Shown: positions 1-64,000 of the stretch, piece after piece
How positions within the stretch are numbered: position 1 is the stretch's first letter
Layout of the letters: every line of letters begins with the position of its first letter
Origin: a virus
Reading direction: 5' to 3' (one strand)
Virus record (IMG/VR): IMGVR_UViG_3300013132_000028
Span: 53,838-117,837 of that record
Length of the DNA: 64,000 nucleotides
Position numbers and translations under genes: made by a program
The notes under the pieces: generated by a model
What the model saw: the letters and a program-made list of their open reading frames with translations, nothing else
Told to the model about the DNA's origin: nothing
Databases searched by the model: none

Positions 1-2613
1 AACTACGTTGATTAGCTTTCCAGCGGCTTTGGCGGCCTCGTTGTAGTCTCCGGCTTGTGCCAGGCGGTCGGCCTCTTTAATTTCTTCTACCACTCCCTGG
101 TTTCCACTTTCGCCTAGGTCAGCCTTCAGACGTGCCAGCACGTCTCTAAACTTTCCCATTTCGTCGCGTGGTTGAGTCTGCGGAGTGTACTTTCCACCCT
201 CGTAGACCATCGGAGGCATGTTTTCAGCTGCGGCAGCAATACCGGCTGCTCGCACTCTCAAGTCCTCGGTCTCGGCGGCTAGCTCGACGGAGTTGCTCTT
301 CCACTTCTCCGGAATCAAGTCAGGCCTGTCCAGCCCTCTGGCGCGGCGCATGATGTGTCTCTTTACCGCGGCTTTTCTGCTGTCTTTGGCCAGTCCGTAT
401 GACGAGATCGCGTTCTTCAGGTCCTGTACGTTCCTGATCGGGAACGAGCCGTCCGGCATCGCCTTTTTCTCGGCTGCTAGCTTCTTTCTGACTCTGCGTG
501 AGATAAAGCCTAGCTCGTTCATGTTGTCGTCCCAGGCAGTCTCCTCGCCGTCCACTCGCAGGGCTAGCTCGGCTGCGCGGATTCGTAGTCGCTCGTTACG
601 CTCGGCTCTGGCGGCAGCCATTCTCTCGGTTGCGGCAGCGCTCGCTGCTAGCAGTGGCTGTTTTTCTAACTGTTCCAACTTTTCAATTCTTTGTGCCAAT
701 TCGGTCACCGGATCGGACTTCAAACGCGCCAAAACTCCGGCGCCAGCGGCAACAAGTGCCATGACCTGACCAGAGGCAACTCGTGCTCTGGCGATTGGGA
801 AGCCAGGCACGTTTACCTGGCACACGGCTACTAGCTCTAGCCCGCCCTTGATTGGTCGCCAGTCACCGGACGGTGCCGACGCGCGGAGAGCTCTGATCTG
901 CTCAGGCGTGGTGCCTGGACGTACTGCACCGGCTACCCAGATACCAAAAGCGTCCTCTCCAGCGTGCACGTCTGCGACTGCGGAAGCGGTGTCGTCGTAG
1001 TGCTTGGCGGCCTCGGCGGCTGTAGCGCTCAGCGAGGCGTGTCCACCTGCCAGTGTCAACTGTCCGACGGCAACATCGTTATTGTCGTCTGTACGTACCA
1101 CACCGGTGTGGAAGTATGCGTACTTGCTCTTGCTCTTCGGCGGCTTAGTGCCGTAGGACATGCCTATGTGGTCGACGTGCCAGGCTGCAATGTGGCCGAA
1201 CACCTGTCCCTCGTCGGTTACTGTCAGCGGAGTTGGCTTAGACAAGTTTTGGTCAAAAAACCACGTTGCCGGTGGAACTACTGGTATCGAACCAGCGATT
1301 AAACCGCACGCGACTAACGCGGACGCCTCCATCGGGTCCATCTCTTCTGCGTACACTCCGTCTGGTATGCTCACTTGGCTCTCCTGCTCTGTCTCGGCTT
1401 GTTCGTCGAGGTAAATACGGCATTCTTGGAACGCCGGTTTTGACACTAACGTAACTGCCATAACTCTAGCTTTGTTGATCGTAATTTTACCCCCACCTAG
1501 GTCTTGGCTTGCTTCTTCTGAGTCGTCTTTTTCTTTCTTTTCTTCCTTCGCCTCAAACTGGTCTAGGTCTGCAGACACACCCCTGATAAAGCCGCTACGC
1601 ACCAGTCTCTCTGCCTCTGCACCGTAGGGGCCAGTGTCAAACACACCCACCGCGTTACCTATTCCGTTTTCCACGCGCTCCATCTGGTCTATTCGACCTA
1701 CCACTACAGAACCAGCGTGGCCTTCGCCAGTCTTTATCTGCCATAGGAGCGGAAGAGGCAGCTCTCGCATCTCAATCGCGCCCTGCTCAAAAATTCTTCC
1801 GTCTCCCGACTCGACACCTTCCGGTATTACTAGAGGAATCTTAAAAGAGCCCGGCTCTGTCGGCTGTATCTCGATCTTGCCGGTCGCTACCAGATTGGCG
1901 GTAAACTTTTGAACTGCTTCTTTATGTCTGGCAGCCAGCACGCTTCTAGCCATGTACGAGTCGCTGTCTATTAAAAAGTCGGCAGTAGAAAAGTACTTTC
2001 CGCCCCTCTTTCCGTGCATCTGACGGTGACGCTTGTCTCCAGTCCACATGCCGGTTGCCTCTTTGTGCCTCAGGGCGCAGTAGCCCTTGGCGCGAGGTCC
2101 TAGGTATTTTGACAGTTGTCTAAAGCACCTGGTCCAGTCACCAGGAGTGTTCCAACGAATTTTTGCGGCACCCCTGCCATACAGCCAGTAGCGTCTCAGT
2201 TGTTCGGCCTTGCCTCTGTTTCGGTCTAGTCCGCCTGCAGCCGCAACCGCCACTAAGTCGCCGGTGCTAGAGCTGTATATCGCGGTCAGACGACAGTCCA
2301 CCGGCTCTACCCATGAGTACGCTGCCGCTGCCACTGCCTCTGCACCGTCTATCTGCTCCAGAACCTGGGTCAGCGACTGGTCGTCGAGCACGACGATAGG
2401 CGGGGGCGTAGGAGAGTTTAGGTCGGCAAGTACTCGCTCGTCCTTCTCCCACTTTCCTGGCTTACGTGTAAACGTGGTTGGTTTGGTGGAGTCAGAGGAG
2501 GCGGGAATAAGCGCCACTAGGTCCAGGACCGCCAGCGGGTCGTCTGGCGCGACGATCGCCATGTACACGGCGGCCATGTCTGAGGTTTCTGGCGTCAACT
2601 CTTTTGTGCTCAT
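1..2613 (-). CDS. Capsid maturation (prohead) protease, actinophage type; 3' end cut by window edge
   Basis: An uninterrupted frame runs from an ATG at 2613 off the left edge, giving at least 871 residues. Residues about 130-190 hold the actinophage motif RGKAEQLRRYW...GAAKIRW followed by PGDWTRC and GYCALRHKEATGMW. Next comes an HK97-type (S78-like) serine protease core: the likely catalytic His is H299 in GEGHAGSVVVGRI and the likely Ser is S347 in GFIRGVSADL, followed by the strand ARVMAVTLVSKPAF. After that is a long conserved segment (PLTVTDEGQVFGHIAAW, HYDDT, GEDAFGIWVAGAVRPG, SGDWRPIKGGLELVAV) known from Streptomyces and mycobacterial phage protease fusions, then a charged alpha-helical scaffold-like tail. 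It cleaves scaffold and capsid subunits during prohead maturation. Its start overlaps the stop of the upstream gene (ATGA). The major capsid gene is expected immediately beyond position 1. Confidence 0.9.
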   Translation of the reverse strand, partial: MSTKELTPETSDMAAVYMAIVAPDDPLAVLDLVALIPASSDSTKPTTFTRKPGKWEKDERVLADLNSPTPPPIVVLDDQSLTQVLEQIDGAEAVAAAAYSWVEPVDCRLTAIYSSSTGDLVAVAAAGGLDRNRGKAEQLRRYWLYGRGAAKIRWNTPGDWTRCFRQLSKYLGPRAKGYCALRHKEATGMWTGDKRHRQMHGKRGGKYFSTADFLIDSDSYMARSVLAARHKEAVQKFTANLVATGKIEIQPTEPGSFKIPLVIPEGVESGDGRIFEQGAIEMRELPLPLLWQIKTGEGHAGSVVVGRIDQMERVENGIGNAVGVFDTGPYGAEAERLVRSGFIRGVSADLDQFEAKEEKKEKDDSEEASQDLGGGKITINKARVMAVTLVSKPAFQECRIYLDEQAETEQESQVSIPDGVYAEEMDPMEASALVACGLIAGSIPVVPPATWFFDQNLSKPTPLTVTDEGQVFGHIAAWHVDHIGMSYGTKPPKSKSKYAYFHTGVVRTDDNNDVAVGQLTLAGGHASLSATAAEAAKHYDDTASAVADVHAGEDAFGIWVAGAVRPGTTPEQIRALRASAPSGDWRPIKGGLELVAVCQVNVPGFPIARARVASGQVMALVAAGAGVLARLKSDPVTELAQRIEKLEQLEKQPLLAASAAATERMAAARAERNERLRIRAAELALRVDGEETAWDDNMNELGFISRRVRKKLAAEKKAMPDGSFPIRNVQDLKNAISSYGLAKDSRKAAVKRHIMRRARGLDRPDLIPEKWKSNSVELAAETEDLRVRAAGIAAAAENMPPMVYEGGKYTPQTQPRDEMGKFRDVLARLKADLGESGNQGVVEEIKEADRLAQAGDYNEAAKAAGKLINVV

Positions 2614-4493
2614 TTTTTGGCCTTAGGTACTACTGAGGGAGTGGCAATCGGAATCTGGTTTGGCTGGTAGTAGACGTTCGGTCCCTTTCCGATAGCGGCT
2701 CGTTGTTCGCCTGCTTTGTCGCGTTTAGCAGTTATCTTAGAGGCGTCTTCTTCCGGTTTATCGATCGTTCCCTCCCGGCCCTTAGTGATTATAGGGTTGT
2801 ACCAACCCCTGTTTACGTATCTCTCTACTCCGTCTTTTCCCTTGTACTTCTGGTCTAGCCAGTCACGCAGCATCGGGTCATTGTAGGCGTTTGGCGCGGT
2901 TCTCACCGTTCCGAAAGTCACTGGCTTGGCTGGCGTCGCTGCTGGTGCCGTTGCTGCGTCTGCGTTTCCAGTCTTTAAGTTGCTGCCTTGGGCAGGCGTC
3001 GTACTTACGTTGGACGCTGCCTCCGGACTCACGCGCTGAGCTGCTGCCCAAGCGCTCCAGTCTCTCATCAGAAGCGAGACGTCGTTCTGTGTCAGCGCCG
3101 GTAACAGTCCTGGCAGCGATATTGCAGAACTGCCCTGCGGCACTCTAGGCTTGGCCAGTAGTCCAGTCGTGTCTAGCCTGCCTCCATCAAATCTTTCGGC
3201 CTGACTTTGCACCTCAGTCTTGTCGTCCACGCCCTGTGTAAACTGTGCTCCGACGGTAACTAGTTTGCCGTCAGACAGCTCCACGCTAACCTGACCGGTC
3301 TTGCTGTCTACGGACTTGACGGTGCCGACCGCGGACCTGTCGCCGCCTATGAATACTTTTGTACCGGCCGTCGCAAACTTTCCGGCCGCGTCTCTGACCT
3401 GTACTTTCGCGTTGTCTGAGCGCTCGTCGGACGTGTACACTCCGGGAGTGCTGTCTTTGCTCAGACCCTCTTCGCCCGCTGCGGTGACCGAGGCCCGGTC
3501 TATGAGCTCCCAGTCTATCTCGTCGGCAGCGTCGGCTACCAGCATAGCCTCCTCTGGGTCTAGCATGGACGGTCCGATACTTGAGTACGGATTTTGCTTT
3601 AGGAATGCAGAAACTTTCATGGCAGACATCGCGTCTATGGAGACGTGGATTCTGGGCGCCTTGTCGTACGGTTCGTCCAAAGATTTATCGTACGTATTGA
3701 AGTCGTGCGCAGTGTGCCCTAGGTCTTCCCATCCATCGCCGTCCCAAACAAAAACTTCTCCTTCTGGCTGTACTTTGTACAAACGGTCGATGCCGCCGTT
3801 CTCTAGATTTACGCGGACTACAAACTCTGGAGCTAGCTCTACGTTTATCGACTCAGCGTCAAAAAATTCTTTAACGTCTTGGGTGTTGTCGCCGTATAAA
3901 TCGTATTCCGCCTCGAGCATGCCGGAGTATGCGTCAGCGCGAACACTTTTCTTCTTTTTATTTTCTCGTTCGACGATTGCTCTCGCCCAGCGCCAGGCAG
4001 GGTCTCCACCCCAAAGTGCCCAGGCAATACGACCTCTGCTAGGGTAGCCGTCTTCTCCTGGGCCCCAACCCTTGCCCTTCTTGTCTACCTCGTGACGTGG
4101 GAAGTACTTTGCAATGTGCCTAATCTTTCTGATGCCGATCTGTCCGCCGCGGGCCAGTGTTCTGGCGCTGTTCACGCCGACCGGAGTTCCACCGCGGTTG
4201 TGTTTTGCACGCCACTCTAGTCCTCGTTTTGCCTCTGCCTGTGCGGCCTTTGGCACAGTGTACATGCGGTCTCCGCTTGCAACTATACGAATGTCGAGGT
4301 CTGTCAGTGCGCCTAACGCGAGGTCTGTCATCGCCCTAGTCGGTTTGTCGTGCGGCTTCTGCCACTTTGCACTTGCCAGCAGGACACCGGTAGTTCCAGT
4401 ACGTACAATCGTATTGGTCTCAGTGTCAAGCACGGCTGCACGACTTTCATCTACGAACAGATAAAGACTTCCGTACTGACCCGCTAGCCTCAC
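2610..4493 (-). CDS. Actinophage head-associated protein with KOW/SH3-like segment
   Basis: 627 residues with a GTG start at 4493 that overlaps the upstream stop (GTGA); GGGAGAG upstream serves as ribosome site. The N-terminal part (about 70-180) carries a block I recognise from Streptomyces phage head genes: KRGLEWRAKHNRGGTPVGV, then RHIAKYFPRHEVDKKGKGW, then GYPSRGRIAWALWGGD. Around 370-410 a glycine-rich strand segment (GTKVFIGGDRSAVGTVKS) looks like a KOW/SH3-type barrel. The C-terminus is low-complexity and ends in a motif with LRDWLDQKYKG and GWYNPIIT. It lies between the protease and the Cys-cluster protein in a tightly overlapped head operon, so a structural or head-assembly role is inferred. 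No catalytic function is visible. Confidence 0.75.
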   Translation of the reverse strand: MRLAGQYGSLYLFVDESRAAVLDTETNTIVRTGTTGVLLASAKWQKPHDKPTRAMTDLALGALTDLDIRIVASGDRMYTVPKAAQAEAKRGLEWRAKHNRGGTPVGVNSARTLARGGQIGIRKIRHIAKYFPRHEVDKKGKGWGPGEDGYPSRGRIAWALWGGDPAWRWARAIVERENKKKKSVRADAYSGMLEAEYDLYGDNTQDVKEFFDAESINVELAPEFVVRVNLENGGIDRLYKVQPEGEVFVWDGDGWEDLGHTAHDFNTYDKSLDEPYDKAPRIHVSIDAMSAMKVSAFLKQNPYSSIGPSMLDPEEAMLVADAADEIDWELIDRASVTAAGEEGLSKDSTPGVYTSDERSDNAKVQVRDAAGKFATAGTKVFIGGDRSAVGTVKSVDSKTGQVSVELSDGKLVTVGAQFTQGVDDKTEVQSQAERFDGGRLDTTGLLAKPRVPQGSSAISLPGLLPALTQNDVSLLMRDWSAWAAAQRVSPEAASNVSTTPAQGSNLKTGNADAATAPAATPAKPVTFGTVRTAPNAYNDPMLRDWLDQKYKGKDGVERYVNRGWYNPIITKGREGTIDKPEEDASKITAKRDKAGEQRAAIGKGPNVYYQPNQIPIATPSVVPKAKK

Positions 4494-5533
4494 TGGGACT
4501 CTCCCTTCCGACTATCGTCGGTAATCGGTCCGCCTGAAATCCACGCATCGCACGTGCGAGCAGACGCACACTTGAAGTCTAGCGCCTCGCAGTAGCCTAG
4601 GTCTGCGGCTTCGATCGTGTCCCAGCCAGCGGAGGCGGCTAGTCCACTCGCTATGCACTCTTTCATCTCTGAGGTCTGAATAAAGGCCGCGCAGTTGCCG
4701 CAGCGGCTTGTCTTTGCCTCTTCGATCGTGACCGACCACTTTTCAGCCTTCTTCTGCCAGAACTCTTCGTTTGGTTCCTCTGGGTTCATGGGACCGTATC
4801 CGATGTCGTCTATCGCATTCTGACGATTCTCTAGGTTTAGCGCCAAGTCCTGTGTCGCCGGCGGGCAGACAAACTCCCCGGCGGCTTTAATCGTTTTTTC
4901 TTTTGCTGGACGTTCTACGTCCTCGCGGGAGAGCGGCTTTCCACTTTTTTCTGCCTTGTCAAACGTCTCTATGAAGTCAGGAGAAACCTCTACGATAGTC
5001 ATGCCGTCGAACTCTGTGTGCTCAGGCGGAACCCTGAACCAGGCCGAATTATTACGGCTAAACATTCCGGCGTCAGAGGTGTAAACTAGTTCCTGCACGT
5101 CTTGCGCGCTCTCGTCGAGTAGGGCGATTAGTGACTCTCCGTCTCCCGGGTCCCCTGGACTAAACGCCATAATAGTCTCCCTCATGTACATACCTTCTAG
5201 GGCTTCGGCTGGAACTGGTACTCGAAGAGTCGATGCCCAAGACCCGTCTGAGTCTTGAAACGCCCTAACAGTGTACGCCTTGCCGTAGCTATTGAACGTT
5301 ATTGTGCCACTACTTCTGTCTACTGTTACGTCGTTTTTGCTCCCTAGAGGATACTCTAGCACCTCAGATAGAGTAAACAGCGCCATTACTGGACCGTCCT
5401 CGTCGTGGTCAAACCAGGCAACCTCCGACACGGCGAAGGTCTCTCTCGGCTTGTCTAGAGTTTCAACTACGGCAGGGCCTAAGTATCCAGTTTTGTAGTC
5501 TTCCGGTATGGTAAGTTTTCTCTGCTCGGTCAT
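4490..5533 (-). CDS. Structural-module protein with C-terminal cysteine cluster
   Basis: 347 residues, ATG start with AGAGGCAACC upstream. The N-terminal 200 residues are beta-rich and acidic without a recognised fold. The C-terminal 80 residues contain a cysteine-rich domain (CGNCAAF...C...GYCEALDFKCASARTCDAW, then GGPITD) that recurs in head-module proteins of many large tailed phages and resembles a small metal or Fe-S cluster binding unit. Which metal is bound cannot be read from sequence. Its place in the head operon, between the giant protein and the preceding head protein, suggests a virion or capsid-assembly component. Its stop overlaps the GTG of the next gene. Confidence 0.7.
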   Translation of the reverse strand: MTEQRKLTIPEDYKTGYLGPAVVETLDKPRETFAVSEVAWFDHDEDGPVMALFTLSEVLEYPLGSKNDVTVDRSSGTITFNSYGKAYTVRAFQDSDGSWASTLRVPVPAEALEGMYMRETIMAFSPGDPGDGESLIALLDESAQDVQELVYTSDAGMFSRNNSAWFRVPPEHTEFDGMTIVEVSPDFIETFDKAEKSGKPLSREDVERPAKEKTIKAAGEFVCPPATQDLALNLENRQNAIDDIGYGPMNPEEPNEEFWQKKAEKWSVTIEEAKTSRCGNCAAFIQTSEMKECIASGLAASAGWDTIEAADLGYCEALDFKCASARTCDAWISGGPITDDSRKGESQ

Positions 5534-5549
5534 GGTTGCCTCTGTCTCT

Positions 5550-8500
5550 TTACTTCTTCACCGGTATAAGGTCGTCCCACGATGAGGCGCCGTACTTCTC
5601 TGGCGGTACTCCATTGTCGAGTAGCATTTTAACTAGACGTTCACGCACCGCCGGGGACACACTTATGATGGCCAGGTCTGCCCACGATATTCCGTTCTTA
5701 AACATCAGTTCGTAGGTGCCTGATCCTGAAGTGGGCTTGGCTGGTTTTATCTCACCGATCGGGTCGGTCTCCTTCATGCGCTTTCCGTACTGGTCCTTGA
5801 AGTTGGCCCAGAAGTCCAGCCGTGAGTACAGCTTCAGCGGGTCAAAGTGAAAGTACGCGTGACTGTCTGCTGCTACAGAGTAGGGCTTCATGGTTGCCTT
5901 AGGCTTCGTGAATAGGTAGTCTGCTCCCCCTGTTCTTATGTCTGCGTCGCTTGAGTCGCCCTGGCCACCAATTCCCTCTGTCCAGCGGACTGACGTGGCT
6001 TTTAGGCCGTCTTCCAGCATGAGCAGGTTGAACATCTCCTGGGCCGCTGAGTCTGCATTGTTTGCACCCTTGATTCCAAAAGAGTGAGTTATGGCGCCAG
6101 TCTCTGTTTTTTTAACCATGTACTCTGCTATTGCATTGCTCGTTCTGTACGACAGTCTGTCGTTTAGGTCGTAGGCCGGAGTGTCTAGGTTTAGCCACAT
6201 CTGTTCATAAGGCAGTCCCAGCAGCTTCTCTATCGCCTTGAGCTTCGCCTTGCGGGCAGCTCCAACTACGTTTTTTGCCGGATCAATTTCTTTGCCAAAG
6301 ATGCTAATTAGACGGTTTTCAGCCAGAACTCTTACGTCCTCTTTGGTTGCCGGTCTAGGGGCACGCACTCCGCCTAGCTTCATGCCTCTTGCGATTGCGT
6401 TGGCGGTGGAGGTTGCGTCCTGCTGCTCTGGCACTAGTACCTCTACCCTATTGTGAAAAGCAAGTCCTTCTCGACTAGTATTCAGACTGCTCACCGGCTT
6501 TGAGTCTCTATTTGCTCTGTATACTCTGATAACTGCACCGGTAATTTTGTCCGTTATTACGTATGTAGTTGTTTCATTGTAGGAAGAAGAGTACTCCACG
6601 TCCATCTGGCTACCAGACTTTACTATTGCCATGCTACCGTCTGCGTTTCTTCGCATCTTGGGCATTCTTATGCCTTGGTTTATGAGTAGATCGTACTCGT
6701 CTGTGTTCGGCACTTTTTTGAGGAGCTCAGCTACTAGATCGTCTCCAGCCCAAGACGTGAGTTTGAAGCTGGCGCGTGTGTAGGTCTTGTCGCCGTCTAC
6801 TATAGTCATCATGTGCACGTCTAGGTCTTCAACGTCTCCTGCGTCTACTGCAGCAGACCGACCGCGTGCTCCGGCGGCTGGGCTGCTCTGCACGTGCGCA
6901 ACTGCGTCTACTAGAGACTTGACGCCTGCACCCGTGAGCTCGCTCTGCGACCAGTCTACGCTAGCTAAGTCTGGGTCGTCTAGCTCTGGTACGTTTACTC
7001 CGGGACCCGCCTCTGTCAGTTTTGTCTGGTCAAACAGCCTGCCACCCGTTACTTTGTCGACGGAGCGGACTTTTTTACTTCCGTCTAAGAACTGTACCTG
7101 TACGTAGTTCTCGTAGCCCTTTGCACCTGGAAAACCGTAGATCACACCCTCGTCGCCATTTGCGTCGGTCACGGTTACGCCTTTGTACAACCAGTTATTA
7201 AATCTGTCTTTCTTAAACTTTTGATTTGCGCCCGGCGGCGGTGCAAACTGGTCCTTAATCGGGGCAAGATCGTCTTTCTCAAAAGCTAAGCCCAGCCAGG
7301 TAGCGTGCGGACTGTCTGCCTGTACATGCTGAAAGTGTGGATTATCCTTGTAGTATTCGTTGGTCTCTGACGCCACCGTAATTTTTCCGTCGCTCGTAAT
7401 TATTCCTGGTTTTGGTTGATCTTTTACACCAACTATAAAAACACCACTGTACTGAGAGTAAGCTACGTAGTCTATCTGCGACTTTTCTTTAGTGGTCTCT
7501 AGTGCGTTGTAGCGAGTAAACTCTTCTATGTAATTTTTTGCAGCGAGTGCGCCGTATTTAAGCGCAGAGTTTGTGTCAAATGGACCAAAGTCAATCTCGT
7601 TGTTGGCTACTGTTTTCTTGGTGGCGTCTGCCCACTCGTCTGGAGTGTACGACTTTAACGGAGACTCAGACTGGCTGGACGAAGACGGCGGCGGTGGTGG
7701 ATTAGGTACGGTCGGCTGCGGTGTGTTTATTTCGGTGCCGCTCTTTGGTGAACGAGTGCTCTTTATTACTGTCTTTCCACTGTACTCTACGTACTGTTGA
7801 TTTCCGTTAGTGTGCTGTAGAAACATGCGAAACTTGTGCGTCTTCTTTCCTTTGTTGTAGGCAGCACCGTGCGACGACACGCGCGCCCAGCCGGAGCCGT
7901 ACGGAATGTAGTCTCCAACTTTAAGATTTTCTACCTTGGTGTCTTTCTTTTCGTACAACTCTGGGTTGTCTAAGTCCTTCTTGTCTAGAGCCAGCGCTGG
8001 ATTGCCAACCGGCGTCTTCGTGGTAGAACTCTTCGGCTCGGCTGCGCCGCTCTTTTCTTTCTTCTTTGCTTCGAGCAGGTTCTTGACTAGCTCCACCGCC
8101 TTGGCGTTGTTTCCGCCGATGTGCCAGTCGTACTTCTTGTCCGGGTCAAGCGAGTCCGGTGTTTTCCAGTCGTACAGCCTGGCGAATATAGCTGCACCGT
8201 CCGGGCTCTCAAAACGCATTGACCACTCTTGCTGTACTTTGTCGCCAGAGCCGTACTCGTACGGCTTGCCTAGAAGCTCGGTCAACTCTTTTGGAGTGTA
8301 CTCCACGGTCTCGTTGAGAAAATAGCTACCAGACACAAACGTAGTCGTGTCGTTTATGTTTGTAACCTTGTACGAGTCTGTCGTGCCTAGCTGTGGCTCC
8401 GGCGGTGCGGTGTACTTTTGTTCGGCCGAAAGTTCTGCGGGCTTTGGCTTGACCGGGTCTGCAGACGCGCTTGCGCTTGACTCTATTAGGTGCGTAGAAA

Positions 8501-11500
8501 AGTTTTTCTTCTTTCCGCCGTCTCCTAGGTCTTCTGCAACTAGGTTTTTAGTTCCTGTTTTTGGGTTGTCCCAGCTGTTGAGCGGACGCACGGTGCGTTC
8601 CTTGCCGTTGTACACAAACTTCAACAGCTTTTTGTCTTTGATGGCCTTGCTTATCTGGTCGTGCAGTGCCTCTAGTGTTTCAGAAGTTTTCAGTACTACT
8701 GCGTCGTCAGCTGCTGTCGGCGCTGGCTCAGGGGATAAAGGGACGGCAGGCTCACTGCTCGGTGCTGGCGTTGTCGGTGCCGGTGTGTCTGGTTCACCGC
8801 CTCCAGGTCCCCCCTCCGGGAAACCTCCGTCGTCTACGATTTGCAGCGTCTTTGTCGTTTTCAGCTGCTTGTCTTTTTTGCCGTCAAACTTTACCCAGGC
8901 GTAGTCGGGGAACACGACACCTTTCTTTTTGTACACGTCTAACTTAGAGACTACGCCGACTTCGCCAGTCTTTGTAGACTTTACCTTCATGCCGGCCGCG
9001 ATCGGTGTCTTGCCGTCAGCGGAGAGGCTCTTACCGACCGGACTACTGCCTTCGGCCGGAGTTTCGACTGCAAGTTTTTCTGGCTTGGGTGCGGACGCGT
9101 CTGCCTTGGCGTTTCTGTAGACGTCGCCGAAGAAGTTTTCTGGCTTCTCGTAGTAGCCAGCGGGCGCTTGTGTGTACGGACCTAGGTCAGCCTGTCTTAG
9201 CTCATTCCAGGTTTCGGTAAACTCGTCCATCTTGTCTAGCGGCACGCGTACTTGTATGTCGTAGGTGTTGTCTTGTGCCGTTCCTTCTGCAACGATGTAC
9301 GGCACGCCGCGCTCTGCCAGGTCTACTGGTCCCTCGTCGCCGCCAAACCTAGGCATGTCGCCGCCTATGTCGTTCAGCGTTACCTCTACAAAGTTACCGT
9401 CGTCTGACAGCTTAGGCGGGTTGGCGTCGTCAAACCACTGCGTGTCTCCGGCTTTCTTTGCGTACTTACTTGTGTCCACCTCTTCGGCCGTGATAACTGG
9501 TGACTTTACTACGTCTATCTTGTCTTTCTTGGCTACGTCGCCTGCTATGCGTAGATTTTCTGCGATGCTCTTAAACTCGCCGCCTTTGCCGTGCTTTTCT
9601 TGCATGTAGTCTGCAACTTTTTCTACTTCGTCCTGTATCTCTGCAATGTCGCCTGGATTGTCGACTGGCTTTTTTTGTTGTACTGTCTTCTCTAGCTCGT
9701 CTAGTTTTTCTTTAAGGTCCAGGTCTTCTACCGGCAGGTCGGTCTGCTCCCTGTACATTTTAATTGCATCCAGTGTCTCGTCTGCAAAGTCTTCTGCTAT
9801 GACGTACGCGTCACCTGGTGTAAGCTCGTCTTCGTCAGCTGGTGCGGGTGCGTCTTTCAGGTTTTTGACCGTGACGGTGGTGTCTTTGTCAGTGAGTCCA
9901 GCGCGCTCGAGGATGTCCATTCTGCGCATCTCTAGCTTGTCTGCGACGGTCTTCTGCAGCACCGGCTCGTCTGGAAACGCGGCTGCCACGAGGCTGTCGA
10001 TGTCTGCTCTGGTTATGTCCAGCAGCTTGGAGGCGCTGGCCTTTAGTTCTGGTTCGGTCATGTCTCCAAAGATTTTTGCGGCCTGCGGGTTCATGTCCGG
10101 GTCGCGAAGCGTCTCCCACTCGTCGGCCTTGTCGCCGAACAGCTCGCCCTTTGGCTTTCCCATGGCGCGCATCAGCAGCGCACCGCCGGTGTCTACGCGG
10201 TTTGGCTTGCCGTCTACTGAGACTACGTTGTCCATGGCAAGACCGGCGACGTCCCAGTTGGCGAGCCAGGCGTCGACAGCAAAGCCGTTCTGCAGTGCCT
10301 TTTTGTAGCTAGGCTCGTCGATCTTCTTGGCCATGTCTGGCTTTGCGTCCGGCAGTATAGGCGAGACGGTGACCATGTTACCCGCCTCGTCCACGCCGAA
10401 GAACGTGTCGGCGCCGTCTACGTCTGCGCGGCGGTAGAGTGCCGAGGCCAGCACCTCGTTGCCGGCGTGCAGTGGACTCTTCGGTGTCTTTACGTAGTAC
10501 TTGCTGCCGTCTGGAGCTTCGTACGTGCCGCCCTCGTTGGAGCCGAGCTGGTTGCCGACTTTCTTCCACCCTGTGATGTCGAAAGAGCTACCTACGCTGG
10601 TGCCGATTGCGCCAGTTGGGTTCTTAGACTTGCTGAGCGCTGGCTTGTTCTGTCGCGCTACGTCTTCTTCCGACGGTGGAGCTACCTCGTCTCCGGTGCC
10701 AGCCAGGTCGCGGAAAAACAGATTTGTGTTGACGCCCTGTATCTGCAGCGCGTCGCGAATGGCCTGACCGCTGACTAGGATGTCGGTGCCACCGTCGAGC
10801 GGATACTCGAGTATCGCGTATCCGGCGCTCTCTTCTTCTAGGTCTGGCTCGACTGCAATTCTTAGTGAGTCTATCAGCGTTTCAGTGTCCCAGTTGTCCG
10901 CGATGTACAGCGGACTGTCCGTGAATCCCTCTGGAAAGCCGGCTGCGACTTCGTTGCCGTCTGCCCCGTTGTACTCCGAGGCGTAGGCGTCGGTGTCTGG
11001 TAGGTTGTAGCCTTCCGGCAGGTCTATGCTTTCGTTCGGTATCAAGTAAGGCAGGTAGTTGCCATCCTCGTTGATGCTAATGTTTTCGGCGGGCGTCAGC
11101 TTACGCAGTCGCACGATTCTTCGTCCGTCCTTGTCTACGACACTCTCGACCGCGTACTGACCCCAGACCAGCTCTCGTTCTTCTCCTATCGGTGTGCTGG
11201 TGCCATTGCCCTCGTCGATCACGACTACAAACGTGCCGTCTCCACTCTTGCCCTCTAGCACATCGTCAATGTCTCCAGTAGCTTTTTTCCACGAGTCAGG
11301 TGGGAACGAGACCACGTTGCCCTCCTCGGACAGCGCGTCTGCAAAGCCCTGGTCATCTGAGAGGTCGTACGACTTCCAGACTTTCGTGGCGTTAGTGCCG
11401 GAATTTACTGCGGACATTTTTAGCAGCGCCTGCGCGGTTGCGTACTTAGCGTCGCTCGAGTTGAATAGCTCCGGCTCCGCCTCTATTGCGGCTATCGCCT

Positions 11501-14500
11501 CTTCCAACTCTCCTGGGTTGCCGTAGGCGTCGATCACTCCTTCGGTGAAGTCGTTGGCTTCGTCCTCGTCCATGCCGAGGGTGTCTTGCGCGTACTGGCG
11601 CAGCGCTGGGTTTACTCTCTTTTGTCCGTTGTCCGGACCCTCCATCATCCACGAGCCCCACACTGCGCGGAACGGATCGTCGGCACTGCCAAACTTGTCC
11701 TGGTCGAAGTGCTTCTCCAGCTGTGTGATGTAGTCCTTGTCTCCGGGGTCAGCTCCAATAAAGTCGTTGTAGACTGCTTCGGTTGCCTCGTCTACTTCAC
11801 CAGCAGCTATTTTTTCGTTGTACTGCTTCTTGTAGGCGTTCATAGCTGTAGAAAGTTCAAACGTCTTAGCCTGCTCCTCGTTTGTCTCGTCTATTTGCAG
11901 CTTGTCGTTGCCCTCGCTCAAAATCTTGACGGAGTCCATCTCGTCCAGGTCTGCCTGCGTAGGAAATACGTCTGCCAGGTCTGGAGACTCTTGGCCGACG
12001 GTCTCCTCACCCTTGCGGGAGTCTAGCAGCGCCTTTACATTTTTGTTTTCACCCAGCTTTGCGTCATACAGCTGTGCCACGTAGAGCTCTGCGTCTACGC
12101 CCTGTTCCTCGAGCGCCTTGTACAGCGCCTCAGCCGGCACGTACTCCGAGCCAGCGTTGAACTCGAGCATGCCGAAGCCAGAGGCAGGAGCAGTGTCCTT
12201 GTCCATGGTCTTGACGCCAGAGTCGGCGGCCTGCTTCTTTTTACTCTTTGGCTTTGGTCCAGGTTTTTTAGGCGCGTCTTCGTCCATCATCTCGTCGGGG
12301 TCAAAGTCGTCTATATCAGAGTCAAAGTCCTCGTCTGCGTATGCGTCAAACTCACTCTGCTTGTTTATGAGCGCCTTGGCCAGACTCTCGCGTAGCTCCG
12401 CCTCTGCGTAGCGGTTGCCGATCTCTACCGGGTCGTCAGTGTAGTCCGAGCTTTCCTGTCCCTCTGCTGGTCCCTCCGGAGAAAACGTTTCTAAGTTCAT
12501 CTTGTAGGCGGTGCTCGGTACGCTGTACGAGAACGGTTTGGACTCTGTCGGCACTGTCTTCTTCTGCTGCTGCGGTGCTGCAGGCTTCTCAACGTCTTCT
12601 GGGCCGTCTAGTCGTGGCTTGCCAGCGACCATCTCGTCTATCTCGGTCGAGCTCCACAGGTTTCCGTTCTGTAGTCTCTCTGAGAGTTTTACTACTGATT
12701 TTTCGTCAGGACTCTGCTTGTCTGCCCAGGCTGCGTCAGCTGCTCTCTGTCTGATGTCATCTACCTTTGCGTCTTTAGCTAGCGCCTCGACTATGTCTGC
12801 TCGTCTGGCGCTCTCTGCCTTTACCGCGTCGATAGTTTTTTGTTCTGCACCGATCTCTTCTAGGGTCTTGACTAGCTTGGCTCTCTTTTCAGCTGCGCTT
12901 TGTTTTAGTGCCTCGATAAACTCTGGTCTGTCTTTGAAGGTTTTGAACTCTAGGCCATCGGACTGTCCAAACACGTACGGTGCACGGAGCGAGCCGTCTT
13001 CATTCTGTTCGAGTCGGGCCACTACTATGTCGCCGCCGTCGCTAAGCTCGAGTGCGTTGTTCTTTACAAACTCCGTGTCGTTGACGTCGTACTTTTTCGG
13101 AGTAGGGTCTGCGTCAAACAACTCTCCTTGGCCTGGGTCCAACGGGTTTAGTTCCTTGCCCATGCCGCTGTCTTTGTACATTCCTGGTATGCTGACTACT
13201 TCGCTTGGTGGACGAACGTTCTTCTCGTCCGGCGTCACTGCTGACCAGCCTGGCTCGAGCGGATTGCCCTGGTTGTCTATGCGGTCTGCGGCCTGTTTTT
13301 TGAGCATGGCCATGCGCTCTGCTACGTGCTCGGCGTGCAGTGCCTTGGCCTGCTCGTTGAACTTATCTACTTTTACCTGCCAGGCGTCCCACGTGTCGCT
13401 CTTTAGTCTGGCCTTTACCTCGCGCTCTTCTACGCTCTTGTCGAGTCTAGGCTCGTCGGTCTTAATGATTTTCTGTGTGTCTGCCCAGTTTTGTGCAACG
13501 CCGATCGGAACTAACTTTGGTTTACCGTTTGAGTCTTGGTCCATTCGGGTTGCGATGTAGTACGGCTTTTGCTTGTCCCAGGCGCCGTTCTCGCCGTCGC
13601 CGATTAGCTCACGTACCTCACGCTTGTCAGGCTCTAGACTTTCCTGTGACTCGTTGTGTTTGCGTATTTCTGCGATGGTGTCTTTCAAACTTTGGTCTGG
13701 CTTGTCTACCTTTGTCACCGCGTACTCGTCGTCTGTGCTCATGTACGTCGTGCGACCCTGCAGAGTGTCCTTGTAAACTCTGAAGCCGGCTGGTGCCTCT
13801 ACTAGTTTGATGTCTGCTTCAGTCAAAACTTTGTCTTTTGAGCTGTAGCGTGCTTCGCCCTTTTTATCTACGTCTACGCTTGGCTTGAGTACGGCCTTTA
13901 CGCCGGAGGTGGCTTGGGCCGGTACTCTGTAAATCTTTCCGTCTGGTGTTTGTACGTCAAACGTGTCTGTGTCTACGTCTGCCGCCACAGTGCGTCCAGT
14001 TACCCAGCTGACCAAACCGTCTGCTGCCTTTAGCAGCCACCTAAGTCCGCCACCCATCTCGGCAAACTGTCCCTCTGAGTCGCGGCGTTGTAGCATTGCA
14101 CGAGCTCTGCGGGCGGCTGACGAGTTACCGTCTTTTAGAGCTGCAACTATTGTCTGTGCTTCTACACTTAGTACGTCGTTTGGTACAAATCGACCAATTA
14201 CCGACTGAAGCTGTGCTACGGCGTGAACTTGCGCAGGAGTTCCAACAGGAGCGCCAAACGCAGACGCTACGACTGTGCGAAGGTCGTCTTCCAGCCTTGG
14301 GTCCGTGGACAGCCATCGACCACGAGCCTGGCGCAGCGCCGAGGCAGTCATCGAGTGGGTGCGGCTGCACAGCGGGTGTGACAGTGGCAGCAGGTCTGTA
14401 TTCTCTGCAAAAGTCGCCGTCTTGTTGCTTGGGTTCTGGCTCATGGAGATAAAGGTGCCTAAGTCGCGCAGCGCCTGGTACTCTCTGATAGAGAAGGACA

Positions 14501-14723
14501 GTCCTCGCGTGCGGTCCAGCGACCTGCGTACTACTGTCATGGCCGCGCGTTTCGTGACGCGACGTTCTGGCAGCACCTTTGGATTCTCGTTGGCTAAGTA
14601 CGCCAACACGCTGTTGTACAGCAGCTGCGCCTGCTTTTGTACGGTGAGTCGCTGTGGTCTCTTGGCCGTGGCCGCTTTTTTGTCGATGGCGTTTACGAGC
14701 TTGTTTAGTATGTCGCTGCTCAC
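5550..14723 (-). CDS. Giant 3,057-residue multidomain virion-associated protein (HipA/PI-kinase-like and WYL-like segments)
   Basis: One unbroken 9.2-kb frame with a GTG start at 14723, a strong AGGAGG site and a GTGA overlap with the upstream gene. The first 230 residues are helical and basic with a D-S-E-G-Q-F linker. Residues about 1380-1580 resemble a HipA/PI3-4-kinase fold: glycine loop GNQLGSNEGGTY, lysine strand YYVKTP, helix NEVLASALYR, catalytic-type NWDVAGLAMDNV and metal-type VDTGGAL. About 1908-1960 and 2513-2560 are KOW/SH3-like barrels. About 2028-2080 resembles a WYL strand unit (KKLLKFVYNGKERTVRPLN). Long acidic and Pro-rich linkers separate them. The last 300 residues hold an actinophage-conserved block with TGGADYLFTKP. 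It sits directly after the portal and DUF5824-like genes, where MuF-type or internal ejected proteins are encoded, so delivery into the host at infection is a reasonable inference. Enzyme activity is unproven. Confidence 0.7.
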   Translation of the reverse strand: MSSDILNKLVNAIDKKAATAKRPQRLTVQKQAQLLYNSVLAYLANENPKVLPERRVTKRAAMTVVRRSLDRTRGLSFSIREYQALRDLGTFISMSQNPSNKTATFAENTDLLPLSHPLCSRTHSMTASALRQARGRWLSTDPRLEDDLRTVVASAFGAPVGTPAQVHAVAQLQSVIGRFVPNDVLSVEAQTIVAALKDGNSSAARRARAMLQRRDSEGQFAEMGGGLRWLLKAADGLVSWVTGRTVAADVDTDTFDVQTPDGKIYRVPAQATSGVKAVLKPSVDVDKKGEARYSSKDKVLTEADIKLVEAPAGFRVYKDTLQGRTTYMSTDDEYAVTKVDKPDQSLKDTIAEIRKHNESQESLEPDKREVRELIGDGENGAWDKQKPYYIATRMDQDSNGKPKLVPIGVAQNWADTQKIIKTDEPRLDKSVEEREVKARLKSDTWDAWQVKVDKFNEQAKALHAEHVAERMAMLKKQAADRIDNQGNPLEPGWSAVTPDEKNVRPPSEVVSIPGMYKDSGMGKELNPLDPGQGELFDADPTPKKYDVNDTEFVKNNALELSDGGDIVVARLEQNEDGSLRAPYVFGQSDGLEFKTFKDRPEFIEALKQSAAEKRAKLVKTLEEIGAEQKTIDAVKAESARRADIVEALAKDAKVDDIRQRAADAAWADKQSPDEKSVVKLSERLQNGNLWSSTEIDEMVAGKPRLDGPEDVEKPAAPQQQKKTVPTESKPFSYSVPSTAYKMNLETFSPEGPAEGQESSDYTDDPVEIGNRYAEAELRESLAKALINKQSEFDAYADEDFDSDIDDFDPDEMMDEDAPKKPGPKPKSKKKQAADSGVKTMDKDTAPASGFGMLEFNAGSEYVPAEALYKALEEQGVDAELYVAQLYDAKLGENKNVKALLDSRKGEETVGQESPDLADVFPTQADLDEMDSVKILSEGNDKLQIDETNEEQAKTFELSTAMNAYKKQYNEKIAAGEVDEATEAVYNDFIGADPGDKDYITQLEKHFDQDKFGSADDPFRAVWGSWMMEGPDNGQKRVNPALRQYAQDTLGMDEDEANDFTEGVIDAYGNPGELEEAIAAIEAEPELFNSSDAKYATAQALLKMSAVNSGTNATKVWKSYDLSDDQGFADALSEEGNVVSFPPDSWKKATGDIDDVLEGKSGDGTFVVVIDEGNGTSTPIGEERELVWGQYAVESVVDKDGRRIVRLRKLTPAENISINEDGNYLPYLIPNESIDLPEGYNLPDTDAYASEYNGADGNEVAAGFPEGFTDSPLYIADNWDTETLIDSLRIAVEPDLEEESAGYAILEYPLDGGTDILVSGQAIRDALQIQGVNTNLFFRDLAGTGDEVAPPSEEDVARQNKPALSKSKNPTGAIGTSVGSSFDITGWKKVGNQLGSNEGGTYEAPDGSKYYVKTPKSPLHAGNEVLASALYRRADVDGADTFFGVDEAGNMVTVSPILPDAKPDMAKKIDEPSYKKALQNGFAVDAWLANWDVAGLAMDNVVSVDGKPNRVDTGGALLMRAMGKPKGELFGDKADEWETLRDPDMNPQAAKIFGDMTEPELKASASKLLDITRADIDSLVAAAFPDEPVLQKTVADKLEMRRMDILERAGLTDKDTTVTVKNLKDAPAPADEDELTPGDAYVIAEDFADETLDAIKMYREQTDLPVEDLDLKEKLDELEKTVQQKKPVDNPGDIAEIQDEVEKVADYMQEKHGKGGEFKSIAENLRIAGDVAKKDKIDVVKSPVITAEEVDTSKYAKKAGDTQWFDDANPPKLSDDGNFVEVTLNDIGGDMPRFGGDEGPVDLAERGVPYIVAEGTAQDNTYDIQVRVPLDKMDEFTETWNELRQADLGPYTQAPAGYYEKPENFFGDVYRNAKADASAPKPEKLAVETPAEGSSPVGKSLSADGKTPIAAGMKVKSTKTGEVGVVSKLDVYKKKGVVFPDYAWVKFDGKKDKQLKTTKTLQIVDDGGFPEGGPGGGEPDTPAPTTPAPSSEPAVPLSPEPAPTAADDAVVLKTSETLEALHDQISKAIKDKKLLKFVYNGKERTVRPLNSWDNPKTGTKNLVAEDLGDGGKKKNFSTHLIESSASASADPVKPKPAELSAEQKYTAPPEPQLGTTDSYKVTNINDTTTFVSGSYFLNETVEYTPKELTELLGKPYEYGSGDKVQQEWSMRFESPDGAAIFARLYDWKTPDSLDPDKKYDWHIGGNNAKAVELVKNLLEAKKKEKSGAAEPKSSTTKTPVGNPALALDKKDLDNPELYEKKDTKVENLKVGDYIPYGSGWARVSSHGAAYNKGKKTHKFRMFLQHTNGNQQYVEYSGKTVIKSTRSPKSGTEINTPQPTVPNPPPPPSSSSQSESPLKSYTPDEWADATKKTVANNEIDFGPFDTNSALKYGALAAKNYIEEFTRYNALETTKEKSQIDYVAYSQYSGVFIVGVKDQPKPGIITSDGKITVASETNEYYKDNPHFQHVQADSPHATWLGLAFEKDDLAPIKDQFAPPPGANQKFKKDRFNNWLYKGVTVTDANGDEGVIYGFPGAKGYENYVQVQFLDGSKKVRSVDKVTGGRLFDQTKLTEAGPGVNVPELDDPDLASVDWSQSELTGAGVKSLVDAVAHVQSSPAAGARGRSAAVDAGDVEDLDVHMMTIVDGDKTYTRASFKLTSWAGDDLVAELLKKVPNTDEYDLLINQGIRMPKMRRNADGSMAIVKSGSQMDVEYSSSYNETTTYVITDKITGAVIRVYRANRDSKPVSSLNTSREGLAFHNRVEVLVPEQQDATSTANAIARGMKLGGVRAPRPATKEDVRVLAENRLISIFGKEIDPAKNVVGAARKAKLKAIEKLLGLPYEQMWLNLDTPAYDLNDRLSYRTSNAIAEYMVKKTETGAITHSFGIKGANNADSAAQEMFNLLMLEDGLKATSVRWTEGIGGQGDSSDADIRTGGADYLFTKPKATMKPYSVAADSHAYFHFDPLKLYSRLDFWANFKDQYGKRMKETDPIGEIKPAKPTSGSGTYELMFKNGISWADLAIISVSPAVRERLVKMLLDNGVPPEKYGASSWDDLIPVKK

Positions 14724-15520
14724 TGTGCCACCTCCTGTCTCGGCAGTAGGTCTAGGTCCTTGGAGGCGGTGCTCAGCTCAGCCAGTGCCAGTGCACGCTC
14801 GAACGGAGACTCTCCGTCTCGTACGGCGCGTAGCCAGGCCGCTCTGATGGCCGGCTCGGCTTGGTAGCCTAGTCCAGAAAACTCTGTCAGGGCGAGGACT
14901 GCTTGCTCTGGGTTCTCGTACTCACTCGGCTCTAGCAGCACGACAGAAAGTTCATCGGTCCACGCTACTTCGGCCGAAGCAAGTATCGAGTTGCTTTTCT
15001 TGGTCGAACGCGGGTGCTTTGCAGGAAGCAAGTCGTTGTCAGTGGTGTAGTTCGCGTTCTTTGGCCTGCCGCTCCTCAGCAGTTTTAGAAAAGCGTTGAC
15101 CCTAGCTGCGGCCCACTGGTCGCGCGTCATGCCTGGACGGTGACTGCCGGAGAATGCTCCTGCGCCGCGTCTGTACACTGCCTTGAGCATAGCGCTTGAC
15201 GCCTTGCGTCCCTCCGGTGCCTTCTCGTTGTGCTTGCGTACTTTCTCGGCGAGCATGGCTTCAGTCCGCTTTGAAAACTTAATTGACTTTGACTTTTTTG
15301 CGGTGGCAGACTTTGGCTTGTTTTTACTGGAGCCACGTACGCGCTCGCTGCGCTTTGCCTTCGGATGACGCTTGCCGACGGCCAGTTTCTCGATGTTCGA
15401 GGCTTCGTCTGGCACGCAGTTAGGAACTAGCTTTCCGTTTTTTCTTTTCATTCCGACTTGTTTGTAGCCCTTCCAACACGGCTTGGCGGCGCTCACGATG
15501 CTCTCTTCTTCGTACGACAC
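14720..15520 (-). CDS. DUF5824-like phage head-module protein
   Basis: 266 residues, GTG start at 15520. The N-terminus has KPCWKGYKQVGMKRKNGK and a second Cys in LVPNCVP, followed by a Lys/Arg/Ser-rich segment. The core (about 105-165) has LKAVYRRGAGAF, RPGMTRDQWAAARVNAFL, LLRSGRPKNANYTTDNDLL and PAKHPRS. I recognise this as the DUF5824-type domain shared by actinophages and T4-like cyanophages. Function in the family is not established. Its fixed position between portal and giant protein points to a head or packaging-related role. Confidence 0.75.
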   Translation of the reverse strand: MSYEEESIVSAAKPCWKGYKQVGMKRKNGKLVPNCVPDEASNIEKLAVGKRHPKAKRSERVRGSSKNKPKSATAKKSKSIKFSKRTEAMLAEKVRKHNEKAPEGRKASSAMLKAVYRRGAGAFSGSHRPGMTRDQWAAARVNAFLKLLRSGRPKNANYTTDNDLLPAKHPRSTKKSNSILASAEVAWTDELSVVLLEPSEYENPEQAVLALTEFSGLGYQAEPAIRAAWLRAVRDGESPFERALALAELSTASKDLDLLPRQEVAQ

Positions 15521-15522
15521 GT

Positions 15523-17310
15523 CTAGGCCTTTGGCTCAGTTGGCAGTTCACCTGGGTCGGGTGCCTGTGCTGGCTCCCGTTCCGCCGGTGGTGCTACGTC
15601 TGTTGTCGGCTCCTCTGTCGTTTCTGTCGCTTCTGGTTGTGTTGCTCCTCGTGCAAGGTCCATGACTCGTTGTACGTCTGCAGGCAAATCTTCGGTGGCG
15701 TTACCACGAACTCTGGCCATGGTGTCCGGTGTAAACACTGTAAGCATGGCTTCTGTAAGCTCTGGAGTAATCTGACCCTTCTCTACTAGTATGCGAAGCG
15801 CTACCTCTGTCTCCGACGGTGCGTCGGCGCTTGAAAAGCCGTGAGCGCTGCGCCAAGCGTCTCCAGAAATAATGTGTCGGTCGTAGCCTAGATCTGCGTC
15901 TGATGCGCGGTCGTTGCGCGTGGACACGGCGCTCGGGTCATACCAAATAGTTAGCTTGTCTACCTCTGACGGAGTGTACCCATTGCTGATTAGGTACGGT
16001 CTGAAGTACACTACGGTGAGCGCGTCTACAATCAGCAGCATCAGCGGCTCGATGTGGGCTTTGTACATAGACTCGTCGATCTGCAGCGCGTTTGAGTACT
16101 TGATGTTTGCCATGCCGGTGACTACGTCCTTAGGAATGTCAATACCCTGCAAGATACGCTCCAGCACTCTGTCGGCACGCTGAGCCAGCTCAGGGTCAAA
16201 CGAGCGCTCAAACTTGAACTGCTTGATCTTGTCGCCGAGCTCTGCAGGTCCGCGAATGATGAGCGGAACGACTGCGCTGGCGGAGTCCTCGTCGCGGATT
16301 GGCGTGGTCATCGCGTCGATGAGCTGGTCCTCGAACTCGTCTTCTGCTTCCTGCGTGACTGCTCCCGGGTTGAGCAAGTCGTCGTCAATTACGTCCGGGT
16401 CACCGCTGGCGGCGACGGACAAACCGTCTGGTAGGTACAGTGCTCCAGCGTTTAGGCGCGAACGAGCTGTGGCACGAAATGTTCTGTTTAGCAGTAGCAG
16501 CTCAGCGCAGAGATCGAGCATGCCGCGTAGGCTGGAGTCTGCCTCGTCGGAGAAGCGAGGGTGTGCTCTCCAAATGCGTCCGACAAACGCGTTGCCAGGT
16601 AGCTCATAGCCGCCTCGTCTCGAGCCGGCCTGTCCACCGCCCATCTGCTCACGACGGCTGATGAGTGAGAATGATCTGTTCTTGTTGGTGACGGCGACCA
16701 CCTCGTCGGTGCTTTTAATGTCCCAAGACTCTGGAATACCGGAACCAGGTCTAGCCGGTACCTGTACTAAATAGCACTCGCCACAAACACTGAGATTCAG
16801 CGCTGCGTCTCGCAGTAAACCAGGTTGACCACCGTACGCGGAGTCCAGGCGGGTGATTGCGCGCTCCGCCGCCATTGCTAGGTTTTTGTCTACACTTTGT
16901 ACGTCTCTCACTGACTTAGGCGCCTCTGACGGATCGTCGATTATTGCGGGATAGAGACGAATACGCGAGATTACTGAGGCCACTAGATTGAAGGCGTACT
17001 TGATCTCGCCGATGGCGTCGTAGTACTCCCACGCTTCTCTCTGCCAAGCAGAGCTGGCGGAGTTGCGGCGAAGTCTAAATTGTTCGTACTCGTCGCGGCT
17101 GTTCATCTTTACCTGCACCGCAGCCGCGGTCATTACACGCGGTGAGTTAAAGGGCCCTGCCGTTGCCGGAGAAAGAAATATAGACGACAGTCCTCTTGAA
17201 CTGGGAATGACTGTGTTAGAAATAGTTTTGTCAGCCGCGGAAGATGCACGCAAAGAAACGGCCGATGTCGTAGGTTCGTCAGAGCTTGGAGTACGTCTGA
17301 ATATGCTCAA
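15523..17310 (-). CDS. Phage portal protein
   Basis: About 595 residues. I place the start at a TTG at 17310 because GCAGGAG lies 6 nt upstream; the frame is open to 17367 but no better start is seen. Portal features: an N-terminal helical region (AWQREAWEYYDAIGEIKYAFNLVA), the wing and stem order with NLSVCGECYLVQ, RIWRAHPRFSDEADSS, LLLLNRTFRATARSRLNAG, then GIDIPKDVVTGM and a C-terminal clip region rich in Pro/Thr/Ala. The portal forms the dodecameric DNA channel at one capsid vertex and docks terminase and the head-tail connector. It heads the minus-strand head operon. A TATGAT at about 17393-17398 is a possible promoter -10. The large terminase expected nearby is not seen. Confidence 0.88.
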   Translation of the reverse strand: MSIFRRTPSSDEPTTSAVSLRASSAADKTISNTVIPSSRGLSSIFLSPATAGPFNSPRVMTAAAVQVKMNSRDEYEQFRLRRNSASSAWQREAWEYYDAIGEIKYAFNLVASVISRIRLYPAIIDDPSEAPKSVRDVQSVDKNLAMAAERAITRLDSAYGGQPGLLRDAALNLSVCGECYLVQVPARPGSGIPESWDIKSTDEVVAVTNKNRSFSLISRREQMGGGQAGSRRGGYELPGNAFVGRIWRAHPRFSDEADSSLRGMLDLCAELLLLNRTFRATARSRLNAGALYLPDGLSVAASGDPDVIDDDLLNPGAVTQEAEDEFEDQLIDAMTTPIRDEDSASAVVPLIIRGPAELGDKIKQFKFERSFDPELAQRADRVLERILQGIDIPKDVVTGMANIKYSNALQIDESMYKAHIEPLMLLIVDALTVVYFRPYLISNGYTPSEVDKLTIWYDPSAVSTRNDRASDADLGYDRHIISGDAWRSAHGFSSADAPSETEVALRILVEKGQITPELTEAMLTVFTPDTMARVRGNATEDLPADVQRVMDLARGATQPEATETTEEPTTDVAPPAEREPAQAPDPGELPTEPKA

Positions 17311-17417
17311 GTTTTTCTCCTGCACGGTCGTTTGGGCACGGAGTATGACGTCTGTCCCGGAGAACAATTTTCATACGCGGTGATGCGGCAATCATACACG
17401 CAAAATGGGCAGTGCTA

Positions 17418-17705
17418 CTACAGTTTTTGAACCTCGTGCAGCGTCCTCGCCAGGTCGGCTATGTCCTCGAGTGAGAGCACCACGGCCACTTCTGGCCCGG
17501 CCATCTCCTCTATCTGGTCCAGCAGGGGAGAGAGCTCCTCCCGGCTGAGACCGCTCCTTTGGCAGAGGTATCTCTGCATTTCTTCCAGCACCCTGGCCAG
17601 GTTGTTCTGCACGTCGTCTATGGACATCTGTATCAGCTCCAGCCTGAGCTTCATGTCCTCTACACTGTCCTGCTTGTCATACTTCCAGGCATCATCGTGG
17701 TGCAT
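17418..17705 (-). CDS. Small acidic coiled-coil protein, unknown function
   Basis: 95 residues, ATG start, with GGAAACGAGG upstream as a weak ribosome site. Mostly helical and acidic with heptad-like stretches (LRLELIQMSIDDVQNNLARVLEEMQRYL) and a C-terminal LSLEDIADLARTLHEV helix. It is transcribed away from the divergent Ntn-hydrolase gene; only 52 nt separate the two starts, and that gap holds both promoters. Its place just upstream of the portal hints at a packaging or assembly accessory protein. No family recognised. Confidence 0.6.
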   Translation of the reverse strand: MHHDDAWKYDKQDSVEDMKLRLELIQMSIDDVQNNLARVLEEMQRYLCQRSGLSREELSPLLDQIEEMAGPEVAVVLSLEDIADLARTLHEVQKL

Positions 17706-17745
17706 ATTCAGCCTCGTTTCCCCCGGATGTTTGGCTTCCAGATGG

Positions 17746-17757
17746 TATTATTTTAGT
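17746..17757 (+). promoter_or_regulatory. -10 element of leaderless promoter for the Ntn hydrolase
   Basis: TATTAT at 17746-17751 is followed by exactly 6 nt (TTTAGT) and then ATG at 17758. With standard -10 to +1 spacing the transcript would begin at the A of the start codon, giving an mRNA without a 5' leader. No ribosome site is visible. Confidence 0.6.
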
Positions 17758-18387
17758 ATGACGTGTATAGTCGCAGTTACGGCAGCAGGCCGAGTTATTA
17801 TGGCGGCCGAGCGAGGCAACAGCGACGACTCGCTTATAGTATCGTCTTTAGATTCAAAGATCGTTACCCGCGGTGAGTTTCTTTTTGGCTACTCGGGCAG
17901 CACAGGGGTCGGGCAAGCGTTTCAATACGGATTTACGATACCACCGATAAAGAACAGAAAAAACATCACTGCGCACATGGTAAGCGTGGTCGTACCTGCT
18001 ATGCGCGAGTTCTACAGAGAAAACAGCCTCAGCTGGACCGGGGACCCGAAGGAGGACGACGGGTGCACTCTGCTCTTTGGTGTGTCCGGAAGAATATACG
18101 AGTGTGACCTTTCTGACTTCCAGATGGTTGAGTACAAGGAGCTGGCCATCGGCTCTGGCGGCAACTACGCCCTGGGCTCACTCTACTCCACTAAGCACAT
18201 AAAAGACCCAAAAATCCGTCTGCGGCTAGCGGTAGAGGCCGCCATCGAGTACAGTCCCTCCTGCCGAGGACCGATAGACTACTTCTACGAAAACCCGTCC
18301 AAGGTCCGCAGGAAAAAAAGTACGAAGACTAAAACTGGTAAAAATAAAAAATCAAAAGGTCAGGCGTCTAAATCTAAGTCTTCTTGA
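17758..18387 (+). CDS. Proteasome-like Ntn hydrolase
   Basis: 209 residues. The start is set at ATG 17758, so the protein begins M-T-C-I-V; removal of Met would expose Thr1, the catalytic nucleophile of proteasome beta/HslV-type N-terminal nucleophile hydrolases. Family features are the first strand pair TCIVAVTAAGRVIMAAERG, a candidate Lys33 in LDSKIV, the GEFLFGYSGS strand, and the late GSGGNYALGSLYST plus helix RLRLAVEAAIEYS. The usual Asp17 position (GGDS in homologues) reads AAER here, so one canonical residue is replaced by Glu. A Lys/Ser-rich tail of 35 residues is extra. Related Ntn proteins occur in other actinophages; whether they act as proteases there is unknown. It is leaderless and alone on the plus strand between head and early modules. 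Confidence 0.75.
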   Translation: MTCIVAVTAAGRVIMAAERGNSDDSLIVSSLDSKIVTRGEFLFGYSGSTGVGQAFQYGFTIPPIKNRKNITAHMVSVVVPAMREFYRENSLSWTGDPKEDDGCTLLFGVSGRIYECDLSDFQMVEYKELAIGSGGNYALGSLYSTKHIKDPKIRLRLAVEAAIEYSPSCRGPIDYFYENPSKVRRKKSTKTKTGKNKKSKGQASKSKSS

Positions 18388-18476
18388 TTCTTCAGTACGT
18401 TCCAGGTAGTCAGGGCAAAGACCACTCCGCCGGCCATCAGTACCAGCAGAACTAGTAGCAGCTTCTTCAGTCTCAT
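18360..18476 (-). CDS. Small single-span membrane protein
   Basis: 38 residues, ATG at 18476 one nucleotide after the stop of the upstream gene. RLKK precedes a hydrophobic span (LLLVLLVLMAGGVVFALTTW), followed by an acidic tail. Its 3' end overlaps the convergent Ntn-hydrolase gene by 28 nt. Probably translated by coupling to the upstream gene. Function unknown. Confidence 0.55.
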   Translation of the reverse strand: MRLKKLLLVLLVLMAGGVVFALTTWNVLKNQEDLDLDA

Positions 18477-18477
18477 G

Positions 18478-18843
18478 TTATCTGGTGGACGTGACGTTCT
18501 GGTAGGGGTTCCAAGCTCTGAGGCGACTGCCGCAGCCACAGTTGTCGTCGCGCTGCCAGGCCAGCGACTTACCGCTGAGAGTCCTGATGTGGTGCACTCC
18601 GTTGCTTTTATTGGCCGGCGCAATCCTGTGCTTGTACTCCTCCTTGAAGATTAGCTCTGGACCCTGCAGAGAGTCCACTGCGATGGCGACTGTCGTGTCT
18701 GTGACGAACACGCGGGCACGGGATACCCGGTACACCCCTTGCGGGAGAGCGTTGTCATTCAGCTCAAGAGTGCCTAGGGCTTTTGTGTAGGTGTTGTCAG
18801 CCAAGACGCAGTTAGCGGGAAAGGTGTCGCTTAGAATACGCAT
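18478..18843 (-). CDS. Hypothetical protein with terminal Cys pair
   Basis: 121 residues, mostly beta-strand in character (VYRVSRARVFVTDTTVAIAVDSL), with a C-terminal DDNCGCG motif. The start is the ATG at 18843; GACAGGGACG upstream is a rather distant ribosome site. It is the second gene of the short minus-strand group 19667-18360, downstream of a DNA-binding protein. No family recognised. Confidence 0.55.
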   Translation of the reverse strand: MRILSDTFPANCVLADNTYTKALGTLELNDNALPQGVYRVSRARVFVTDTTVAIAVDSLQGPELIFKEEYKHRIAPANKSNGVHHIRTLSGKSLAWQRDDNCGCGSRLRAWNPYQNVTSTR

Positions 18844-18861
18844 TTGTGTTATTCGTCCCTG

Positions 18862-19149
18862 TCATTTTTGTGTAAACTCGTAGTGTGCCCACCCTAGCAC
18901 ACTTTTAGCCACCTCGAGTGGTAAAACTATGGTCTGCTCCACGGGGGCGCTGTTGAGAATGTCGATGGCCTCTTCTGAGGAGCCTGCTAGCAGACAGTCC
19001 GCGTAGGCTGGGTCCGCGAGAAGTACGTCGAGCGGTCGTGCCAGGGGAACCTGTGAAGCAGCGCTGGTGACCGTCGACATAGTTCGTGCACGCGGGTGCT
19101 TGGCGTTCGGCTTGTTTATCCAGACGGTGACTACGTAGTTCTTGCTCAA
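18862..19149 (-). CDS. Hypothetical protein
   Basis: 95 residues. TTG start at 19149 overlapping the upstream stop (TTGA), with GGAG 8 nt before it, so translation is likely coupled to the upstream HTH gene. N-terminal strand YVVTVWINKPNAKHP, then a helical acidic half. No recognised domain. Confidence 0.55.
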   Translation of the reverse strand: MSKNYVVTVWINKPNAKHPRARTMSTVTSAASQVPLARPLDVLLADPAYADCLLAGSSEEAIDILNSAPVEQTIVLPLEVAKSVLGWAHYEFTQK

Positions 19150-19667
19150 GTTGGTATCTCCACTCTTCTCACCACGGCCCGGTACGAGACGCCCATGGCC
19201 TTGGCCACCTCACGCAGAGGAACGCCGCGACTGTACAGGTCTCTCACTATCTCGGTCAGCTCCTGGTTTGCTCTTGCGTACGGAGAGTCCGGTCTTGTTT
19301 TAGAGCGGTAGCGTCTAGCTAGGACAGACAGCTGAGCAAGTGTTTCTAATAGTTCCGGTGGAACCCCTGGTGAAATCGGTCTGCGCTTTATGGGTATAGA
19401 AGCAGTACGAACCGGGGACGGTGAGGCGGGCATCGGAACCAGGACGGCAACCTCTAGTCCCTGATCTCCCCGGGTTATCCAAGAACGAATTGTCGTACGC
19501 GCCTTGCTTGGATTAAAAGCATCTGCAATGCTAGACAATGACCAGCCCGCTCTGTACAGCACGTTGACGCGCTGGTGCAGTTCCTTGTCCTGCAGAGTAG
19601 ACAGGTATTCCTGTTCTGCAGTCGGCAGAGTCGCCTTTCTCGCTGGCGGTCTAGTTCTATTTAGCAT
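19146..19667 (-). CDS. Phage DNA-binding protein with two helix-turn-helix segments
   Basis: 173 residues. An N-terminal HTH-like segment (VNVLYRAGWSLSSIADAFNPSKARTTIRSW split over about 36-66) and a C-terminal HTH (IVRDLYSRGVPLREVAKAMG, then VSYRAVVRRV) flank a Pro-rich linker. The layout resembles small double-HTH regulators common in actinophages, also seen at 28672-29325. A TACGAT -10 lies 7 nt upstream of ATG, so the transcript would have at most one leader base. Target sites are unknown; the 500-bp non-coding region immediately upstream is an obvious candidate. Confidence 0.65.
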   Translation of the reverse strand: MLNRTRPPARKATLPTAEQEYLSTLQDKELHQRVNVLYRAGWSLSSIADAFNPSKARTTIRSWITRGDQGLEVAVLVPMPASPSPVRTASIPIKRRPISPGVPPELLETLAQLSVLARRYRSKTRPDSPYARANQELTEIVRDLYSRGVPLREVAKAMGVSYRAVVRRVEIPT

Positions 19668-20185
19668 GTTTAGTATCGTACACCTCCTAGATACTTCTGT
19701 GCGGCTCAGAGTGTGCGGTGTATTTGTACGATTAAGCTAAAAAAGTGAAGGTTAAGTAAAAATGACTTTGCCGCGAGAGAAGGCAGTCCTTACTGTTTTT
19801 CGAGCTCCGAAACGTCTCGGCCCCCTGATGCCCTTCAAGCTTGCTCGTTCTTTTTGTTTCGGATTCGTGGAACTGCAACCGAGTAGCTGAGCCTAGTGCT
19901 TAGTGCCTAGGCTAGGGGGGCGGGGGTATGGCCGGGCTAGTGCTCTTGACTGTGGAGTTGCGTGCTAGGCTGGCTTCGTCTGGGGACAAGACTAGTGGGC
20001 AAGCTTGTTCCCTCTGTCTCTGGGGTTGTAGCTTGGGATGTGGCTACGAGCTATGAGCGCTGGGCCTTGAGCTGGTTCGAGCTGGCTCGAGCTTGGACAT
20101 GAAGAAAGCCTGGTCCTAGCTTTCCTCGGGAGAAAGTCTAGGCCAGGCTGTCAACTGGTTTTACGACTGGCTGTGGCTGGCTGGC
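19668..20185. other. 518-bp non-coding region with G/CTG-rich repeats and dyads
   Basis: No convincing gene. It contains GAGCCTAG/CTAGGCT dyads near 19890-19915, several degenerate GAGCTGG/CTGGCT repeats (20060-20100 and 20160-20185) and the strong terminator at its lower-coordinate-gene side. A 42-codon plus-strand frame at 19762-19890 has only a weak ribosome site and is not called. The region separates the divergently placed promoter of the HTH gene from the end of the cell-wall gene cluster; a regulatory or replication role is possible but not shown. Confidence 0.5.
20107..20149 (-). terminator. Rho-independent terminator after the peptidoglycan-binding gene
   Basis: On the minus strand AGCCTGGCCTAG-type and CTAGGACCAGGCT-type arms form a long, slightly imperfect stem around a CTCCCGAG-like loop, followed by TTTCTT. 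It lies 37 nt beyond the stop of the 20186-20779 gene. Confidence 0.7.
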
Positions 20186-20779
<594 letters not shown>

Positions 20780-20785
20780 GTGTGT

Positions 20786-20791
20786 ATCCTA
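20786..20791 (-). promoter_or_regulatory. Leaderless -10 (TAGGAT) for the peptidoglycan-binding gene
   Basis: TAGGAT at 20791-20786, then ACACAC, then ATG at 20779. Predicted +1 is the A of ATG. It overlaps the stop codon region of the upstream transglycosylase gene. Confidence 0.55.
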
Positions 20792-21484
20792 CACCTTCTT
20801 TTTGTCGACGATGCACTGCTCGCTTGCACTCGGAAACACGGCCGACCACTCAGCCGCACGCTTGCCACCGTACGTGGACCAGGCGGACCAGTTGGTTCCA
20901 GCCTTGCTCATGTAGTACGTGATGGCGGCGTTGGTCACCGGGTCGAGCAGGTCCCTCGGGTGGTCGAGGCCGAACTTCTTGACCCGCTCGATGCCGAGGT
21001 CGCCTATCATGTTTATCTGAAAAACTCCCATGGAGTTGTCGCCGCTAAGCGCGTTCTTGTTCCAGGCCAGCGGTCTGCCGTTCGACTCGGCCTTGGCGAT
21101 GGTCCAGGCTGTCTTCAGGCTCTTGCCCTGGAAACCCACGGCCTCCAGCAGCTGCCGCAGCTGTACGTCAGTCAGCGGCTCTTTTCTGTCTTTGAATTGG
21201 GCCAGGCGCTCTGCGTCTGCCTTCGGTGCCAGCTTGTGCAGCACGTCGCGGACGTAGTCGGCCGGCATCAGCAGCCGCACGGGGTCTTGCTCGGGCTGCT
21301 CTACTGTCTTGCTCTCTGCCCTGAGCACCGTGACGCTCGGGTTCCAGACGGCCAGACACAGCGCTATCTGTACCAGCAGTATCACTGCCGGCCTTGGCTT
21401 CTTGTTCAGGATGTTTCGCAAGTTTCCTCCAATGTAGGGGTGGGCAGACGGACGCAGCGTAGTGCTTGGGGTTCTGCGGCTCAT
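20789..21484 (-). CDS. Lytic transglycosylase / lysozyme-like protein with N-terminal membrane anchor
   Basis: 231 residues. A hydrophobic segment at about 32-50 (PAVILLVQIALCLAVW) should anchor or export it. The catalytic domain (about 120-225) is lysozyme-like: helix TAWTIAKAESNGRPLAWN with a candidate catalytic Glu, then SMGVFQINM, LLDPVTNAAITYYMSKAG and NWSAWSTYGG, as in actinobacterial SLT-type enzymes. It would cleave peptidoglycan glycan strands, either as a virion-associated enzyme or in lysis. The paired wall-binding protein directly downstream supports a wall-penetration role. No ribosome site is visible near the ATG; translation may be coupled to the tiny frame upstream. Confidence 0.75.
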   Translation of the reverse strand: MSRRTPSTTLRPSAHPYIGGNLRNILNKKPRPAVILLVQIALCLAVWNPSVTVLRAESKTVEQPEQDPVRLLMPADYVRDVLHKLAPKADAERLAQFKDRKEPLTDVQLRQLLEAVGFQGKSLKTAWTIAKAESNGRPLAWNKNALSGDNSMGVFQINMIGDLGIERVKKFGLDHPRDLLDPVTNAAITYYMSKAGTNWSAWSTYGGKRAAEWSAVFPSASEQCIVDKKKV

Positions 21485-21532
21485 GGGACGCCGATTGCGA
21501 CGTCGCCTCTGCTTATGCCGACTTGTAGTTGG

Positions 21533-21589
21533 CTATGCTGACTGGTCTCCGACCAAGTTCAACAGGTTTGGATGGGACAGGTACTTCAT
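21533..21589 (-). CDS. Possible 18-residue leader peptide
   Basis: ATG at 21589 has an excellent ribosome site (AGGAG, 5 nt spacing) and encodes MKYLSHPNLLNLVGDQSA before TAG. The transglycosylase start lies 49 nt further and has no ribosome site of its own. It could be a translated leader or a genuine micro-gene; short length limits confidence. Confidence 0.35.
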   Translation of the reverse strand: MKYLSHPNLLNLVGDQSA

Positions 21590-21615
21590 TTGTTCTCCTA
21601 GTCTTTTCCTCTGCT

Positions 21616-22029
21616 TTAGTTTAGCACGTTGTGAGCTGTAGGAAGGTAAGAAACGCCGGCGTCCTCGTCAAATTCGAGCAATCGTGCCTCCGCATCCTCT
21701 ACCTGGTGCATTACCGACCACACGTCGTGGAGGGCGTTCTGGTACTCTACCGGCAGCGTGCTGACGCACCTGCCCTTGAAGTTTGTGTAGGTGATGTCGC
21801 GAGCGGCATGTGCCACCCAGCGTGCAAATACACTTTGGTCTGTGTGCAGTCTGTACGGGTAGTCCGCATTCGGCGTGTTGAGAATGTCTACCTCGATTTC
21901 TTGCATGGCGAAGATGGCCACCTGCAGCGGCTCAAGCGCTGCTCGGTCACGAGCGCGCACGACCAGCTGGCCGGGGTTCTTCGAGTCTGACACCGCAGAC
22001 ACGAAACCTGTTTCGGTGAATATCCACAT
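21616..22029 (-). CDS. MWIF-type conserved actinophage protein
   Basis: 137 residues beginning MWIFTETGFVSAV, with VVRARDRAALEPL, NTPNADYPYRL and DITYTNFKGRV-like segments. I recognise this as a widespread small actinophage protein, of unknown function, normally encoded in the early region. GAAAGGACG is the ribosome site. It is probably co-transcribed with the 22064-22513 gene from the promoter at 22556-22584. Confidence 0.75.
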   Translation of the reverse strand: MWIFTETGFVSAVSDSKNPGQLVVRARDRAALEPLQVAIFAMQEIEVDILNTPNADYPYRLHTDQSVFARWVAHAARDITYTNFKGRCVSTLPVEYQNALHDVWSVMHQVEDAEARLLEFDEDAGVSYLPTAHNVLN

Positions 22030-22063
22030 AGTTTATACGTCCTTTCGTCTTGTTTCGTCGCGT

Positions 22064-22513
22064 TTAAGCGGCTGGGGGAAAGTACTTCACGCACTCAGGA
22101 CCGAGCAGTCGATTTCGACTTTTCTGGTCGGTGAGTTGCGCACCGCATCTGGCGCAGCACTTGTGGCGCTCGCCGAAGAGTCGGGCGTACTTGTACGGGT
22201 CGTGGACGACTAGGTTCACGAGTGCCTGCTGCTGTGCTGGCGTCAGCTTGGACCGGTTGAAGCGTCCAGGCGCACCATGCAGTCGACGCATGTACGTGGT
22301 TCCCATGTACACTCGCACCTCGAAGAAGACCAGGTCGTTCTGCGCCGGGTCGTTCAACACGTGTGCGACTGCCTCACTGGGCACCGCATACTTAGAAACA
22401 GGTATGCGAGAAAGTGCCTCTCTTGTGCCCAGCCAGGCGGCCTTTGGGACCGGTTTATCCGCCGGTCTAGGGCCAGGGCCGAACAGGGTGAGCTGCTCTG
22501 CTACTGTCGTCAT
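22064..22513 (-). CDS. DUF6011-like zinc-ribbon protein
   Basis: 149 residues. The N-terminal half is strand-rich (DLVFFEVRVYMGTTYMRRL). The C-terminus has CCARCG and GPEC cysteine pairs (CARCGAQLTDQKSRNRLLGPEC), which I recognise as a DUF6011-like zinc ribbon frequent in actinophages. GGAGGAC is the ribosome site, 4 nt before ATG. First gene after the 22556-22584 promoter. Confidence 0.65.
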   Translation of the reverse strand: MTTVAEQLTLFGPGPRPADKPVPKAAWLGTREALSRIPVSKYAVPSEAVAHVLNDPAQNDLVFFEVRVYMGTTYMRRLHGAPGRFNRSKLTPAQQQALVNLVVHDPYKYARLFGERHKCCARCGAQLTDQKSRNRLLGPECVKYFPPAA

Positions 22514-22555
22514 TTTGTCCTCCGTACAGGGAGCAGGCCTTCTACTCCCAGTACT

Positions 22556-22584
22556 ATTATACCATACCAGCGCTGGAAAGTAAA
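22556..22584 (-). promoter_or_regulatory. Sigma70-type promoter (TTTACT-17-TATAAT)
   Basis: TATAAT at 22561-22556, 17-bp spacer and TTTACT at 22584-22579 on the minus strand; predicted +1 is near 22549. The spacer contains the palindrome CCAGCGCTGG instead of the GTC block of most sister promoters. It drives 22513-21616. Confidence 0.8.
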
Positions 22585-22586
22585 GC

Positions 22587-22703
22587 TCAGTCCTTGGATA
22601 ACTCGAGCTGCCTGGCCGGGTATCTCTTCTTCATGGAGCGCTGCAGGCGCTTGACCACCCAGCAGTTCAGCTTGAGCATCAGGTTGAAATAGAGGCGCCT
22701 CAT
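22587..22703 (-). CDS. Small basic amphipathic protein
   Basis: 38 residues, ATG at 22703 one base after the upstream stop. Sequence is Arg/Lys/Leu-rich (YFNLMLKLNCWVVKRLQRS). Its stop lies 3 nt from the -35 of the next promoter. Likely translated by coupling. Function unknown. Confidence 0.5.
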   Translation of the reverse strand: MRRLYFNLMLKLNCWVVKRLQRSMKKRYPARQLELSKD

Positions 22704-22704
22704 G

Positions 22705-22872
22705 TCAGACTCGCTCTCTGATGGAGAGCACGGCGGCTGCGATGGCGGCCAGGCCGGAGGCCAGCACCGCACGGTCGTTGCCCAGCACGGCGGCGACGAG
22801 CGAAGCTGCGCCGAGGACCACAGCCAAGACCGCAGACCAAACTACGTCTCGGAACTTAAGCCCGTTAATCAT
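22705..22872 (-). CDS. Small two-span membrane protein
   Basis: 55 residues; ATG at 22872 overlaps the upstream stop (ATGA). Two Ala/Val/Leu-rich segments (VVWSAVLAVVLGAASLVAAVLG and VLASGLAAIAAAVLSI, each partly quoted in 20-residue terms) separated by NDR, with a basic end. Topology is holin-like, but it sits in the early region next to an HTH gene, so a holin role is not assumed. Confidence 0.55.
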   Translation of the reverse strand: MINGLKFRDVVWSAVLAVVLGAASLVAAVLGNDRAVLASGLAAIAAAVLSIRERV

Positions 22873-23060
22873 TGCAGTGGAGATTTTCTTGTGCGGCCCT
22901 TGAGGCGCTCGGATGGGTCTCGCAGCTCCACGCCCGAGAGTTGCACTGCCTTGCGAGCTGTGCGGTAGGTGACGCTGAGTTCTTTCGCGATGGCTTCCAC
23001 CGCGAGGCCTTGCGTGTAGAGCTGTCCTGCCTTGGTTGATAGGTCGACTGCTGTTGCCAT
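22869..23060 (-). CDS. Small HTH DNA-binding protein (paralogue of 39826-40014)
   Basis: 63 residues. LYTQGLAVEAIAKELSVTYR followed by TARKAVQLSGV is a sigma-region-4/resolvase-type HTH, ending in a basic tail. It aligns along its length with the 62-residue HTH protein at 39826-40014 (LYADNMSVETVALRLGVSYP). AGGAACTG is the ribosome site. A promoter-like TTTACT at 23152-23147 is present upstream, but the expected TATAAT is displaced (TATACA), unlike sister promoters. Confidence 0.65.
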   Translation of the reverse strand: MATAVDLSTKAGQLYTQGLAVEAIAKELSVTYRTARKAVQLSGVELRDPSERLKGRTRKSPLQ

Positions 23061-23299
23061 GAGTTGTCAGTTCCTGTTCTGTGTAGTTTGTCTTTTACGC
23101 CCTCGGAGGGCCGGTTGGTGTATAGGATGCACTGTTTTCGTCGGAAAGTAAAGCCTGACTCCCGGTGTTTCTTACTGATTTCGCGACTTCCTGGCCCAGC
23201 CTGCCATGTCGAGGTACAGGCTGAGACGCAGGAAGGCTGCTGCGGGGAGACGAAGCAACTAAGTCGACCCGCAGCTTACCGGCTCACTGACCGGTAAAT

Positions 23300-23695
23300 C
23301 TATGAGTTCGCGAAGAGTTTTCGTGTCCGTCTGCCCATGGGCGCACGGTCGCGTTCCTCTTTTGGCACTCTGTCCGCAATCGTGACGAGGGCCTGGTTGA
23401 AGGACTCTACGTCCTGCAGACTCTCCCACTCCTCGGCGCGCACGTCGAGCATGAACTCTACCGGCGTCGGGTCTTGGTTTGGCTCTAGGTTCTCCCACTT
23501 TTTTGCGAGTACGTTGATGCGGTGATGGACTATGTCCCTATTAGTAAGCCCCTCGTGATTGAGCAGCACGAGTTTGGCTACGTGAAAACCGTCTGGGTCC
23601 AGGCGCATTGCGCCTAGGTCTACCGCAGAAGGGTATCTGTTGAAGCCCAGCTCCTCTGCCTGCTTGCACAGACGCTGAAGGTCGGGCGTGTTCAT
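23300..23695 (-). CDS. Hypothetical protein
   Basis: 131 residues from ATG 23695 (MNTPDLQRLCKQ). Mixed alpha/beta with DPDGFHVAKLVLLNHEG, NRDIVHHRINVLAKKW and a basic C-terminus. The frame extends further upstream over the preceding gene, but this start follows that gene's stop by 17 nt and fits the operon. A LTNRDIVHHRINVL segment could be a degenerate HTH. Function unknown. Confidence 0.6.
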   Translation of the reverse strand: MNTPDLQRLCKQAEELGFNRYPSAVDLGAMRLDPDGFHVAKLVLLNHEGLTNRDIVHHRINVLAKKWENLEPNQDPTPVEFMLDVRAEEWESLQDVESFNQALVTIADRVPKEERDRAPMGRRTRKLFANS

Positions 23696-23712
23696 TACTC
23701 TTATGTCTTCTT

Positions 23713-23958
23713 TTATGGTTTCTCCGTTCCGACGGGGAACACTGATTCCAGTAGCTCGTCTGTTGTCATAACTTGGCATGGGGTCACGCCCTGTCTCCAG
23801 TCACAGATTAGGTGCCTGTCTCCAATCGCGTGGTTAATCCCGATGGCCACAAGCAGCATCGCCAGACCCAGCACTACCCAACCGCGTGTGGTCACGCGCC
23901 AGGTGGTCTCAGGCTTGGTCTCTGCCTCGCGTATCGGGGACTGATACACTTTCGTCAT
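23713..23958 (-). CDS. Small single-span membrane protein
   Basis: 81 residues, with hydrophobic span WVVLGLAMLLVAIGINHAIG at about 28-47 and a C-terminal domain containing two Cys (CDWRQGVTPCQVM), probably outside the cytoplasm if N-in. Ribosome site GACGGAG, then ATG. First gene behind the promoter at 24008-24036, whose transcript begins with a GCCGGA/TCCGGC hairpin. Confidence 0.6.
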   Translation of the reverse strand: MTKVYQSPIREAETKPETTWRVTTRGWVVLGLAMLLVAIGINHAIGDRHLICDWRQGVTPCQVMTTDELLESVFPVGTEKP

Positions 23959-24007
23959 CGTTGCTCCGTCTCTTTGTCATTTGGCCGGACTGTCCGGCGC
24001 TAGGATT

Positions 24008-24036
24008 ATTATACCGCATCTCCCTGCCCAAGTACA
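24008..24036 (-). promoter_or_regulatory. Promoter (TGTACT-17-TATAAT) overlapping an upstream stop codon
   Basis: TATAAT at 24013-24008; the TAA stop of the 24009-24350 gene lies inside it. Predicted +1 near 24001; the perfect hairpin GCCGGA-CAG-TCCGGC occupies 23998-23984, at the start of the mRNA. Confidence 0.8.
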
Positions 24037-24350
24037 GCAGCCTTGTCTTGTATAGCAGCCTCGTCTAGGCTGGCGACTCTTTTACGGACCCTCTCGTACA
24101 GCTCCGCGGGTATGAAGCCACTGGCCATACCGGTGAGCCAGAAGTTCTTCATGTACGCTACCAGCTCTCGTATCTCCGCACTGTCCTTGAGCGTGCACTC
24201 GTTCTCGCACGCGTCTAGGCCGTGGAATGCTCGGTGGATTAGCCTACCCAGCTCGGTGTCTGCTCTTTGCTCTCTTATCAAGTCCAGGATGTGGACAGCC
24301 CAGCGGTCGACCATCTCGTCGTCGGTCACGACCATCTCGTCGTCGGTCAT
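24009..24350 (-). CDS. Hypothetical acidic protein
   Basis: 113 residues; ATGA overlap with the upstream DUF2958-like gene. The N-terminus carries a duplicated TDDEMV unit from a tandem 21-nt repeat (24311-24350), apparently a recent slippage duplication. The rest is helical ([19 protein letters not shown]). Its stop codon forms part of the -10 of the next promoter. Function unknown. Confidence 0.6.
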
Positions 24351-24655
24351 TTGTCCAGCAGCTCGCGCAGGGTCTTTGGTTCCCAGTTGCGGTCTCGCTC
24401 GATGCTAGGCACCTCGACCGCGCCGAAGCTGGTGGTCAGGCTCTCCAGCTCCTTGAGGGAGAAGTATCCCAGCTCTCGCTCCAGTCCATCGACCAGTCCG
24501 AAGAACAGGTCCTCTCCGTCGAACTCGGACGCGTACCAAGTCCAGCTTGAGTACGGCGTGAAAAACTTGACCAGCGCCTTGGCGTCTAGGCCCTTGTCCT
24601 CTTGTGAGTACAGCTTGGGCAGCTTGGCCCGCAGCTCCTTGGTGAGCAGCATCAT
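24347..24655 (-). CDS. DUF2958-like protein
   Basis: 102 residues: [58 protein letters not shown] and [15 protein letters not shown] match the DUF2958 pattern of small plasmid and phage proteins. Function in the family is unknown, although it often accompanies mobile or plasmid replication genes. The ribosome site GGAGGAACGAC is 10 nt before ATG. The mRNA begins with an 85-nt folded leader. Confidence 0.75.
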
Positions 24656-24677
24656 GTGTCGTTCCTCCTTGTTAGGT

Positions 24678-24762
24678 ACAGTCCACCAGGTGTCGGAGTT
24701 GTTTGCCGGGGCTCCTAGGATTTCGACCCCTCAGTTTGGCCACCGAACTCCTGGTGAACTGT
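24678..24762 (-). ncRNA. Structured 5' leader upstream of the DUF2958-like gene
   Basis: The two ends, ACAGTTCACCAGG (24762-24750) and CCTGGTGGACTGT (24690-24678), pair over 13 positions with one G-U. Inside, GGAGTT can pair with AACTCC and GGGG with CCCC, giving a multi-branched fold. It begins about 2 nt after the predicted transcription start (24764) and ends 23 nt before the ATG, like a cis-regulatory leader. I do not recognise a known riboswitch class. Confidence 0.55.
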
Positions 24763-24770
24763 ATAGATGT

Positions 24771-24799
24771 ATTATAGCGCAGGAGGGTGACAATGTACA
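24771..24799 (-). promoter_or_regulatory. Promoter (TGTACA-17-TATAAT)
   Basis: TATAAT at 24776-24771 and TGTACA at 24799-24794, with TTGTCA in the spacer as in sister promoters. Drives the structured leader and 24655-24009. Confidence 0.85.
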
Positions 24800-24814
24800 C
24801 CCTAGCCGGCAGGT

Positions 24815-24945
24815 GTTTCTAAAAAGGTTGGTGTGCGCTAGTCCGATGCTTCGTATAGGCAGCCCGAAGCTGCCCCATCGCTCACTGCAGGGACGAGACT
24901 AGTTCGACAACACGTCACGCACACCTTGTCTCGTTTGCGCAGGTT
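24815..24945. other. Non-coding stretch with nested dyads
   Basis: Between the stop of 24967-25257 and the next promoter. GGTTGGTGTGCGC at 24829-24841 region pairs with a GTGTGCGTGAC-type arm near 24912-24928, enclosing GGCAGC/GCTGCC (24862-24880) with a TTCGG-like loop. On the minus strand it could be a terminator-like or small structured RNA; no T-run follows. No gene seen. Confidence 0.4.
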
Positions 24946-24966
24946 TCTAAGGCTTACCCGGGAATA

Positions 24967-25257
24967 CTAGCCTTCGGCAGTCAAGCTGCTTGCCCCTGCG
25001 GGCTCCTGAGATGTCTTCCCGGAGTTCTTTTTGGTTTTGTTCTCGTACTCGTCTCTGGTCGGGTGCTTCTTGTGCAGCTGCACGAAGCTCTCGTCCGCAC
25101 AGCCGAGCTTGCAGCTGCAGACGTAGAGACGCTCGTAGTAGCGGATGGACGGCTTGCACTTGTCGTGCTCGCCCATCATGCACCAGCCACAGAGGGTACC
25201 GGCACTCCGCACGATGTAGTCGATTGGAGTGTTGTACGGGTCTTCTATCTTTGCCAC
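24967..25257 (-). CDS. Cysteine-rich small protein, probable zinc binding
   Basis: 96 residues. CGWCMMGEHDKCKP and YVCSCKLGC provide six Cys plus His, arranged like a zinc-binding unit; the tail is Lys/Ser/Thr-rich. It overlaps the upstream gene by 13 nt. Resembles small actinophage zinc proteins but no named family. Confidence 0.6.
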   Translation of the reverse strand: MAKIEDPYNTPIDYIVRSAGTLCGWCMMGEHDKCKPSIRYYERLYVCSCKLGCADESFVQLHKKHPTRDEYENKTKKNSGKTSQEPAGASSLTAEG

Positions 25258-25421
25258 GCTGGCGCTTTGGCCATTTCTTCTACGTCTTTCTTAATCATCG
25301 CGTATGCGTTTCCGCACCGGTAGCAGTACGTCTCGGTGGGAATGCCGCCGAGAATAAAGGCGTCTACTCCCGAGAAGACCAGTTCGGTGTTGTGGCAGTT
25401 AAAGGTTTTGCACTGCTTCAC
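25245..25421 (-). CDS. Small zinc-ribbon-like protein
   Basis: 58 residues from a GTG at 25421, with GAGG 7 nt before it and a GTGA overlap with the preceding stop. Two Cys pairs (CKTFNC and CYRCG) about 30 residues apart fit a zinc ribbon. The frame opens further upstream, but this start suits the overlap pattern of the operon. Confidence 0.55.
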   Translation of the reverse strand: MKQCKTFNCHNTELVFSGVDAFILGGIPTETYCYRCGNAYAMIKKDVEEMAKAPAWQR

Positions 25422-25582
25422 GATAAGACCTCGCTCTTGCGTTGCAGTTCGGCGTATGCACGCTCTAGTTGAATGTGCTCTCTCATCAGCGTTCCGTACG
25501 CGCGGATGCTGATTATGATTACAGTGCACGCTCCAAGGAGCGCAATAATGATTGCAAGAATGTCAGTTGTCAACAGCGTCAT
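25418..25582 (-). CDS. Small membrane protein with coiled tail
   Basis: 54 residues, ATG at 25582 with AAGGAGAT 8 nt upstream. The hydrophobic span ILAIIIALLGACTVIIISI (9-27) precedes a charged helix (REHIQLERAYAELQRKSE). Spanin- or anchor-like in layout, but no lysis neighbours. Function unknown. Confidence 0.6.
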   Translation of the reverse strand: MTLLTTDILAIIIALLGACTVIIISIRAYGTLMREHIQLERAYAELQRKSEVLS

Positions 25583-25588
25583 CTTTTG

Positions 25589-25879
25589 TTATCTCCTTTT
25601 TGCTTTGCGAAGAAAGTAAACGAATCCACCGAGTGGACTTGCCAGGACGTACGCTACCACGAAACCGGTGAAGCCGTCTAGTATGAAACCGACGACCAAG
25701 ATTGCGATTGCAAACAGTTTCGCGAACCGTGCCCAGGTCAACATGGACCAGAACATTCCGAAAAGCATGGTGAACTCTTCGCGGTCTTCTTCGACGGTGT
25801 GGAAGGACTTGCGCTTTGAGCGCATGGCCTTCTTGCCGACGGTTAGAATCGCCGAGTCGTGCATTGCTCCGTATAGCAT
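25589..25879 (-). CDS. Two-span membrane protein
   Basis: 96 residues from ATG 25879 (MLYGAMHDSA), with GAGGAC 4 nt upstream. Two hydrophobic segments (FAKLFAIAILVVGFILDGF and GFVVAYVLASPLGGFVYFL) and basic ends (KKAMRSKRK, RKAKRR). The mRNA starts with hairpin TCGAACC/GGTTCGA. Function unknown. Confidence 0.6.
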   Translation of the reverse strand: MLYGAMHDSAILTVGKKAMRSKRKSFHTVEEDREEFTMLFGMFWSMLTWARFAKLFAIAILVVGFILDGFTGFVVAYVLASPLGGFVYFLRKAKRR

Positions 25880-25919
25880 TTTGTCCTCGTTCCTCGAACC
25901 GCTTTGGTTCGATAGATGT

Positions 25920-25948
25920 ATTATACCGTAATGGACCGACAAAGTACA
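25920..25948 (-). promoter_or_regulatory. Promoter (TGTACT-17-TATAAT) with GTC spacer block
   Basis: TATAAT at 25925-25920, TGTACT at 25948-25943 and TTGTCG in the spacer. A 7-bp hairpin (25912-25894) starts at +2. Confidence 0.85.
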
Positions 25949-25961
25949 CCCTGAAAGGAAG

Positions 25962-25993
25962 AAACCCCCGGGAGATGAAACCGGGGGTTCTTC
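25962..25993 (-). terminator. Terminator after the 26006-26335 gene
   Basis: AACCCCCGG and CCGGGGGTT arms with an 8-nt loop followed by TCTT on the minus strand; 13 nt after the stop. The symmetrical stem could also work on the plus strand. Confidence 0.75.
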
Positions 25994-26005
25994 GGGGAGA
26001 CCTGC

Positions 26006-26335
26006 TTACTTGGCTTGGAGGACCGTGTAAGGTGTCTCGGTTAGGCAGGCAGTGTATGCCTCTGGGAATGATACTTGCAGGGTCTCGCGGTCAATGCCGC
26101 TGCGATTGCGCTTGAGAATGCGTACTCGTTCTACGCCGTTGATGGTTCCAGTCTCCGCGTCGCCTAGGAGCTCTCTGATTTGACCCTCGACCTCTAGCTT
26201 TTGAGCTTCTAGAGCCTTCAGGGCGGCTTTGGTGCTGTTGAAGCTAACGATTAGCTTCTCTGCTTCTTTACCGAGCTCGACCGAGTCGGTAGTTGTGGAG
26301 ACCACTACTTTGGTCTCTATCTTGGTGCTGGCCAT
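26006..26335 (-). CDS. Coiled-coil protein, paralogue of 36329-36670
   Basis: 109 residues from ATG 26335. A helical pair (ALKALEAQKLEVEGQIRELL) precedes GDAETGTINGVERVRI, then IDRETLQVSFPEAY and a terminal PYTVLQAK. The same pattern is in the 113-residue protein at 36329-36670. This layout (coiled coil, LGDA, NGV, ID+L, PE) is typical of small proteins encoded beside YqaJ-type recombination enzymes in phages, but no such enzyme is seen here. Role unknown. Confidence 0.65.
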   Translation of the reverse strand: MASTKIETKVVVSTTTDSVELGKEAEKLIVSFNSTKAALKALEAQKLEVEGQIRELLGDAETGTINGVERVRILKRNRSGIDRETLQVSFPEAYTACLTETPYTVLQAK

Positions 26336-26390
26336 TCGACCACTTCCCTTCGTCTTTCGTCTTTGTCCAACCGGTTGGTTGAATAGATGT

Positions 26391-26419
26391 ATTATACTAT
26401 AGTGGAGCGACAAAGTAAA
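26391..26419 (-). promoter_or_regulatory. Promoter (TTTACT-17-TATAAT) downstream of tRNA-Thr
   Basis: TATAAT at 26396-26391, TTTACT at 26419-26414 and TTGTCG in the spacer. The -35 begins 8 nt after the tRNA-Thr 3' end. The palindrome CCAACCGGTTGG lies in the early leader. Confidence 0.85.
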
Positions 26420-26426
26420 GCATCTG

Positions 26427-26499
26427 AGCCGCCTTCGGGAGTCGAACCCGAGGCCTTCGCTTTACGAGAGCGACGCTCTACCGACTGAGCTAAGGCGGC
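26427..26499 (-). tRNA. tRNA-Thr (anticodon CGU)
   Basis: Full cloverleaf on the minus strand: acceptor GCCGCC/GGCGGC, D arm AGCTCAGTCGGTAGAGC, anticodon stem TCGCT/AGCGA around loop CTCGTAA (anticodon CGT, reads ACG) and T arm CTCGGGTTCGACTCCCGAA-like. No CCA encoded. Confidence 0.95.
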
Positions 26500-26503
26500 A
26501 GGC

Positions 26504-26779
26504 TCAGTCCATTTCGCGGTCATCCGCGCCGGTCTCGCCGGGGAACAGGAGCTCCCGCAACCGCTCTTCGTACCTCGAAGCGGTCCAGTCTCCTGACAGG
26601 TCTTCGTTGTTGGACAGGTCCTCCAGCGAGAACACCGCACAGTAGCCGGGCTCTTCGAAAAGAACCGCGAGCTTGGTGTCGCTCTCGGCGGGGTCGTCGA
26701 AAATTGCGACAGTGTAAGGCATTCCGCCTCGGCCATTCCTGTGCGAAGCAGAGGCCACAATCTCGATTTTCGAGGTCAT
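26504..26779 (-). CDS. Hypothetical acidic protein, leaderless
   Basis: 91 residues. Strand-rich N-terminal half (MPYTVAIFDD, KLAVLFEEPGYCAVFSL) and acidic C-terminus. TAGAGT lies exactly 6 nt before ATG and no ribosome site is visible, fitting a leaderless transcript. It ends 5 nt upstream of the tRNA-Thr gene, so the two may share a transcript. Confidence 0.6.
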   Translation of the reverse strand: MTSKIEIVASASHRNGRGGMPYTVAIFDDPAESDTKLAVLFEEPGYCAVFSLEDLSNNEDLSGDWTASRYEERLRELLFPGETGADDREMD

Positions 26780-26800
26780 GGCCCTACTCTACCGCACGAT

Positions 26801-27007
26801 TTAGCCTACCTGGGTAAGCTCTCCGCAGCCGGTACACCAGTACCAGTCTCCGAGTACTGAGTCCTCGTCGAACTCGTGCTGCCACTCGAACTTGTCGTGG
26901 TCGCAGTTTTCTGGGTTTTTCGACCCGTCTCCCCGCACGACTTCAGAGTCGTCCACACGAACTAACCCGTCTGGTTCCATTCTAAATCTGACTATTCCGT
27001 CTACCAC
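26801..27007 (-). CDS. Small zinc-binding-like protein
   Basis: 68 residues from a GTG at 27007 that overlaps the upstream gene by 7 nt. CDHDKFEWQHEF and WCTGCG give a C-H...C-x2-C arrangement like a zinc ribbon. Function unknown. Confidence 0.55.
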   Translation of the reverse strand: MVDGIVRFRMEPDGLVRVDDSEVVRGDGSKNPENCDHDKFEWQHEFDEDSVLGDWYWCTGCGELTQVG

Positions 27008-27237
27008 AGGTCTTCCGCCTCCATTCGGTAGATGTGTCCTGGACCATTTCCCTCTGGGTCTTGACTCGGTACCATCACGGTACCGTCATCTAGGGTGAAC
27101 ACCACCGGCACACTTCCGCCGCCTTGGTACCAACCCATGTTTTCTACTTCTTCTTCGGTCATCTCCCGCACAGACTTTATGGTACGACCAACCAGTGGTC
27201 CCCACTCGTCTTGCACGTAGTCTTTACGTACTGCCAT
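27001..27237 (-). CDS. Hypothetical protein
   Basis: 78 residues with ribosome site GGAAGGA. Contains WGPLVGRTIKSVREMTEEE, then SVPVVFTLDDGTVMVPSQD, a small beta-rich unit typical of short phage proteins that read like single-domain folds. First gene of the transcript starting at 27275. Confidence 0.6.
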   Translation of the reverse strand: MAVRKDYVQDEWGPLVGRTIKSVREMTEEEVENMGWYQGGGSVPVVFTLDDGTVMVPSQDPEGNGPGHIYRMEAEDLW

Positions 27238-27281
27238 ACGAGTCCTTCCGTCGTTTCGCGAATAGGTTTCGCGTTAGACCT

Positions 27282-27310
27282 ATTATACCGCAAGGTGGGG
27301 TCAAAGTGTA
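27282..27310 (-). promoter_or_regulatory. Promoter (TACACT-17-TATAAT)
   Basis: TATAAT at 27287-27282 with TTGACC in the spacer and a poor -35. Hairpin CGCGAA/TTCGCG at 27273-27257, starting at +3. Confidence 0.75.
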
Positions 27311-27431
27311 CGCCCTAGGAGAGTCCGCGCTACTCACGGGTAATGTTACCGGTGGGTAGCGAGCTTTTCTAAGTCGGGGATTTACCCAGGGGTACCGCAA
27401 AAAACTTTTCTGAGAATCTGCTCCCCTAGGG

Positions 27432-27461
27432 TGTACAAACGTCAGTGCTAAATGGTATAAT
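27432..27461 (+). promoter_or_regulatory. Plus-strand promoter (TGTACA-18-TATAAT)
   Basis: TATAAT at 27456-27461 and TGTACA at 27432-27437; the spacer has ACGTCAGTGC, the same block as the minus-strand promoters. A GAATCAAAC/GTTTGGTTC hairpin begins at +4 (27471). Confidence 0.85.
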
Positions 27462-27519
27462 ACAGTTATTGAATCAAACAGACGGGTTTGGTTCTCTTAA
27501 CGAGATGGAGATGGATTAG

Positions 27520-27807
27520 ATGAATACTAATCTGAAGGAGCTTCAGTCCTTCTCACTTGAGACCGCATTCAAGGCGGGCGAAGAGTGGACAAGCGCTGAG
27601 ACTGATGTTCTTGCCAAAGCAAGAGCAGAAGGCATAAACTACTTTGCAATAGCAAAGATGTTAAACCGCACTGTTTACTCAGTGACGACTCAAGCAAGAG
27701 TGGTGGGAATTGCAAAACCACACTCAAATGCTCGCAAGAGCAAGAAAGTCCCAGTGCCTGCTTGTGTAAACTGCAACTTAGTGCACTCTTACAAGGAGTG
27801 CGACTAA
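27520..27807 (+). CDS. Myb/SANT-like HTH protein
   Basis: 95 residues. EEWTSAETDVLAKARAEGIN followed by YFAIAKMLNRTVYSVTTQARVVGI is a SANT/Myb-like or GcrA-type tri-helical DNA-binding unit; two Cys (CVNCNLVHSYKEC) form a short C-terminal zinc-like knot. It starts after ATGGAG. One of only two plus-strand genes within the 19-46 kb minus-strand region, each with its own strong promoter, so a regulator is likely. Confidence 0.65.
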   Translation: MNTNLKELQSFSLETAFKAGEEWTSAETDVLAKARAEGINYFAIAKMLNRTVYSVTTQARVVGIAKPHSNARKSKKVPVPACVNCNLVHSYKECD

Positions 27808-27827
27808 ACTAAATGCCAGAAGGGCAT

Positions 27828-27857
27828 TGACTAAATGTCAGTGCCCTAAGGTATAAT
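27828..27857 (+). promoter_or_regulatory. Plus-strand promoter (TTGACT-18-TATAAT)
   Basis: TTGACT at 27828-27833 and TATAAT at 27852-27857, with ATGTCAGTGCC in the spacer. Drives the WGR-like gene. Confidence 0.85.
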
Positions 27858-27910
27858 AGAACTACAACTGAATACAGAAACCAACCAACGACAAAGAGAT
27901 GGAGAAACAA

Positions 27911-28156
27911 ATGAGCGCTAAATGGTGCTTGATGAACACCAGCGATGGAAGTCGCGGTGAGAGCGGCAAGAAGAAGGTCTACGAGGTAATCCTCGAAGGC
28001 AAAAAGGTTCGCATGATTTGGGGCATGGCAGAGAAAGATTCTCGCCAGTCAAAGACCATGGAGTTTGCTACTGAACTCGCTGCTAAGTGGTTTGCTCAAG
28101 ACAAGGTTCGTGAAAAGATTCAAGAACGCGGATACGAGTTGGTCTACTCAGTCTAA
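27911..28156 (+). CDS. WGR-like small protein
   Basis: 81 residues from ATG 27911, chosen because GGAG lies 6 nt upstream. KVYEVILEGKKVRMIWGMAE, then AAKWFAQDKVREKIQERGYE, resembles a WGR domain (strand, W-G turn, helix with F..KxxEKxxKGY), a fold used in nucleic-acid-end-binding proteins. A terminator follows directly. Whether it binds DNA is unknown. Confidence 0.6.
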   Translation: MSAKWCLMNTSDGSRGESGKKKVYEVILEGKKVRMIWGMAEKDSRQSKTMEFATELAAKWFAQDKVREKIQERGYELVYSV

Positions 28157-28166
28157 AACAAAAAAC

Positions 28167-28200
28167 ACAAACCCTCTGCTGGAAGGCGGAGGGTTTTTTT
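28167..28200 (+). terminator. Rho-independent terminator after the WGR-like gene
   Basis: AACCCTC and GAGGGTT arms around a TGCTGGAAGGCG loop, followed by eight T residues. Confidence 0.9.
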
Positions 28201-28227
28201 TACGCTCGCGCGCTTTTGGCGGCAAAA

Positions 28228-28279
28228 GCATTTCGCGATTATCCGCGCAAACTCTTTGGCATTTCGCGATTATCCGCGC
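28228..28279. repeat. Two identical 21-nt direct repeats, 31-nt period
   Basis: GCATTTCGCGATTATCCGCGC occurs at 28228-28248 and 28259-28279, with a 10-nt spacer, in the non-coding interval between convergent genes (28156 and 28433). TCGCGA within each copy is palindromic. Could be an operator pair or replication-related iterons; no protein partner identified. (Quoted unit is 21 nt; key core TTTCGCGATTATCCGCG.). Confidence 0.75.
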
Positions 28280-28432
28280 GGACTACATGTTTATTTACAG
28301 AATGAGCAGTAGTTATTAACCCGTATGTCTGAAACAGGGATGCTAAATAGTCTAGCGCAATGGAAGCATCTGACCGTTGCTAATCTATTTCTAGACCTAA
28401 CAAGAGTTTTTAATTTGGTTAAATTCACAGCG

Positions 28433-28675
28433 CTAGTTCTTGACTTCAGCGCGGTAGTACTGGATTCCTTCTGCTTCCTGCGTCAGGTCTTTGACCCAAG
28501 GCAGACGGTGTCTCGGCGCGTCAAGCATCGAGCTGGCGAACTCCACGGCCGCACGCTTCGCGGCGCCGAGAGTCGAGCAGGCGGCACGGCGGTACGTGTC
28601 TGTGTCTGCGTCCTTCACTTCTACCAGCCACGCCGACTGTGGCGCCTTGTTTTTCAGCATTGTTGCGACTATCAT
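28433..28675 (-). CDS. Hypothetical protein
   Basis: 80 residues, ATG at 28675 overlapping the end of the upstream HTH gene; AAAGGACGCAA is the ribosome site. Strand-rich start (SAWLVEVKDADTDTY) and an Ala-rich helix (GAAKRAAVEFASSML). Similar small proteins occur in actinophages, but I cannot name the family. Confidence 0.6.
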   Translation of the reverse strand: MIVATMLKNKAPQSAWLVEVKDADTDTYRRAACSTLGAAKRAAVEFASSMLDAPRHRLPWVKDLTQEAEGIQYYRAEVKN

Positions 28676-29325
28676 TTGCGTCCTTTCACTCTGTTTTTCT
28701 TCAAGACTTTTCTGAGCGCCCGGCTCTTTCCGGTTGTCTTCTTGTAGCCGTACCGTACCATACGATGTGACACGGCCGCGTTAGTGACTCCCAGCAACCT
28801 TGCCAGCGTGGCAAGCTTCACCTTCTCTACCCGCACTGAGTAGTTCAGCAGGCGCACGAACTCGTCCGCCTCCGCACGGTTTTTTGGGCTGTGCCCGCGT
28901 ACGGCCGCGGCGTTCGGGAGCAGCTCCAGCAGTCGCCGTTTCGTTTGCTCGCTGGGCTGTGGCGTTTTTCTCTCGTACCTGCCGGCAGACCTCTCCGCGT
29001 AGACCGGCGGAAGTGGCAGCGGGTAGTGTGTAAGCACGTAGTCGAGCCAGGCGTCTTTCGGCTTGGTTAGAGTTATCTGCCGCACTCTTTCGCGGGTCAA
29101 GTCCATCGCGCCGGCGACCGCGCTGAGTGTCCAGCCCAGTTTTACGAGCTTCCAGGCGTATGCGCTCCGCATGTGGTTGCCGCCGAGGTACATGTGCGAC
29201 CCGGGCCGGAGCGAGTTCTTTAATTCTTTTTTGAACACCGCGTGGACCTCAGGCGGCAGGGCCTGGTGTGCCTTCTTGATTTGTCCCCACTTGCCGTACG
29301 GGACTGTGTCTACCACTTCTTGCAT
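28672..29325 (-). CDS. Double-HTH DNA-binding protein
   Basis: 217 residues. HTH 1 at about 55-80 (KLVKLGWTLSAVAGAMDLTR, then ERVRQITL) and HTH 2 at about 170-195 (VKLATLARLLGVTNAAVSHR, then MVRYGYKK) flank a Pro-rich linker; the C-terminus is very basic. The layout parallels the 19146-19667 protein. Likely an early-region regulator. Ribosome site GAAAGG. Confidence 0.7.
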   Translation of the reverse strand: MQEVVDTVPYGKWGQIKKAHQALPPEVHAVFKKELKNSLRPGSHMYLGGNHMRSAYAWKLVKLGWTLSAVAGAMDLTRERVRQITLTKPKDAWLDYVLTHYPLPLPPVYAERSAGRYERKTPQPSEQTKRRLLELLPNAAAVRGHSPKNRAEADEFVRLLNYSVRVEKVKLATLARLLGVTNAAVSHRMVRYGYKKTTGKSRALRKVLKKNRVKGRK

Positions 29326-29433
29326 GTAAGCCTTTCGTTTTGCCGGTTGGTAATCGTATGGACAGTTTTAAGCCGTATCCAGGGCTCTCCCAGCGCTACT
29401 AGCCCGAGATGGGATAGGGCGAGCGCTAGAAAC

Positions 29434-29898
29434 CTATTTATTCTGAAACAGAATGGGAAACTGCCGTTCGAACAAGTCCTCCTCGGAGAGGCAGCCGCCT
29501 TCTTCGTGCGCTTTTTGCGTGAACTCTTCGCCGGTGATTGCCCTGTACACTACCTTTGCCTGCTCGAAGCCGGCTTCGCCGCCGTCGGAACTCAGCAGGA
29601 TTGCATCCGCGAAGTGTCGCTTTGCCAGCAGGAGTGCCGTCGTGACGACTACGTCGTAGTCGTACTGATTTGTTTTGCAGAAGTCAAAGCCAGAGTCCTT
29701 GGGTTGGATTACCAGCGACTCGCACGGACCGGTTATGACGACCTCGTGTTGATTCGCGAGTATCCCGCACTTGATGTTGACGCCAGCGGACTTGGTCCGC
29801 GACACTTCTACCTTCAACTTTTTTATGTCCGTCACGAACTTGCTGAAACTCTGTGGGTCCAGCGGTTTCTTGACGTTCCAGTAGTGGGTGTATCCCAT
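29434..29898 (-). CDS. MGYTHYW-family phage protein
   Basis: 154 residues beginning MGYTHYWNVKKPLDPQSFSK. This N-terminal signature belongs to a widespread phage and bacterial hypothetical family; FDFCKTNQYDYDVVVTTALL and ADAILLSSDGGE are its other conserved blocks. Function unknown. AAAGGACAAAG ribosome site; the mRNA starts with a perfect TGCGGA/TCCGCA hairpin at +1. Confidence 0.75.
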   Translation of the reverse strand: MGYTHYWNVKKPLDPQSFSKFVTDIKKLKVEVSRTKSAGVNIKCGILANQHEVVITGPCESLVIQPKDSGFDFCKTNQYDYDVVVTTALLLAKRHFADAILLSSDGGEAGFEQAKVVYRAITGEEFTQKAHEEGGCLSEEDLFERQFPILFQNK

Positions 29899-29938
29899 CT
29901 TTGTCCTTTCGTCTTTTTGCGGACTGTCCGCATAAACT

Positions 29939-29968
29939 ATTATACCGCAAGGGGGTGACGTTTGTCAA
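29939..29968 (-). promoter_or_regulatory. Consensus promoter (TTGACA-18-TATAAT)
   Basis: TATAAT at 29944-29939 and perfect TTGACA at 29968-29963, with ACGTCA in the spacer. Predicted +1 (29932) is the first base of the 15-nt hairpin 29932-29918. Confidence 0.9.
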
Positions 29969-29985
29969 CCCCCTGCAGTTTAATG

Positions 29986-30240
29986 TTATAGATACTGGAT
30001 GTGTTCTCCAGTGGTTGGGTCGAACGTCAGTTCGACCACGAAGTCGAGGACCTCGACTGGGACTTCGTCCCGGTCTATCTCCTCTTCGTCTCCCTCTAAC
30101 CAGAAGTTGACGTTTGTGTCTTCGACTCCCTCGTCGTCAGACAGTAGTTGAATCACGTAGGTTTTACCCTCGAACTCAACCGTGAAGTTTTGGTACCAAC
30201 GACAAGGTGTCGGTGTTTCCATCTTCTTTAGGTTTACCAT
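29986..30240 (-). CDS. Small acidic protein
   Basis: 84 residues. FTVEFEGKTYVIQLLSDDEG then a Glu/Asp-rich strand-type tail. Ribosome site GGGAG before ATG at 30240; a second in-frame ATG seven codons later is also possible. Strong negative charge is shared with several neighbours (30320, 30563, 30860). Function unknown. Confidence 0.55.
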   Translation of the reverse strand: MVNLKKMETPTPCRWYQNFTVEFEGKTYVIQLLSDDEGVEDTNVNFWLEGDEEEIDRDEVPVEVLDFVVELTFDPTTGEHIQYL

Positions 30241-30285
30241 GGTTCTCCCATCTCCAGTCTACTTCTTGTTCGACTGAATAAATGT

Positions 30286-30316
30286 ATTATACCGTGCAGG
30301 ACTGACGTTTTGTACA
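30286..30316 (-). promoter_or_regulatory. Promoter with TATAAT and displaced -35
   Basis: TATAAT at 30291-30286; TGTACA is 19 bp upstream (30316-30311) rather than 17, and ACGTCA lies in the spacer. Confidence 0.75.
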
Positions 30317-30319
30317 CCC

Positions 30320-30559
30320 TCAGTTGGCGTGTTGTCTTGCGTCCTCGAGCATCATCACCATCAGTTTCTTGAGTGGTTTTGGGATTTCCTCGTACGGGAT
30401 TTCGAGTACGGAGTCTTCGTCTCCGAACGTCATCATGTAGCAGATTTGGTCGACTATGTCCTCGCTGGAGTATTCCAGTTTTACCGGCACTAGGTCTCTG
30501 CCCGCGAGCAGCAGCGCCTTTGCCGCTTGGGAGATTTGCGTTGCCTCGTTCTTTCTCAT
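30320..30559 (-). CDS. Small acidic hypothetical protein
   Basis: 79 residues. Helical N-terminus (QISQAAKALLLAGRDLVPV) and acidic middle (SSEDIVDQICYMMTFGDEDS). It starts 4 nt after the stop of the 48-residue gene, with GAGGAGGAG upstream, and should be cotranscribed with it. Confidence 0.6.
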   Translation of the reverse strand: MRKNEATQISQAAKALLLAGRDLVPVKLEYSSEDIVDQICYMMTFGDEDSVLEIPYEEIPKPLKKLMVMMLEDARQHAN

Positions 30560-30562
30560 CGC

Positions 30563-30709
30563 CTACTCCTCCTCGTTCAGTACGTACAGCAGGGTTCCCA
30601 TGTCGAACCCGAGACCAGTCCGCACTATGATTTCTTCGCCGTCTAACACCACGGTTGCACCGGGCATGTTCTCGCTCACGAAGTCCTTCAGGTCTTGCAG
30701 TGTGTCCAT
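30563..30709 (-). CDS. Small acidic protein
   Basis: 48 residues from ATG 30709 (MDTLQDLKDFVSENMPGATV), ending in LNEEE. Clear coding composition, and the frame ends 4 nt before the next ATG. Ribosome site AAAAGGACGGCAAGAG. Its mRNA carries the 81-nt folded leader at 30743-30823. Confidence 0.6.
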   Translation of the reverse strand: MDTLQDLKDFVSENMPGATVVLDGEEIIVRTGLGFDMGTLLYVLNEEE

Positions 30710-30742
30710 CTCTTGCCGTCCTTTTCGTCGTTGGGTTTAAGG

Positions 30743-30823
30743 TTCAACACGGAGCGGCGTATTGTTTCGGACCCTGCGCAGTAGCAGTCTTTCGTTTGAC
30801 CAGCGCCTGTCCTCCGTGTTGAA
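30743..30823 (-). ncRNA. Structured 5' leader (81 nt)
   Basis: TTCAACACGGAG (30823-30812) pairs perfectly over 12 bp with CTCCGTGTTGAA (30754-30743). The interior holds GGCGCTGGTCAAACGAAAGA and CTGCGCAGGGTCCGAAACAA, which can form at least one inner helix. It begins one base after predicted +1 (30824), leaving about 30 nt to the start codon. Similar in size and placement to the leaders at 24678 and 37245. Class not recognised. Confidence 0.6.
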
Positions 30824-30830
30824 TAACTGT

Positions 30831-30859
30831 ATTATACCGTGTTGCACCGACAAAGTAAA
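30831..30859 (-). promoter_or_regulatory. Promoter (TTTACT-17-TATAAT)
   Basis: TATAAT at 30836-30831, TTTACT at 30859-30854 and TTGTCG in the spacer. The -35 abuts the stop of the upstream gene. Confidence 0.85.
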
Positions 30860-31114
30860 CTAGACAGACTTGTCGCCCTCTAGTAGAGTGATGAAGTCGG
30901 AGTGCATCTCTTCTATCGGAGTGCCGAACTCCCAGATTGTCTTCTCAAACTTGTCCGGTGCCTCGTAGATGACGCCGTCGCGGATGTCCAGCTCACGGTC
31001 TGTTGCCACGTCTGCTGGAATGTCGGATGCCCGCATTACGTAGATGACACTGTCGGGATTGAACTCCCACCAGTCGCCGTTCTCGTTTGCCAGGTACAGA
31101 GGTTTGGTCGCCAT
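30860..31114 (-). CDS. Small acidic hypothetical protein
   Basis: 84 residues from ATG 31114 (MATKPLYLANENGDWWEFNP). The start shares one base with the upstream stop (TGATG), so I prefer it over longer frames. Contains DSVIYVMRASDIPADV and ends LLEGDKSV. Function unknown. Confidence 0.6.
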   Translation of the reverse strand: MATKPLYLANENGDWWEFNPDSVIYVMRASDIPADVATDRELDIRDGVIYEAPDKFEKTIWEFGTPIEEMHSDFITLLEGDKSV

Positions 31115-31353
31115 CAGACTTTCGCCTTTTTCTCGTTGTCGACGCCCTCTGACAAGTAGGTGAAGAGTTCGTCCGGGCTTGGGAAGTATTCGTCTGACTC
31201 TGCGCGTTCGCAGGCGTATTTCCACGCCGCATCTGGGATGTCGTCGTTCCAGTACTCGAAGTGTTCTTTCAAGTAATACTGAAAGCAGACGTACTGGGTC
31301 TTGTCCTCAATCTCGTTGAGATTGTCGATTAGGTCTTGGACCGTCCTTGCCAT
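31114..31353 (-). CDS. Hypothetical acidic protein
   Basis: 79 residues: MARTVQDLIDNLNEIEDKTQ, then YVCFQYYLKEHFEYW and AWKYACERAESDEYF. Helical and acidic, ending in a short basic tail. Ribosome site AAAAGGACGAAAAGACG. The mRNA begins with GGTCAGA/TCTGACC hairpin from about +5. Confidence 0.6.
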   Translation of the reverse strand: MARTVQDLIDNLNEIEDKTQYVCFQYYLKEHFEYWNDDIPDAAWKYACERAESDEYFPSPDELFTYLSEGVDNEKKAKV

Positions 31354-31399
31354 CGTCTTTTCGTCCTTTTCCGGTCAGACTGTCTGACCATCTGGTTGT

Positions 31400-31428
31400 A
31401 TTATACCATAATGGAGCGACGAAGTAAA
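31400..31428 (-). promoter_or_regulatory. Promoter (TTTACT-17-TATAAT)
   Basis: TATAAT at 31405-31400, TTTACT at 31428-31423 and TCGTCG in the spacer. Confidence 0.85.
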
Positions 31429-31611
31429 CTACTCCAGGCCAGTCTGTCCAGAGTCGGTTGACACCGACACCGAGTCGACCGTGGCCGTGCCGACCGGACA
31501 GTTCACCGAGACTCCGGCCATGGTCGCCTTTTCCACGGCTTGTGCCATGTCGTCAGCTTCGATAGACAGGTCTGCCCAGATGTTTACTCGTACTGTGAAT
31601 GTTTCACTCAT
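31429..31611 (-). CDS. Small hypothetical protein
   Basis: 60 residues; starts MSETFTVRVNIWADLSIEAD, followed by a helix (DMAQAVEKATMAGVSV). The beta-alpha pattern resembles small HicB-like or ferredoxin-like halves. ATGA overlap with the upstream gene. Its stop abuts the next promoter -35. Confidence 0.55.
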   Translation of the reverse strand: MSETFTVRVNIWADLSIEADDMAQAVEKATMAGVSVNCPVGTATVDSVSVSTDSGQTGLE

Positions 31612-31850
31612 GATGCTCCTCTGTTTTGGACTATCTCTTGCCCGTATCCTACGCCTAGTTTGCCGTTGCCCAGCGACGCGAAGTGCGTTTCGCAGAAGTA
31701 GCCCCAGGCACCCGTGAAGCTCGCCGCGTCGTACCTGGCCTCGCGTACGCAGAAGTCACACCGTGGAGCAGGGTCTATGACCACCTGCCGTCTCGCGCCG
31801 ACCCAGACTGGACCTGGCAGACTCTTCGGCCGCTTACTCTTGCCGCTCAT
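31608..31850 (-). CDS. Small zinc-finger-like protein
   Basis: 80 residues. RCDFC...YFCETH gives a C-x2-C and C-x2-H set; the N-terminus is basic (SGKSKRPKSL). The ATG shares one base with the upstream stop. Similar Cys/His proteins are common in actinophages. Function unknown. Confidence 0.6.
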   Translation of the reverse strand: MSGKSKRPKSLPGPVWVGARRQVVIDPAPRCDFCVREARYDAASFTGAWGYFCETHFASLGNGKLGVGYGQEIVQNRGAS

Positions 31851-32257
31851 CAGACCTTCTCCAGGATGCCAACCGGTGCCACTACCGGTGCCGAGTACAC
31901 GGCACCAGACGAGTCTCTCCGTGCAAACCGGCCGACTGGGTCATCGAGAGTCACCACTACTTTGGTTCTCCGCTTCGACTTGACCGTGCCGGTCTGGCCA
32001 ATCATGTACTTCGTGCCGCAGTCCGAGTTGAACTTGACCCGGTCGCCGACCGACAGGTCGGTTATGGCCAGCTTCTTGGATGGGGCACTGGCGAACGTCC
32101 GCGAGGGCGTGAGGCCGCTCGACGCCGTCTTCGGTAGTTTTCCGAGGTCTTGAAGCCGCATGTTGACCGCGGTCGAGAGCTGGTCTATGTCCACGTCGAA
32201 GGCGCCGGCATGAATCATGTCGGTTATCTGTAGTACGTCGGGTGTCGTTTGGTTCAT
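31850..32257 (-). CDS. KOW/SH3-type protein, leaderless
   Basis: 135 residues. After a helical start (DVLQITDMIHAGAFDVDIDQ), a small barrel follows: LSVGDRVKFNSDCGTKYMIG, QTGTVKSKRRTKVVVTLDD, as in KOW-type or phage CarD-like nucleic-acid-binding folds. TATAAT lies exactly 6 nt before ATG, so predicted +1 equals the start codon; no ribosome site. It leads a three-gene overlapping set down to 31429. Confidence 0.65.
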   Translation of the reverse strand: MNQTTPDVLQITDMIHAGAFDVDIDQLSTAVNMRLQDLGKLPKTASSGLTPSRTFASAPSKKLAITDLSVGDRVKFNSDCGTKYMIGQTGTVKSKRRTKVVVTLDDPVGRFARRDSSGAVYSAPVVAPVGILEKV

Positions 32258-32259
32258 GG

Positions 32260-32531
32260 CTATATTATATCATGTTTGACCGACGAAGTAAAGTCCTTCG
32301 CGCCGGCTTTCCGCAGGTCCGCCGAGATGTGCCGGAGCCAGTGGCCGTACGACCACAGTCCCATGAGGAGGCTGCTTCGCTCCAGCCCAGTTGGCCGGTA
32401 GTCCGACACGAATGTCGACGACACGTACTCGTGCCGTCGTGTCTTGCCCGCGCGACGCCCGAGAGAAGTGTACGAGTGTCGCGCGGAGTTTGTCCCGCCG
32501 GCCTTACGCCGCGGAATTCTTGACACCAATC
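32260..32531 (-). CDS. Hypothetical basic protein whose end overlaps a promoter
   Basis: About 90 residues if started at GTG 32531. KTRRHEYVSSTFVSDYRPTG and LMGLWSYGHWLRHISADLRK read like a real protein, and third codon positions are strongly G/C, as in neighbours. The start is uncertain, since it lies inside the end of the VWA gene. The last codons cover the complete TTTACT-17-TATAAT promoter of the next gene. Confidence 0.5.
32264..32292 (-). promoter_or_regulatory. Leaderless promoter (TTTACT-17-TATAAT)
   Basis: TATAAT at 32269-32264 and TTTACT at 32292-32287, with TCGTCG in the spacer. The ATG at 32257 coincides with predicted +1. It combines the strong promoter type with a leaderless start. 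Confidence 0.85.
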
Positions 32532-34294
32532 TTTGCCAGCAATTTACTCGCCGCCATGCCAATCTGCTTTGAGACGTACTCCACCTCAGAGGTTTCATCA
32601 GTCTTGATGACTACGCCGTCTGCAATTTCGGCGTATGTGCGCGAGGAACTGTGATGTGTAAACGGTACCCAGAGTACGGCGACGCCGGCACTCTTGCAGG
32701 CGTTCATCCACTTGGCGGTGTGTTGGCGCTCTTCTGGAGTGTACTCACCGTCGCTTACGACGACGAGCATGCGTGCACCTGAGCCGTGCAGAAGGTTGAG
32801 TGCGCCATCGAGTGCCTTGAATGCTTTGTCGAACTTCTCAGTTCCGTCGTGCGCGGTGTAGACGTTTACTTCGTACTCTCTTGCGAGTGGTTTGCTCGTG
32901 TAGAACACGTCGTTGCCATAGTACACCTGGGCATAGCGACCCTGCACGCGGTGTGCAGCCTCGCTCATTACCCACGCAGTGGTTGCCATTGGCTGCATCG
33001 CTGAGTCCATAGAGCCAGAGATGTCTACCATTACACCTACTGAAAGCGTTGGGTCATCTGTGTGCTTGCGTGTGGTCTTGCGCCAAGGAGTGACTGGCGT
33101 ACGTACACCTACAGACTTTTGAGCAGCACCCTGCACTACTGTGCGAGTGTGTAGACGTCCTGGAGGCAACTGCGAAGCGGAGACAGTGATGTCGCGCTCG
33201 CGGTACTTTGCCTTTTCTAGGGCGTTGCCAATTAGAACTGCTGCTGCTCGTTCCTGTGGAGTCGGTGGACGATGTGTTGCTAGGCGTGAAGATGTCTCTG
33301 AGGCACCAGGACCACTTGACTTGCCAAATACCTTGTTGTAAGTATCTTTGTGGTCTTGCTGCTCGGCTGAGGCTCGGTAGCGTTCAGCGACTGCCTGACG
33401 ACGTGCTTCTTCGTCCTGGGCGTCGTGAATGTCACCAGTGACACCTACTGCTACGCAGTCGGCTGCTTCTGCCAATGCTTCAGTCAGTGCTTCAATTAAA
33501 CCTTTGCTAGGTGCGTCGTTCAAGGTCTCGCCGTGCTCTTGTGCTGCGTCTTTTAGAATGTCTAGCCACTCGTCTACGAGAGGATACAACGCAGTGATGT
33601 CTTTGTCGTCTGTGTGTGCGCGAGTCTTGTTTAGAATTTCGCGAAGGCGAGAAACTCGGTCGTCGCCGAGCCAGTCACTGCATACGTCGAAGACAGCCTG
33701 TACGTCACGTTGGTCGAGAATACCTGCGTCGACTCTAGAGTGTACGAGAGCGACAAGCATACCTGCACTTCTAGTTGTAGAGTTCTTTGTGAACTGTTCG
33801 GCTGCGTCGTCAATCGCAATTTCGAGCGCACTTGCACGGAGGAAGTTAACGTACTCGGGCGCGATTGTAAGGGCGCGAGACTCGACTCTGGACTCTTCGA
33901 ACAGGACGAGTGTCTGGTGCTGGGATTCATTAAGGTCATCTGCTGCTTTCGCTAGGTCCCACAGGGAGTATCGTGCGTGCATTGCCTCGTGGAAGATACA
34001 GCCTGTGGCTTTTGGCCACTCGTACTGAGTGCTCTTGTCGAGCAGTGAGCCAATATCTCCTGGCTTGACATAGGGGGTGAATGCCATTGGAATGCTTACT
34101 TCAACCTCTGCAGTAGCAGGGGTGAAGAATGCGGCGGTCTGTCCGCCGGCGCCGGGGCCAACGAAGGCAACGATGTCCGAGCGGTTGGACCAGGTGTTTA
34201 CCAGTTCAGAAATCTCTCGACTGAGAGGCAGCCACTCGGGAGGAGTGCTAGCTTTCCGACCAAGCACACCGGGTGTGTAGTCTACGTGGTTCAT
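32504..34294 (-). CDS. VWA-domain metallopeptidase-like protein (CobT-like partner of AAA+ ATPase)
   Basis: 596 residues. The N-terminal region has FHEAMHARYS at about 104-113, a HE-x2-H-like motif that could bind metal. The middle is charged and helical. The C-terminal 200 residues form a von Willebrand A domain with an intact MIDAS: MVDISGSM (DxSxS), a central Thr region and VVVSDGEYTP. This order (helical, acidic linker, VWA) resembles CobT-type or other MoxR-associated VWA proteins. With the AAA+ gene immediately upstream it would form a two-component ATP-driven remodelling or metal-insertion machine. Such pairs recur in actinophages; the substrate is unknown. Confidence 0.75.
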   Translation of the reverse strand: MNHVDYTPGVLGRKASTPPEWLPLSREISELVNTWSNRSDIVAFVGPGAGGQTAAFFTPATAEVEVSIPMAFTPYVKPGDIGSLLDKSTQYEWPKATGCIFHEAMHARYSLWDLAKAADDLNESQHQTLVLFEESRVESRALTIAPEYVNFLRASALEIAIDDAAEQFTKNSTTRSAGMLVALVHSRVDAGILDQRDVQAVFDVCSDWLGDDRVSRLREILNKTRAHTDDKDITALYPLVDEWLDILKDAAQEHGETLNDAPSKGLIEALTEALAEAADCVAVGVTGDIHDAQDEEARRQAVAERYRASAEQQDHKDTYNKVFGKSSGPGASETSSRLATHRPPTPQERAAAVLIGNALEKAKYRERDITVSASQLPPGRLHTRTVVQGAAQKSVGVRTPVTPWRKTTRKHTDDPTLSVGVMVDISGSMDSAMQPMATTAWVMSEAAHRVQGRYAQVYYGNDVFYTSKPLAREYEVNVYTAHDGTEKFDKAFKALDGALNLLHGSGARMLVVVSDGEYTPEERQHTAKWMNACKSAGVAVLWVPFTHHSSSRTYAEIADGVVIKTDETSEVEYVSKQIGMAASKLLAKIGVKNSAA

Positions 34295-34335
34295 GTCTTG
34301 TGTCCTCTTCTCTTAGGGTTTAGACTCTTGAATGT

Positions 34336-34364
34336 ATTATATCGTGTTTGGGTCTAGAAGTAAA
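34336..34364 (-). promoter_or_regulatory. Promoter (TTTACT-17-TATAAT) for the VWA gene
   Basis: TATAAT at 34341-34336 and TTTACT at 34364-34359. The VWA gene thus has its own promoter as well as possible read-through from the AAA+ gene. Confidence 0.8.
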
Positions 34365-34373
34365 GTTAGGGGG

Positions 34374-34408
34374 TGGAGAGGGAGGTGACCCAGTACCTCC
34401 CCCTCCTC
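34374..34408 (-). terminator. Possible terminator between AAA+ and VWA genes
   Basis: On the minus strand GGGAGGT-ACTGGGTC-ACCTCCC forms a strong hairpin 14 nt after the AAA+ stop; it is followed by TCTCC rather than a T-run, so it may only attenuate. Confidence 0.5.
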
Positions 34409-34421
34409 CAGCAACGAAGAG

Positions 34422-35492
34422 TTAAATCTTCGCTGGTCGGCACTCCTCACCGTAGACTCGACCTAACACGTCCGCAACGACGGCGCGGTCGTGCTCGGGA
34501 GCACTTGCGATGAGGTTCGCTAGTGCGAACTTTGTGCCGAACTTTGTTGAGATGTCACGGAAGGCGAGGAGTTCTCGCATCTGAGGTGCCCATGACACTT
34601 CACTTGATTGTTGTTTGCGTGCAAGATTTTGCGCCGCATTAACTAGTTGTACCGGTGTACCCAGTTTACGTGCAAGCGTCCAGTCTGTGGTCATCTCTGA
34701 CTGCAGACGAAAGCGAGACACGAGCGCTTCAGAGAGACGAACTCCCGGAGCGTTTGGGTTTGTCGCAGCGACGACGAAGAAGTTTTCCTTCACCTTTATT
34801 GCGCCGCGGTCTGGGTTTGCGGTTATCAGCAACTCGGTACGACCGTCCATGATTCCGTAAACACCGGCCATGACCTTAGGGTCAATCAGACCTACTTCGT
34901 CGATGAAGAAGACTGAGTCGTTTTCGAGTGCACGAACGAGTGGTCCATCAACCCATCTGAATGAGTCTTTGTCTTGTACGTAGCCACCAATGAAGTCAGA
35001 AAGTTCTGTGTCACCGGTACCAAGTACGGTTTCAATACCACCTGGTTCGCTGGAGAATGCTGCTTCTAGCAGAGCGGTTTTGCCGCAGCCAGGAGCACCA
35101 TAGAGCAGAGTGTGAAGTTTACTTGCACGAGCTTCACGAAGTACCATTACGTCGTCGTGCTCACCCCACTTGCGTGTGTAGTAGTCCTCACCATTAGGGC
35201 GAGTGTACTTTGTTGCTCCAGCAAGAGAGTCTACTTCGTTTTCCATTGCACTCTCTTTCTTTGAAGCAATAACAGTGTTGGCACGTATAACTACTCTACC
35301 AGAGTCTGAGACTAGAGAGTCGAGTATACTTTTGCCAGCAGGATACGCTTGTTGTACTACTGTCAACCCAAGCAGAGAAGCCACAGTGTCTGAGGTTCCT
35401 ACTCCTGCCTTGAGTGACACCAAACTTGTGGCGCATACGCCAAGTTTGTCTTCGTACCTGGAAGTCCAGGGATTAGATGATGTTGTAGTCAC
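34422..35492 (-). CDS. MoxR/CobS-type AAA+ ATPase
   Basis: 356 residues. Walker A GAPGCGKTALLEAAF at about 134-148, Walker B VFFIDEVGLIDP at about 192-203, sensor 1 VVAATNPNAPG and an arginine-finger stretch ALVSRFRLQ are all present. The helix-2-insert-like GYVQDKDSFRWVDGPL is typical of MoxR/CobS ATPases. Together with the adjacent VWA protein this predicts an ATP-dependent chaperone or chelatase-like complex. The N-terminal 90 residues are a separate helical segment. The start at 35492 lies near CGACGTGACTACA; the ribosome site is weak, and the upstream gene ends 10 nt away. Confidence 0.85.
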   Translation of the reverse strand: MTTTSSNPWTSRYEDKLGVCATSLVSLKAGVGTSDTVASLLGLTVVQQAYPAGKSILDSLVSDSGRVVIRANTVIASKKESAMENEVDSLAGATKYTRPNGEDYYTRKWGEHDDVMVLREARASKLHTLLYGAPGCGKTALLEAAFSSEPGGIETVLGTGDTELSDFIGGYVQDKDSFRWVDGPLVRALENDSVFFIDEVGLIDPKVMAGVYGIMDGRTELLITANPDRGAIKVKENFFVVAATNPNAPGVRLSEALVSRFRLQSEMTTDWTLARKLGTPVQLVNAAQNLARKQQSSEVSWAPQMRELLAFRDISTKFGTKFALANLIASAPEHDRAVVADVLGRVYGEECRPAKI

Positions 35493-35501
35493 GTCGGCTC
35501 C

Positions 35502-35981
35502 TTACGCTGCAGGTACCGCGTCGGCAGGGAATCCGGCTTTTAGGCGGCACTGCTGCATACGGTACATAAGTTTGTAGGGAGTCTTACCTTTTGCGATGTC
35601 ATCTAGGTCTACTTGAGAGACCTCCATCACGAGTGGCTTTTGACGCAGTGTCCAGTGTTGAATGACTATTGCGTCAAATAGCGGATTTGCGTAGTCAAGA
35701 CGCATATATGCCTTTTGACCCCAGGTGGTTTCGTCGAGTTCTACAACTTCACCACTGAGTGCGTCTGCTACTATCTTTTCGTTTGTAGCAGTGACCTTCC
35801 ACTGCTTTTTGCCTTCGCCAGGTTTCATACGTCGGCGGTACAGGTGCGTCTGAACGAGCACACCTTCGCTGTTGTAGCCATCAGGTGTTATCAGCACCTG
35901 CTGGACTGCAAAGCCAGTGTCGTACGGCTTCTCGTACTCTAGGTAGAGAGCCAGACCCTGGACATGAGCTTTTTTGTCCAT
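35502..35981 (-). CDS. Hypothetical protein upstream of the AAA+ gene
   Basis: 159 residues: MDKKAHVQGLALYLEYEKPY, VLVQTHLYRRRMKPGEGKKQ, ETTWGQKAYMRLDYANPLFD. Beta-rich with a short C-terminal helix. ACGAAAGGACAAA is the ribosome site. As first gene of the AAA+/VWA transcript it is a candidate partner of that pair. No family recognised. Confidence 0.6.
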   Translation of the reverse strand: MDKKAHVQGLALYLEYEKPYDTGFAVQQVLITPDGYNSEGVLVQTHLYRRRMKPGEGKKQWKVTATNEKIVADALSGEVVELDETTWGQKAYMRLDYANPLFDAIVIQHWTLRQKPLVMEVSQVDLDDIAKGKTPYKLMYRMQQCRLKAGFPADAVPAA

Positions 35982-36028
35982 TTTGTCCTTTCGTCGTTTT
36001 CCACGGCTGGGTTAGCCGCAGTAGTCTT

Positions 36029-36057
36029 ATTATATCGTATTAGGCTGACGTTGTAAA
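36029..36057 (-). promoter_or_regulatory. Promoter (TTTACA-17-TATAAT)
   Basis: TATAAT at 36034-36029, TTTACA at 36057-36052 and ACGTCA in the spacer. A CGGCT/AGCCG hairpin begins at +5. The -35 lies inside the end of the 36040-36234 gene. Confidence 0.85.
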
Positions 36058-36234
36058 GCCAACGTCCTCTGCTATTCCCTTGAGCACTATCTTGTCCACG
36101 ATCTCCTCGTGAATCAGTCTGGCGTCGGCGTCGTGTAGGCTGTTGAACTCTACCTCGTACGCGACCTTGCGCTCAATCTCAGTGGCAATGCGCTTGCGCC
36201 AGTACCACTCTGTCTCTTTGTACTTGCTGCTCAT
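36040..36234 (-). CDS. Small helical protein
   Basis: 64 residues: KYKETEWYWRKRIATEIERK, then EFNSLHDADARLIHEEIVDK. Amphipathic helices, no Cys or membrane span. Its 3' end contains the -35 of the next promoter. Upstream is a strong terminator, so its own promoter is unclear. Confidence 0.5.
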   Translation of the reverse strand: MSSKYKETEWYWRKRIATEIERKVAYEVEFNSLHDADARLIHEEIVDKIVLKGIAEDVGFTTSA

Positions 36235-36267
36235 AGATACTCCAAATTCTGTCGTCGTCGGATTTTA

Positions 36268-36318
36268 GGGTGAAGTCCGGGGGCGGACGTCCTAGTCTGG
36301 AACCCCCGGGACTTCACT
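36268..36318 (-). terminator. Large inverted repeat / terminator after 36329-36670
   Basis: GTGAAGTCCCGGGGG and CCCCCGGACTTCAC arms pair over about 14 positions with one bulge around a 19-nt loop. It sits 10 nt after the stop of the coiled-coil gene, as the GGGGG hairpin does after its paralogue at 26006. Confidence 0.65.
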
Positions 36319-36328
36319 GCTTGCAACC

Positions 36329-36670
36329 TTAGGCCTTGAGGGTCTTAAGGTATGAGTAAGGATTTGGCTTTGTGACTTTTGCGACAATCTCTGGCGCAAC
36401 TAGCTCACTAAGCAACTTGCGGTCAATGTTGCTTGAATCGACGTGTTGGACAACTACTCGAGTGACGCCATTGACGCTTGCTGCGTCTGCATCACCAATT
36501 CGCGCTTTGAGCGCTTTTGTCACTTCGTCTTTTTCGGCTTCGTAAATTGAAAGCTGCTTGCGAGCGTTTTCTAGTCGCTCGACCAGCGCAGCACCTGCAC
36601 CGTCAAGTTCAACAGTTGAGACAGTACGAGACACGGTCGTGCTCGTGGTCACAATGGTTGGCTTATCCAC
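36329..36670 (-). CDS. Coiled-coil protein, paralogue of 26006-26335
   Basis: 113 residues from a GTG at 36670 with GGAG 6 nt before it. LVERLENARKQLSIYEAEKD, then ALKARIGDADAASVNGVTRV, SSNIDRKLLSE and PYSYLKTLKA line up with the 26006-26335 protein. Both paralogues have a strong promoter and a strong terminator, i.e. both are single-gene units. Role unknown. Confidence 0.65.
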   Translation of the reverse strand: MDKPTIVTTSTTVSRTVSTVELDGAGAALVERLENARKQLSIYEAEKDEVTKALKARIGDADAASVNGVTRVVVQHVDSSNIDRKLLSELVAPEIVAKVTKPNPYSYLKTLKA

Positions 36671-36728
36671 TTTTTCTCCTCTCCGTGTTCCGGGGTCAAA
36701 CTCTCTTTTGTTTTGACCTTATGAATGT

Positions 36729-36757
36729 ATTATACCGTAGGGCAGCGACAAACCTTA
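36729..36757 (-). promoter_or_regulatory. TATAAT promoter with weak -35
   Basis: TATAAT at 36734-36729 and TTGTCG in the spacer, but AAGGTT at the -35. Hairpin GGTCAAA/TTTGACC from +5. Confidence 0.75.
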
Positions 36758-37036
36758 AATGGGCTCTCCTACGTCTGGTCCCTTGTACTCTGGGTGCATA
36801 CTCCAGAATGTCTCCATATCCCAGTTTGTGTCTGTTCCACAGGAGGGGCAGTAGTCTGGCCATACGTCGTCTGGGTCAGACGTGTCTAGTTGCACGGTCT
36901 GTGGACCGCACGTGCCAAACTTGGACCCGATCTCGTTGAGGAGGTTTGGGCGAAACATAATTGCAAATCTCTCTAGGGGGGTTAGGCCCGACCACGGAGT
37001 GGCCGGACCCTTACACCAGATAGTCGCCTGGGTCAT
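36755..37036 (-). CDS. Small zinc-ribbon-like protein
   Basis: 93 residues from ATG 37036, two bases after the upstream stop. FRPNLLNEIGSKFG precedes CPSCGTDTNW; other Cys at CKGP and TCGP could complete a zinc site. Function unknown. Confidence 0.55.
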   Translation of the reverse strand: MTQATIWCKGPATPWSGLTPLERFAIMFRPNLLNEIGSKFGTCGPQTVQLDTSDPDDVWPDYCPSCGTDTNWDMETFWSMHPEYKGPDVGEPI

Positions 37037-37038
37037 CG

Positions 37039-37221
37039 TTAATCGGCAATCTCTGCGTCGGGAAACCACTTCAGCATAGTTTGAAGTAAATGGTTGTAGT
37101 CGCCCGCAGTCATCTCTGCAGTGAACGCTGAGACTTCGTCTCCGCGTCCCGTACGCTCCAACTCACGGCGGCCAGCGCCGATAATTGCAAAAGCGTTTCC
37201 ATCAGTTAGCATAATTGGCAT
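37039..37221 (-). CDS. MPIMLTDG-type conserved phage protein
   Basis: 60 residues: MPIMLTDGNAFAIIGAGRRE, AFTAEMTAGDYNHLLQTMLK. I recognise this as a short conserved phage and plasmid protein, often in early regions, without known function. AAAGGACAAGC ribosome site. Its mRNA has the 80-nt structured leader at 37245-37324. Confidence 0.7.
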   Translation of the reverse strand: MPIMLTDGNAFAIIGAGRRELERTGRGDEVSAFTAEMTAGDYNHLLQTMLKWFPDAEIAD

Positions 37222-37244
37222 TGCTTGTCCTTTCGTCGTTGTGT

Positions 37245-37324
37245 GTAGTCGGAACGAGATTCTTAGTTTTCCACCGCGGTGGTCTTCATCTCTATTCGGC
37301 GCCCTAAGGGTTTCCGCCGACTAC
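37245..37324 (-). ncRNA. Structured 5' leader (80 nt)
   Basis: GTAGTCGG at 37324-37317 pairs with CCGACTAC at 37252-37245. Inside are CGGCG/CGCCG and the palindrome CCACCGCGGTGG, giving a three-way-junction-like fold. The first paired base is predicted +1 (37324). Only 24 nt separate it from the start codon. Class not recognised. Confidence 0.55.
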
Positions 37325-37330
37325 TGAACT

Positions 37331-37359
37331 ATTATACCACAGGGCAGTGACGTTTCTAT
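37331..37359 (-). promoter_or_regulatory. TATAAT promoter with ACGTCA spacer block, poor -35
   Basis: TATAAT at 37336-37331; no good hexamer at -35; ACGTCA retained in the spacer. The stop of the 37356-37559 gene overlaps the -35 position. Confidence 0.75.
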
Positions 37360-37559
37360 AACTCCTCAAGCACTGAGACGCCGAAGTCAAGTTGAATTCC
37401 GCGGTTGCGCTCTTCTGCGTCTGGCAGGTCTGAGATGTTCATCTCTTCGTCTTGGCACTTCTCAAGAAGTTCTTCAGCGTGAGCAAAGTTCTCAGCGGTG
37501 AACCACACCTGGTTCATTGAGACTTCGTCAAACCTAAATGAGTACCTTGGCACAATCAC
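37356..37559 (-). CDS. Small acidic protein
   Basis: About 65-67 residues; GTG codons at 37559 and 37553 are both possible, the second having better spacing to AAGGAG. VWFTAENFAHAEELLEKCQD suggests a small beta-alpha fold; acidic overall. Function unknown. Confidence 0.55.
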   Translation of the reverse strand: MIVPRYSFRFDEVSMNQVWFTAENFAHAEELLEKCQDEEMNISDLPDAEERNRGIQLDFGVSVLEEL

Positions 37560-37581
37560 TCCTTTCTAGTTGAGTAATTGT

Positions 37582-37587
37582 ATTATA
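37582..37587 (-). promoter_or_regulatory. TATAAT promoter for 37356-37559
   Basis: TATAAT at 37587-37582 with AACGTCG in the spacer; weak -35. Same arrangement as sister promoters. Confidence 0.7.
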
Positions 37588-37603
37588 CCATAGGGGAGCG
37601 ACG

Positions 37604-37879
37604 TTATGGAACTCTGGTGCCCGGTGCGTCGCAAAGAGTACGGCGAACGTGTTTCCAGCAAAGACGCTTCAGTCCGTCCGCACCGGTGACCACGCCGAGG
37701 AACTGCGCGTTGGCAGGCATGTTCATCCAAGCCGGTGGTTCTACCCAGTTCGGTGAGCTGGCCGTGATTGGAGTTTTCTTCGGCGGAGGAGTGCAGGTCT
37801 TGCAGGTGGCCGCGGAAACCGGGTGCATCGGGCCGAATATGGCCAGGACTGCGAGGACCGCGATGGATCGGGCTTTCAC
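37604..37879 (-). CDS. Secreted Cys-containing small protein
   Basis: 91 residues from GTG 37879 (GTGA overlap). A signal peptide, MKARSIAVLAVLAIFGPMHP, ends near VSAA, and the mature part has CKTC and later C-x9-C pairs, with a Pro-rich linker. Exported or surface-displayed during infection; a superinfection or envelope role is possible. Function unknown. Confidence 0.6.
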   Translation of the reverse strand: MKARSIAVLAVLAIFGPMHPVSAATCKTCTPPPKKTPITASSPNWVEPPAWMNMPANAQFLGVVTGADGLKRLCWKHVRRTLCDAPGTRVP

Positions 37880-38115
37880 AGCATGCCCGCCTTAATCAGG
37901 ATTTCCGTGGACGTGCCGAACGTGGCGACCCACTCCTGTGCTCTTTCTCTTGCAGCCTGTAGGTTGTCTACCGCTGTATCTTCAAACGTGTATAGGTGCT
38001 TTACCGGGACGCCGCTCTCGAGCTTCCATACTTCAAACTTCGTCGAGCCGTCCCAGCATACGAAGAGATGACGGTTCCGCGTCACGACCTCGCCGTGGTT
38101 GGTTTTCTGTGGCAT
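37876..38115 (-). CDS. Hypothetical protein
   Basis: 79 residues: HLFVCWDGSTKFEVWKLESG, then helix NLQAARERAQEWVATFG. AAAGGAAAG ribosome site. First gene after the tRNA-linked promoter at 38148. Confidence 0.55.
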   Translation of the reverse strand: MPQKTNHGEVVTRNRHLFVCWDGSTKFEVWKLESGVPVKHLYTFEDTAVDNLQAARERAQEWVATFGTSTEILIKAGML

Positions 38116-38147
38116 TTCTTTCCTTTCGTCGTTTTGTCCTTGGCTCT

Positions 38148-38153
38148 ATTATA
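38148..38153 (-). promoter_or_regulatory. -10 element immediately downstream of tRNA-Pro
   Basis: TATAAT at 38153-38148; the -35 position would fall inside the tRNA-Pro acceptor/T-arm. CTCGTCA in the tRNA 3' half matches the GTC spacer block of sister promoters. Confidence 0.65.
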
Positions 38154-38158
38154 CCGTG

Positions 38159-38232
38159 TCGGGGTGACGAGATTTGAACTCGCGACCTCCTGGTCCCGAA
38201 CCAGGCGCGCTACCAAGCTGCGCCACACCCCG
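38159..38232 (-). tRNA. tRNA-Pro (anticodon CGG)
   Basis: Minus-strand cloverleaf: acceptor CGGGGTG/CACCCCG, D arm GGCGCAGCTTGGTAGCGC, anticodon stem CCTGG/CCAGG with loop TTCGGGA (anticodon CGG, reads CCG) and T arm TCGCGAGTTCAAATCTCG-like. No encoded CCA. Confidence 0.95.
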
Positions 38233-38239
38233 CCGGTGC

Positions 38240-39226
38240 CTAGCCTAGGAGGGACCTCAGCTTGTCCTTGAGTGACGCCAGCTCGGAACGTAGTTCCACG
38301 GTGGCCTCCTCGATGAGCTGTGTGACCAGCTGTCCGATCTGCTCGACCCTGGGGTCCAGGCCCGATGCGCCTACGACAGGCCGGTTTCTGTCCGTCTCGC
38401 CTTCGGCTGCCGCCGTGACCATGTTGTTAAACAGCTTGCCGACCGTGCGCGGTGGAACGTGGTCGCCGTGTGCGTACAGCTGGGCGAACCGACCAGCCGG
38501 ACCGCCGTTGCGCAGGATGCGCTCTTCCTCGGTCTCGGTCCTGCTGGACATCGAGCCGGCTTCGATGAGTGCGCTCAGGGCGAGCCGCACCGACCAGTCG
38601 CTGGCCTGTACGCTCTCGGTCCGCAGCGAGAAGAGAACCTCTTCCGCGGTCAGCGGTTGACTGGACTCGAGCATTATTACCTCGATGTAGTCCGCGGTTG
38701 TCTTTGCCGTGCCGCGCTTTGACTTGGCCTTAGCCTGGGCTGCCTTCGCGATTTCGAGCATCCTGGCCGCCGCGTCGGGCCGCATCAGGTCTCCGATAGA
38801 TGTGTTCGAGCTGCCGCTGGAGAACGAGGTGGGCACGTCGACGGTGTCGCGGTTGGTGAAGTGCGGTACCGGGGCCGGCTTGGTCGTGTTCCACTTTTGA
38901 GCGACAAACCAGACTGGCGTCGCGTGGCGCTGCTCGAGCGCAGGATTGTAGACGCACGCCGCGTTGCTGGTCATGCGCAAGTATCTGTAGATGGGTGCTA
39001 TAAAGGCGTCCAGCTCGGCGCGGCGTAGCTCGCCGGCGTACTGGGGCCAAATTTTCGTGCAGACTCCGCGCATCACCAGTTCGCCCTCGAACCCGGACAC
39101 GCCGTCATTGGTGGTCAGTTCCCACTTGTTTACCTGTGCGAAGCGGTGAACCCATTCGTATAGCTCCTTCGCCTGGCTTGCCACCTCGGCGTCGGTCCGT
39201 GCCTCATTGCTTGTTTTTGTTGTCAT
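38240..39226 (-). CDS. Hypothetical protein, possible winged-helix segment
   Basis: 328 residues. N-terminal half: ELYEWVHRFAQVNKWELTTN, MRGVCTKIWPQYAGELRRAE. About 185-265 looks like a winged helix: YIEVIMLESSQPLTAEEVLF, VRLALSALIEAGSMSSRTET. The C-terminus is a Leu/Glu coiled segment (ELASLKDKLRSLLG). Could be a regulatory or replication-associated DNA-binding protein; no family recognised. Ends 8 nt from tRNA-Pro. Confidence 0.6.
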   Translation of the reverse strand: MTTKTSNEARTDAEVASQAKELYEWVHRFAQVNKWELTTNDGVSGFEGELVMRGVCTKIWPQYAGELRRAELDAFIAPIYRYLRMTSNAACVYNPALEQRHATPVWFVAQKWNTTKPAPVPHFTNRDTVDVPTSFSSGSSNTSIGDLMRPDAAARMLEIAKAAQAKAKSKRGTAKTTADYIEVIMLESSQPLTAEEVLFSLRTESVQASDWSVRLALSALIEAGSMSSRTETEEERILRNGGPAGRFAQLYAHGDHVPPRTVGKLFNNMVTAAAEGETDRNRPVVGASGLDPRVEQIGQLVTQLIEEATVELRSELASLKDKLRSLLG

Positions 39227-39311
39227 TTGTCCTTTTTTCGTTTTTGGTATCCCGGGCCCGAGTGGAGCCGGGGTGTGTATTATGTCGTGTATAACTCCAT
39301 AACGGTGCCTT

Positions 39312-39731
39312 TTATTCCCCGAAGGGCAGCTCTGGCTGGAGAGGCTCGGCCTGGGGCTTGGACTCGACCCGTGGCTTGGAATTGAAGTACCAGGAAGTCA
39401 TCGGCTGTATGTGGTTTGGGTACTGAATCCACCAGCAGAATACGAAGGCCCAGGCCAGGCCGGCGAGGAGGCCGGTGGCTATGTAGTTGAACGGGGAGAC
39501 TATCAGGAGCACCGCGCCGACGGCCAGGTACCCGAGGCACCAGTTGTTTTTCCGCAGGGCGAGCGGCCAGGCGATGGCGAACGGCCAGAACAGGACTGCG
39601 AAGACGCCGACCAGCAGGCCCATCCCGAGGGCGGTCTCCTCCTCGACCGTGTACTGCACGTCGACGGCACCGGCCGCCTTCCGCGCGGAAGAGGCGATGT
39701 CGTACAGCAGCAGGCCGGTTATTAGTCCCAT
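39312..39731 (-). CDS. Multi-span membrane protein, leaderless
   Basis: 139 residues from ATG 39731, set by TATAAT exactly 6 nt upstream. Three to four hydrophobic segments (LGMGLLVGVFAVLFWPFAIA, CLGYLAVGAVLLIVSPF, IATGLLAGLAWAFVFCWWI) and a Pro/Glu-rich tail ending PELPFGE. Function unknown. Confidence 0.65.
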   Translation of the reverse strand: MGLITGLLLYDIASSARKAAGAVDVQYTVEEETALGMGLLVGVFAVLFWPFAIAWPLALRKNNWCLGYLAVGAVLLIVSPFNYIATGLLAGLAWAFVFCWWIQYPNHIQPMTSWYFNSKPRVESKPQAEPLQPELPFGE

Positions 39732-39737
39732 ACCTTC

Positions 39738-39766
39738 ATTATACCGCATAGGGGAGAAAATGGACA
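39738..39766 (-). promoter_or_regulatory. Leaderless promoter (TGTCCA-17-TATAAT)
   Basis: TATAAT at 39743-39738 and TGTCCA at 39766-39761; predicted +1 at 39731 is the A of ATG. Confidence 0.75.
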
Positions 39767-39810
39767 GGGGCCCGCCGCCGGTTTCCTATGCCCGGCGAAC
39801 AGGCCCCTGC
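39761..39810 (-). terminator. GC-rich terminator-like hairpin after the HTH gene
   Basis: CAGGGGCC and GGCCCCTG arms with an inner CGCCGG/CCGGCG pair; 16 nt after the stop of 39826-40014. Its lower arm overlaps the -35 of the next promoter. Confidence 0.6.
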
Positions 39811-39825
39811 TTCTGGTTTGGTTTG

Positions 39826-40014
39826 TTAGGCCAAGTTTTTCTTCGTAAGCATGCGTGTCTTCGGGTTACGAATCTTTTCGCCTGCCTGTATGATGTAGGA
39901 CTTGGCTGTTGGGTAGGAGACCCCTAAGCGAAGTGCCACTGTCTCGACCGACATGTTATCTGCATAAAGCTTCCCCGCCTTACGCACACGTGTCGCGATT
40001 TGTGCTTCCGTCAT
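39826..40014 (-). CDS. Small HTH DNA-binding protein (paralogue of 22869-23060)
   Basis: 62 residues from ATG 40014 with GGAGGG upstream. LYADNMSVETVALRLGVSYP, then TAKSYIIQAGEKIRNP, aligns with the 63-residue HTH protein at 22869. Probably a small regulator. Own promoter at 40070-40098 and own terminator. Confidence 0.7.
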   Translation of the reverse strand: MTEAQIATRVRKAGKLYADNMSVETVALRLGVSYPTAKSYIIQAGEKIRNPKTRMLTKKNLA

Positions 40015-40069
40015 TGCGTCCCTCCTTCTTGGGAAGAATGTGGTCGTCGGCACCTTGCCGACATGCCCT

Positions 40070-40098
40070 ACAATAGCACGCCGCACTGTAAATGTAAA
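40070..40098 (-). promoter_or_regulatory. Promoter (TTTACA-17-TATTGT)
   Basis: Two tandem TTTACA hexamers (40098-40093 and 40092-40087); the outer one is 17 bp from TATTGT at 40075-40070. Confidence 0.6.
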
Positions 40099-40231
40099 GG
40101 TGTAATAGAGTGATGCTTATCACTAAACTCGTTTCTAAAAAAGCCATCTTCGCGTACTCGCGTGACAGACGTCCCCAGGGATGTTTAGATTAGATCTAAG
40201 GCTTAGGCTTTTGGTTTGGTTTTTCCAAGGC

Positions 40232-40290
40232 ACGCCGCCATAACTACGGGCCCGTGGTTCCCCACGCCGCCGTAATTACGAGCCCGTGGC
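40232..40290. repeat. Imperfect tandem repeat (about 32-nt unit, two copies)
   Basis: ACGCCGCCATAACTACGGGC and ACGCCGCCGTAATTACGAGC start at about 40232 and 40264, each continuing CCGTGG. The units differ at a few positions and contain GGGCCC and GTAATTAC palindromes. Located just after the stop of the 40291-40653 gene. Confidence 0.65.
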
Positions 40291-40653
40291 TCAGTCCGAC
40301 AGCTCTTCGATGGCCGGCCGGTGCTCGAGGGCACGCTGCAGCATTGGCTGAAAGGCCAGCATCCAGTCCGGCACGACGCCGTCCTCGGAAATCGCACCCG
40401 CCCTGGACAGCGAGATGTGCCGTGCCGCCTCTCGGAGGTGGCGCCAGGCCTGGTGGTGGTGATAGTGGTGCTTGGAGTAGGCCGCCGTGGTTGCGGTCAG
40501 TCTGTTTCCCGGTTTCGGTGCTTCGGACGCCGCCTGTAGGCTTTCTTGCTGGGCGTCGAGCCGCTGGCCGACGAGCGTCGGAGTTCCTGCAGCCGTCTCA
40601 GGCGTTCCGGCAGGTACCGTGCCGCCCGGTAAATGTTGTTGTGTCTCATTCAT
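40291..40653 (-). CDS. Hypothetical protein with His-rich segment
   Basis: 120 residues: Pro/Gly/Thr-rich start, then AAYSKHHYHHHQAWRHLREA and WMLAFQPMLQRALEH. The ATG at 40653 lies only 3 nt after the -10 element and 4 nt upstream of predicted +1, so true initiation may be elsewhere. Function unknown. Confidence 0.5.
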   Translation of the reverse strand: MNETQQHLPGGTVPAGTPETAAGTPTLVGQRLDAQQESLQAASEAPKPGNRLTATTAAYSKHHYHHHQAWRHLREAARHISLSRAGAISEDGVVPDWMLAFQPMLQRALEHRPAIEELSD

Positions 40654-40655
40654 AT

Positions 40656-40684
40656 ATTATACTGTATTTCTCTCCGTGTGTAAA
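40656..40684 (-). promoter_or_regulatory. Promoter (TTTACA-17-TATAAT)
   Basis: TATAAT at 40661-40656 and TTTACA at 40684-40679. The TAA stop of the upstream 56-codon gene lies in the -10, as at 24008. Confidence 0.75.
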
Positions 40685-40827
40685 GCGAGCAGCTCAGCGT
40701 ATAGCCGGGCCGCCTCGTTGGCGCGCGCCGTCTGGCGCACGTGGTCTTCGCGGGTCCGGCAGAGCTCGATGTCCGCCTTCATGTCCTCCGCCAGCTCCTT
40801 CAGCTGCTGCAGGTGCTCCGCGCTCAT
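40657..40827 (-). CDS. Small helical protein
   Basis: 56 residues from ATG 40827 (ATGA overlap): MSAEHLQQLKELAEDMKADI, ELLALHTERNTV. A single charged helix pair. Coupled to the upstream GC-rich gene; the stop is part of the next promoter. Function unknown. Confidence 0.6.
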   Translation of the reverse strand: MSAEHLQQLKELAEDMKADIELCRTREDHVRQTARANEAARLYAELLALHTERNTV

Positions 40828-41735
40828 TCCGGGCCCTCCTTCTCGGGGACCGGCTCCGTCGGCTCGGCCTCCAGGATGTTCTGCTGCGCCAGCGCTGCGG
40901 CGCGCTGCTCCGCGGCCAGGGCGAGCCGCTGTAGTCGCTCGGCCACCACGATGTGGGGAGGCCGCTGGTCGTGGACGGTCAGGTTGGAGTCTATCTCCAT
41001 GCCGCCCCTCACTCCGGCGCGGTCGAGTATCTCCGTGCTGGCCTTCAGCCGCACCGGCTCGCTCGCCGCCCCTTCCATGAGCTCCTCCAGCACGTCGACC
41101 GCGTAGGTCGCCGCCTGGACCAGCTTCTTGCGGGCCCGCTCGACGTCCTCGCCGGACCGTCGGCCCTGCCCGAGGTGCGGCCGGCACAGGCCGTCGTCCT
41201 TCGGGCGCCCGCTGCTCCACAGCATGCACCGCACGCCGTCCGCCTTGACGGAGCGGCAGCGGGCCGGCAGGGAGGCCGGCCGGGCCTTCCCGGCGGTCGG
41301 GTTGTTCTGCTCGGCGAGCCAGGCCCGCGTCGCGCCGACCACCCACGGCGGGGCGAGCCGCATGGCGTGGTCGTCGACGATCAGGTCGACGCCGGTGACG
41401 TAGTCGGAGTTGTGGTTGGCGGGGTCGACCAGGAGGGGCCGCTTCTCCGCCAGCGACAGGAGCCGCCGCTCGCGGGCGGACTCGGGGGACCGGGCCGCGA
41501 TCAGGCCGGTCGGCTTGCCCGTGCCGTCGTAGACGGGGTCCCAGTTCAGCTTGCCGCGGCGCAGGGCGGCGCGGTTCTCGAAGGTGTCCTCGCAGACGCC
41601 GCGCTCGACCTCGAGCAGCCCGAGCTCGGAGAGGTCGGGGCGCAGGTCGGCGGGGGACTCGACGCGGGGCTGGAGGTCGGCGGGGTCTACCTCCACGACC
41701 GCCGGCGTGAGGCCGAAGTCGTCGGTGGTGGTCAA
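40824..41735 (-). CDS. Terminase small subunit-like protein (tentative)
   Basis: 303 residues, TTG start at 41735 preceded by AGGAGG. The C-terminal third (ATYAVDVLEELMEG, PVRLKASTEILDRAGVRGG, LTVHDQRPPHIVVAERLQRL) resembles the oligomerisation end of actinophage small-terminase proteins. The middle carries CRSVKADGVRCMLW...CRPH, a Cys/His set like a zinc finger. The gene is far GC-richer than its surroundings. If correct, the large subunit should be encoded near, but none is seen; the call is therefore tentative. Confidence 0.45.
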   Translation of the reverse strand: MTTTDDFGLTPAVVEVDPADLQPRVESPADLRPDLSELGLLEVERGVCEDTFENRAALRRGKLNWDPVYDGTGKPTGLIAARSPESARERRLLSLAEKRPLLVDPANHNSDYVTGVDLIVDDHAMRLAPPWVVGATRAWLAEQNNPTAGKARPASLPARCRSVKADGVRCMLWSSGRPKDDGLCRPHLGQGRRSGEDVERARKKLVQAATYAVDVLEELMEGAASEPVRLKASTEILDRAGVRGGMEIDSNLTVHDQRPPHIVVAERLQRLALAAEQRAAALAQQNILEAEPTEPVPEKEGPE

Positions 41736-41750
41736 GGGCGGGTCCGCCTC

Positions 41751-41960
41751 CTAGCGCCGTCCGGCCCGGAGGAGCGCCACCAGGCGCGGGGCGGGGCGGG
41801 GCGGGAACAGGGCGGAGAAAGTCAGGGAGAGGGCGGCGGACAGGGCGCCGACCCGCAGCGCCTGGCCCGGGGACGCGACAAGGACCGACGCGGCGTCCGA
41901 GAGGACGACGGCGGCGGTGGTTGAGGCGGCCGAGGCGGCGGCGCGGCGGGTGGCGGTCAC
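41751..41960 (-). CDS. Small Ala-rich membrane-type protein
   Basis: About 69 residues from GTG 41960, 4 nt after the upstream stop. Hydrophobic stretches STTAAVVLSDAASVLVA and LSAALSLTFSALF separated by a short polar turn; basic C-terminus. Within the GC-rich patch. Start and function uncertain. Confidence 0.45.
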   Translation of the reverse strand: MTATRRAAASAASTTAAVVLSDAASVLVASPGQALRVGALSAALSLTFSALFPPRPAPRLVALLRAGRR

Positions 41961-41964
41961 TGCG

Positions 41965-42246
41965 TTACTTCTTTTTCTGCTTGGCCTTGGCGGCGGCGTC
42001 GAGCTTTTTGCCGGCCTCCTTGGCAACGGCCTCGCCTACCTTTCCGAAGGCGGGGTCCTTCTTGTTGAGCCAGCGGAGGGCGGTCGGGATTACCGAGGCC
42101 CACAGCGCGTTGGCGACCAGGAGCCACTCTCCCTGTCCGAAGGCGAGCGGGGAGGCGACGCCGGACGTCTGGGTGACGATCATGACGGCGGCCACCAGCT
42201 GGCCGAGGAGGTTGCGGGCGTATGACTCTAGGGCTGCTTTGTTCAT
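41965..42246 (-). CDS. Small membrane protein common in actinophages
   Basis: 93 residues from ATG 42246 with AGAGGAACTGC upstream. NLLGQLVAAVMIVTQTSGVA and EWLLVANALWASVIPTALRW are hydrophobic; WLNKKDPAFGKV is a conserved tail motif I recall from Streptomyces phages. Holin-like topology with a Lys-rich end. Could be a holin, but it is far from the endolysin gene at 59.4 kb. Confidence 0.6.
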   Translation of the reverse strand: MNKAALESYARNLLGQLVAAVMIVTQTSGVASPLAFGQGEWLLVANALWASVIPTALRWLNKKDPAFGKVGEAVAKEAGKKLDAAAKAKQKKK

Positions 42247-42486
42247 GCAGTTCCTCTTCTGTTCTGTGGGTCTTGGTTGTTTCTCCCACGTATGACATGC
42301 TGCCGCGAAAAGTTATTTGGGTGTGTGGCGAGAGACGACCGCTTTCATAAACAGATTTTTGAAAAATTATCAGAGTTCTATAATACAAGTAGCCCGTCGC
42401 GCTTGTTGGTTGCGCGAAGGGCGACTACCGTTGGGGAGCAGAAAAACTGTACAAAGTGCTCCTAAATATGTGAAAGTTAACTACAA
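42247..42486. other. 240-bp non-coding interval with an imperfect dyad
   Basis: Contains GTAGCCCGTCGCGC (42390 region) and GCGCGAAGGGCGACTAC about 9 nt apart, an imperfect hairpin without T-run, amid AT-richer sequence. It separates the GC-rich patch from the zinc-protein group. No gene seen. Confidence 0.5.
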
Positions 42487-42633
42487 CTATTCTGAGGTCA
42501 GTGAGGCGTTCCAGCAGGGACTGCAGTAATAACCTTTCTTCTCGTCGTTCCAGAGGTGGCTTAATCTGAGCCGAACACGAGCTCTACAGATGACGCACCT
42601 GAGAAGTGGCTTGGGCTCTTTCTTACCGCTCAC
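42487..42633 (-). CDS. 48-residue zinc-finger protein
   Basis: GTG at 42633 overlaps the upstream stop (GTGA). MSGKKEPKPLLRCVICRARV, then CSPCWNASL, gives two C-x2-C knuckles about 30 residues apart: a minimal zinc ribbon. The coding frame is consistent with neighbouring composition. Confidence 0.6.
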   Translation of the reverse strand: MSGKKEPKPLLRCVICRARVRLRLSHLWNDEKKGYYCSPCWNASLTSE

Positions 42634-42950
42634 ACTTCGCCGGAGTCGTTGGTTGGTCGCCAGGTGGTTGTCGGGTTGACCCCGTTGATGATGTCAATCG
42701 CATGTCTCAGTCCGAGGCTGTAAAGGGACTTATCTGTATCTCCCATCATAGACTCCCACTCCATGACTATGGACTGCATGACGGCGCTCACCTGGGCTAG
42801 GTGGTCTTCGACCTCTTTCTGAACAACCCCCACGTAGGGGTTTATACCGCTGTTGTTTGTGAACACCCGCAGGTCCGGCGATAGTGCCTTGACGATTCGC
42901 TCGGACAGCTCTTCAGGCAGGCGGAACTCCGTGCTCGGTATTGGTCTCAT
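42630..42950 (-). CDS. Hypothetical protein
   Basis: 106 residues from ATG 42950 (ATGA overlap). FRLPEELSERIVKALSPDLR, VEDHLAQVSAVMQSIV and LYSLGLRHAIDIINGV; alpha-rich, no Cys. A middle gene of the zinc-protein operon. Function unknown. Confidence 0.6.
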   Translation of the reverse strand: MRPIPSTEFRLPEELSERIVKALSPDLRVFTNNSGINPYVGVVQKEVEDHLAQVSAVMQSIVMEWESMMGDTDKSLYSLGLRHAIDIINGVNPTTTWRPTNDSGEV

Positions 42951-43444
42951 TTTGTTTCCTCTCTGCAGTCTTTGCATAGCAGGGCGTCGAACCCAGTTGC
43001 TCGACTTACCTGTATTCCATTCCCGGTCACTGGGACCGGAACTACTCCCCCGTTGGCACCGCCGCAGCGGTCACACATGAGGTCCTCCAGCCACTTGGCA
43101 CTACCGCCGGCGGCTTCCAACGCGGCCAGACCGCGGGTAAGAGCGTGGAGGGCACCACCGCCCTCGGTACGGCGCAGGAAGAACCGGAGGTCGGACACCT
43201 CCACGATCGGTCTCAGCTTCTTGCAGGGGCACTCCATGCGTGTCGGCTTGCAGTACACGATTCCGTTGGCATTGGTAATTCTGGCCACCGGATGTCCGCA
43301 GATGTTGATTCTGTGGTCTCGCTTGCTTTTCGCCGGTCTGGCGTTTAGCTCGTCGTCGACCTGTAGTACGTCCTCGGGGACGAGTCCTAGCTTGTCAAAT
43401 AGCGACTTCGCTGGTTCCAGACCTCTTTTTGTTTTTCTAGCCAT
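42947..43444 (-). CDS. Zinc-binding protein with several Cys pairs
   Basis: 165 residues from ATG 43444 with GAGGAG 4 nt upstream. Basic N-terminus (ARKTKRGLEPAK), ICGHPV...MECPCKKLRP, then CDRCGGANGG and LCKDCRE: at least eight ligand Cys. Likely two zinc modules; a nucleic-acid-associated role is plausible but unproven. Confidence 0.6.
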   Translation of the reverse strand: MARKTKRGLEPAKSLFDKLGLVPEDVLQVDDELNARPAKSKRDHRINICGHPVARITNANGIVYCKPTRMECPCKKLRPIVEVSDLRFFLRRTEGGGALHALTRGLAALEAAGGSAKWLEDLMCDRCGGANGGVVPVPVTGNGIQVSRATGFDALLCKDCREETK

Positions 43445-43452
43445 GAGCTCCT

Positions 43453-43611
43453 CTAGTCCGATTCGGGGGTCTCGAACAGACCTTTGTTGACGTCTATGTC
43501 CCGGTAAGGGCAGGTAGTGTGCGCCAGTCGACATTTAGACGTTTTGTACGGACCACAGAGCGGACAGTCTTTCACGGTCTGGTCCTCGGCTACGCTGGTA
43601 AATTCAGTCAT
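43453..43611 (-). CDS. Small Cys-rich protein
   Basis: 52 residues from ATG 43611, overlapping the upstream gene by 8 nt. CPLCGPYKTSKCRLAHTTCP contains four Cys and one His: a compact zinc site. Function unknown. Confidence 0.55.
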   Translation of the reverse strand: MTEFTSVAEDQTVKDCPLCGPYKTSKCRLAHTTCPYRDIDVNKGLFETPESD

Positions 43612-43867
43612 AGGCCAGCACTCCTCCTTCGTCGCCGTTGCCCGGCGTTGGCGCGGTTGCCATCGAACCGCAGTTGGCGCACTGAATGTCCAGGAAGTAT
43701 GCAGACATTCCTCCCTCGTCAAACTTCGCGTAGACTATCCAGAGGTCGCTCCCGCAGATGCAGACAGAGCAGGGATTGTTTTCGTCCCGCAGGTCTATCG
43801 CGTGGTCCAGAGACTTCGGTTTTATCTCAGTAACAGGCTTAGCAGGCACGTCGTCCCAGTCGGTCAT
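43604..43867 (-). CDS. Small zinc-ribbon protein
   Basis: 87 residues. CSVCICGSDLWIVYAKFDEG and CANCGSM form two Cys pairs bracketing a strand region, a classic zinc-ribbon layout. GGGACGG ribosome site. First gene after the AT-rich island. Confidence 0.6.
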   Translation of the reverse strand: MTDWDDVPAKPVTEIKPKSLDHAIDLRDENNPCSVCICGSDLWIVYAKFDEGGMSAYFLDIQCANCGSMATAPTPGNGDEGGVLAYD

Positions 43868-43869
43868 GA

Positions 43870-44144
43870 GTCCGTCCCTTCGAGTTTACAGCCACACAAT
43901 AGCGCTTAAAACCCCGAAAGTGTGACTATTGCACCGGTGTTTCTCAACTTATTTTCAACTTAACTTTAACTTATGTACTTAGCTTTTAACTATTAACTAT
44001 AATCAACTATTATTTGGGTAACCCCTATGTGTATGTGCATACGCGTATACTATAAATAGTCAACTTAAGTTAATAGTTAACTACTTTATAGCTGTCGCTA
44101 CCGTACTTTGTTATTTTGTTTTTATTGTTTTTTGGCAGTATATT
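43870..44144. other. AT-rich island with TTAACT-type repeats
   Basis: 275 bp of non-coding DNA, much more AT-rich than the rest. It has at least eight AACTTA/TAACTA-type elements on both strands (43935-44090) plus the dyad ATACGCGTAT (44040-44049) and GTATGTGCATAC. Such melting-prone, repeat-bearing islands are typical replication origins or regulatory hubs. No gene, and a TTGACT on the minus strand lacks a clear -10 partner. Confidence 0.55.
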
Positions 44145-44378
44145 TCAGTTGTTGATCCCGTGCAGGGAGGCAAAAATCTCGGCGCAGGTGGGGCATACTT
44201 TGTACTTTTTCGGGTCGCGAGACGGCACCCAAACTTTTCCACACAGGGCTCTTACCGGCTCACCGGTTACGTACGCACGGACCGAGTCGCTTTTCTCTAC
44301 GTAGTGCGCGAACCTGTCGTGGTCACCGCTGTTCGTGCTGGTTCTCGGGGCGGTCTCCGTCTCCGTGCTACTGCTCAT
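44145..44378 (-). CDS. DUF3039-like protein
   Basis: 77 residues: RFAHYVEKSDSVRAYVTGEP, VRALCGKVWVPSRDPKKYKV, CPTCAEI. This is the actinobacterial and actinophage DUF3039 pattern, a small zinc-ribbon family of unknown function. It overlaps the upstream gene by 11 nt. Confidence 0.8.
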   Translation of the reverse strand: MSSSTETETAPRTSTNSGDHDRFAHYVEKSDSVRAYVTGEPVRALCGKVWVPSRDPKKYKVCPTCAEIFASLHGINN

Positions 44379-44799
44379 AGGTCACGGGCTCCAGCCATGG
44401 TTTCGGGAAGTACTTGGTTTTGAAGTAGTGCTCGGGTCTGCCGTATCTCTCGGCCAGGCAGGCGGTGCAGCAGTTGTGGTCTCCCCAGTCTGTCGTCACC
44501 GTCTCTGGCTTGACTCTGGTCGGGTGCCAGGGCGCACCGCAGTAGCTCAGGACTGTCTCTCCCACCGCGTAGGCTTCTACGGCCTGCTGGCGGTCTCCGC
44601 GCGGGATGTGCGGTACGTGGAGTCTCGTGTACGACTCTCTCAGTTCCTGGTCGCGCTTGGCTTTCTGCATTGCGCGTATTTTTACCGCAACCTGCTCACT
44701 GACCTCGAACACCTCGTGCGGCAGCACCGTTCCGTCCGGCGCGTTCGGAGTCTGCACGAAGTAGTCCTGCTCCTCTGGCATCCCGTGAAATTCTGGCAT
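44368..44799 (-). CDS. Zinc-ribbon protein related in pattern to DUF3039
   Basis: 143 residues. AVEAYAVGETVLSYCGAPWH, then CCTACLAERYG: one Cys in a strand followed by C-x2-C, as in the downstream DUF3039-like protein. N-terminal half acidic and helical. Possibly a diverged duplicate of it. Confidence 0.55.
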   Translation of the reverse strand: MPEFHGMPEEQDYFVQTPNAPDGTVLPHEVFEVSEQVAVKIRAMQKAKRDQELRESYTRLHVPHIPRGDRQQAVEAYAVGETVLSYCGAPWHPTRVKPETVTTDWGDHNCCTACLAERYGRPEHYFKTKYFPKPWLEPVTYEQ

Positions 44800-44800
44800 T

Positions 44801-45016
44801 TTACGACTTCTTTTCCAGCAGGCAGGTGTAGTCCTCCAGCAGCGCTATCCCGTGTTTTGTCAGAGGTCCGACTAGCTCGGTTCCGTGGTGCATGCAGAAG
44901 GTGAGCTCTAGCCCGTTTAGCATGACTGCCCTGAAGTAGGCTTGTGCTCCGCACCTGTCGCAGCGGTCTGTCCAGGTCAGCGCGGGTCTTGGCTGCACTG
45001 GGGTCTGCGTAATCAT
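44801..45016 (-). CDS. DUF7455-like zinc protein, leaderless
   Basis: 71 residues: DRCDRCGAQAYFRAVMLNGL, TFCMHHGTEL. I recognise the actinobacterial DUF7455 pattern (DRCDRCGAQAxVRV, FCxHH). TAAGAT lies exactly 6 nt before ATG; no ribosome site. Function unknown. Confidence 0.75.
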   Translation of the reverse strand: MITQTPVQPRPALTWTDRCDRCGAQAYFRAVMLNGLELTFCMHHGTELVGPLTKHGIALLEDYTCLLEKKS

Positions 45017-45022
45017 GCCTGT

Positions 45023-45028
45023 ATCTTA
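45023..45028 (-). promoter_or_regulatory. Leaderless -10 (TAAGAT) for the DUF7455-like gene
   Basis: TAAGAT at 45028-45023, six bases, then ATG at 45016. Confidence 0.55.
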
Positions 45029-45036
45029 CACCGGCG

Positions 45037-45960
45037 TTATGCGCCCCACCCTCTTGTGTTCGGCCAGCCAGGGTACTTTTGACTGTGCACGGCCGCGTAC
45101 TTTCCGTTCTCCCACTCTATGCCGTGGACCGTTGGTTGCAGCCGCTCGTCGAGGGTCTGCCACGGGTTTAGTATCGCGGCGAAGGTCGAGAGGTTGCTGC
45201 TGGTTGCCAGGCGCACGTCGGCTTTGGCCAGCATGTAGGCGTCTAGTATCGCCTCGTAGCCGTGGTGAGCCGGGGACTCGCAGTGTCCAAACATTGGCTG
45301 TCCGTGTGCGTTTGTGCCCCGGCACACCTGGTTGCAGAACAGCGCGTCTCCGTACTTGGTCTTGAACTCCTGCATCTCGTAGTCGTTGTCGGTGGACAGG
45401 TAGACGCTGTAGCCGTCGGCCACGTAGTCGTCCAGCGCGTCGAACACGGCTGACCTGTCCGGTATCGGCCCGTGTCCCCAGTCGGTGGTTCTGCGGTGCG
45501 TCCCGACGAACACGTAGTCCTGCATGAGGTTTCTCGTGGCTGTCTCTAGCTTGTGCTCCACCTCTGGTCTGAACCTGAATATCTTCTGCCAGATTTCTTC
45601 GTTGGCCTGCTTTACAAACTTGTCCTTCGACTTCTCGTTTCGGTGCACCGAGAGCGGACCCCAGGTGCACTTGCTGACCTTCTCCTCGTCGTAGAAGCCA
45701 GCTATCTTGCCTCCGAGCAGCCTCTCTTCTCCGGGCACCAGTGGCTTGTCGAACAGCGGCGTGAAGTAGTACTCGAACACGTTGTTGCCCGTGTTGGCGT
45801 GGTAGTAGCAGCAGTCGCTGCCCCACTCGACCGCCAGCTCCGTGTCGTATTGACCGGTCAACTGTTTCGAGCGAATCAGCTGGTTGAACACTTCCAGCGT
45901 TTCTGCAAACAGCCCCATCGGGTTCTTCGGGTCGTGGCCAGTTACCAGTACCTTCCGCAT
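45037..45960 (-). CDS. Alpha-1,6-fucosyltransferase-like glycosyltransferase (GT23/NodZ type)
   Basis: 307 residues. YVFVGTHRRTTDWGHG matches the HxRR donor-binding signature of GDP-fucose alpha-1,6-fucosyltransferases (NodZ/FUT8), followed by DDYVADGYSVYLSTDNDYEM and, further on, AKADVRLATSSNLSTFAAIL, the usual GDP-sugar-binding tail. It would transfer a deoxyhexose from a GDP-sugar to a glycan or protein; the acceptor is unknown. ATG follows the upstream stop directly (TAAATG), so translation is coupled to the DUF2061-like gene. It complements the glycan cassette at 54.5-58.6 kb. Confidence 0.65.
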   Translation of the reverse strand: MRKVLVTGHDPKNPMGLFAETLEVFNQLIRSKQLTGQYDTELAVEWGSDCCYYHANTGNNVFEYYFTPLFDKPLVPGEERLLGGKIAGFYDEEKVSKCTWGPLSVHRNEKSKDKFVKQANEEIWQKIFRFRPEVEHKLETATRNLMQDYVFVGTHRRTTDWGHGPIPDRSAVFDALDDYVADGYSVYLSTDNDYEMQEFKTKYGDALFCNQVCRGTNAHGQPMFGHCESPAHHGYEAILDAYMLAKADVRLATSSNLSTFAAILNPWQTLDERLQPTVHGIEWENGKYAAVHSQKYPGWPNTRGWGA

Positions 45961-46218
45961 TTAGATGTTTTTTACTTTGGCCCAGGCGCGCTCGTGTGCG
46001 AAGTACAGAACCGATTCCCAGACTTGCTGCGATATTCCAATTGCTAGTGCTATCGCTATCTTTCTCGTGAAGGCGTACGCTATGGCTATGGTCACCGTCA
46101 CGTCTATGAGGTTCCAGGTTATGGTCTTGGCCAGGCTTCTGATTACGCGCTCGTTCTTGTCCTTGAGAACTATTTTTACCTGCGCGGGAATCGGTACGTG
46201 GTTTTCTATGTCTCTCAT
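45961..46218 (-). CDS. DUF2061-like membrane protein
   Basis: 85 residues: VIRSLAKTITWNLIDVTVTI, FTRKIAIALAIGISQQVWES, YFAHERAW. It matches the DUF2061 pattern (R-S-x-AKxxTWRxxDxxVT, then ...LYFxHERxW), two membrane spans. In bacteria such domains occur alone or fused to sulfate-activation enzymes; function unclear. ATGA overlap with the upstream small gene. Confidence 0.75.
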   Translation of the reverse strand: MRDIENHVPIPAQVKIVLKDKNERVIRSLAKTITWNLIDVTVTIAIAYAFTRKIAIALAIGISQQVWESVLYFAHERAWAKVKNI

Positions 46219-46346
46219 AGCACGTCCAGTCTGATTAGTATGACTACTTGAATTACAAGCACTATGGCCGTTCCGACAGTTCTAAACAGTCCCATCTTGT
46301 GGTTGTGCTCGTCGCACCATCTCTCTAGTTTGTCTCTCTGTTCCAC
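46215..46346 (-). CDS. Small single-span membrane protein
   Basis: 43 residues from GTG 46346, chosen because AGGAG lies 8 nt upstream. Charged start (EQRDKLERWCDEHNHK) and span RTVGTAIVLVIQVVILI. It starts 33 nt after the tRNA-Gln 3' end. Function unknown. Confidence 0.55.
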   Translation of the reverse strand: MEQRDKLERWCDEHNHKMGLFRTVGTAIVLVIQVVILIRLDVL

Positions 46347-46378
46347 TGTTTGTCTCCTATGTCGTGCGGGCTTTCCTG

Positions 46379-46449
46379 CTCCTCGACCTGGACTCGAACC
46401 GGGACTGGATGCTCCAGAGGCACCTGTGCTGCCATTACACAATCGAGGA
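46379..46449 (-). tRNA. tRNA-Gln (anticodon CUG)
   Basis: Minus-strand cloverleaf: acceptor TCCTCGA/TCGAGGA, D arm GTGTAATGGCAGCAC, anticodon stem GGTGC/GCATC with loop CTCTGGA (anticodon CTG, reads CAG) and T arm with GGTTCGAGTCC. No encoded CCA. Confidence 0.92.
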
Positions 46450-46543
46450 ACCTAACTATACTCTGCCGCGGAGCAGATTGGAGCGAGGCTAGACGGTGTT
46501 TCGTGCGACTATAGTTTGACTCTGTGGCGTAGAGTTGTCTACT

Positions 46544-46954
46544 ATGAGTTACAAGATGTATTTGTCAGGACCGATGACCGGACTGCCGAAGTTCAACTAC
46601 CCCGCTTTTGCCGAGGCAGCTACTGTACTCCGCGAGCGCGGGATAACCGTCGTCAGCCCGCACGAGGCGCTCGGTGGCCACGGCGACCGGTCTCGCGAGG
46701 AGTACATGCGCCAGGACCTCAAGGAGATGCTGGAGTGCCACGCGGTCTGTCTGCTCGACGGTTACGAGTTGTCTCCAGGAGCACTTTTAGAAGTGGAGGT
46801 CGCGCGTCAGTGCGGCATGGTCGTGTTGAATTATGAAGACGTACTTTGGATAACTGGCTTCGACCACAAGATTTATCGTCCAGCTTGGCCGACGACCGGC
46901 GTAGTTTACAACAACAAGCTAGACTTAAAGAGCGCTAGGATAGTACGCAACTAG
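46544..46954 (+). CDS. DUF4406 / nucleoside deoxyribosyltransferase-like protein
   Basis: 136 residues from ATG 46544. MYLSGPMTGLPKFNYPAFAE, TVVSPHEALGGHGDRSREEY, LLDGYELSPGALLEVEVARQ is the DUF4406 pattern, related to nucleoside 2-deoxyribosyltransferases that exchange bases on deoxynucleosides. The candidate catalytic Glu lies in GALLEVEVA. The last 35 residues are an extension. It opens the plus-strand block with the RNR genes, consistent with a nucleotide-metabolism role. Confidence 0.75.
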   Translation: MSYKMYLSGPMTGLPKFNYPAFAEAATVLRERGITVVSPHEALGGHGDRSREEYMRQDLKEMLECHAVCLLDGYELSPGALLEVEVARQCGMVVLNYEDVLWITGFDHKIYRPAWPTTGVVYNNKLDLKSARIVRN

Positions 46955-46966
46955 CAAGGAGCACGC

Positions 46967-47224
46967 GTGGCTTTTCACCTTATGTTCAGCGTAGGCGAGA
47001 TAGAAATCAACTTTGACTCAGATATAGACCCTACCCCCGACGTGGTGGACATGATTATGCGTCAGATGAAGCAGCAGGCGTTGAACGCCCACGTGACCTA
47101 CTCCGTCGTCATGGGCGAGATGGAGACTTTTGACCAGTCCGAGGTAGACAGGATGCTGAATGCGAGCGACTCTCCAAAGGTCCCCGAGGTGCCAAAGATA
47201 GAGGACATGTTAGACGATCAGTAG
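46967..47224 (+). CDS. Small acidic protein
   Basis: 85 residues from GTG 46967 with AAGGAG 6 nt upstream. FSVGEIEINFDSDIDPTPDV, then a Met/Gln-rich helix and an acidic Pro-containing tail. Co-transcribed with the DUF4406-like gene. Function unknown. Confidence 0.6.
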   Translation: MAFHLMFSVGEIEINFDSDIDPTPDVVDMIMRQMKQQALNAHVTYSVVMGEMETFDQSEVDRMLNASDSPKVPEVPKIEDMLDDQ

Positions 47225-47245
47225 GTCGTGACTTGCGCAACACCC

Positions 47246-47251
47246 TATAAT
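47246..47251 (+). promoter_or_regulatory. TATAAT promoter for the surface protein gene
   Basis: TATAAT at 47246-47251 with no clear -35 at 17 bp; leader of about 78 nt to the AAGGAA ribosome site. Confidence 0.5.
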
Positions 47252-47335
47252 CAATCGAACGCCGACCGTGGGGGCCGAGAGCTCTGTTCCTACTGTCTAT
47301 TTTAATCATCAACAAGAAAAAGGAATACTGACATA

Positions 47336-48382
47336 ATGCTATTAAAATCTAAGAAATTGTCGCTCGCCATCGCGCTTGCGTTGGTCAGCGCAGTGTCGCT
47401 GCCCACGGCAGCAAAAGCAAATGCCGGTACTGTAACTCTGACTGTAGCAGGTACTGCTGCAACTGGAGGCACTGTTGTCACCACACCTGTTGCACTACCA
47501 GTCCCCGCAGACAATAGTATCGACGCTGCGGATGCGCTTAAGATCGCAGTAACCGGTGTTGAAACCGGCACTGTAGTTTCAGCCGTGGCTGTAAACGCAA
47601 CTATTGTTTCAGCACTTGCAACTACTGCAGCAGCGGTAACCGCTTCTTCTGGAACTGCCAGCTTGTCCATCGCGACCGGAACAGGAACCGCAGCTGACTT
47701 CTACGTCTACACGAAGAGTACGGCTGTCGGCTCAGTGTCCATCACTCGCGCTGGCACAACCACCGTCTACTACGTTCAAGGTACTGCCGGTGCACTAAAC
47801 TCAATCACTCTAAAAGTCCCTGCTTCGGCAGCAGCCGGTACCTCTCAGGTTATCAAGGTAGCTGGATACGACGTGTTCGGCAACCTAAAGGGCGGAGCTG
47901 CAATCAGCACGCTTGTTTCTGCGAACAATGCGGCTACGTCTACCACCCTGACCACCGACACCGCCACGGCGACCCTAGGCACTAAGGAGCAGACAATCAC
48001 AATGCCTGCTGCTGGAACCGTGACCGTCGTTGCGACCGCTACAGTAGCGGCTGCGGTGACCGGGCTGGCAGCACCAGTCAGTGCAGTAGTCGGCACGATC
48101 GCTGTCCGTGACATGGGAGCAGAGCTTGCAGCCAAGGACAAGACAATCGCCGACTTGAATGCAGCACTAGCAGCCGAGAAGGCTGCGCTAGCAGCTGAGA
48201 AGACTGCGCTAGCAGCCGAGAAGGCAGGACGTGCGGCCGACAAGGTAGCAGCCGATTCCGCTACGGCCACGGCTAAGGCTTCTTCAGACAAGGCAATCGC
48301 CGACCTGAAGGCACAGTTCAACAACCTAGCCAAGAAGTGGAACAAGAAGTTCCCTAAGCTGAAGGTAAAGCTGCTTAGCTAG
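47336..48382 (+). CDS. Secreted Ala/Thr-rich host-like surface protein
   Basis: 348 residues. A clear signal peptide (MLLKSKKLSLAIALALVSAV, cleaved near AAKA) precedes Thr/Ala/Val-rich beta repeats (GTVTLTVAGTAATGG, ATATLGTKEQTITMPAAGTV). From about 265 a coiled region has the heptad-like repeat AALAAEK, then a basic aromatic end (NNLAKKWNKKFPKLKVKLLS). This layout resembles cell-surface or S-layer-like proteins of freshwater actinobacteria more than virion proteins; that comparison is from memory. The high Thr/Ser content would suit glycosylation by the nearby sugar genes. Own promoter and terminator. Confidence 0.65.
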   Translation: MLLKSKKLSLAIALALVSAVSLPTAAKANAGTVTLTVAGTAATGGTVVTTPVALPVPADNSIDAADALKIAVTGVETGTVVSAVAVNATIVSALATTAAAVTASSGTASLSIATGTGTAADFYVYTKSTAVGSVSITRAGTTTVYYVQGTAGALNSITLKVPASAAAGTSQVIKVAGYDVFGNLKGGAAISTLVSANNAATSTTLTTDTATATLGTKEQTITMPAAGTVTVVATATVAAAVTGLAAPVSAVVGTIAVRDMGAELAAKDKTIADLNAALAAEKAALAAEKTALAAEKAGRAADKVAADSATATAKASSDKAIADLKAQFNNLAKKWNKKFPKLKVKLLS

Positions 48383-48396
48383 TAACGGCAGTAAAC

Positions 48397-48437
48397 ACGG
48401 CGGTTTTTCCGGTCTCTACCGGGAAGACCGCCGTTCT
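48397..48437 (+). terminator. Terminator after the surface protein gene
   Basis: ACGGCGGT and ACCGCCGT outer arms with an inner CCGGT/ACCGG pair, followed by TCTGCTTTT. Confidence 0.8.
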
Positions 48438-48526
48438 GCTTTTATCGGCGCCCGGTGTTTTGTTGTCGTTTTTTGGCCGGGGTGCGCTAGTGTAGCCTCA
48501 CTACCTAATTTGACAAGGAGACGACA

Positions 48527-48688
48527 GTGGACAGCTTGATTCCAGTCCTCGTTGCGCTGTTGGCCGTGACGGCCACCGTCGTAGTGCTCGACGACAGAAA
48601 GAAAAAGAAAGAACGAGAAGAAGTGCTCAGGATCCAGACGGCGCACCTGATTGCAGCGGCAAAAAAGACCAAAAGACAAAGTAAATGA
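48527..48688 (+). CDS. Small membrane protein
   Basis: 53 residues from GTG 48527 with AAGGAG 7 nt upstream. Span LIPVLVALLAVTATVVVL, then a highly basic helix (DDRKKKKEREE). ATGA overlap with the next gene. Function unknown. Confidence 0.6.
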   Translation: MDSLIPVLVALLAVTATVVVLDDRKKKKEREEVLRIQTAHLIAAAKKTKRQSK

Positions 48689-48954
48689 CAGAGATACCAC
48701 CGGTACCCGACGTAAATATCTCGGTGCTCAGCGTAGCCAGCACAATCATGTCTGCGCAAGGCTTTGGCACTCCGGACGACACCGACAACGAAGCCGACTG
48801 GAACCTGGCGAACGAGGAGTCTCAGGTCCGTCTCATGTGCGACATGGTCACCGATGTCCTAATTGCAATAGAAAAGTTGCAAGAAAACTACGGTCCCACG
48901 CTCAAGTCAGACTTGTTTACCTACGCAGACTCGCTGCTTCCCGGTGGAGAGTAG
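48685..48954 (+). CDS. Hypothetical acidic protein
   Basis: 89 residues: MTEIPPVPDVNISVLSVAST, NEESQVRLMCDMVTDVLIAI. Helical, acidic, no membrane span. Translationally coupled to the gene before it. Function unknown. Confidence 0.55.
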   Translation: MTEIPPVPDVNISVLSVASTIMSAQGFGTPDDTDNEADWNLANEESQVRLMCDMVTDVLIAIEKLQENYGPTLKSDLFTYADSLLPGGE

Positions 48955-48955
48955 A

Positions 48956-49042
48956 GTGAATTCAATGCAAATGCTGTTAATATCTGAGCTGTCCTCTGAC
49001 TGGTGCGAGTGGGTGCTAGAGATGGAACTAGGAGAATCATGA
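48956..49042 (+). CDS. Possible 28-residue peptide
   Basis: GTG 48956 to TGA 49042, starting right after the preceding TAG and overlapping the next ATG. MNSMQMLLISELSSDWCEWV. It fills the gap in an otherwise overlapping operon; short length limits confidence. Confidence 0.4.
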   Translation: MNSMQMLLISELSSDWCEWVLEMELGES

Positions 49043-49284
49043 GCGCAACCTGGTCTTGGATACTGCTTACCACCTTCCTGGTGTCTTTGTTCAGCGTGAG
49101 CTCGCTGCCCCGTCGTGCCTGGATTACCATGACTGTGCACCAGACACTGTGGGCGCTGTACGGCTACCAGACGCGCCAGTGGGGGTTTCTCGTTATGGCC
49201 GTAGTGAATAGTCTCATGTATCTGGCAGTCTTTAGCAAAATACAAAAATCGGGTGGAGACACCAAAGTCTTTCCACTCAACTAG
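49039..49284 (+). CDS. Small multi-span membrane protein
   Basis: 81 residues from ATG 49039 with AGGAG 4 nt upstream. Spans at the start (WSWILLTTFLVSLFSVSS) and after a basic loop (MTVHQTLWALYGY, WGFLVMAVVNSLMYLAVF). LWxxYxxxTxQWGF is a pattern in small phage membrane proteins. Function unknown. Confidence 0.6.
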   Translation: MSATWSWILLTTFLVSLFSVSSLPRRAWITMTVHQTLWALYGYQTRQWGFLVMAVVNSLMYLAVFSKIQKSGGDTKVFPLN

Positions 49285-49285
49285 A

Positions 49286-49366
49286 AGTTATTGCCGTAGG
49301 CTAGTAAAACGTCCCCACACGTTGACAGTAAGCTAGAAGCACCAGTTGCAACTACGGCAATAACCT
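49286..49366. repeat. Long inverted repeat, 13-14 nt perfect arms
   Basis: AGTTATTGCCGTAG (about 49286-49299) and CTACGGCAATAAC (about 49353-49365) are perfect complements about 53 nt apart. The interior has an ACGT/ACGT-type and CTAG dyads. No T-run follows on the plus strand, so it is not an ordinary terminator; it could be a structured RNA, recombination or protein-binding site. Confidence 0.65.
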
Positions 49367-49378
49367 TCCCTACCGTGC

Positions 49379-49384
49379 TACAGT
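49379..49384 (+). promoter_or_regulatory. Leaderless -10 (TACAGT) for 49391-49618
   Basis: TACAGT at 49379-49384, six bases, then ATG at 49391. Confidence 0.5.
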
Positions 49385-49390
49385 CTGCTT

Positions 49391-49618
49391 ATGGAGCAAA
49401 ACTGCGTCGGGATAGACTGGACAAGAGAGTTTCAAAATCGTGTAGAGATTGAGTCTGCACTGCGACAAAAAATTGCAGCAGACGTACGCACCTACGCGGA
49501 AGTCGCTGGGCTTCGAAAGATGGACACGCAGTACCTAGCAGCTCTGTTGGTCGCAGAGCAGGTTGTGCTTCTTGGTCTAGGTAAAGACGGTGTGCCGGTC
49601 GGCGGGCCTCTTTCGTGA
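49391..49618 (+). CDS. Hypothetical protein, leaderless
   Basis: 75 residues: CVGIDWTREFQNRVEIESAL, ADVRTYAEVAGLRKMD, LVAEQVVLLGLGKD. Alpha-helical. Predicted to lack a 5' leader. GTGA overlap with the next gene. Function unknown. Confidence 0.55.
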   Translation: MEQNCVGIDWTREFQNRVEIESALRQKIAADVRTYAEVAGLRKMDTQYLAALLVAEQVVLLGLGKDGVPVGGPLS

Positions 49619-49977
49619 CTATTGTTAAACCAAAAACAACTATAACCACCACCGTCACCGTTCACGGCGAGACCCCTCCGCTTTTGTTTGGCGACAAGTT
49701 TGTACGAACGTACGCCTGGAACGGTGAACGTTGGATGGAAGAGCAGTCTGTAAAACCGCTAAACTGGACGCAGAACGACGAATGCCCGCTATACGGAAGC
49801 GAAGAGAGCGCGTACTCTGCCGGGTTTGAGGACGGACAACTGCAAGAGCGTCTACAGATACTACAAGAGATGGCGGAGATCATCTCTAGTCACGACGAAG
49901 AGGGGTTTCAAGAAGCCGTAAACGTCGTGTGGGAGCGTATGTCGGAAGAAGACAAAGAAGACACCTGGCCGGTGTAA
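49615..49977 (+). CDS. Hypothetical protein
   Basis: 120 residues from GTG 49615. Thr-rich strand start (VKPKTTITTTVTVHGETPPL), then acidic helices (SAYSAGFEDGQLQERLQILQ). It lies just before the RNR operon, but a 130-nt gap suggests separate transcription. Function unknown. Confidence 0.55.
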   Translation: MTIVKPKTTITTTVTVHGETPPLLFGDKFVRTYAWNGERWMEEQSVKPLNWTQNDECPLYGSEESAYSAGFEDGQLQERLQILQEMAEIISSHDEEGFQEAVNVVWERMSEEDKEDTWPV

Positions 49978-50107
49978 TCAAATTATTTTTAGTCAGGTTA
50001 ATACCCTGATAGAGTATACCCATGCGTAGTTTAGCTAACGAATGTATTATGCTAAAAGCTATCGCAAAAGTTTAACTAACTAACCCGTAAAAGTAGGAGC
50101 ATGTGCT

Positions 50108-52144
50108 ATGACTTTGTTTTCTTTTCGTTTAGCTGACGACTTTGTAGCTGCTTACACAGAAAAAAAGTCACCGTTTGGTTACGAGGATGCGGCAGGAAAC
50201 TCTGTCGGAGAGATTACTTTTCTTCGTACGTACTCTAGGCTAAAAGAAGACGGCACCAAAGAAACCTGGATTGACGTTTGTGAGCGTGTCATAAATGGCA
50301 TGTATTCAATTCAGAAAGACCACTGCAAGAGTCAGCGACTTCCATGGAACGACACAAAGGCTCAGTCCTCGGCAAAAGAAGCGTTTGACCGTCTGTTTAA
50401 CCTCAAGTGGACACCGCCCGGCCGCGGACTTTGGGTGATGGGAACCTCGCTGGTAAACGAACACCGTAACTCGGCCGCACTGCAGAACTGTGCCTTTGTG
50501 TCTACCACGGAGATGACCAAGAACAACCCAGGTAAACCGTTCGGGTTTCTCATGGAAGCAAGCATGCTCGGCGTGGGCGTCGGCTTTGACAACAAGGGAG
50601 CAGACAAGTCCTTCACCATCTACAGTCCTGAAGAACCAACGCTGCACCAGGTACAAGACAGCAGAGAGGGTTGGGTAGAGTCGGTGGTGCTGCTCATCAA
50701 CTCGTACCTAAAGCAGAACCAACCCAAGTACGAGTTTGACTACAGCTTAGTTCGTCCCGCCGGTACTCCGATCAAAACTTTTGGCGGAACTGCCGCGGGT
50801 CACGCCTCGCTCAAGAAGCTGCACGAGTACATCGACAAGATGTTTGCAGGTCGAGCCGGAGAGTTTCTGACGCGTAAAGACATAGCAGACATCGGCAATT
50901 TAATCGGTGTGTGCGTGGTCTCCGGAAACGTGAGACGCTCCGCAGAACTGCTGATCGGCAGCATCGAGGACCAGGAGTTCTTAGACCTCAAGAATGCTGA
51001 AGTGTTCCCCGAGCGCAACTCGTACGACTCGAGCAAGCCCGGCTGGGCATGGATGTCGAACAACTCCGTCGAGGTGTCGGTCGGCGCGAACCTAGACAAG
51101 ATAGTCTCGGGCATCGCGCTTAACGGAGAACCAGGCGTACTTTGGATGGACGTGTCGAGAAAGTACGGTCGTTTAGTCGACCCGGAGAACAACAAAGACT
51201 GGCGTATTGCCGGCTACAACCCGTGTGCTGAGCAGAGCCTCGAGTCCTACGAGTGCTGCACCCTGGTCGAGACATACTTAAACCGCCACAGCTCGCTAGA
51301 CGACTACAAGCGCACCCTCAAGTTTGCGTATCTATACGCCAAGACAGTGACGCTGCTTCCTACCCACTGGGAAGAGACAAACGCCATCATGCAACGCAAC
51401 CGTCGCATCGGTACCTCGATGTCCGGCGTGGCCAACTTTGCCGACATAAACGGTCAGCCCGTGCTTCGTGAGTGGATGGACAGCGGGTACCAGGTCATCC
51501 AAGAGTACGACAACTCCTACTCAGAGTGGCTCGGCGTGCGCGAGTCAATCAAGACTACAACTATTAAACCGTCCGGCACAGTTTCAATTCTCGCAGGTGA
51601 ATCACCTGGAGTGCACTGGACACCAGGCGGTACATTCTTTATGCGTGCAATTCGTTTCGCCAACTCAGACCCGATGTTGCCGTTGTTCGTGATGGCAAAC
51701 TACAGAGTCGAGCCAGCCGCAGAGTCTCCGGAGTCAACCTCAGTGGTGTTCTTCCCGGTAAAGTCTCTAGCCCGCAGAGCCGAGAAAGACGTAACTATCT
51801 TTGAAAAGATGGCTCTGGCCGCTACGGCACAGCGCTACTGGTCCGACAACTCTGTGTCCGTCACGATCTCCTTCAACCCGGAGACAGAGGCAAAACACGT
51901 CGGCACGGTGCTGCACATGTACGACGGTCAGCTAAAGACCGTTAGTTTTCTTCCGTCAGGAAACACGGTGTACCCTCAAATGCCGTACACGCAGATTTCA
52001 CAGGAGGAGTACGAGGAAGCAAGCAAGAAGCTCTTCCCAATTGACTTTGCCGGCGTTTACGCCGGAATGGCATCCGACGCAATCGGAGAAGCCTACTGCA
52101 CGACAGACGCGTGTGAAATCAAACTAATAAAGGAGAGTGCATGA
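50108..52144 (+). CDS. nrdJ: Class II (adenosylcobalamin-dependent) ribonucleoside-triphosphate reductase
   Basis: 678 residues, the size of monomeric B12-dependent RTP reductases (Lactobacillus leichmannii type). Visible family marks: TPPGRGLWVMGTSLV, the first active-site Cys in LQNCAFVST, the radical-site loop NPCAEQSLESYECCTLVE with conserved N, C and E, KPSGTVSILAGESPGVHW, and a C-terminal redox pair CTTDAC. It reduces NTPs to dNTPs using a cobalamin-derived radical, supplying DNA precursors during infection. No R2 subunit gene is needed or seen. It needs host cobalamin. The next gene, a glutaredoxin-like NrdH, overlaps by 4 nt and is the likely electron donor. Ribosome site AGGAG 8 nt before ATG. 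Confidence 0.93.
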   Translation: MTLFSFRLADDFVAAYTEKKSPFGYEDAAGNSVGEITFLRTYSRLKEDGTKETWIDVCERVINGMYSIQKDHCKSQRLPWNDTKAQSSAKEAFDRLFNLKWTPPGRGLWVMGTSLVNEHRNSAALQNCAFVSTTEMTKNNPGKPFGFLMEASMLGVGVGFDNKGADKSFTIYSPEEPTLHQVQDSREGWVESVVLLINSYLKQNQPKYEFDYSLVRPAGTPIKTFGGTAAGHASLKKLHEYIDKMFAGRAGEFLTRKDIADIGNLIGVCVVSGNVRRSAELLIGSIEDQEFLDLKNAEVFPERNSYDSSKPGWAWMSNNSVEVSVGANLDKIVSGIALNGEPGVLWMDVSRKYGRLVDPENNKDWRIAGYNPCAEQSLESYECCTLVETYLNRHSSLDDYKRTLKFAYLYAKTVTLLPTHWEETNAIMQRNRRIGTSMSGVANFADINGQPVLREWMDSGYQVIQEYDNSYSEWLGVRESIKTTTIKPSGTVSILAGESPGVHWTPGGTFFMRAIRFANSDPMLPLFVMANYRVEPAAESPESTSVVFFPVKSLARRAEKDVTIFEKMALAATAQRYWSDNSVSVTISFNPETEAKHVGTVLHMYDGQLKTVSFLPSGNTVYPQMPYTQISQEEYEEASKKLFPIDFAGVYAGMASDAIGEAYCTTDACEIKLIKESA

Positions 52145-52392
52145 TAAAGACCACAGTATACACAATGCCAAACTGCGTACAATGCAACGCAACTAAGAAG
52201 TACCTAGACAGGTACAAGGTAGAGTTTGACACTGTAGACATCAGCACTAACCCAGAAGCCTTTGAGTTTGTTAACTCGTTAAACTACAAGAACGCACCAG
52301 TCGTAGTGCACGGCAGTGCACACTGGTCCGGCTTTAGGCCAGATAAGATCGCGTTGCTGGCGACGCAGCTAGCAAGTCCAGCGTGCGCGTAG
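52141..52392 (+). CDS. nrdH: NrdH-type glutaredoxin
   Basis: 83 residues: TVYTMPNCVQCNATKKYLDR carries the C-x2-C redox site (CVQC), then VDISTNPEAF, APVVVHGSAHWSGFRPDKI with the NrdH-type W-S-G-F-RPD end. Thioredoxin-fold electron carrier for ribonucleotide reductase. ATGA overlap with the reductase gene and 10-nt overlap with the WhiB-like gene. Confidence 0.92.
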   Translation: MIKTTVYTMPNCVQCNATKKYLDRYKVEFDTVDISTNPEAFEFVNSLNYKNAPVVVHGSAHWSGFRPDKIALLATQLASPACA

Positions 52393-52712
52393 GCGAAGAA
52401 CCACAACTACTAAAACGCATGAACCGAATGGTGGGTGCGCCCGGTCATACTTTACCCCTGCAACAAAACTACGAGTGGCAGCTACACGCGGCCTGCAAGG
52501 GCATGGACACCGAACTGTTTTACCACCCAGACGCAGAGCGCGGGCACGCCAAGAGAAAGAGGATAGTAAACGCTAAGAAAATCTGCGCCTCCTGCCCCGT
52601 GCTGAACGTCTGCGCAGAGTTTGCTCTGAGCAACGTAGAGGTGTACGGTATCTGGGGCGGTATGACCGAAAGAGAACGTCAGAGAATTACGGGCAGGGCA
52701 ATCAGACTTTAG
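52383..52712 (+). CDS. whiB: WhiB-like Fe-S transcriptional regulator
   Basis: 109 residues (GTG start; an in-frame ATG 13 codons later is possible). HAACKGMDTELFYHPD, KKICASCPVLNVCAEFAL and GIWGGMTERERQR give the four [4Fe-4S] ligand Cys and the Gly/Trp turn plus basic helix of the Wbl family, which binds principal sigma factor in actinobacteria. Phage Wbl proteins (e.g. of mycobacteriophage TM4) are known to repress host whiB genes. Strong evidence that the host is an actinobacterium. Confidence 0.92.
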   Translation: MRVGEEPQLLKRMNRMVGAPGHTLPLQQNYEWQLHAACKGMDTELFYHPDAERGHAKRKRIVNAKKICASCPVLNVCAEFALSNVEVYGIWGGMTERERQRITGRAIRL

Positions 52713-52938
52713 CCGTACCGTTGCAGCCGCAGCCGCTTTGGCAGCAGATGTCTTCTACAAATATGTTTGTCGCCATAGACCTGCAGTCAACTACGATCGG
52801 CACGCTGGGCTCTGGCGATAGCGGTTTGAGAGTCCAGTTGCGAATCTTGACCGCCAAGTCTGGGTAGCCGAGGTGGTCTGCCTCCGCGGCAATCTCGTTG
52901 CACAGTTCCTGCATGCGTATTTGTATAGTTCTTTCCAT
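52702..52938 (-). CDS. Hypothetical protein with Cys-rich C-terminus
   Basis: 78 residues from ATG 52938, three bases after the upstream stop. IQIRMQELCNEIAAEADHLG, then a Cys-rich end CCQSGCGCNGTAKV. It overlaps the convergent WhiB gene by 11 nt. Metal binding by the terminal Cys cluster is likely; function unknown. Confidence 0.55.
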   Translation of the reverse strand: MERTIQIRMQELCNEIAAEADHLGYPDLAVKIRNWTLKPLSPEPSVPIVVDCRSMATNIFVEDICCQSGCGCNGTAKV

Positions 52939-52940
52939 CT

Positions 52941-53105
52941 TTATTTTCTTTCCCAAGCAGGCAGCTCGAGCGAGGCCCAGAAGCACAAAAAGTCCACGTT
53001 TATCGAGAAGGCGTCTATGCTGAAGCCGAGTCCAAACCGTTTGCTCATGCCGAAGTAAAACCAAAAGTCCTTGTAGCGGTACTCCCTACTGTGCGTCTTT
53101 ATCAT
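52941..53105 (-). CDS. Small conserved-type phage protein
   Basis: 54 residues from ATG 53105, overlapping the upstream gene by 20 nt. YRYKDFWFYFGMSKRFGLGF, SINVDFLCFWASLELPAW. Aromatic beta-strand pattern (RFGLGFSI... DFLxFWxxLEL) that I recall from short proteins in large tailed phages. No known function. Confidence 0.6.
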   Translation of the reverse strand: MIKTHSREYRYKDFWFYFGMSKRFGLGFSIDAFSINVDFLCFWASLELPAWERK

Positions 53106-53490
53106 CTTCCTTGTAGCTCCCTTCCTTTTCTAGTACAAAACCCACTTCTCTGTCGTACATGCGGTAGTCCATCGAGACTACGTCAAATTGGTTTTTGATG
53201 GTCTGCAGCACTAGGTCGATGTCGAGTGCACCGCAGGTGTACAGGTCAAACTGCAGCACCGCGGGTTCTTTCTCGTCCCAGATGTGAAAAGCGATGTGGC
53301 TGGTCTCGATCATCACTATCGCCGTTACTCCCCTGTTGCCAGGCGCGTTTACGTACGAGGCAAACGGACCCTGAATAATCTTCATGTCGATGGCCTCGAC
53401 TAGCGTCTGCAGAAACGCTATGGCCTCGTTCTCTGACTGCAGCGGGCTGTCGATCAGCGCGTTGACCAGCAGGTGCTTGTGTTGCAACAT
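53086..53490 (-). CDS. speD: S-adenosylmethionine decarboxylase-like protein
   Basis: 134 residues, the size of bacterial class 1b proenzymes. HKHLLVNAL, GVTAIVMIETSHIAFHIWDE and QFDLYTCGALD match the SpeD/SpeH pattern: candidate pyruvoyl-forming Ser64, acid-site Cys86. The usual Glu before that Ser (ESH) is Thr here (ETSH), so self-cleavage may be altered. If active it would make decarboxylated AdoMet for polyamine synthesis; polyamines neutralise packaged DNA. Cyanophages carry related speD genes. Overlaps both neighbours by a few bases. Confidence 0.75.
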   Translation of the reverse strand: MLQHKHLLVNALIDSPLQSENEAIAFLQTLVEAIDMKIIQGPFASYVNAPGNRGVTAIVMIETSHIAFHIWDEKEPAVLQFDLYTCGALDIDLVLQTIKNQFDVVSMDYRMYDREVGFVLEKEGSYKEDDKDAQ

Positions 53491-53789
53491 TAGTCTTTAC
53501 CTGACTTTCTTTTGAACATGCGTCTTGCCGCCCTAGAGCTGCCTTGTATCACCTGACGTGCTTGCCCGTTCTGTCGAACTGCTCCTTGTTGGCGAGACAT
53601 TTTTCTACCGAGTGCGTCTAGGTAACGCAGTTTTAGTTGCAGCTGCTCGTCCTCCTGCTGCTCGACAATTTGCTTTAGACCAGGCAGTGCTGCAAAGTTT
53701 TCTGACGGCGGCTCGGTGGTGTCCGGCGTCTCCTCTGGCTCGTCTTGTTTTTCTCCGAGCTCTTCTAGCTCCTCGCCTAGGTTGCCCAT
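53490..53789 (-). CDS. Hypothetical protein with basic C-terminus
   Basis: 99 residues. Acidic N-terminal half (ELEELGEKQDEPEETPDTTE), then a coiled helix (EQQEDEQLQLKLRYLDALGR) and a strongly basic tail (SSRAARRMFKRKSGKD). Bipolar charge suggests a scaffold- or DNA-contacting protein. One-base overlaps on both sides tie it to SpeD-like and thioredoxin genes. Confidence 0.55.
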   Translation of the reverse strand: MGNLGEELEELGEKQDEPEETPDTTEPPSENFAALPGLKQIVEQQEDEQLQLKLRYLDALGRKMSRQQGAVRQNGQARQVIQGSSRAARRMFKRKSGKD

Positions 53790-54130
53790 CAGTCTAGGTA
53801 CAGTTCTTCTAGCAGCGCTTGTTTACTCTGCGCACCTACCATAGTTTTTACCGGCTTTCCGTTTACGAACAGCATCGTTGTGGGCACCGACGCCACGTTG
53901 TACCTTACCGCTAAAATTGGCTCCTCGTCAACGTTTACTTTGTACACGTCTAAGCTCTCGTGCTGCTCAGTGGCTATTTGATCTAGCACGGGACCCATCG
54001 TCAGGCACGGCGAGCACCACGGCGCCCAGAAGTCGACCAACACGGCTTTGTCCATGTTTGCTAGCACTAGCACCTTGAACAGCTCCGCGGTTAGGTCGAG
54101 TGCGACTATGTTTGCGTTTTTAGTTCCCAT
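53789..54130 (-). CDS. Thioredoxin
   Basis: 113 residues. KAVLVDFWAPWCSPCLTMGP has the thioredoxin redox motif with Ser at the second position (WCSPC rather than WCGPC). VDEEPILAVRYNVASVPTTM supplies the cis-Pro loop, followed by GAQSKQALLEELYLD. Cytosolic disulfide reductase; with NrdH it could serve ribonucleotide reductase or other phage enzymes. Confidence 0.88.
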   Translation of the reverse strand: MGTKNANIVALDLTAELFKVLVLANMDKAVLVDFWAPWCSPCLTMGPVLDQIATEQHESLDVYKVNVDEEPILAVRYNVASVPTTMLFVNGKPVKTMVGAQSKQALLEELYLD

Positions 54131-54224
54131 ATTTTGTCCAGATGTAAATGCAGACTACCAGCGCGATTGTGCTGGACACCGCGATGAAGACTGCCTCGGT
54201 TGCGCTTATCATATTGACACCCAT
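54120..54224 (-). CDS. Small single-span membrane protein
   Basis: 34 residues from ATG 54224 (or 30 from 54212). MISATEAVFIAVSSTIALVV with CIYIWTKYGN end. Its stop overlaps the thioredoxin start by 11 nt, which argues for coupled translation. Function unknown. Confidence 0.5.
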   Translation of the reverse strand: MGVNMISATEAVFIAVSSTIALVVCIYIWTKYGN

Positions 54225-54231
54225 CCTCTGG

Positions 54232-54378
54232 CTATTTCCTCGGGTTTTTAATTCTGACGAGACGCCGACGGTCTTTCGCGCCTCTCGGTTCGCCGGTAAT
54301 CCAGATGTATTTCTTCCAGGCTTTTCCGTTTTTACGGTGGTCGTTGCTGCCGACCGGCTGTGATTTTTTAACTACCAT
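54232..54378 (-). CDS. Small basic protein, leaderless
   Basis: 48 residues from ATG 54378, set by TATGTT exactly 6 nt upstream. MVVKKSQPVGSNDHRKNGKA, KKYIWITGEPRGAKDRRRLV. Strongly basic, compact; possibly nucleic-acid binding. Longer upstream frame is C-rich non-coding DNA. Confidence 0.55.
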   Translation of the reverse strand: MVVKKSQPVGSNDHRKNGKAWKKYIWITGEPRGAKDRRRLVRIKNPRK

Positions 54379-54479
54379 GTGACTAACATAGCACCTAAGC
54401 GGTCCGGCGACTGTGCAACGCGCCAAAACTCCCCACCTCTCTTCTCTCCCCCCCTCCGCCGCCGCTCCCTCTACTGCCT

Positions 54480-54516
54480 GACTGGCCGTCCGGCCGGCGG
54501 CGCTTTTCATTATGTC
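54480..54516. repeat. 37-nt repeat unit, copy 1 of 3
   Basis: Starts GACTGGCCG and ends CTTTTCATTATGTC. Preceded by a polypyrimidine tract (54424-54475). Overlaps the stop of the glycosyltransferase gene. Confidence 0.7.
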
Positions 54517-55300
54517 ACGAGCGGACCTGCAGGTCTCCCCAGCTCCGGTGCACGTAGCCCACCCCCGGCGCCACGCGGTGGTGCTCCGGCATCTCTCGCC
54601 GCAGCAGCTCGCCCCACAGGGGCAGGTCGCCCCAGCGGTTCTCCAGAATCTTGTTGCTGCGTCGCAGCTCGTCGACGATCCTCCGCACGACTGGCACCTC
54701 GCGCAGTCCCGCCAGGTCCAGTCCTAGCACCTGCGACGACGGTCCGGCGTAGTCTCCGCAGTAGCACTGCGAGCGCTGCGGCTCGTGGCAGCCGCACGGC
54801 CACACCGTCCGCTGCGTCTCGACGTGCTTGTTGAACCAGTCCGCCAGTCCTTCGGTGACCCAGCCGGTGTCCTTCTGCCACGCCGCGTACGTCACCAGCG
54901 TCTGTCCGTCCATCGGCGCGACCAGCGCACTGACCAGGTCGGTCTGCGCTATGCAGTCGTCGTCCACGCGTACCAGCCTGTCGTAGTCCTGTACGTACTT
55001 CCAGAACTCGCAGAACCAGAACTCGCACATGCGTCGGTACCCCCAGCTGAACGCGCCGGCGTGTCGCAGCTGTATCCCGGCCACCGGTCTGAACGGCTCG
55101 ATCGGCACGAACGTGCACTCCGGCGCGTAGCGCATCATCTCGCTCGGCACGGTGTTCTGTTCGTAGAAGACCAGGCTGTCTACCTTCGACATGTCGCAGT
55201 GGTGCTGCAGCATCTTGTTTCGCTCGAGCAGGTTCTTGTAGTTGCTCAGCTCGGCTCCGCCGCGTATCAGTGTCGCTACGGCGACTCGGCGTGTGCTCAT
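54515..55300 (-). CDS. GT-A type glycosyltransferase, leaderless
   Basis: 261 residues from ATG 55300, set by TACGAT 6 nt upstream. RVAVATLIRGGAELSNYKNL starts a Rossmann-like nucleotide-sugar fold; DYDRLVRVDDDCIAQTDLVS contains the DxD metal site; later WCxE-like and EHHRVAPGVGYVHRSWGD. The overall order, with GYRRMCEFWF before the DDD, resembles GT15-type mannosyltransferases. Acceptor unknown. It is divergent from the FkbM/epimerase/fucosyltransferase genes, and the 227-bp gap contains two 37-nt repeats. Confidence 0.7.
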   Translation of the reverse strand: MSTRRVAVATLIRGGAELSNYKNLLERNKMLQHHCDMSKVDSLVFYEQNTVPSEMMRYAPECTFVPIEPFRPVAGIQLRHAGAFSWGYRRMCEFWFCEFWKYVQDYDRLVRVDDDCIAQTDLVSALVAPMDGQTLVTYAAWQKDTGWVTEGLADWFNKHVETQRTVWPCGCHEPQRSQCYCGDYAGPSSQVLGLDLAGLREVPVVRRIVDELRRSNKILENRWGDLPLWGELLRREMPEHHRVAPGVGYVHRSWGDLQVRS

Positions 55301-55306
55301 CTGCAA

Positions 55307-55312
55307 ATCGTA
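55307..55312 (-). promoter_or_regulatory. Leaderless -10 (TACGAT) for the glycosyltransferase
   Basis: TACGAT at 55312-55307, six bases, then ATG at 55300. Confidence 0.55.
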
Positions 55313-55390
55313 CGGCGGCGACGGAACAGCCACCTCCCTTTCTCTCTTTCTCTCCCCTCCTCTTCGCCCCGTCGCACTCCTCCTTTACCG

Positions 55391-55508
55391 GACTAGCCGC
55401 CCGACCTCCCCCACTTTTCATTACACCTTTTTCTCGCACCCCCTCGCCCACCGCCGCCGCCTCCGCACCCGGACTGGCCGCGCGGACGGACGCACTTTTT
55501 ATTACGCC
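55391..55508. repeat. 37-nt repeat units, copies 2 and 3
   Basis: Copy 2 (55391-55427) starts GACTAGCCG and ends CTTTTCATTACACC; copy 3 (55472-55508) starts GACTGGCCG and ends CTTTTTATTACGCC. Both follow C/T-rich tracts of 40-60 nt. They lie between two divergent leaderless promoters and may be shared regulatory sites. Confidence 0.7.
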
Positions 55509-55515
55509 GACGCGC

Positions 55516-55521
55516 TAGTGT
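55516..55521 (+). promoter_or_regulatory. Leaderless -10 (TAGTGT) for the methyltransferase
   Basis: TAGTGT at 55516-55521, six bases, then ATG at 55528. Confidence 0.55.
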
Positions 55522-55527
55522 TGTCAC

Positions 55528-56460
55528 ATGGACGACGCCGACAAGTACCCCGAGGAGAGCGTGGCGCCCGCCGTCGCGCGGCTGACGGACCCGGCCTGGG
55601 CCGCCCGGCGCCAGGACCCGCGCCGCCTGCACGTCTACCCGGAGCTGCCGTCCGCGCCGAGCCACGTGCGAGTCGCCGCGTCGTGGACGCGCATAGAGCG
55701 GCTCGCCACCTGCACCAACGAGCGAAACCGCGGCGCCATGAACGCGCTGGTCTCGAGGACCTCGGCCATGCACGACGACGTGCTTCACTTCTCCCGCGCG
55801 TACGAGCCACCCGAGCCGCTGATACTGCTGCTGCTCCCGCTCGTCGAGACCAAGCCGCGCTACTTCGTAGAGGTCGGCGCCGGTCCCGGCGGCAGCAGCG
55901 CGACCTTCTTCCTGGAGAAGCAGTGGAAGTGGCCAGGCATGCTGATCGAGCCGTCGATCCCGTGCTATCGAGAGCTAGTGAAGCAGGACAGAGACGTGCA
56001 CCTAGACGCGAGCGTGCTCTGGAGCGAGAGCGGGCTAGAGAAGCGTTTCATGTACAAGGAAGACGACGCGCTGGTCACACACAGCCCCAGGGTGATGGAG
56101 GACAACGAATCGTTGCCAGAAGGCTGGCTAGAGCGCACCACTAAGACGCTCACTCTAACCGACGCCCTGATAAACGCAGAGCAGCTGCACAGCAAGTGGC
56201 TGGACAAGATCGGATACATGAACATAAACACGGTCGGCTCAGAGCTGCAGGTGTTGCAAGGCATGAACTTCTCGGCTTACGACGTGCCAATAGTCACTGT
56301 GGCGCACCACAAAAACGAGACAAGCAGGGCCTCCGTCTTTGCTCACATGACAGATGTAGGCTACACACGTCTGCTCAAGGACGCCTGGTCCACGAGAGAA
56401 GACTGGTACATAAAAAATACGCTGCCCACACTAAAGTTTTTTGCAGGCTACCTAGGATAA
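55528..56460 (+). CDS. FkbM-family methyltransferase
   Basis: 310 residues. After an N-terminal 105-residue extension, RYFVEVGAGPGGSSATFFLE is the SAM-binding strand-loop, LIEPSIPCYRELVKQ the acidic ribose-contact strand, then IGYMNINTVGSELQVLQGM and VPIVTVAHHK, as in FkbM enzymes, which O-methylate sugars. The usual D-x-E-G reads N-T-V-G here, a change near the active site. The first 250 bp are GC-richer than the rest. First gene of the plus-strand glycan operon. Confidence 0.75.
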   Translation: MDDADKYPEESVAPAVARLTDPAWAARRQDPRRLHVYPELPSAPSHVRVAASWTRIERLATCTNERNRGAMNALVSRTSAMHDDVLHFSRAYEPPEPLILLLLPLVETKPRYFVEVGAGPGGSSATFFLEKQWKWPGMLIEPSIPCYRELVKQDRDVHLDASVLWSESGLEKRFMYKEDDALVTHSPRVMEDNESLPEGWLERTTKTLTLTDALINAEQLHSKWLDKIGYMNINTVGSELQVLQGMNFSAYDVPIVTVAHHKNETSRASVFAHMTDVGYTRLLKDAWSTREDWYIKNTLPTLKFFAGYLG

Positions 56461-56469
56461 AATACTCTC

Positions 56470-57459
56470 ATGAAAAACATCTTAGTTCTCGGCGCCGGAG
56501 GTCTGATCGGAGGCCACCTGTGCAAGCGACTCATGCAGGACAGCGGCTGCCACGTGACCGGCGTGGACTTCAAAGAGCACCCGTACTTTGGAACTGACTT
56601 CGTAGACCGGTGGTACACCGGCGACCTGCGCGACAAAAACTTTGTCTGGCATGTGTTTGACAGACCCTACGACGAGGTGTACCAGCTTGCAGCCGACATG
56701 GGCGGCGCCGGCTACATATTCACGGGCGAGAACGACGCAGCCGTAATGTCAAACTCTATGACCATAAACCTAAACGTATTAGACGTAGCTCATGCAGTAG
56801 GCGTACCAGGAGTGTTTTTCTCGTCCAGCGCCTGCGTCTACCCAGAGCACGCGCAGCTCTCGGTCGAAGGCCTAAGTCTTGTAGAGAGCAGCGCCTATCC
56901 GGCAGCGCCCGACAGCGAGTACGGCTGGGAAAAGCTGTTTGCCGAAAGGCTGTACCTGGCGTACAACAAGAACTACGGAATGAAAAACAGTATTGGTCGG
57001 TACCACAACGTATTCGGCACGCATTGTGCCTACAACAACGGCAGAGAAAAAGCACCGGCGGCTATAGCGAGAAAAGTCGCACAGGCGTCCACGTCAGTAC
57101 AACCAGGCAGCACCATAAAAATATGGGGAGACGGCCAACAGACCAGGTCTTTTCTTTGGATAGACGACGCGATAAACGCCACCATATTGCTGCACCGAGA
57201 CGAGTACTTTCGCGGTCCGGTGAACATCGGCTCAGAACGTATGGTTACAATAGACGAGTTAGTACGTATAACCATGAAGGCAGCAAACAAAACGCTAGAC
57301 ATAGCGCACGTACCGGGTCCAATAGGAGTAGCGGCAAGAACCTCTGACAACACTCTGATAAAGCAAATGCTGCGTTGGGAACCAATGGTGCCATTGGAAG
57401 TAGGAATGTCACTGCTGTACAAATGGGTAGAAGGGCAAGTGTGGGCATTCAGTGAATAA
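56470..57459 (+). CDS. GDP-mannose 3,5-epimerase-like NAD-dependent sugar epimerase
   Basis: 329 residues. Rossmann start MKNILVLGAGGLIGGHLCKR; YQLAADMGGAGYIF and FFSSSACVYPE are characteristic of GDP-D-mannose 3',5'-epimerase; the catalytic Tyr/Lys are in EYGWEKLFAERL; SIGRYHNVFGTHCAYNNGREK and the C-terminal substrate region follow. It would convert an activated hexose (likely a GDP-sugar) for use by the neighbouring transferases. Leaderless: TAAAAT (56458-56463), which includes the preceding stop, lies 6 nt before ATG. It overlaps the next gene by 8 nt. Confidence 0.82.
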   Translation: MKNILVLGAGGLIGGHLCKRLMQDSGCHVTGVDFKEHPYFGTDFVDRWYTGDLRDKNFVWHVFDRPYDEVYQLAADMGGAGYIFTGENDAAVMSNSMTINLNVLDVAHAVGVPGVFFSSSACVYPEHAQLSVEGLSLVESSAYPAAPDSEYGWEKLFAERLYLAYNKNYGMKNSIGRYHNVFGTHCAYNNGREKAPAAIARKVAQASTSVQPGSTIKIWGDGQQTRSFLWIDDAINATILLHRDEYFRGPVNIGSERMVTIDELVRITMKAANKTLDIAHVPGPIGVAARTSDNTLIKQMLRWEPMVPLEVGMSLLYKWVEGQVWAFSE

Positions 57460-58585
57460 CAGACCAATAATGTCGTACAAGCTGCACAACCCGACAGGCA
57501 TGGCCAACCACATGATGAGCCTAGAAATAGGTCTAGGTCTGCAGTATTTGTATGGCTACAAGCAGGCTATTTTTTACCACTGTACATCGTCTAACCCACA
57601 CCCTTGGAACCAGCAGCACATTAGTTCGCTCATAGACCCAAACGCGCCAGTGCCAAGCATTTTAGACCTAGTAGAGCTGCCGTCTTTTGCGAAAGAAAAC
57701 ACCTACCTAGTTTTACCTGGCAATTTTCCAATTTCCTACGACTTAAATGTTTTTGATACCTACAAGTTTACCAGGTACGGTCAAGAATTTCGTGGGATGC
57801 CGTTAAGCTACTACGTAGACGTAGTCGAAGGAAACGAGTCGAGCGCGGCTGACTTTGCTGACGGTCGGGCTAGGTTTTCTCTTGACCCGACTAAAGACGT
57901 AGACTTTAAGGCCACAAACCTCAGTTTCTACAGTCGTACCTTTAGAAATAGAACTCCGGAGTTTGACACCATGCTGTCACAGATTCGCTGGCGCAGCGAG
58001 TTCGTGGAGCTTGCCGACAGAATTGCAGCGTTCATAGGTCCCTTTAACGGAGTGCACCTCAGACTGACCGACCATACACACAACTACAAGACCGAGAGCA
58101 CCGCCTACATAAACGCCCTAAACTCTCTGGACGAGTACGGCAGTCGCACGCTGGTCGTATGCACAGACGAGCCACAGAACCCCATGGTACGGTCTTTCAG
58201 GTCTGACGGCGCCCTGCTGGGAGAAACGGCCGGAACTGCCGGCAGAAAAAACATACTGCTTGCCGACCTAATAACTAGAGAGTTTGCCAGCGACTACAGA
58301 AGTTTGTCCAACACCGAGGCAACCGTGTTTGGCTTGATTTGTATGCTGGTGATGGGTCATTCGCTGGACTTCGTCGGCACCCCTGGAAGCACTTACACGG
58401 GGCTTATCCACCGGGCCATAAACCAGCGCGGTCCCTGCGAATTTAAGTTGTTCGAGCAAACTTTTGCAGCAGCACCAGGCGGACCGTACTCGTGGCAGAG
58501 CCACCGACTTCCGGACAAAGAAAAAGAGTGTAATGCCTGGTGGCGTGAGTGGCCTGAAAGCCGACTACAAACGACCGTACAATAG
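57452..58585 (+). CDS. Fucosyltransferase-like glycosyltransferase
   Basis: 377 residues from GTG 57452 (an ATG six codons later is possible). FNGVHLRLTDHTHNYKTEST matches the HxR-type GDP-fucose site of O-fucosyl and alpha-1,2/1,6-fucosyltransferases; SRTLVVCTDEPQNPMVRSF and SLDFVGTPGSTYTGLIHRAI are the other nucleotide-sugar loops. Two N-terminal motifs (LHNPTGMANHMMSLEIGLGL) look like the acceptor side. With the GDP-sugar epimerase upstream, a virion or surface deoxyhexose modification is likely. Acceptor unknown. Confidence 0.7.
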   Translation: MNNRPIMSYKLHNPTGMANHMMSLEIGLGLQYLYGYKQAIFYHCTSSNPHPWNQQHISSLIDPNAPVPSILDLVELPSFAKENTYLVLPGNFPISYDLNVFDTYKFTRYGQEFRGMPLSYYVDVVEGNESSAADFADGRARFSLDPTKDVDFKATNLSFYSRTFRNRTPEFDTMLSQIRWRSEFVELADRIAAFIGPFNGVHLRLTDHTHNYKTESTAYINALNSLDEYGSRTLVVCTDEPQNPMVRSFRSDGALLGETAGTAGRKNILLADLITREFASDYRSLSNTEATVFGLICMLVMGHSLDFVGTPGSTYTGLIHRAINQRGPCEFKLFEQTFAAAPGGPYSWQSHRLPDKEKECNAWWREWPESRLQTTVQ

Positions 58586-58590
58586 GGGGT

Positions 58591-58806
58591 ATGCCCACCA
58601 TGCCAAAATTTTTAGTCAGACTAGCTGTAGTCCTAGCTTTCTTGTTTACCACGTCCGGCTGCGGCTTTGACGGTAGCTACCGCTATCCCTGCCAAGCTCC
58701 GGAAAATTGGAAGGCCGCAGAGTGCAACCCGCCGGTTTGTGAAGCCGCTGGCACCTGCACCCGCGATATACTCCCGGGGATACTAGACGGTACGATAGAC
58801 AAGTAA
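58591..58806 (+). CDS. Small lipoprotein, spanin-type candidate
   Basis: 71 residues (ATG 58591; ATG 58600 is an alternative). LVRLAVVLAFLFTTSGCGFD is a lipoprotein signal with lipobox TSGC. The mature part YRYPCQAPENWKAAECNPPV, CEAAGTCTRDIL is Cys-rich. A similar short lipoprotein motif occurs in other tailed phages near lysis genes, as I recall. TACAAT lies 7 nt upstream. It heads the lysis cassette. Confidence 0.65.
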   Translation: MPTMPKFLVRLAVVLAFLFTTSGCGFDGSYRYPCQAPENWKAAECNPPVCEAAGTCTRDILPGILDGTIDK

Positions 58807-58822
58807 CAGACGAGAGGACCTA

Positions 58823-59230
58823 ATGGCAAAACAACGTTTAACCCCTGCTGACCTAGACGCGAGGCTAAAGTTTATACTTGGTATCACTCTGGGCTCAATT
58901 CTATTTTTAACTTCCGTAGGAATTCTCTACGGTCTTTTATTTGTGACACAGCCCATCGGAGCACAGTCAGAGAACGACAAAATGTTTTTTAACGTACTAG
59001 GCAGTGTTGCCACGTTCATCACCGGAACTCTCGCAGGACTCTTGATCGGTAACTCAGGCATGAAAGACGTAATGGCCGCCCAGCTTCAGAACAAAGAGAT
59101 GGACGCCAAGAACACACAAGCCGACAAGAAGCTCGAAGCAGAGATAGACGCAACTCGTGCCCGCTTAGAGGCAAAGCCAGACGGCGCAGTGCCACAGGAA
59201 CAGCCAGTCGATACGGATTGGGATAAGTAA
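58823..59230 (+). CDS. Holin candidate with two membrane spans
   Basis: 135 residues. Spans FILGITLGSILFLTSVGILY and VLGSVATFITGTLAGLLIG, separated by about 30 residues, then a long charged cytoplasmic helix (AAQLQNKEMDAKNTQADKKL). Directly upstream of the endolysin in a compact cassette, so holin is the best guess. Ribosome site GAGAGGAC. Confidence 0.65.
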   Translation: MAKQRLTPADLDARLKFILGITLGSILFLTSVGILYGLLFVTQPIGAQSENDKMFFNVLGSVATFITGTLAGLLIGNSGMKDVMAAQLQNKEMDAKNTQADKKLEAEIDATRARLEAKPDGAVPQEQPVDTDWDK

Positions 59231-59232
59231 CA

Positions 59233-59406
59233 GTGAACCACGGCCACGGTGGTCATGACCACCCGATTATGACGAGCGCGTCGCCATTCACCGAGATGGA
59301 GCTCATGTGGTTCCTGATGATTGTCATGTTTGGTTGGAACCTATACATGGCTTGGCAGCACAACAAACTAAGCAAAAAAGTAGATTGTGATTGTAAGGAG
59401 GACTAG
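59233..59406 (+). CDS. Small single-span membrane protein in lysis cassette
   Basis: 57 residues from GTG 59233. His-rich start (NHGHGGHDHP), span MELMWFLMIVMFGWNLYMAW, then a short basic end with two Cys (VDCDCKED). Between holin candidate and endolysin, one-base overlap with the latter; possibly an antiholin or second holin. Residues quoted are close to the translation start and span. Confidence 0.55.
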   Translation: MNHGHGGHDHPIMTSASPFTEMELMWFLMIVMFGWNLYMAWQHNKLSKKVDCDCKED

Positions 59407-60041
59407 TGGCAGAACAAGGTACAGCAGAACGCCTCGCTGAGGTCGCTCTCGCGGAGGTGGGCTACATCGAGGGTCCCAAGGACAACGAGACTAAGTACGG
59501 CAAGTTCACCAAGGCTGACTTTCAGCCCTGGTGTGGGTCCTTTGTCAATTGGTGTGGAAACGAAGCCGGAGTAAAAATCCCAAACACGGTTTACACGCCC
59601 GGAGGAGCCGCGGCTTTCAAGAAAGCCGGTGCCTGGATAGACGTAGACGTTGCCGACCCCGAGGTGGGCGATATTGCTTATTTTGACTTTCCTTCAGACG
59701 GTGTCGACCGAATTAGCCACGTCGGTATCGTAGTCGAGGACAACGAGGACGGAACTGTCTGGTGTGTCGAGGGCAACACTACTGGCGAAGGAAAGAAGGG
59801 CAGCCAACGCAACGGCGGCGAGTGCTGCAAGAAGCTACGTGCCTTCAAGAAGAACAAAAAAGGCGTTTTAATCTCGATTGTGGGCTTTGGTAGGCCAAAG
59901 TACGGCTCGGCAGGCAAAGGCGCCTCTAAGGCCGCCGAGACGCCAAAAACAGCCGCTACAGCGCCAGCCAAAGGACCTTCAGCCGAGGTCAAGGCTGCGA
60001 TTGACCTACTAACTAAGAAAGGGTACAAGGTAACTAAGTAA
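59406..60041 (+). CDS. CHAP-domain endolysin
   Basis: 211 residues from GTG 59406 with GTAAGGAGG upstream. The catalytic domain (1-155) has CHAP/NlpC-type residues: Cys in QPWCGSFVNWCG, His in RISHVGIVVE and an acidic/Asn site in WCVEGNTTGEG. It cleaves peptidoglycan amide bonds. The C-terminus (Ala/Pro/Lys linker, then AEVKAAIDLLTKKGYKVTK) may be a short wall-binding unit. No signal peptide, so release depends on a holin, consistent with the genes upstream. Confidence 0.85.
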   Translation: MAEQGTAERLAEVALAEVGYIEGPKDNETKYGKFTKADFQPWCGSFVNWCGNEAGVKIPNTVYTPGGAAAFKKAGAWIDVDVADPEVGDIAYFDFPSDGVDRISHVGIVVEDNEDGTVWCVEGNTTGEGKKGSQRNGGECCKKLRAFKKNKKGVLISIVGFGRPKYGSAGKGASKAAETPKTAATAPAKGPSAEVKAAIDLLTKKGYKVTK

Positions 60042-60092
60042 TGAAGGAAAAGATCATGTACTTTGGTGCCAAAAGCTCGAAGGACGACTAGT
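60042..60092 (+). CDS. Possible 16-residue peptide
   Basis: ATG directly follows the endolysin stop: MKEKIMYFGAKSSKDD, then TAG. No independent ribosome site. Could be translated by coupling; low confidence. Confidence 0.25.
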
Positions 60093-60200
60093 TTTATTAT
60101 AGCTTTTCTGTTTTATTCTGCAAACACTAAAGTCTAAGTGTATGCAATAATAGGCAAGTGCAGGCAACTCTAAACGCGTCGAAAGTCTAAATAAGTCAAC

Positions 60201-60878
60201 ATGATTGCTTATTTATACGCCAGAGTCTCTACAAAAATGCAAGTAGATGACGGCATTTCTCTGGACGCTCAAGAACGACAGCTCAGAGCTGCGGCAGATG
60301 CGGCGGGCTTTACCACCAGCATTCTGCTGCGAGAAGAGGGTCGTTCTGGTAAAAGTATTCAGGGTAGACCAGTGCTGCGGAATGCCCTGGACAAACTAGA
60401 CGCCGGAGAAGCGCAGGCAATGTTTGTTACCAGGCTAGACCGCCTAGCGCGCTCAACAAGAGATTTTTTAAGCATAGTAGACAGATCGCAGAAGCACTCG
60501 TGGCGGCTTGCCTTGCTAGACTTAGGGCTAGACACTGCCACGCACCAAGGAAGATTCGTGGTTACTATAATGGCTGCAATGGCTGAAATGGAACGAGGAA
60601 TGATTTCTGCCAGGCAAAGAGACGTGCACCAAGACAGGCGAGACGCGGGCAAAGTTTGGGGTGTAGACCTTGGCCCAAAGCCAGTCGTAGAAGAAGAGAT
60701 AAGACAGCTAATACTGACTCAAAGAACAAAAGGCATTTCTTTTAACAAAATTGCAGAAACTCTAAACGCACAAAAAGCGCCCACGGCTAATGGAGGCGCT
60801 CGTTGGTACTCCGCAACAGTTAAGCACGTATACGACAATATAGTAAGACATAGTAATCTACCGGCTAAAGAAAAGTAG
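60201..60878 (+). CDS. Serine recombinase (resolvase/invertase size)
   Basis: 225 residues. IAYLYARVSTKMQVDDGISL has the nucleophile Ser10 and its Arg8; GRSGKSIQGRP, RLDRLARSTRDF (active-site Arg pair) and the E-helix MAAMAEMERGMISARQRD complete the catalytic domain. The C-terminal about 60 residues form an HTH (KGISFNKIAETLNAQ, ATVKHVYDNI). This is the small resolvase/invertase type, lacking the large C-terminal domains of phage serine integrases. A dyad at 60892-60929 immediately downstream is a candidate recombination site. Use could be genome resolution or inversion of the neighbouring surface gene. Confidence 0.85.
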   Translation: MIAYLYARVSTKMQVDDGISLDAQERQLRAAADAAGFTTSILLREEGRSGKSIQGRPVLRNALDKLDAGEAQAMFVTRLDRLARSTRDFLSIVDRSQKHSWRLALLDLGLDTATHQGRFVVTIMAAMAEMERGMISARQRDVHQDRRDAGKVWGVDLGPKPVVEEEIRQLILTQRTKGISFNKIAETLNAQKAPTANGGARWYSATVKHVYDNIVRHSNLPAKEK

Positions 60879-60891
60879 AACAGCTTAAAAT

Positions 60892-60929
60892 ACTAGTGTA
60901 AAACACAGCCTACAGTGTGGGGACACTAG
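60892..60929. repeat. Nested dyad, candidate recombinase site
   Basis: ACTAGTGT (60892-60899) and ACACTAG (60923-60929) are inverted, with an inner ACAC/GTGT pair between. Lies between the recombinase stop and the next gene, the usual place for a res or inversion half-site. No second copy was found in the window. Confidence 0.5.
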
Positions 60930-60946
60930 CAAGGATGCGTCTATAA

Positions 60947-63900
60947 ATGGCCGGCTTCAAGCGCGGGCTTGCAGTTACAACAATTTCAAAATTGACTAAG
61001 CTGCTTAGCTCTGCTTCTCAAGCAATAAGTATTACACCTTTTTTCCGTAGAAAAGTGGTCATATATCTATTGTCTATCCCATTGGTCTCCTTCATCTATG
61101 GCATACTTACTTCATCGTTAGCTATAGCTAGCGACTCCTCGTCCAGTGCGTCGTCAGGAGGTGGTTCACAGGCTTCTTCAAGTAGCTCAACGCAAGGGCA
61201 AATTACTGAAGCGGCTACCGTAGCAGCAGCAGCGGGATCTGAAGTAACAGCTTTGCAAACAAAAGTAACTCAGATTACGGAGGTAGTAACATCAACATCT
61301 CAACCATCTACTCCAGCGCCGGCGTCAGTTTCTGATGCGCAGACTTCAGTAACAGCAGCTGCCAGTGCTACGCAGACAGCAAGTGCACAAGTTCAGGTCG
61401 CGCAAACGGCGGCTGCAACATCGCAAGCTGCCGATCAAGCTCTGGCCCAAGCAACCGCCACAGTTGCGACCCAAACTACAGCAGTAGCAACAGCTCAAGC
61501 AGCAGCAACAACGGCAACAACGGCGGTAACAACTCAAACAGCAGTAGTAGCCTCGGCTCAAGAAACAGCAACATCAACCGCAGCTACAGCAGCTGCAGCA
61601 AACACAACTACTACAACTACAGAAACTTTTACAAATAACACGACCAGCGTTGTAACAGTTACTACTGGCGGAACCACAGTTACTTCTTCTACTGGGTCAG
61701 CAGGCGTGTCTATCGGTGGAAATTGGAATACGCCTCAAACAAGCGGTCCTGGTCTCGTAATTCAGTATCCAGCCAACGATGTGGTTATCAATGTAAACCC
61801 GTCAAATACTGGAACTGTTACTCAAGTTTCTATGGGCGTCTACGCCAAAAATGGCGACACAGATATGATTGCTACAAACGCAAATGGAACTACCACCACC
61901 GAGGTTATCAACAACAATGTGACTGCAACCAGTGCTCAAACTAATAACCATACTTCTACAGAAACTGTAACCGGGTCAAACATTCAAACGATCACCATTA
62001 AAAAAGATGTTGATTACTATATTGTTGACAACATTGCTGTAACCAAAACAAACTCAGATCCGCAGGCTACTGCAGCAGCTGAAGCAGCGGCCACCAATCT
62101 TGCTACTCAACAAGCTACACTAGCTACTCTTCAGACGGCTCAGACTGCAGCAACTACGACTCTTACAACAGCCCAGACTGCTCTTTCAACCGCTCAGTCA
62201 AACGCAGCTACAGCTCAAAGCACAGCAACTGCAGCAACCACCGCGACGACTTCTGCAATTACAACAGCACAAACTGCAATAACTAATGCCCATGAAAAAA
62301 TAGACACGGCAGAGATAAAAGTTGCACAAGCTCAAATAGAAGTTTCTGCCGCAGCAGTTACTACTATTACAAACACTCTTCAAACAGTTGCTGCAACAGC
62401 TAATACTCTTACGCCATCAAACGACGCCACTGCAGCAGCAAACACAGTAAGTACAGCAACCACAAAAGTTGCTGAAGCTCAAGCTACGGTGATCCAAGCG
62501 CAGACAAGCATGAGCACGGCTCAGTCTTTAGCTTCTACGGCTCCTACGGTTGCAGCAGCTCAAGCAGCGGTTGAAGATAAGACTCAAGTTTTGGCTACAG
62601 CTACAACAGCCGTTAACACTCAACAAACAGTAGTTACCCAAGCAACTGCAGCTCAAGCTACCGCTCAAGCAGCGGTTGACTCAGCCACTCAACCAGGTCT
62701 AAAAGTAGAAGTCTTCAATGTTCAAGGACAAAACAACGCTCCAACTCTTCCAGCTGGTGCAACTCCAATTCACACCACCACCGATACAAATGGAATTAAC
62801 GAACAGTGGAGCGGAGGAAATGTTGCTGGCTCTAATAATTCAGAGGATGTAATTGTCAAGTACACAGGTAGCTGGACTCCACAATATACTGGAACACAGT
62901 ATCTACATACTCCAGCAGATGACGGAGTCAAGTTGTATCTAAATGGAGAGCTTGTAATCAATGACTGGTATGACAAAGCCGGCGGCGGTTCTACCGCAGA
63001 TGTAGCAACTACAGCTGGCGTCAGTAAGACATTTGAAATGTGGTACTACGAAAATGGCGGTGGGGCTCACGTTGCTTTAGTGCGTTATACAGGAAGCGGG
63101 TGGGAAGTAGTTCCTGGAACTGAATTTACAACTTCTACAGCTACAGCTCAGCAGCTTCAGACATTGACTACGGCTACTCAAAACGTAGCAACTCAAACTC
63201 AAACTCTACAAACTCTTACTGCTACTAAAACTTCAGCTGAAACAAATCTGACAAATGCTCAGACAAATTTGACAATAGCTCAGACAGCAGTCACTGCAAT
63301 GGACAATGCTATTGCTTCAGCTCAGACAGCAATCACCAAAACAGTTCAGGCCGTACAGGCAGTTCAAACCGCTGACATAGCCGTGTCAACAACTCAAGAC
63401 TCCCAGCAAGCAGCAGCCGCAGCGGCCGCGGCCCAGGCATCACAGGCAGCAGCGGCACAAGCAGCACAGCAAGCAGCAGCAGATGCAGCCGCTGCAGCGC
63501 AGGCTGCCGCGGCACAAGCAGCAGCACAACAAGCAGCGGCAGCCACAGCGGCAGCGGCACAAGCAGCACAACAGGCAGCACAAGAAGCGGCACAACAGGC
63601 AGCACAGGCTGCAGCACAGGCGGCAGCAACTGAAGCGGCAAAAATTGCAGCAGCAAAACAAGCAGCAGATGAAGCAAGAATTGCGGCAGAAGCAGCGGCG
63701 GCAGCAGCAGCACAGCAAAAAACAATAGCAGAACAACAAGCACAAAAAGCAGCAACAGAAAAAGCAGCGGCAGAAGCAGCGGCGGCGCAAGCGGCAGCAC
63801 AGGCAGCAGCACAAGCGGCAGCGGCGGCACAAGCACAAGCGGCGGCAGACGCAGCGGCAGCAAAAGCAGCAGAAGACGCCAAGGCCGCCGAGGAAGCCAA

Positions 63901-64000
63901 GGCGGCCGAGGAAGCCAAAGCAGAGGCAGAGGCCAAGGCCAAGGCCGAAGCCGAAGCAGAGGCCAAGGCGGCCGAGGAAGCCAAAGCAGAGGCAGAGGCC
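60947..64000 (+). CDS. Giant Ala/Gln/Thr-rich secreted protein with PA14 domain; 3' end cut by window edge
   Basis: At least 1,018 residues, open to the edge. A basic N-terminus and hydrophobic signal/anchor (VVIYLLSIPLVSFIYGILTS, then LAIASDS) precede a Ser-rich linker and long Thr/Ala/Gln repeats (AQTAAATSQAADQALAQATA type). About 225-375 is a Thr/Asn-rich beta region. About 584-720 is a PA14 domain: QYLHTPADDGVKLYLNGELV, NDWYDKAGG, FEMWYYENGGGAHVALV; PA14 binds carbohydrate. From about 815 an AAQAAQ-rich coil is followed by KAAEEAKAEAEA repeats. The gene follows the serine recombinase. It resembles surface adhesins of freshwater actinobacteria and could be a phage fibre or a host-surface mimic. 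Start at ATG 60947; ribosome site weak. Confidence 0.65.
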   Translation, partial: MAGFKRGLAVTTISKLTKLLSSASQAISITPFFRRKVVIYLLSIPLVSFIYGILTSSLAIASDSSSSASSGGGSQASSSSSTQGQITEAATVAAAAGSEVTALQTKVTQITEVVTSTSQPSTPAPASVSDAQTSVTAAASATQTASAQVQVAQTAAATSQAADQALAQATATVATQTTAVATAQAAATTATTAVTTQTAVVASAQETATSTAATAAAANTTTTTTETFTNNTTSVVTVTTGGTTVTSSTGSAGVSIGGNWNTPQTSGPGLVIQYPANDVVINVNPSNTGTVTQVSMGVYAKNGDTDMIATNANGTTTTEVINNNVTATSAQTNNHTSTETVTGSNIQTITIKKDVDYYIVDNIAVTKTNSDPQATAAAEAAATNLATQQATLATLQTAQTAATTTLTTAQTALSTAQSNAATAQSTATAATTATTSAITTAQTAITNAHEKIDTAEIKVAQAQIEVSAAAVTTITNTLQTVAATANTLTPSNDATAAANTVSTATTKVAEAQATVIQAQTSMSTAQSLASTAPTVAAAQAAVEDKTQVLATATTAVNTQQTVVTQATAAQATAQAAVDSATQPGLKVEVFNVQGQNNAPTLPAGATPIHTTTDTNGINEQWSGGNVAGSNNSEDVIVKYTGSWTPQYTGTQYLHTPADDGVKLYLNGELVINDWYDKAGGGSTADVATTAGVSKTFEMWYYENGGGAHVALVRYTGSGWEVVPGTEFTTSTATAQQLQTLTTATQNVATQTQTLQTLTATKTSAETNLTNAQTNLTIAQTAVTAMDNAIASAQTAITKTVQAVQAVQTADIAVSTTQDSQQAAAAAAAAQASQAAAAQAAQQAAADAAAAAQAAAAQAAAQQAAAATAAAAQAAQQAAQEAAQQAAQAAAQAAATEAAKIAAAKQAADEARIAAEAAAAAAAQQKTIAEQQAQKAATEKAAAEAAAAQAAAQAAAQAAAAAQAQAAADAAAAKAAEDAKAAEEAKAAEEAKAEAEAKAKAEAEAEAKAAEEAKAEAEA

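What the first reader, a model, noticed from the sequence alone, without database searches (positions are those of the whole stretch)
17746..56470. At least eleven genes with a -10 element exactly 6 nt before ATG: a leaderless-mRNA class
Genes starting at 17758, 20779, 26779, 32257, 39731, 45016, 49391, 54378, 55300, 55528 and 56470 all have TAnnnT (or TATAAT) followed by exactly 6 nt and ATG, with no ribosome site. Standard -10/+1 geometry puts transcription start on the A of AUG. The fixed spacing across both strands and unrelated genes is unlikely to be chance. Leaderless translation is known to be common in actinobacteria; a phage dividing its genes between leaderless and leadered classes would be a notable strategy. 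Two further genes (19667, 58591) have 7 nt.
Basis: partly seen in the sequence, partly recalled or inferred. Interest (0 to 1): 0.8.

Follow-up and report, generated by a model that had tools for sequence, protein, structure and literature searches.

The report
Leaderless gene class in actinobacteria phages
About one in ten genes of this bacteria-infecting virus, and of its relatives, appears to have its promoter so close to the gene that the messenger RNA starts directly on the start codon with no ribosome-binding leader; this way of expressing genes is well known in the actinobacterial hosts but has hardly been charted in their viruses.

Summary
In the 117.8-kb phage record around the window, starts chosen without looking upstream have TAnnnT exactly 6 nt before them in 9 of 133 genes (1.5±1.2 in shuffles, 0/300 reach it). 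Other spacings from 0 to 30 are near background, with 7 nt mildly raised. The peak recurs in DSL-LC01 plus 14 IMG/VR relatives (43 at 6 nt, 19 at 7, about 8 elsewhere below 21 nt) and in cultured actinophages (Pumpernickel 31, Racecar 14). It is absent in T4 and SPO1. Independent promoter signs sit where a start site on the A of ATG demands: TGn extended -10, TTG at -35, pyrimidine at -1. SD motifs are depleted, and no leaderless start is TTG. Eleven of 12 candidates with an ortholog in the nearest relative keep a -10 at 6-7 nt; 54378 does not. An HTH gene near the portal keeps it in 30 of 35 homologs. A 50-aa ORF at 40649 was missed. Three WhiB genes support an actinobacterial host. Best explanation: SigA-type promoters making leaderless mRNAs. 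This is a new phage example of a known kind (leaderless genes in Actinobacteria; single predictions in mycobacteriophages). No 5' ends were measured, and a regulatory strategy is untested.

The parts
17746..17751 (+). -10 TATTAT, 6 nt before ATG 17758 (HslV/proteasome-beta-like gene 17758-18387)
   Evidence: kept in G003 (TATTATTCTAGT ATG)
19675..19680 (-). -10 TACGAT, 7 nt before ATG 19667 (HTH gene 19146-19667, near the portal)
   Evidence: -10 at 6/7 nt of ATG/GTG in 30 of 35 non-redundant homologs
20786..20791 (-). -10 TAGGAT in GGTGTAGGATACACAC, 6 nt before ATG 20779 (peptidoglycan-binding protein)
   Evidence: identical in G003 while the flank differs
26786..26791 (-). -10 TAGAGT, 6 nt before ATG 26779
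   Evidence: 8 of 8 homologs have a -10 at 6/7 nt; 7 nt in G003
32264..32269 (-). -10 TATAAT, 6 nt before ATG 32257; -35 TTTACT 17 nt further upstream
   Evidence: G003 has TATAATAGACTC ATG
32287..32292 (-). -35 TTTACT of the 32257 promoter
   Evidence: shared with the leadered promoter family of this phage
39738..39743 (-). -10 TATAAT, 6 nt before ATG 39731
   Evidence: G003 TATAATAGTGAT ATG
   Evidence: ortholog 74% identical with TATAATAGATGA ATG
45023..45028 (-). -10 TAAGAT in GTGTAAGATAC, 6 nt before ATG 45016 (DUF7455 protein)
   Evidence: kept in G003
49379..49384 (+). -10 TACAGT, 6 nt before ATG 49391
   Evidence: ortholog has TAAACT-N6-ATG
54385..54390 (-). TATGTT, 6 nt before ATG 54378: doubtful member
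   Evidence: not kept in G003, which has AGGAAGGGAG instead; internal to ORF 54232-54510
55307..55312 (-). -10 TACGAT, 6 nt before ATG 55300
   Evidence: G003 TACGAT-N6-GTG
55516..55521 (+). -10 TAGTGT, 6 nt before ATG 55528
   Evidence: G003 TAGCGT-N7-ATG
56458..56463 (+). -10 TAAAAT, 6 nt before ATG 56470 (NAD-dependent epimerase)
   Evidence: no ortholog in the G003 fragment
58578..58583 (+). -10 TACAAT, 7 nt before ATG 58591 (weak ORF)

Best explanation
About ten to fourteen of roughly 133 genes of this actinobacteriophage are read from host SigA-type promoters whose -10 hexamer ends 6 (sometimes 7) nt before the start codon. Transcription then begins on the A (or G) of the start codon, and the host translates the 5'-terminal AUG/GUG without a Shine-Dalgarno site. 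The remaining genes are leadered: SD-led, either within operons or behind TTKACW-N17-TATAAT promoters about 20-120 nt (typically 40-55 nt) upstream. Shown here: the enriched fixed geometry, its conservation, its promoter marks and the shortage of SD motifs. Inferred: the actual 5' ends, host RNA polymerase use, and translation of the leaderless mRNAs.
For: Spacing peak at 6 nt, absent in shuffles, in internal ATGs and for the in-frame-stop artefact. Same peak in DSL-LC01 plus 14 relatives (43 at 6 nt, 19 at 7 nt, mostly 3-15 elsewhere below 21 nt), in Pumpernickel (31; P about 1e-12 for 6+7) and weakly in Racecar (14; P 0.04); none in T4, SPO1 or phiC31. Independent marks in the family set (51 genes against 968): TGn 31% v 4%, TTG at -35 16% v 2%, pyrimidine at -1 84% v 37%, SD 27% v 65%. 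In Pumpernickel, TTG at exactly -35 in 57% v 3%, and its deposited gene starts agree with all seven candidates checked. 11 of 12 candidates with an ortholog in G003 keep a -10 at 6-7 nt, several with changed bases, including ATG to GTG at 55300. HTH gene 30/35 homologs, 26779 family 8/8, portal 0/34. Starts are ATG or GTG, never TTG, in the 51-gene set, matching the RTG rule for leaderless translation in mycobacteria (PMC4633059). Three WhiB genes and an all-actinophage portal neighbourhood point to an actinobacterial host.
Against: No mapped 5' ends. In the window phage itself a consensus TTG at -35 is missing in the nine genes (only 32257 has a clear family -35), so promoter strength is uncertain. 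Per relative, the excess at 6+7 nt is often not significant against the stricter background. Some relatives (G015, G017, G019) show no peak in the part held. A minority have an SD motif as well (2/9 own, 14/51 family).
Confidence: 0.9

Rival explanations
1. Chance or method artefact: TAnnnT is a short motif, and start calling or in-frame stops create the apparent spacing.
For: TAnnnT is expected about 1.5 times per spacing in this genome, so 1-3 of the listed genes (for example 54378, perhaps 58591) are probably chance. 12 nt is in frame, so TAA/TAG in the hexamer closes the ORF.
Against: Only spacing 6 (and 7) is raised; TA[CT]nnT is raised too; internal ATGs show nothing; T4 and SPO1 show nothing with the same gene caller. 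TGn and -35 marks are not explained.
Confidence: 0.02
2. The -10 elements are real promoters, but transcription starts a few nt upstream or at several positions, giving very short leaders that are translated by other routes, for example 70S scanning or coupling with the upstream gene.
For: Spacing 7 is also enriched; several genes (20779, 45016, 56470) lie 9-20 nt behind an upstream gene on the same strand, so read-through transcripts would exist as well.
Against: A pyrimidine at -1 and a purine (ATG/GTG only) at +1 is the usual start-site pair, placed exactly on the start codon. SD sites are depleted, and TTG starts are absent from the 51-gene set.
Confidence: 0.06
3. The conserved element is mainly an operator or regulator site that happens to abut the start codon, not a leaderless promoter.
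For: For the HTH gene, GTAC is ten times more frequent upstream than elsewhere, peaking at -34 and -13.
Against: Most other leaderless genes share only TAnnnT/TGn, with no common palindrome. The sites overlap the predicted -35 and -10, as expected for an operator inside a promoter, so the two readings are compatible.
Confidence: 0.02

Closest known systems
Leaderless (TA-led) genes of Actinobacteria and Deinococcus-Thermus, Zheng et al. 2011 (PMC3160421)
   Same: TANNNT about 12 bp upstream of the start codon (6-nt gap), no SD; taken as leaderless genes; over 20% of genes in Actinobacteria.
   Different: There in host chromosomes; here in a phage lineage at roughly 10% of genes, with several single genes conserved in this state.
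Mycobacterial leaderless transcripts, Shell et al. 2015 (PMC4633059)
   Same: ATG or GTG at the 5' end necessary and sufficient; TTG does not work. The phage set uses only ATG and GTG.
   Different: Measured by RNA-seq and ribosome profiling there; inferred from sequence here.
Predicted leaderless promoters of Cluster O mycobacteriophages (PMC4351075)
   Different: Three promoters (PL1, PR2, PL2) are so described; here a genome-wide class with statistics and cross-phage conservation.
Lambda cI leaderless mRNA
   Same: A phage gene translated from a 5'-terminal AUG (lambda cited in PMC3160421 and cI in PMC9031893).
   Different: A single gene in an enterobacterial host where leaderless mRNAs are rare.

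Membership tests
Leaderless (TA-led) genes | -10-like TANNNT at a fixed 6-7 nt before the start codon, above chance | tested here: met
Leaderless (TA-led) genes | Shine-Dalgarno motif absent or depleted | tested here: met
   2/9 v 76/120 in own phage, 14/51 v 628/968 in family
Leaderless (TA-led) genes | Start codon ATG or GTG only (RTG) | tested here: met
   48 ATG, 3 GTG, 0 TTG; best -10/start pair in the HTH family is ATG or GTG only
Leaderless (TA-led) genes | Transcript 5' end on the first base of the start codon | not testable with these tools
   needs dRNA-seq or Cappable-seq
SigA/sigma-70-type promoter | -35 TTGACA-like about 17 nt upstream of the -10, or TGn extended -10 | tested here: met
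   family TTG at -35 16% v 2%, TGn 31% v 4%; Pumpernickel TTG 57% v 3%
SigA/sigma-70-type promoter | -35 in the window phage's own leaderless set | tested here: inconclusive
   0/9 have TTG at -35; 32257 has the family TTTACT; TGn 3/9 v 3/120
Actinobacteriophage | Homology to actinophages and an actinobacterial host marker | tested here: met
   listed portal hits are actinophages, best DSL-LC01; three WhiB genes

The most novel reading that the evidence does not exclude
The leaderless class is a functional regulon: this phage lineage keeps certain genes (the HTH gene near the portal, the 26779 family) leaderless so that they are translated independently of SD-led initiation, for example early in infection or after the phage has altered ribosomes or initiation factors.
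Probability: 0.12. Interest if true: 0.75.

Novelty: new member of a known kind. Interest (0 to 1): 0.45.

Why it matters
It gives a sequence-level case that actinobacteriophages use leaderless initiation as a regular gene class, with cultured phages (Microbacterium phage Pumpernickel) in which it can be tested directly. It also says that phage gene callers which rely on SD sites will miss or misplace starts, including tiny genes such as the 50-aa ORF at 40649. Conservation of the leaderless state at one HTH gene across about 35 diverged phages makes it possible to ask whether the initiation mode itself is under selection.

Tried and rejected
A shared GTGTAnGATAC leaderless motif (19667, 20779, 45016, G000:14508) was sought in 20 relatives and is not a lineage-wide motif (the pattern asked for a 6-nt gap and ATG, so 7-nt and GTG cases were outside it). 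Accessions tried for several reference phages, mycobacteriophages among them, were not held, so mycobacteriophages were not tested. Literature searches for a genome-wide leaderless class in phages found none in the held library, which does not exclude one elsewhere. In-frame-stop bias and start-caller bias were considered and excluded.

Full report
What was checked. The window is bases 53,838-117,837 of a 117,837-bp IMG/VR virus record. I read the rest of the record and called genes with my own coding-potential program, which chooses starts by coding score and ATG>GTG>TTG only and never looks at upstream signals (133 genes, 85% coding). All coordinates in the finding carry the stated geometry.

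Is it more than chance? TAnnnT exactly 6 nt before the start: 9 genes, against 1.49±1.20 in dinucleotide shuffles of the same upstream regions, none of 300 reaching 9. Spacing 7: 4 against 1.6. No other spacing from 0 to 30 is enriched. With the stricter TAnnAT: 7 at 6 nt and 3 at 7 nt against 0.34 per spacing. Two artefacts were excluded. Internal in-frame ATGs have no peak. And although the TAA/TAG inside such a hexamer is an in-frame stop 12 nt upstream, the non-stop version TA[CT]nnT peaks as well, while spacings 3, 9, 12 and 15 do not.

Is it wider than this phage? Yes. In DSL-LC01 plus 14 IMG/VR relatives found through the portal, pooled counts are 43 at 6 nt and 19 at 7 nt, with mostly 3-15 at other spacings below 21 nt. 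A second rise at 27-29 nt fits ordinary leadered promoters. Single relatives are mostly too small to be significant alone. Among cultured phages, the Microbacterium phage Pumpernickel has 31 genes at 6 nt (28 unique after its terminal repeat) and the Arthrobacter phage Racecar 14. T4 (3), SPO1 (1) and phiC31 (0) show no excess with the same program. In the part of Pumpernickel where I read the deposited annotation, the seven candidates have exactly those starts.

Independent promoter marks. If these hexamers are promoters with +1 on the start codon, other marks must sit at fixed places. They do. Family set, 51 genes against 968 others: extended -10 TGn 31% v 4%, TTG at -35 16% v 2%, pyrimidine at -1 84% v 37%, SD motif 27% v 65%. 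In Pumpernickel TTG stands at exactly -35 in 57% of leaderless candidates against 3% of other genes, giving a textbook -35/17 nt/-10/6 nt/ATG logo. In the window phage alone the set is small: TGn, pyrimidine at -1 and SD depletion are significant, the -35 is not.

Conservation. In the closest long relative, G003 (IMGVR_UViG_3300032050_000128), 11 of 12 candidates with an ortholog keep a -10 at 6 or 7 nt, several with changed bases: TACAGT to TAAACT at 49391, TAGTGT to TAGCGT with 7 nt at 55528, ATG to GTG at 55300. The exception is 54378, where the relative has an SD-like purine run. The list also gains a 50-aa ORF at 40649 with TATAAT-N6-ATG, 74% identical in the relative with the same geometry. 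Across all loci, the HTH gene 19146-19667, a few genes from the portal, has a -10 at 6/7 nt before an in-frame start in 30 of 35 non-redundant homologs (best pairs all ATG or GTG), many only 31-48% identical. The 26779 family has it in 8 of 8 and the portal in 0 of 34; control spacings average 4% (12% for the HTH family itself, because any of 2.5 in-frame starts per gene was allowed). The HslV-like gene 17758 and the peptidoglycan-binding gene 20779 are leaderless in some relatives and SD-led in others, so the state changes during evolution.

Two classes in one genome. The SD-led genes of the small-gene region often lie behind TATAAT promoters with a family -35 (TTTACT/TGTACA/TTGACA followed by CGTC) 20-120 nt upstream and carry GACGAAAGGAC-type SD sites. 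Gene 32257 uses that same promoter type moved up to the start codon.

How it most likely works. Host RNA polymerase with its main sigma factor recognises these promoters and starts on the A/G of the start codon; host ribosomes translate the 5'-terminal AUG/GUG. In mycobacteria ATG or GTG at the 5' end is necessary and sufficient and TTG fails (PMC4633059); the phage set contains ATG and GTG and no TTG. Three WhiB genes and the portal relatives make an actinobacterial host likely. Transcription starts and translation are inferred, not measured.

Against what is known. TANNNT about 12 bp upstream of starts as the sign of leaderless genes, over 20% in Actinobacteria, is published (PMC3160421). 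Three leaderless promoters were predicted in Cluster O mycobacteriophages (PMC4351075) and one in phage Adephagia (PMC11373665). So this is a known kind found as a sizeable class in a phage lineage. I found no genome-wide account for phages in the held library, which is not complete.

Noticed in passing
19146-19667 (-) and homologs in L007-L086: The promoter region of the leaderless HTH gene holds ten times more GTAC than other upstream regions, peaking at -34 and -13 (21 nt apart, overlapping -35 and -10), which suggests an operator and autoregulation.
   Followed up: partly
22561-37587 (-), 27456 and 27852 (+): A repeated leadered promoter type, TTKACW/TGTACA-N17-TATAAT with a conserved CGTC just after the -35, stands 20-120 nt before SD-led small genes.
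   Followed up: partly
17758-18387 (+): HslV/proteasome-beta-like peptidase gene in a phage (PF00227, phrog_1040), switching between leaderless and SD-led states among relatives.
   Followed up: partly
about 52476-52685 (+); G000:C1:15849-16049 and 17868-18077 (-): Three WhiB-family genes in one phage genome.
   Followed up: no
63406-64000: Long alanine/glutamate/lysine-rich repeat coding stretch running off the end of the record.
   Followed up: no
26426, 38158, 46378 (-): Three tRNA genes: Thr-CGT, Pro-CGG, Gln-CTG.
   Followed up: no
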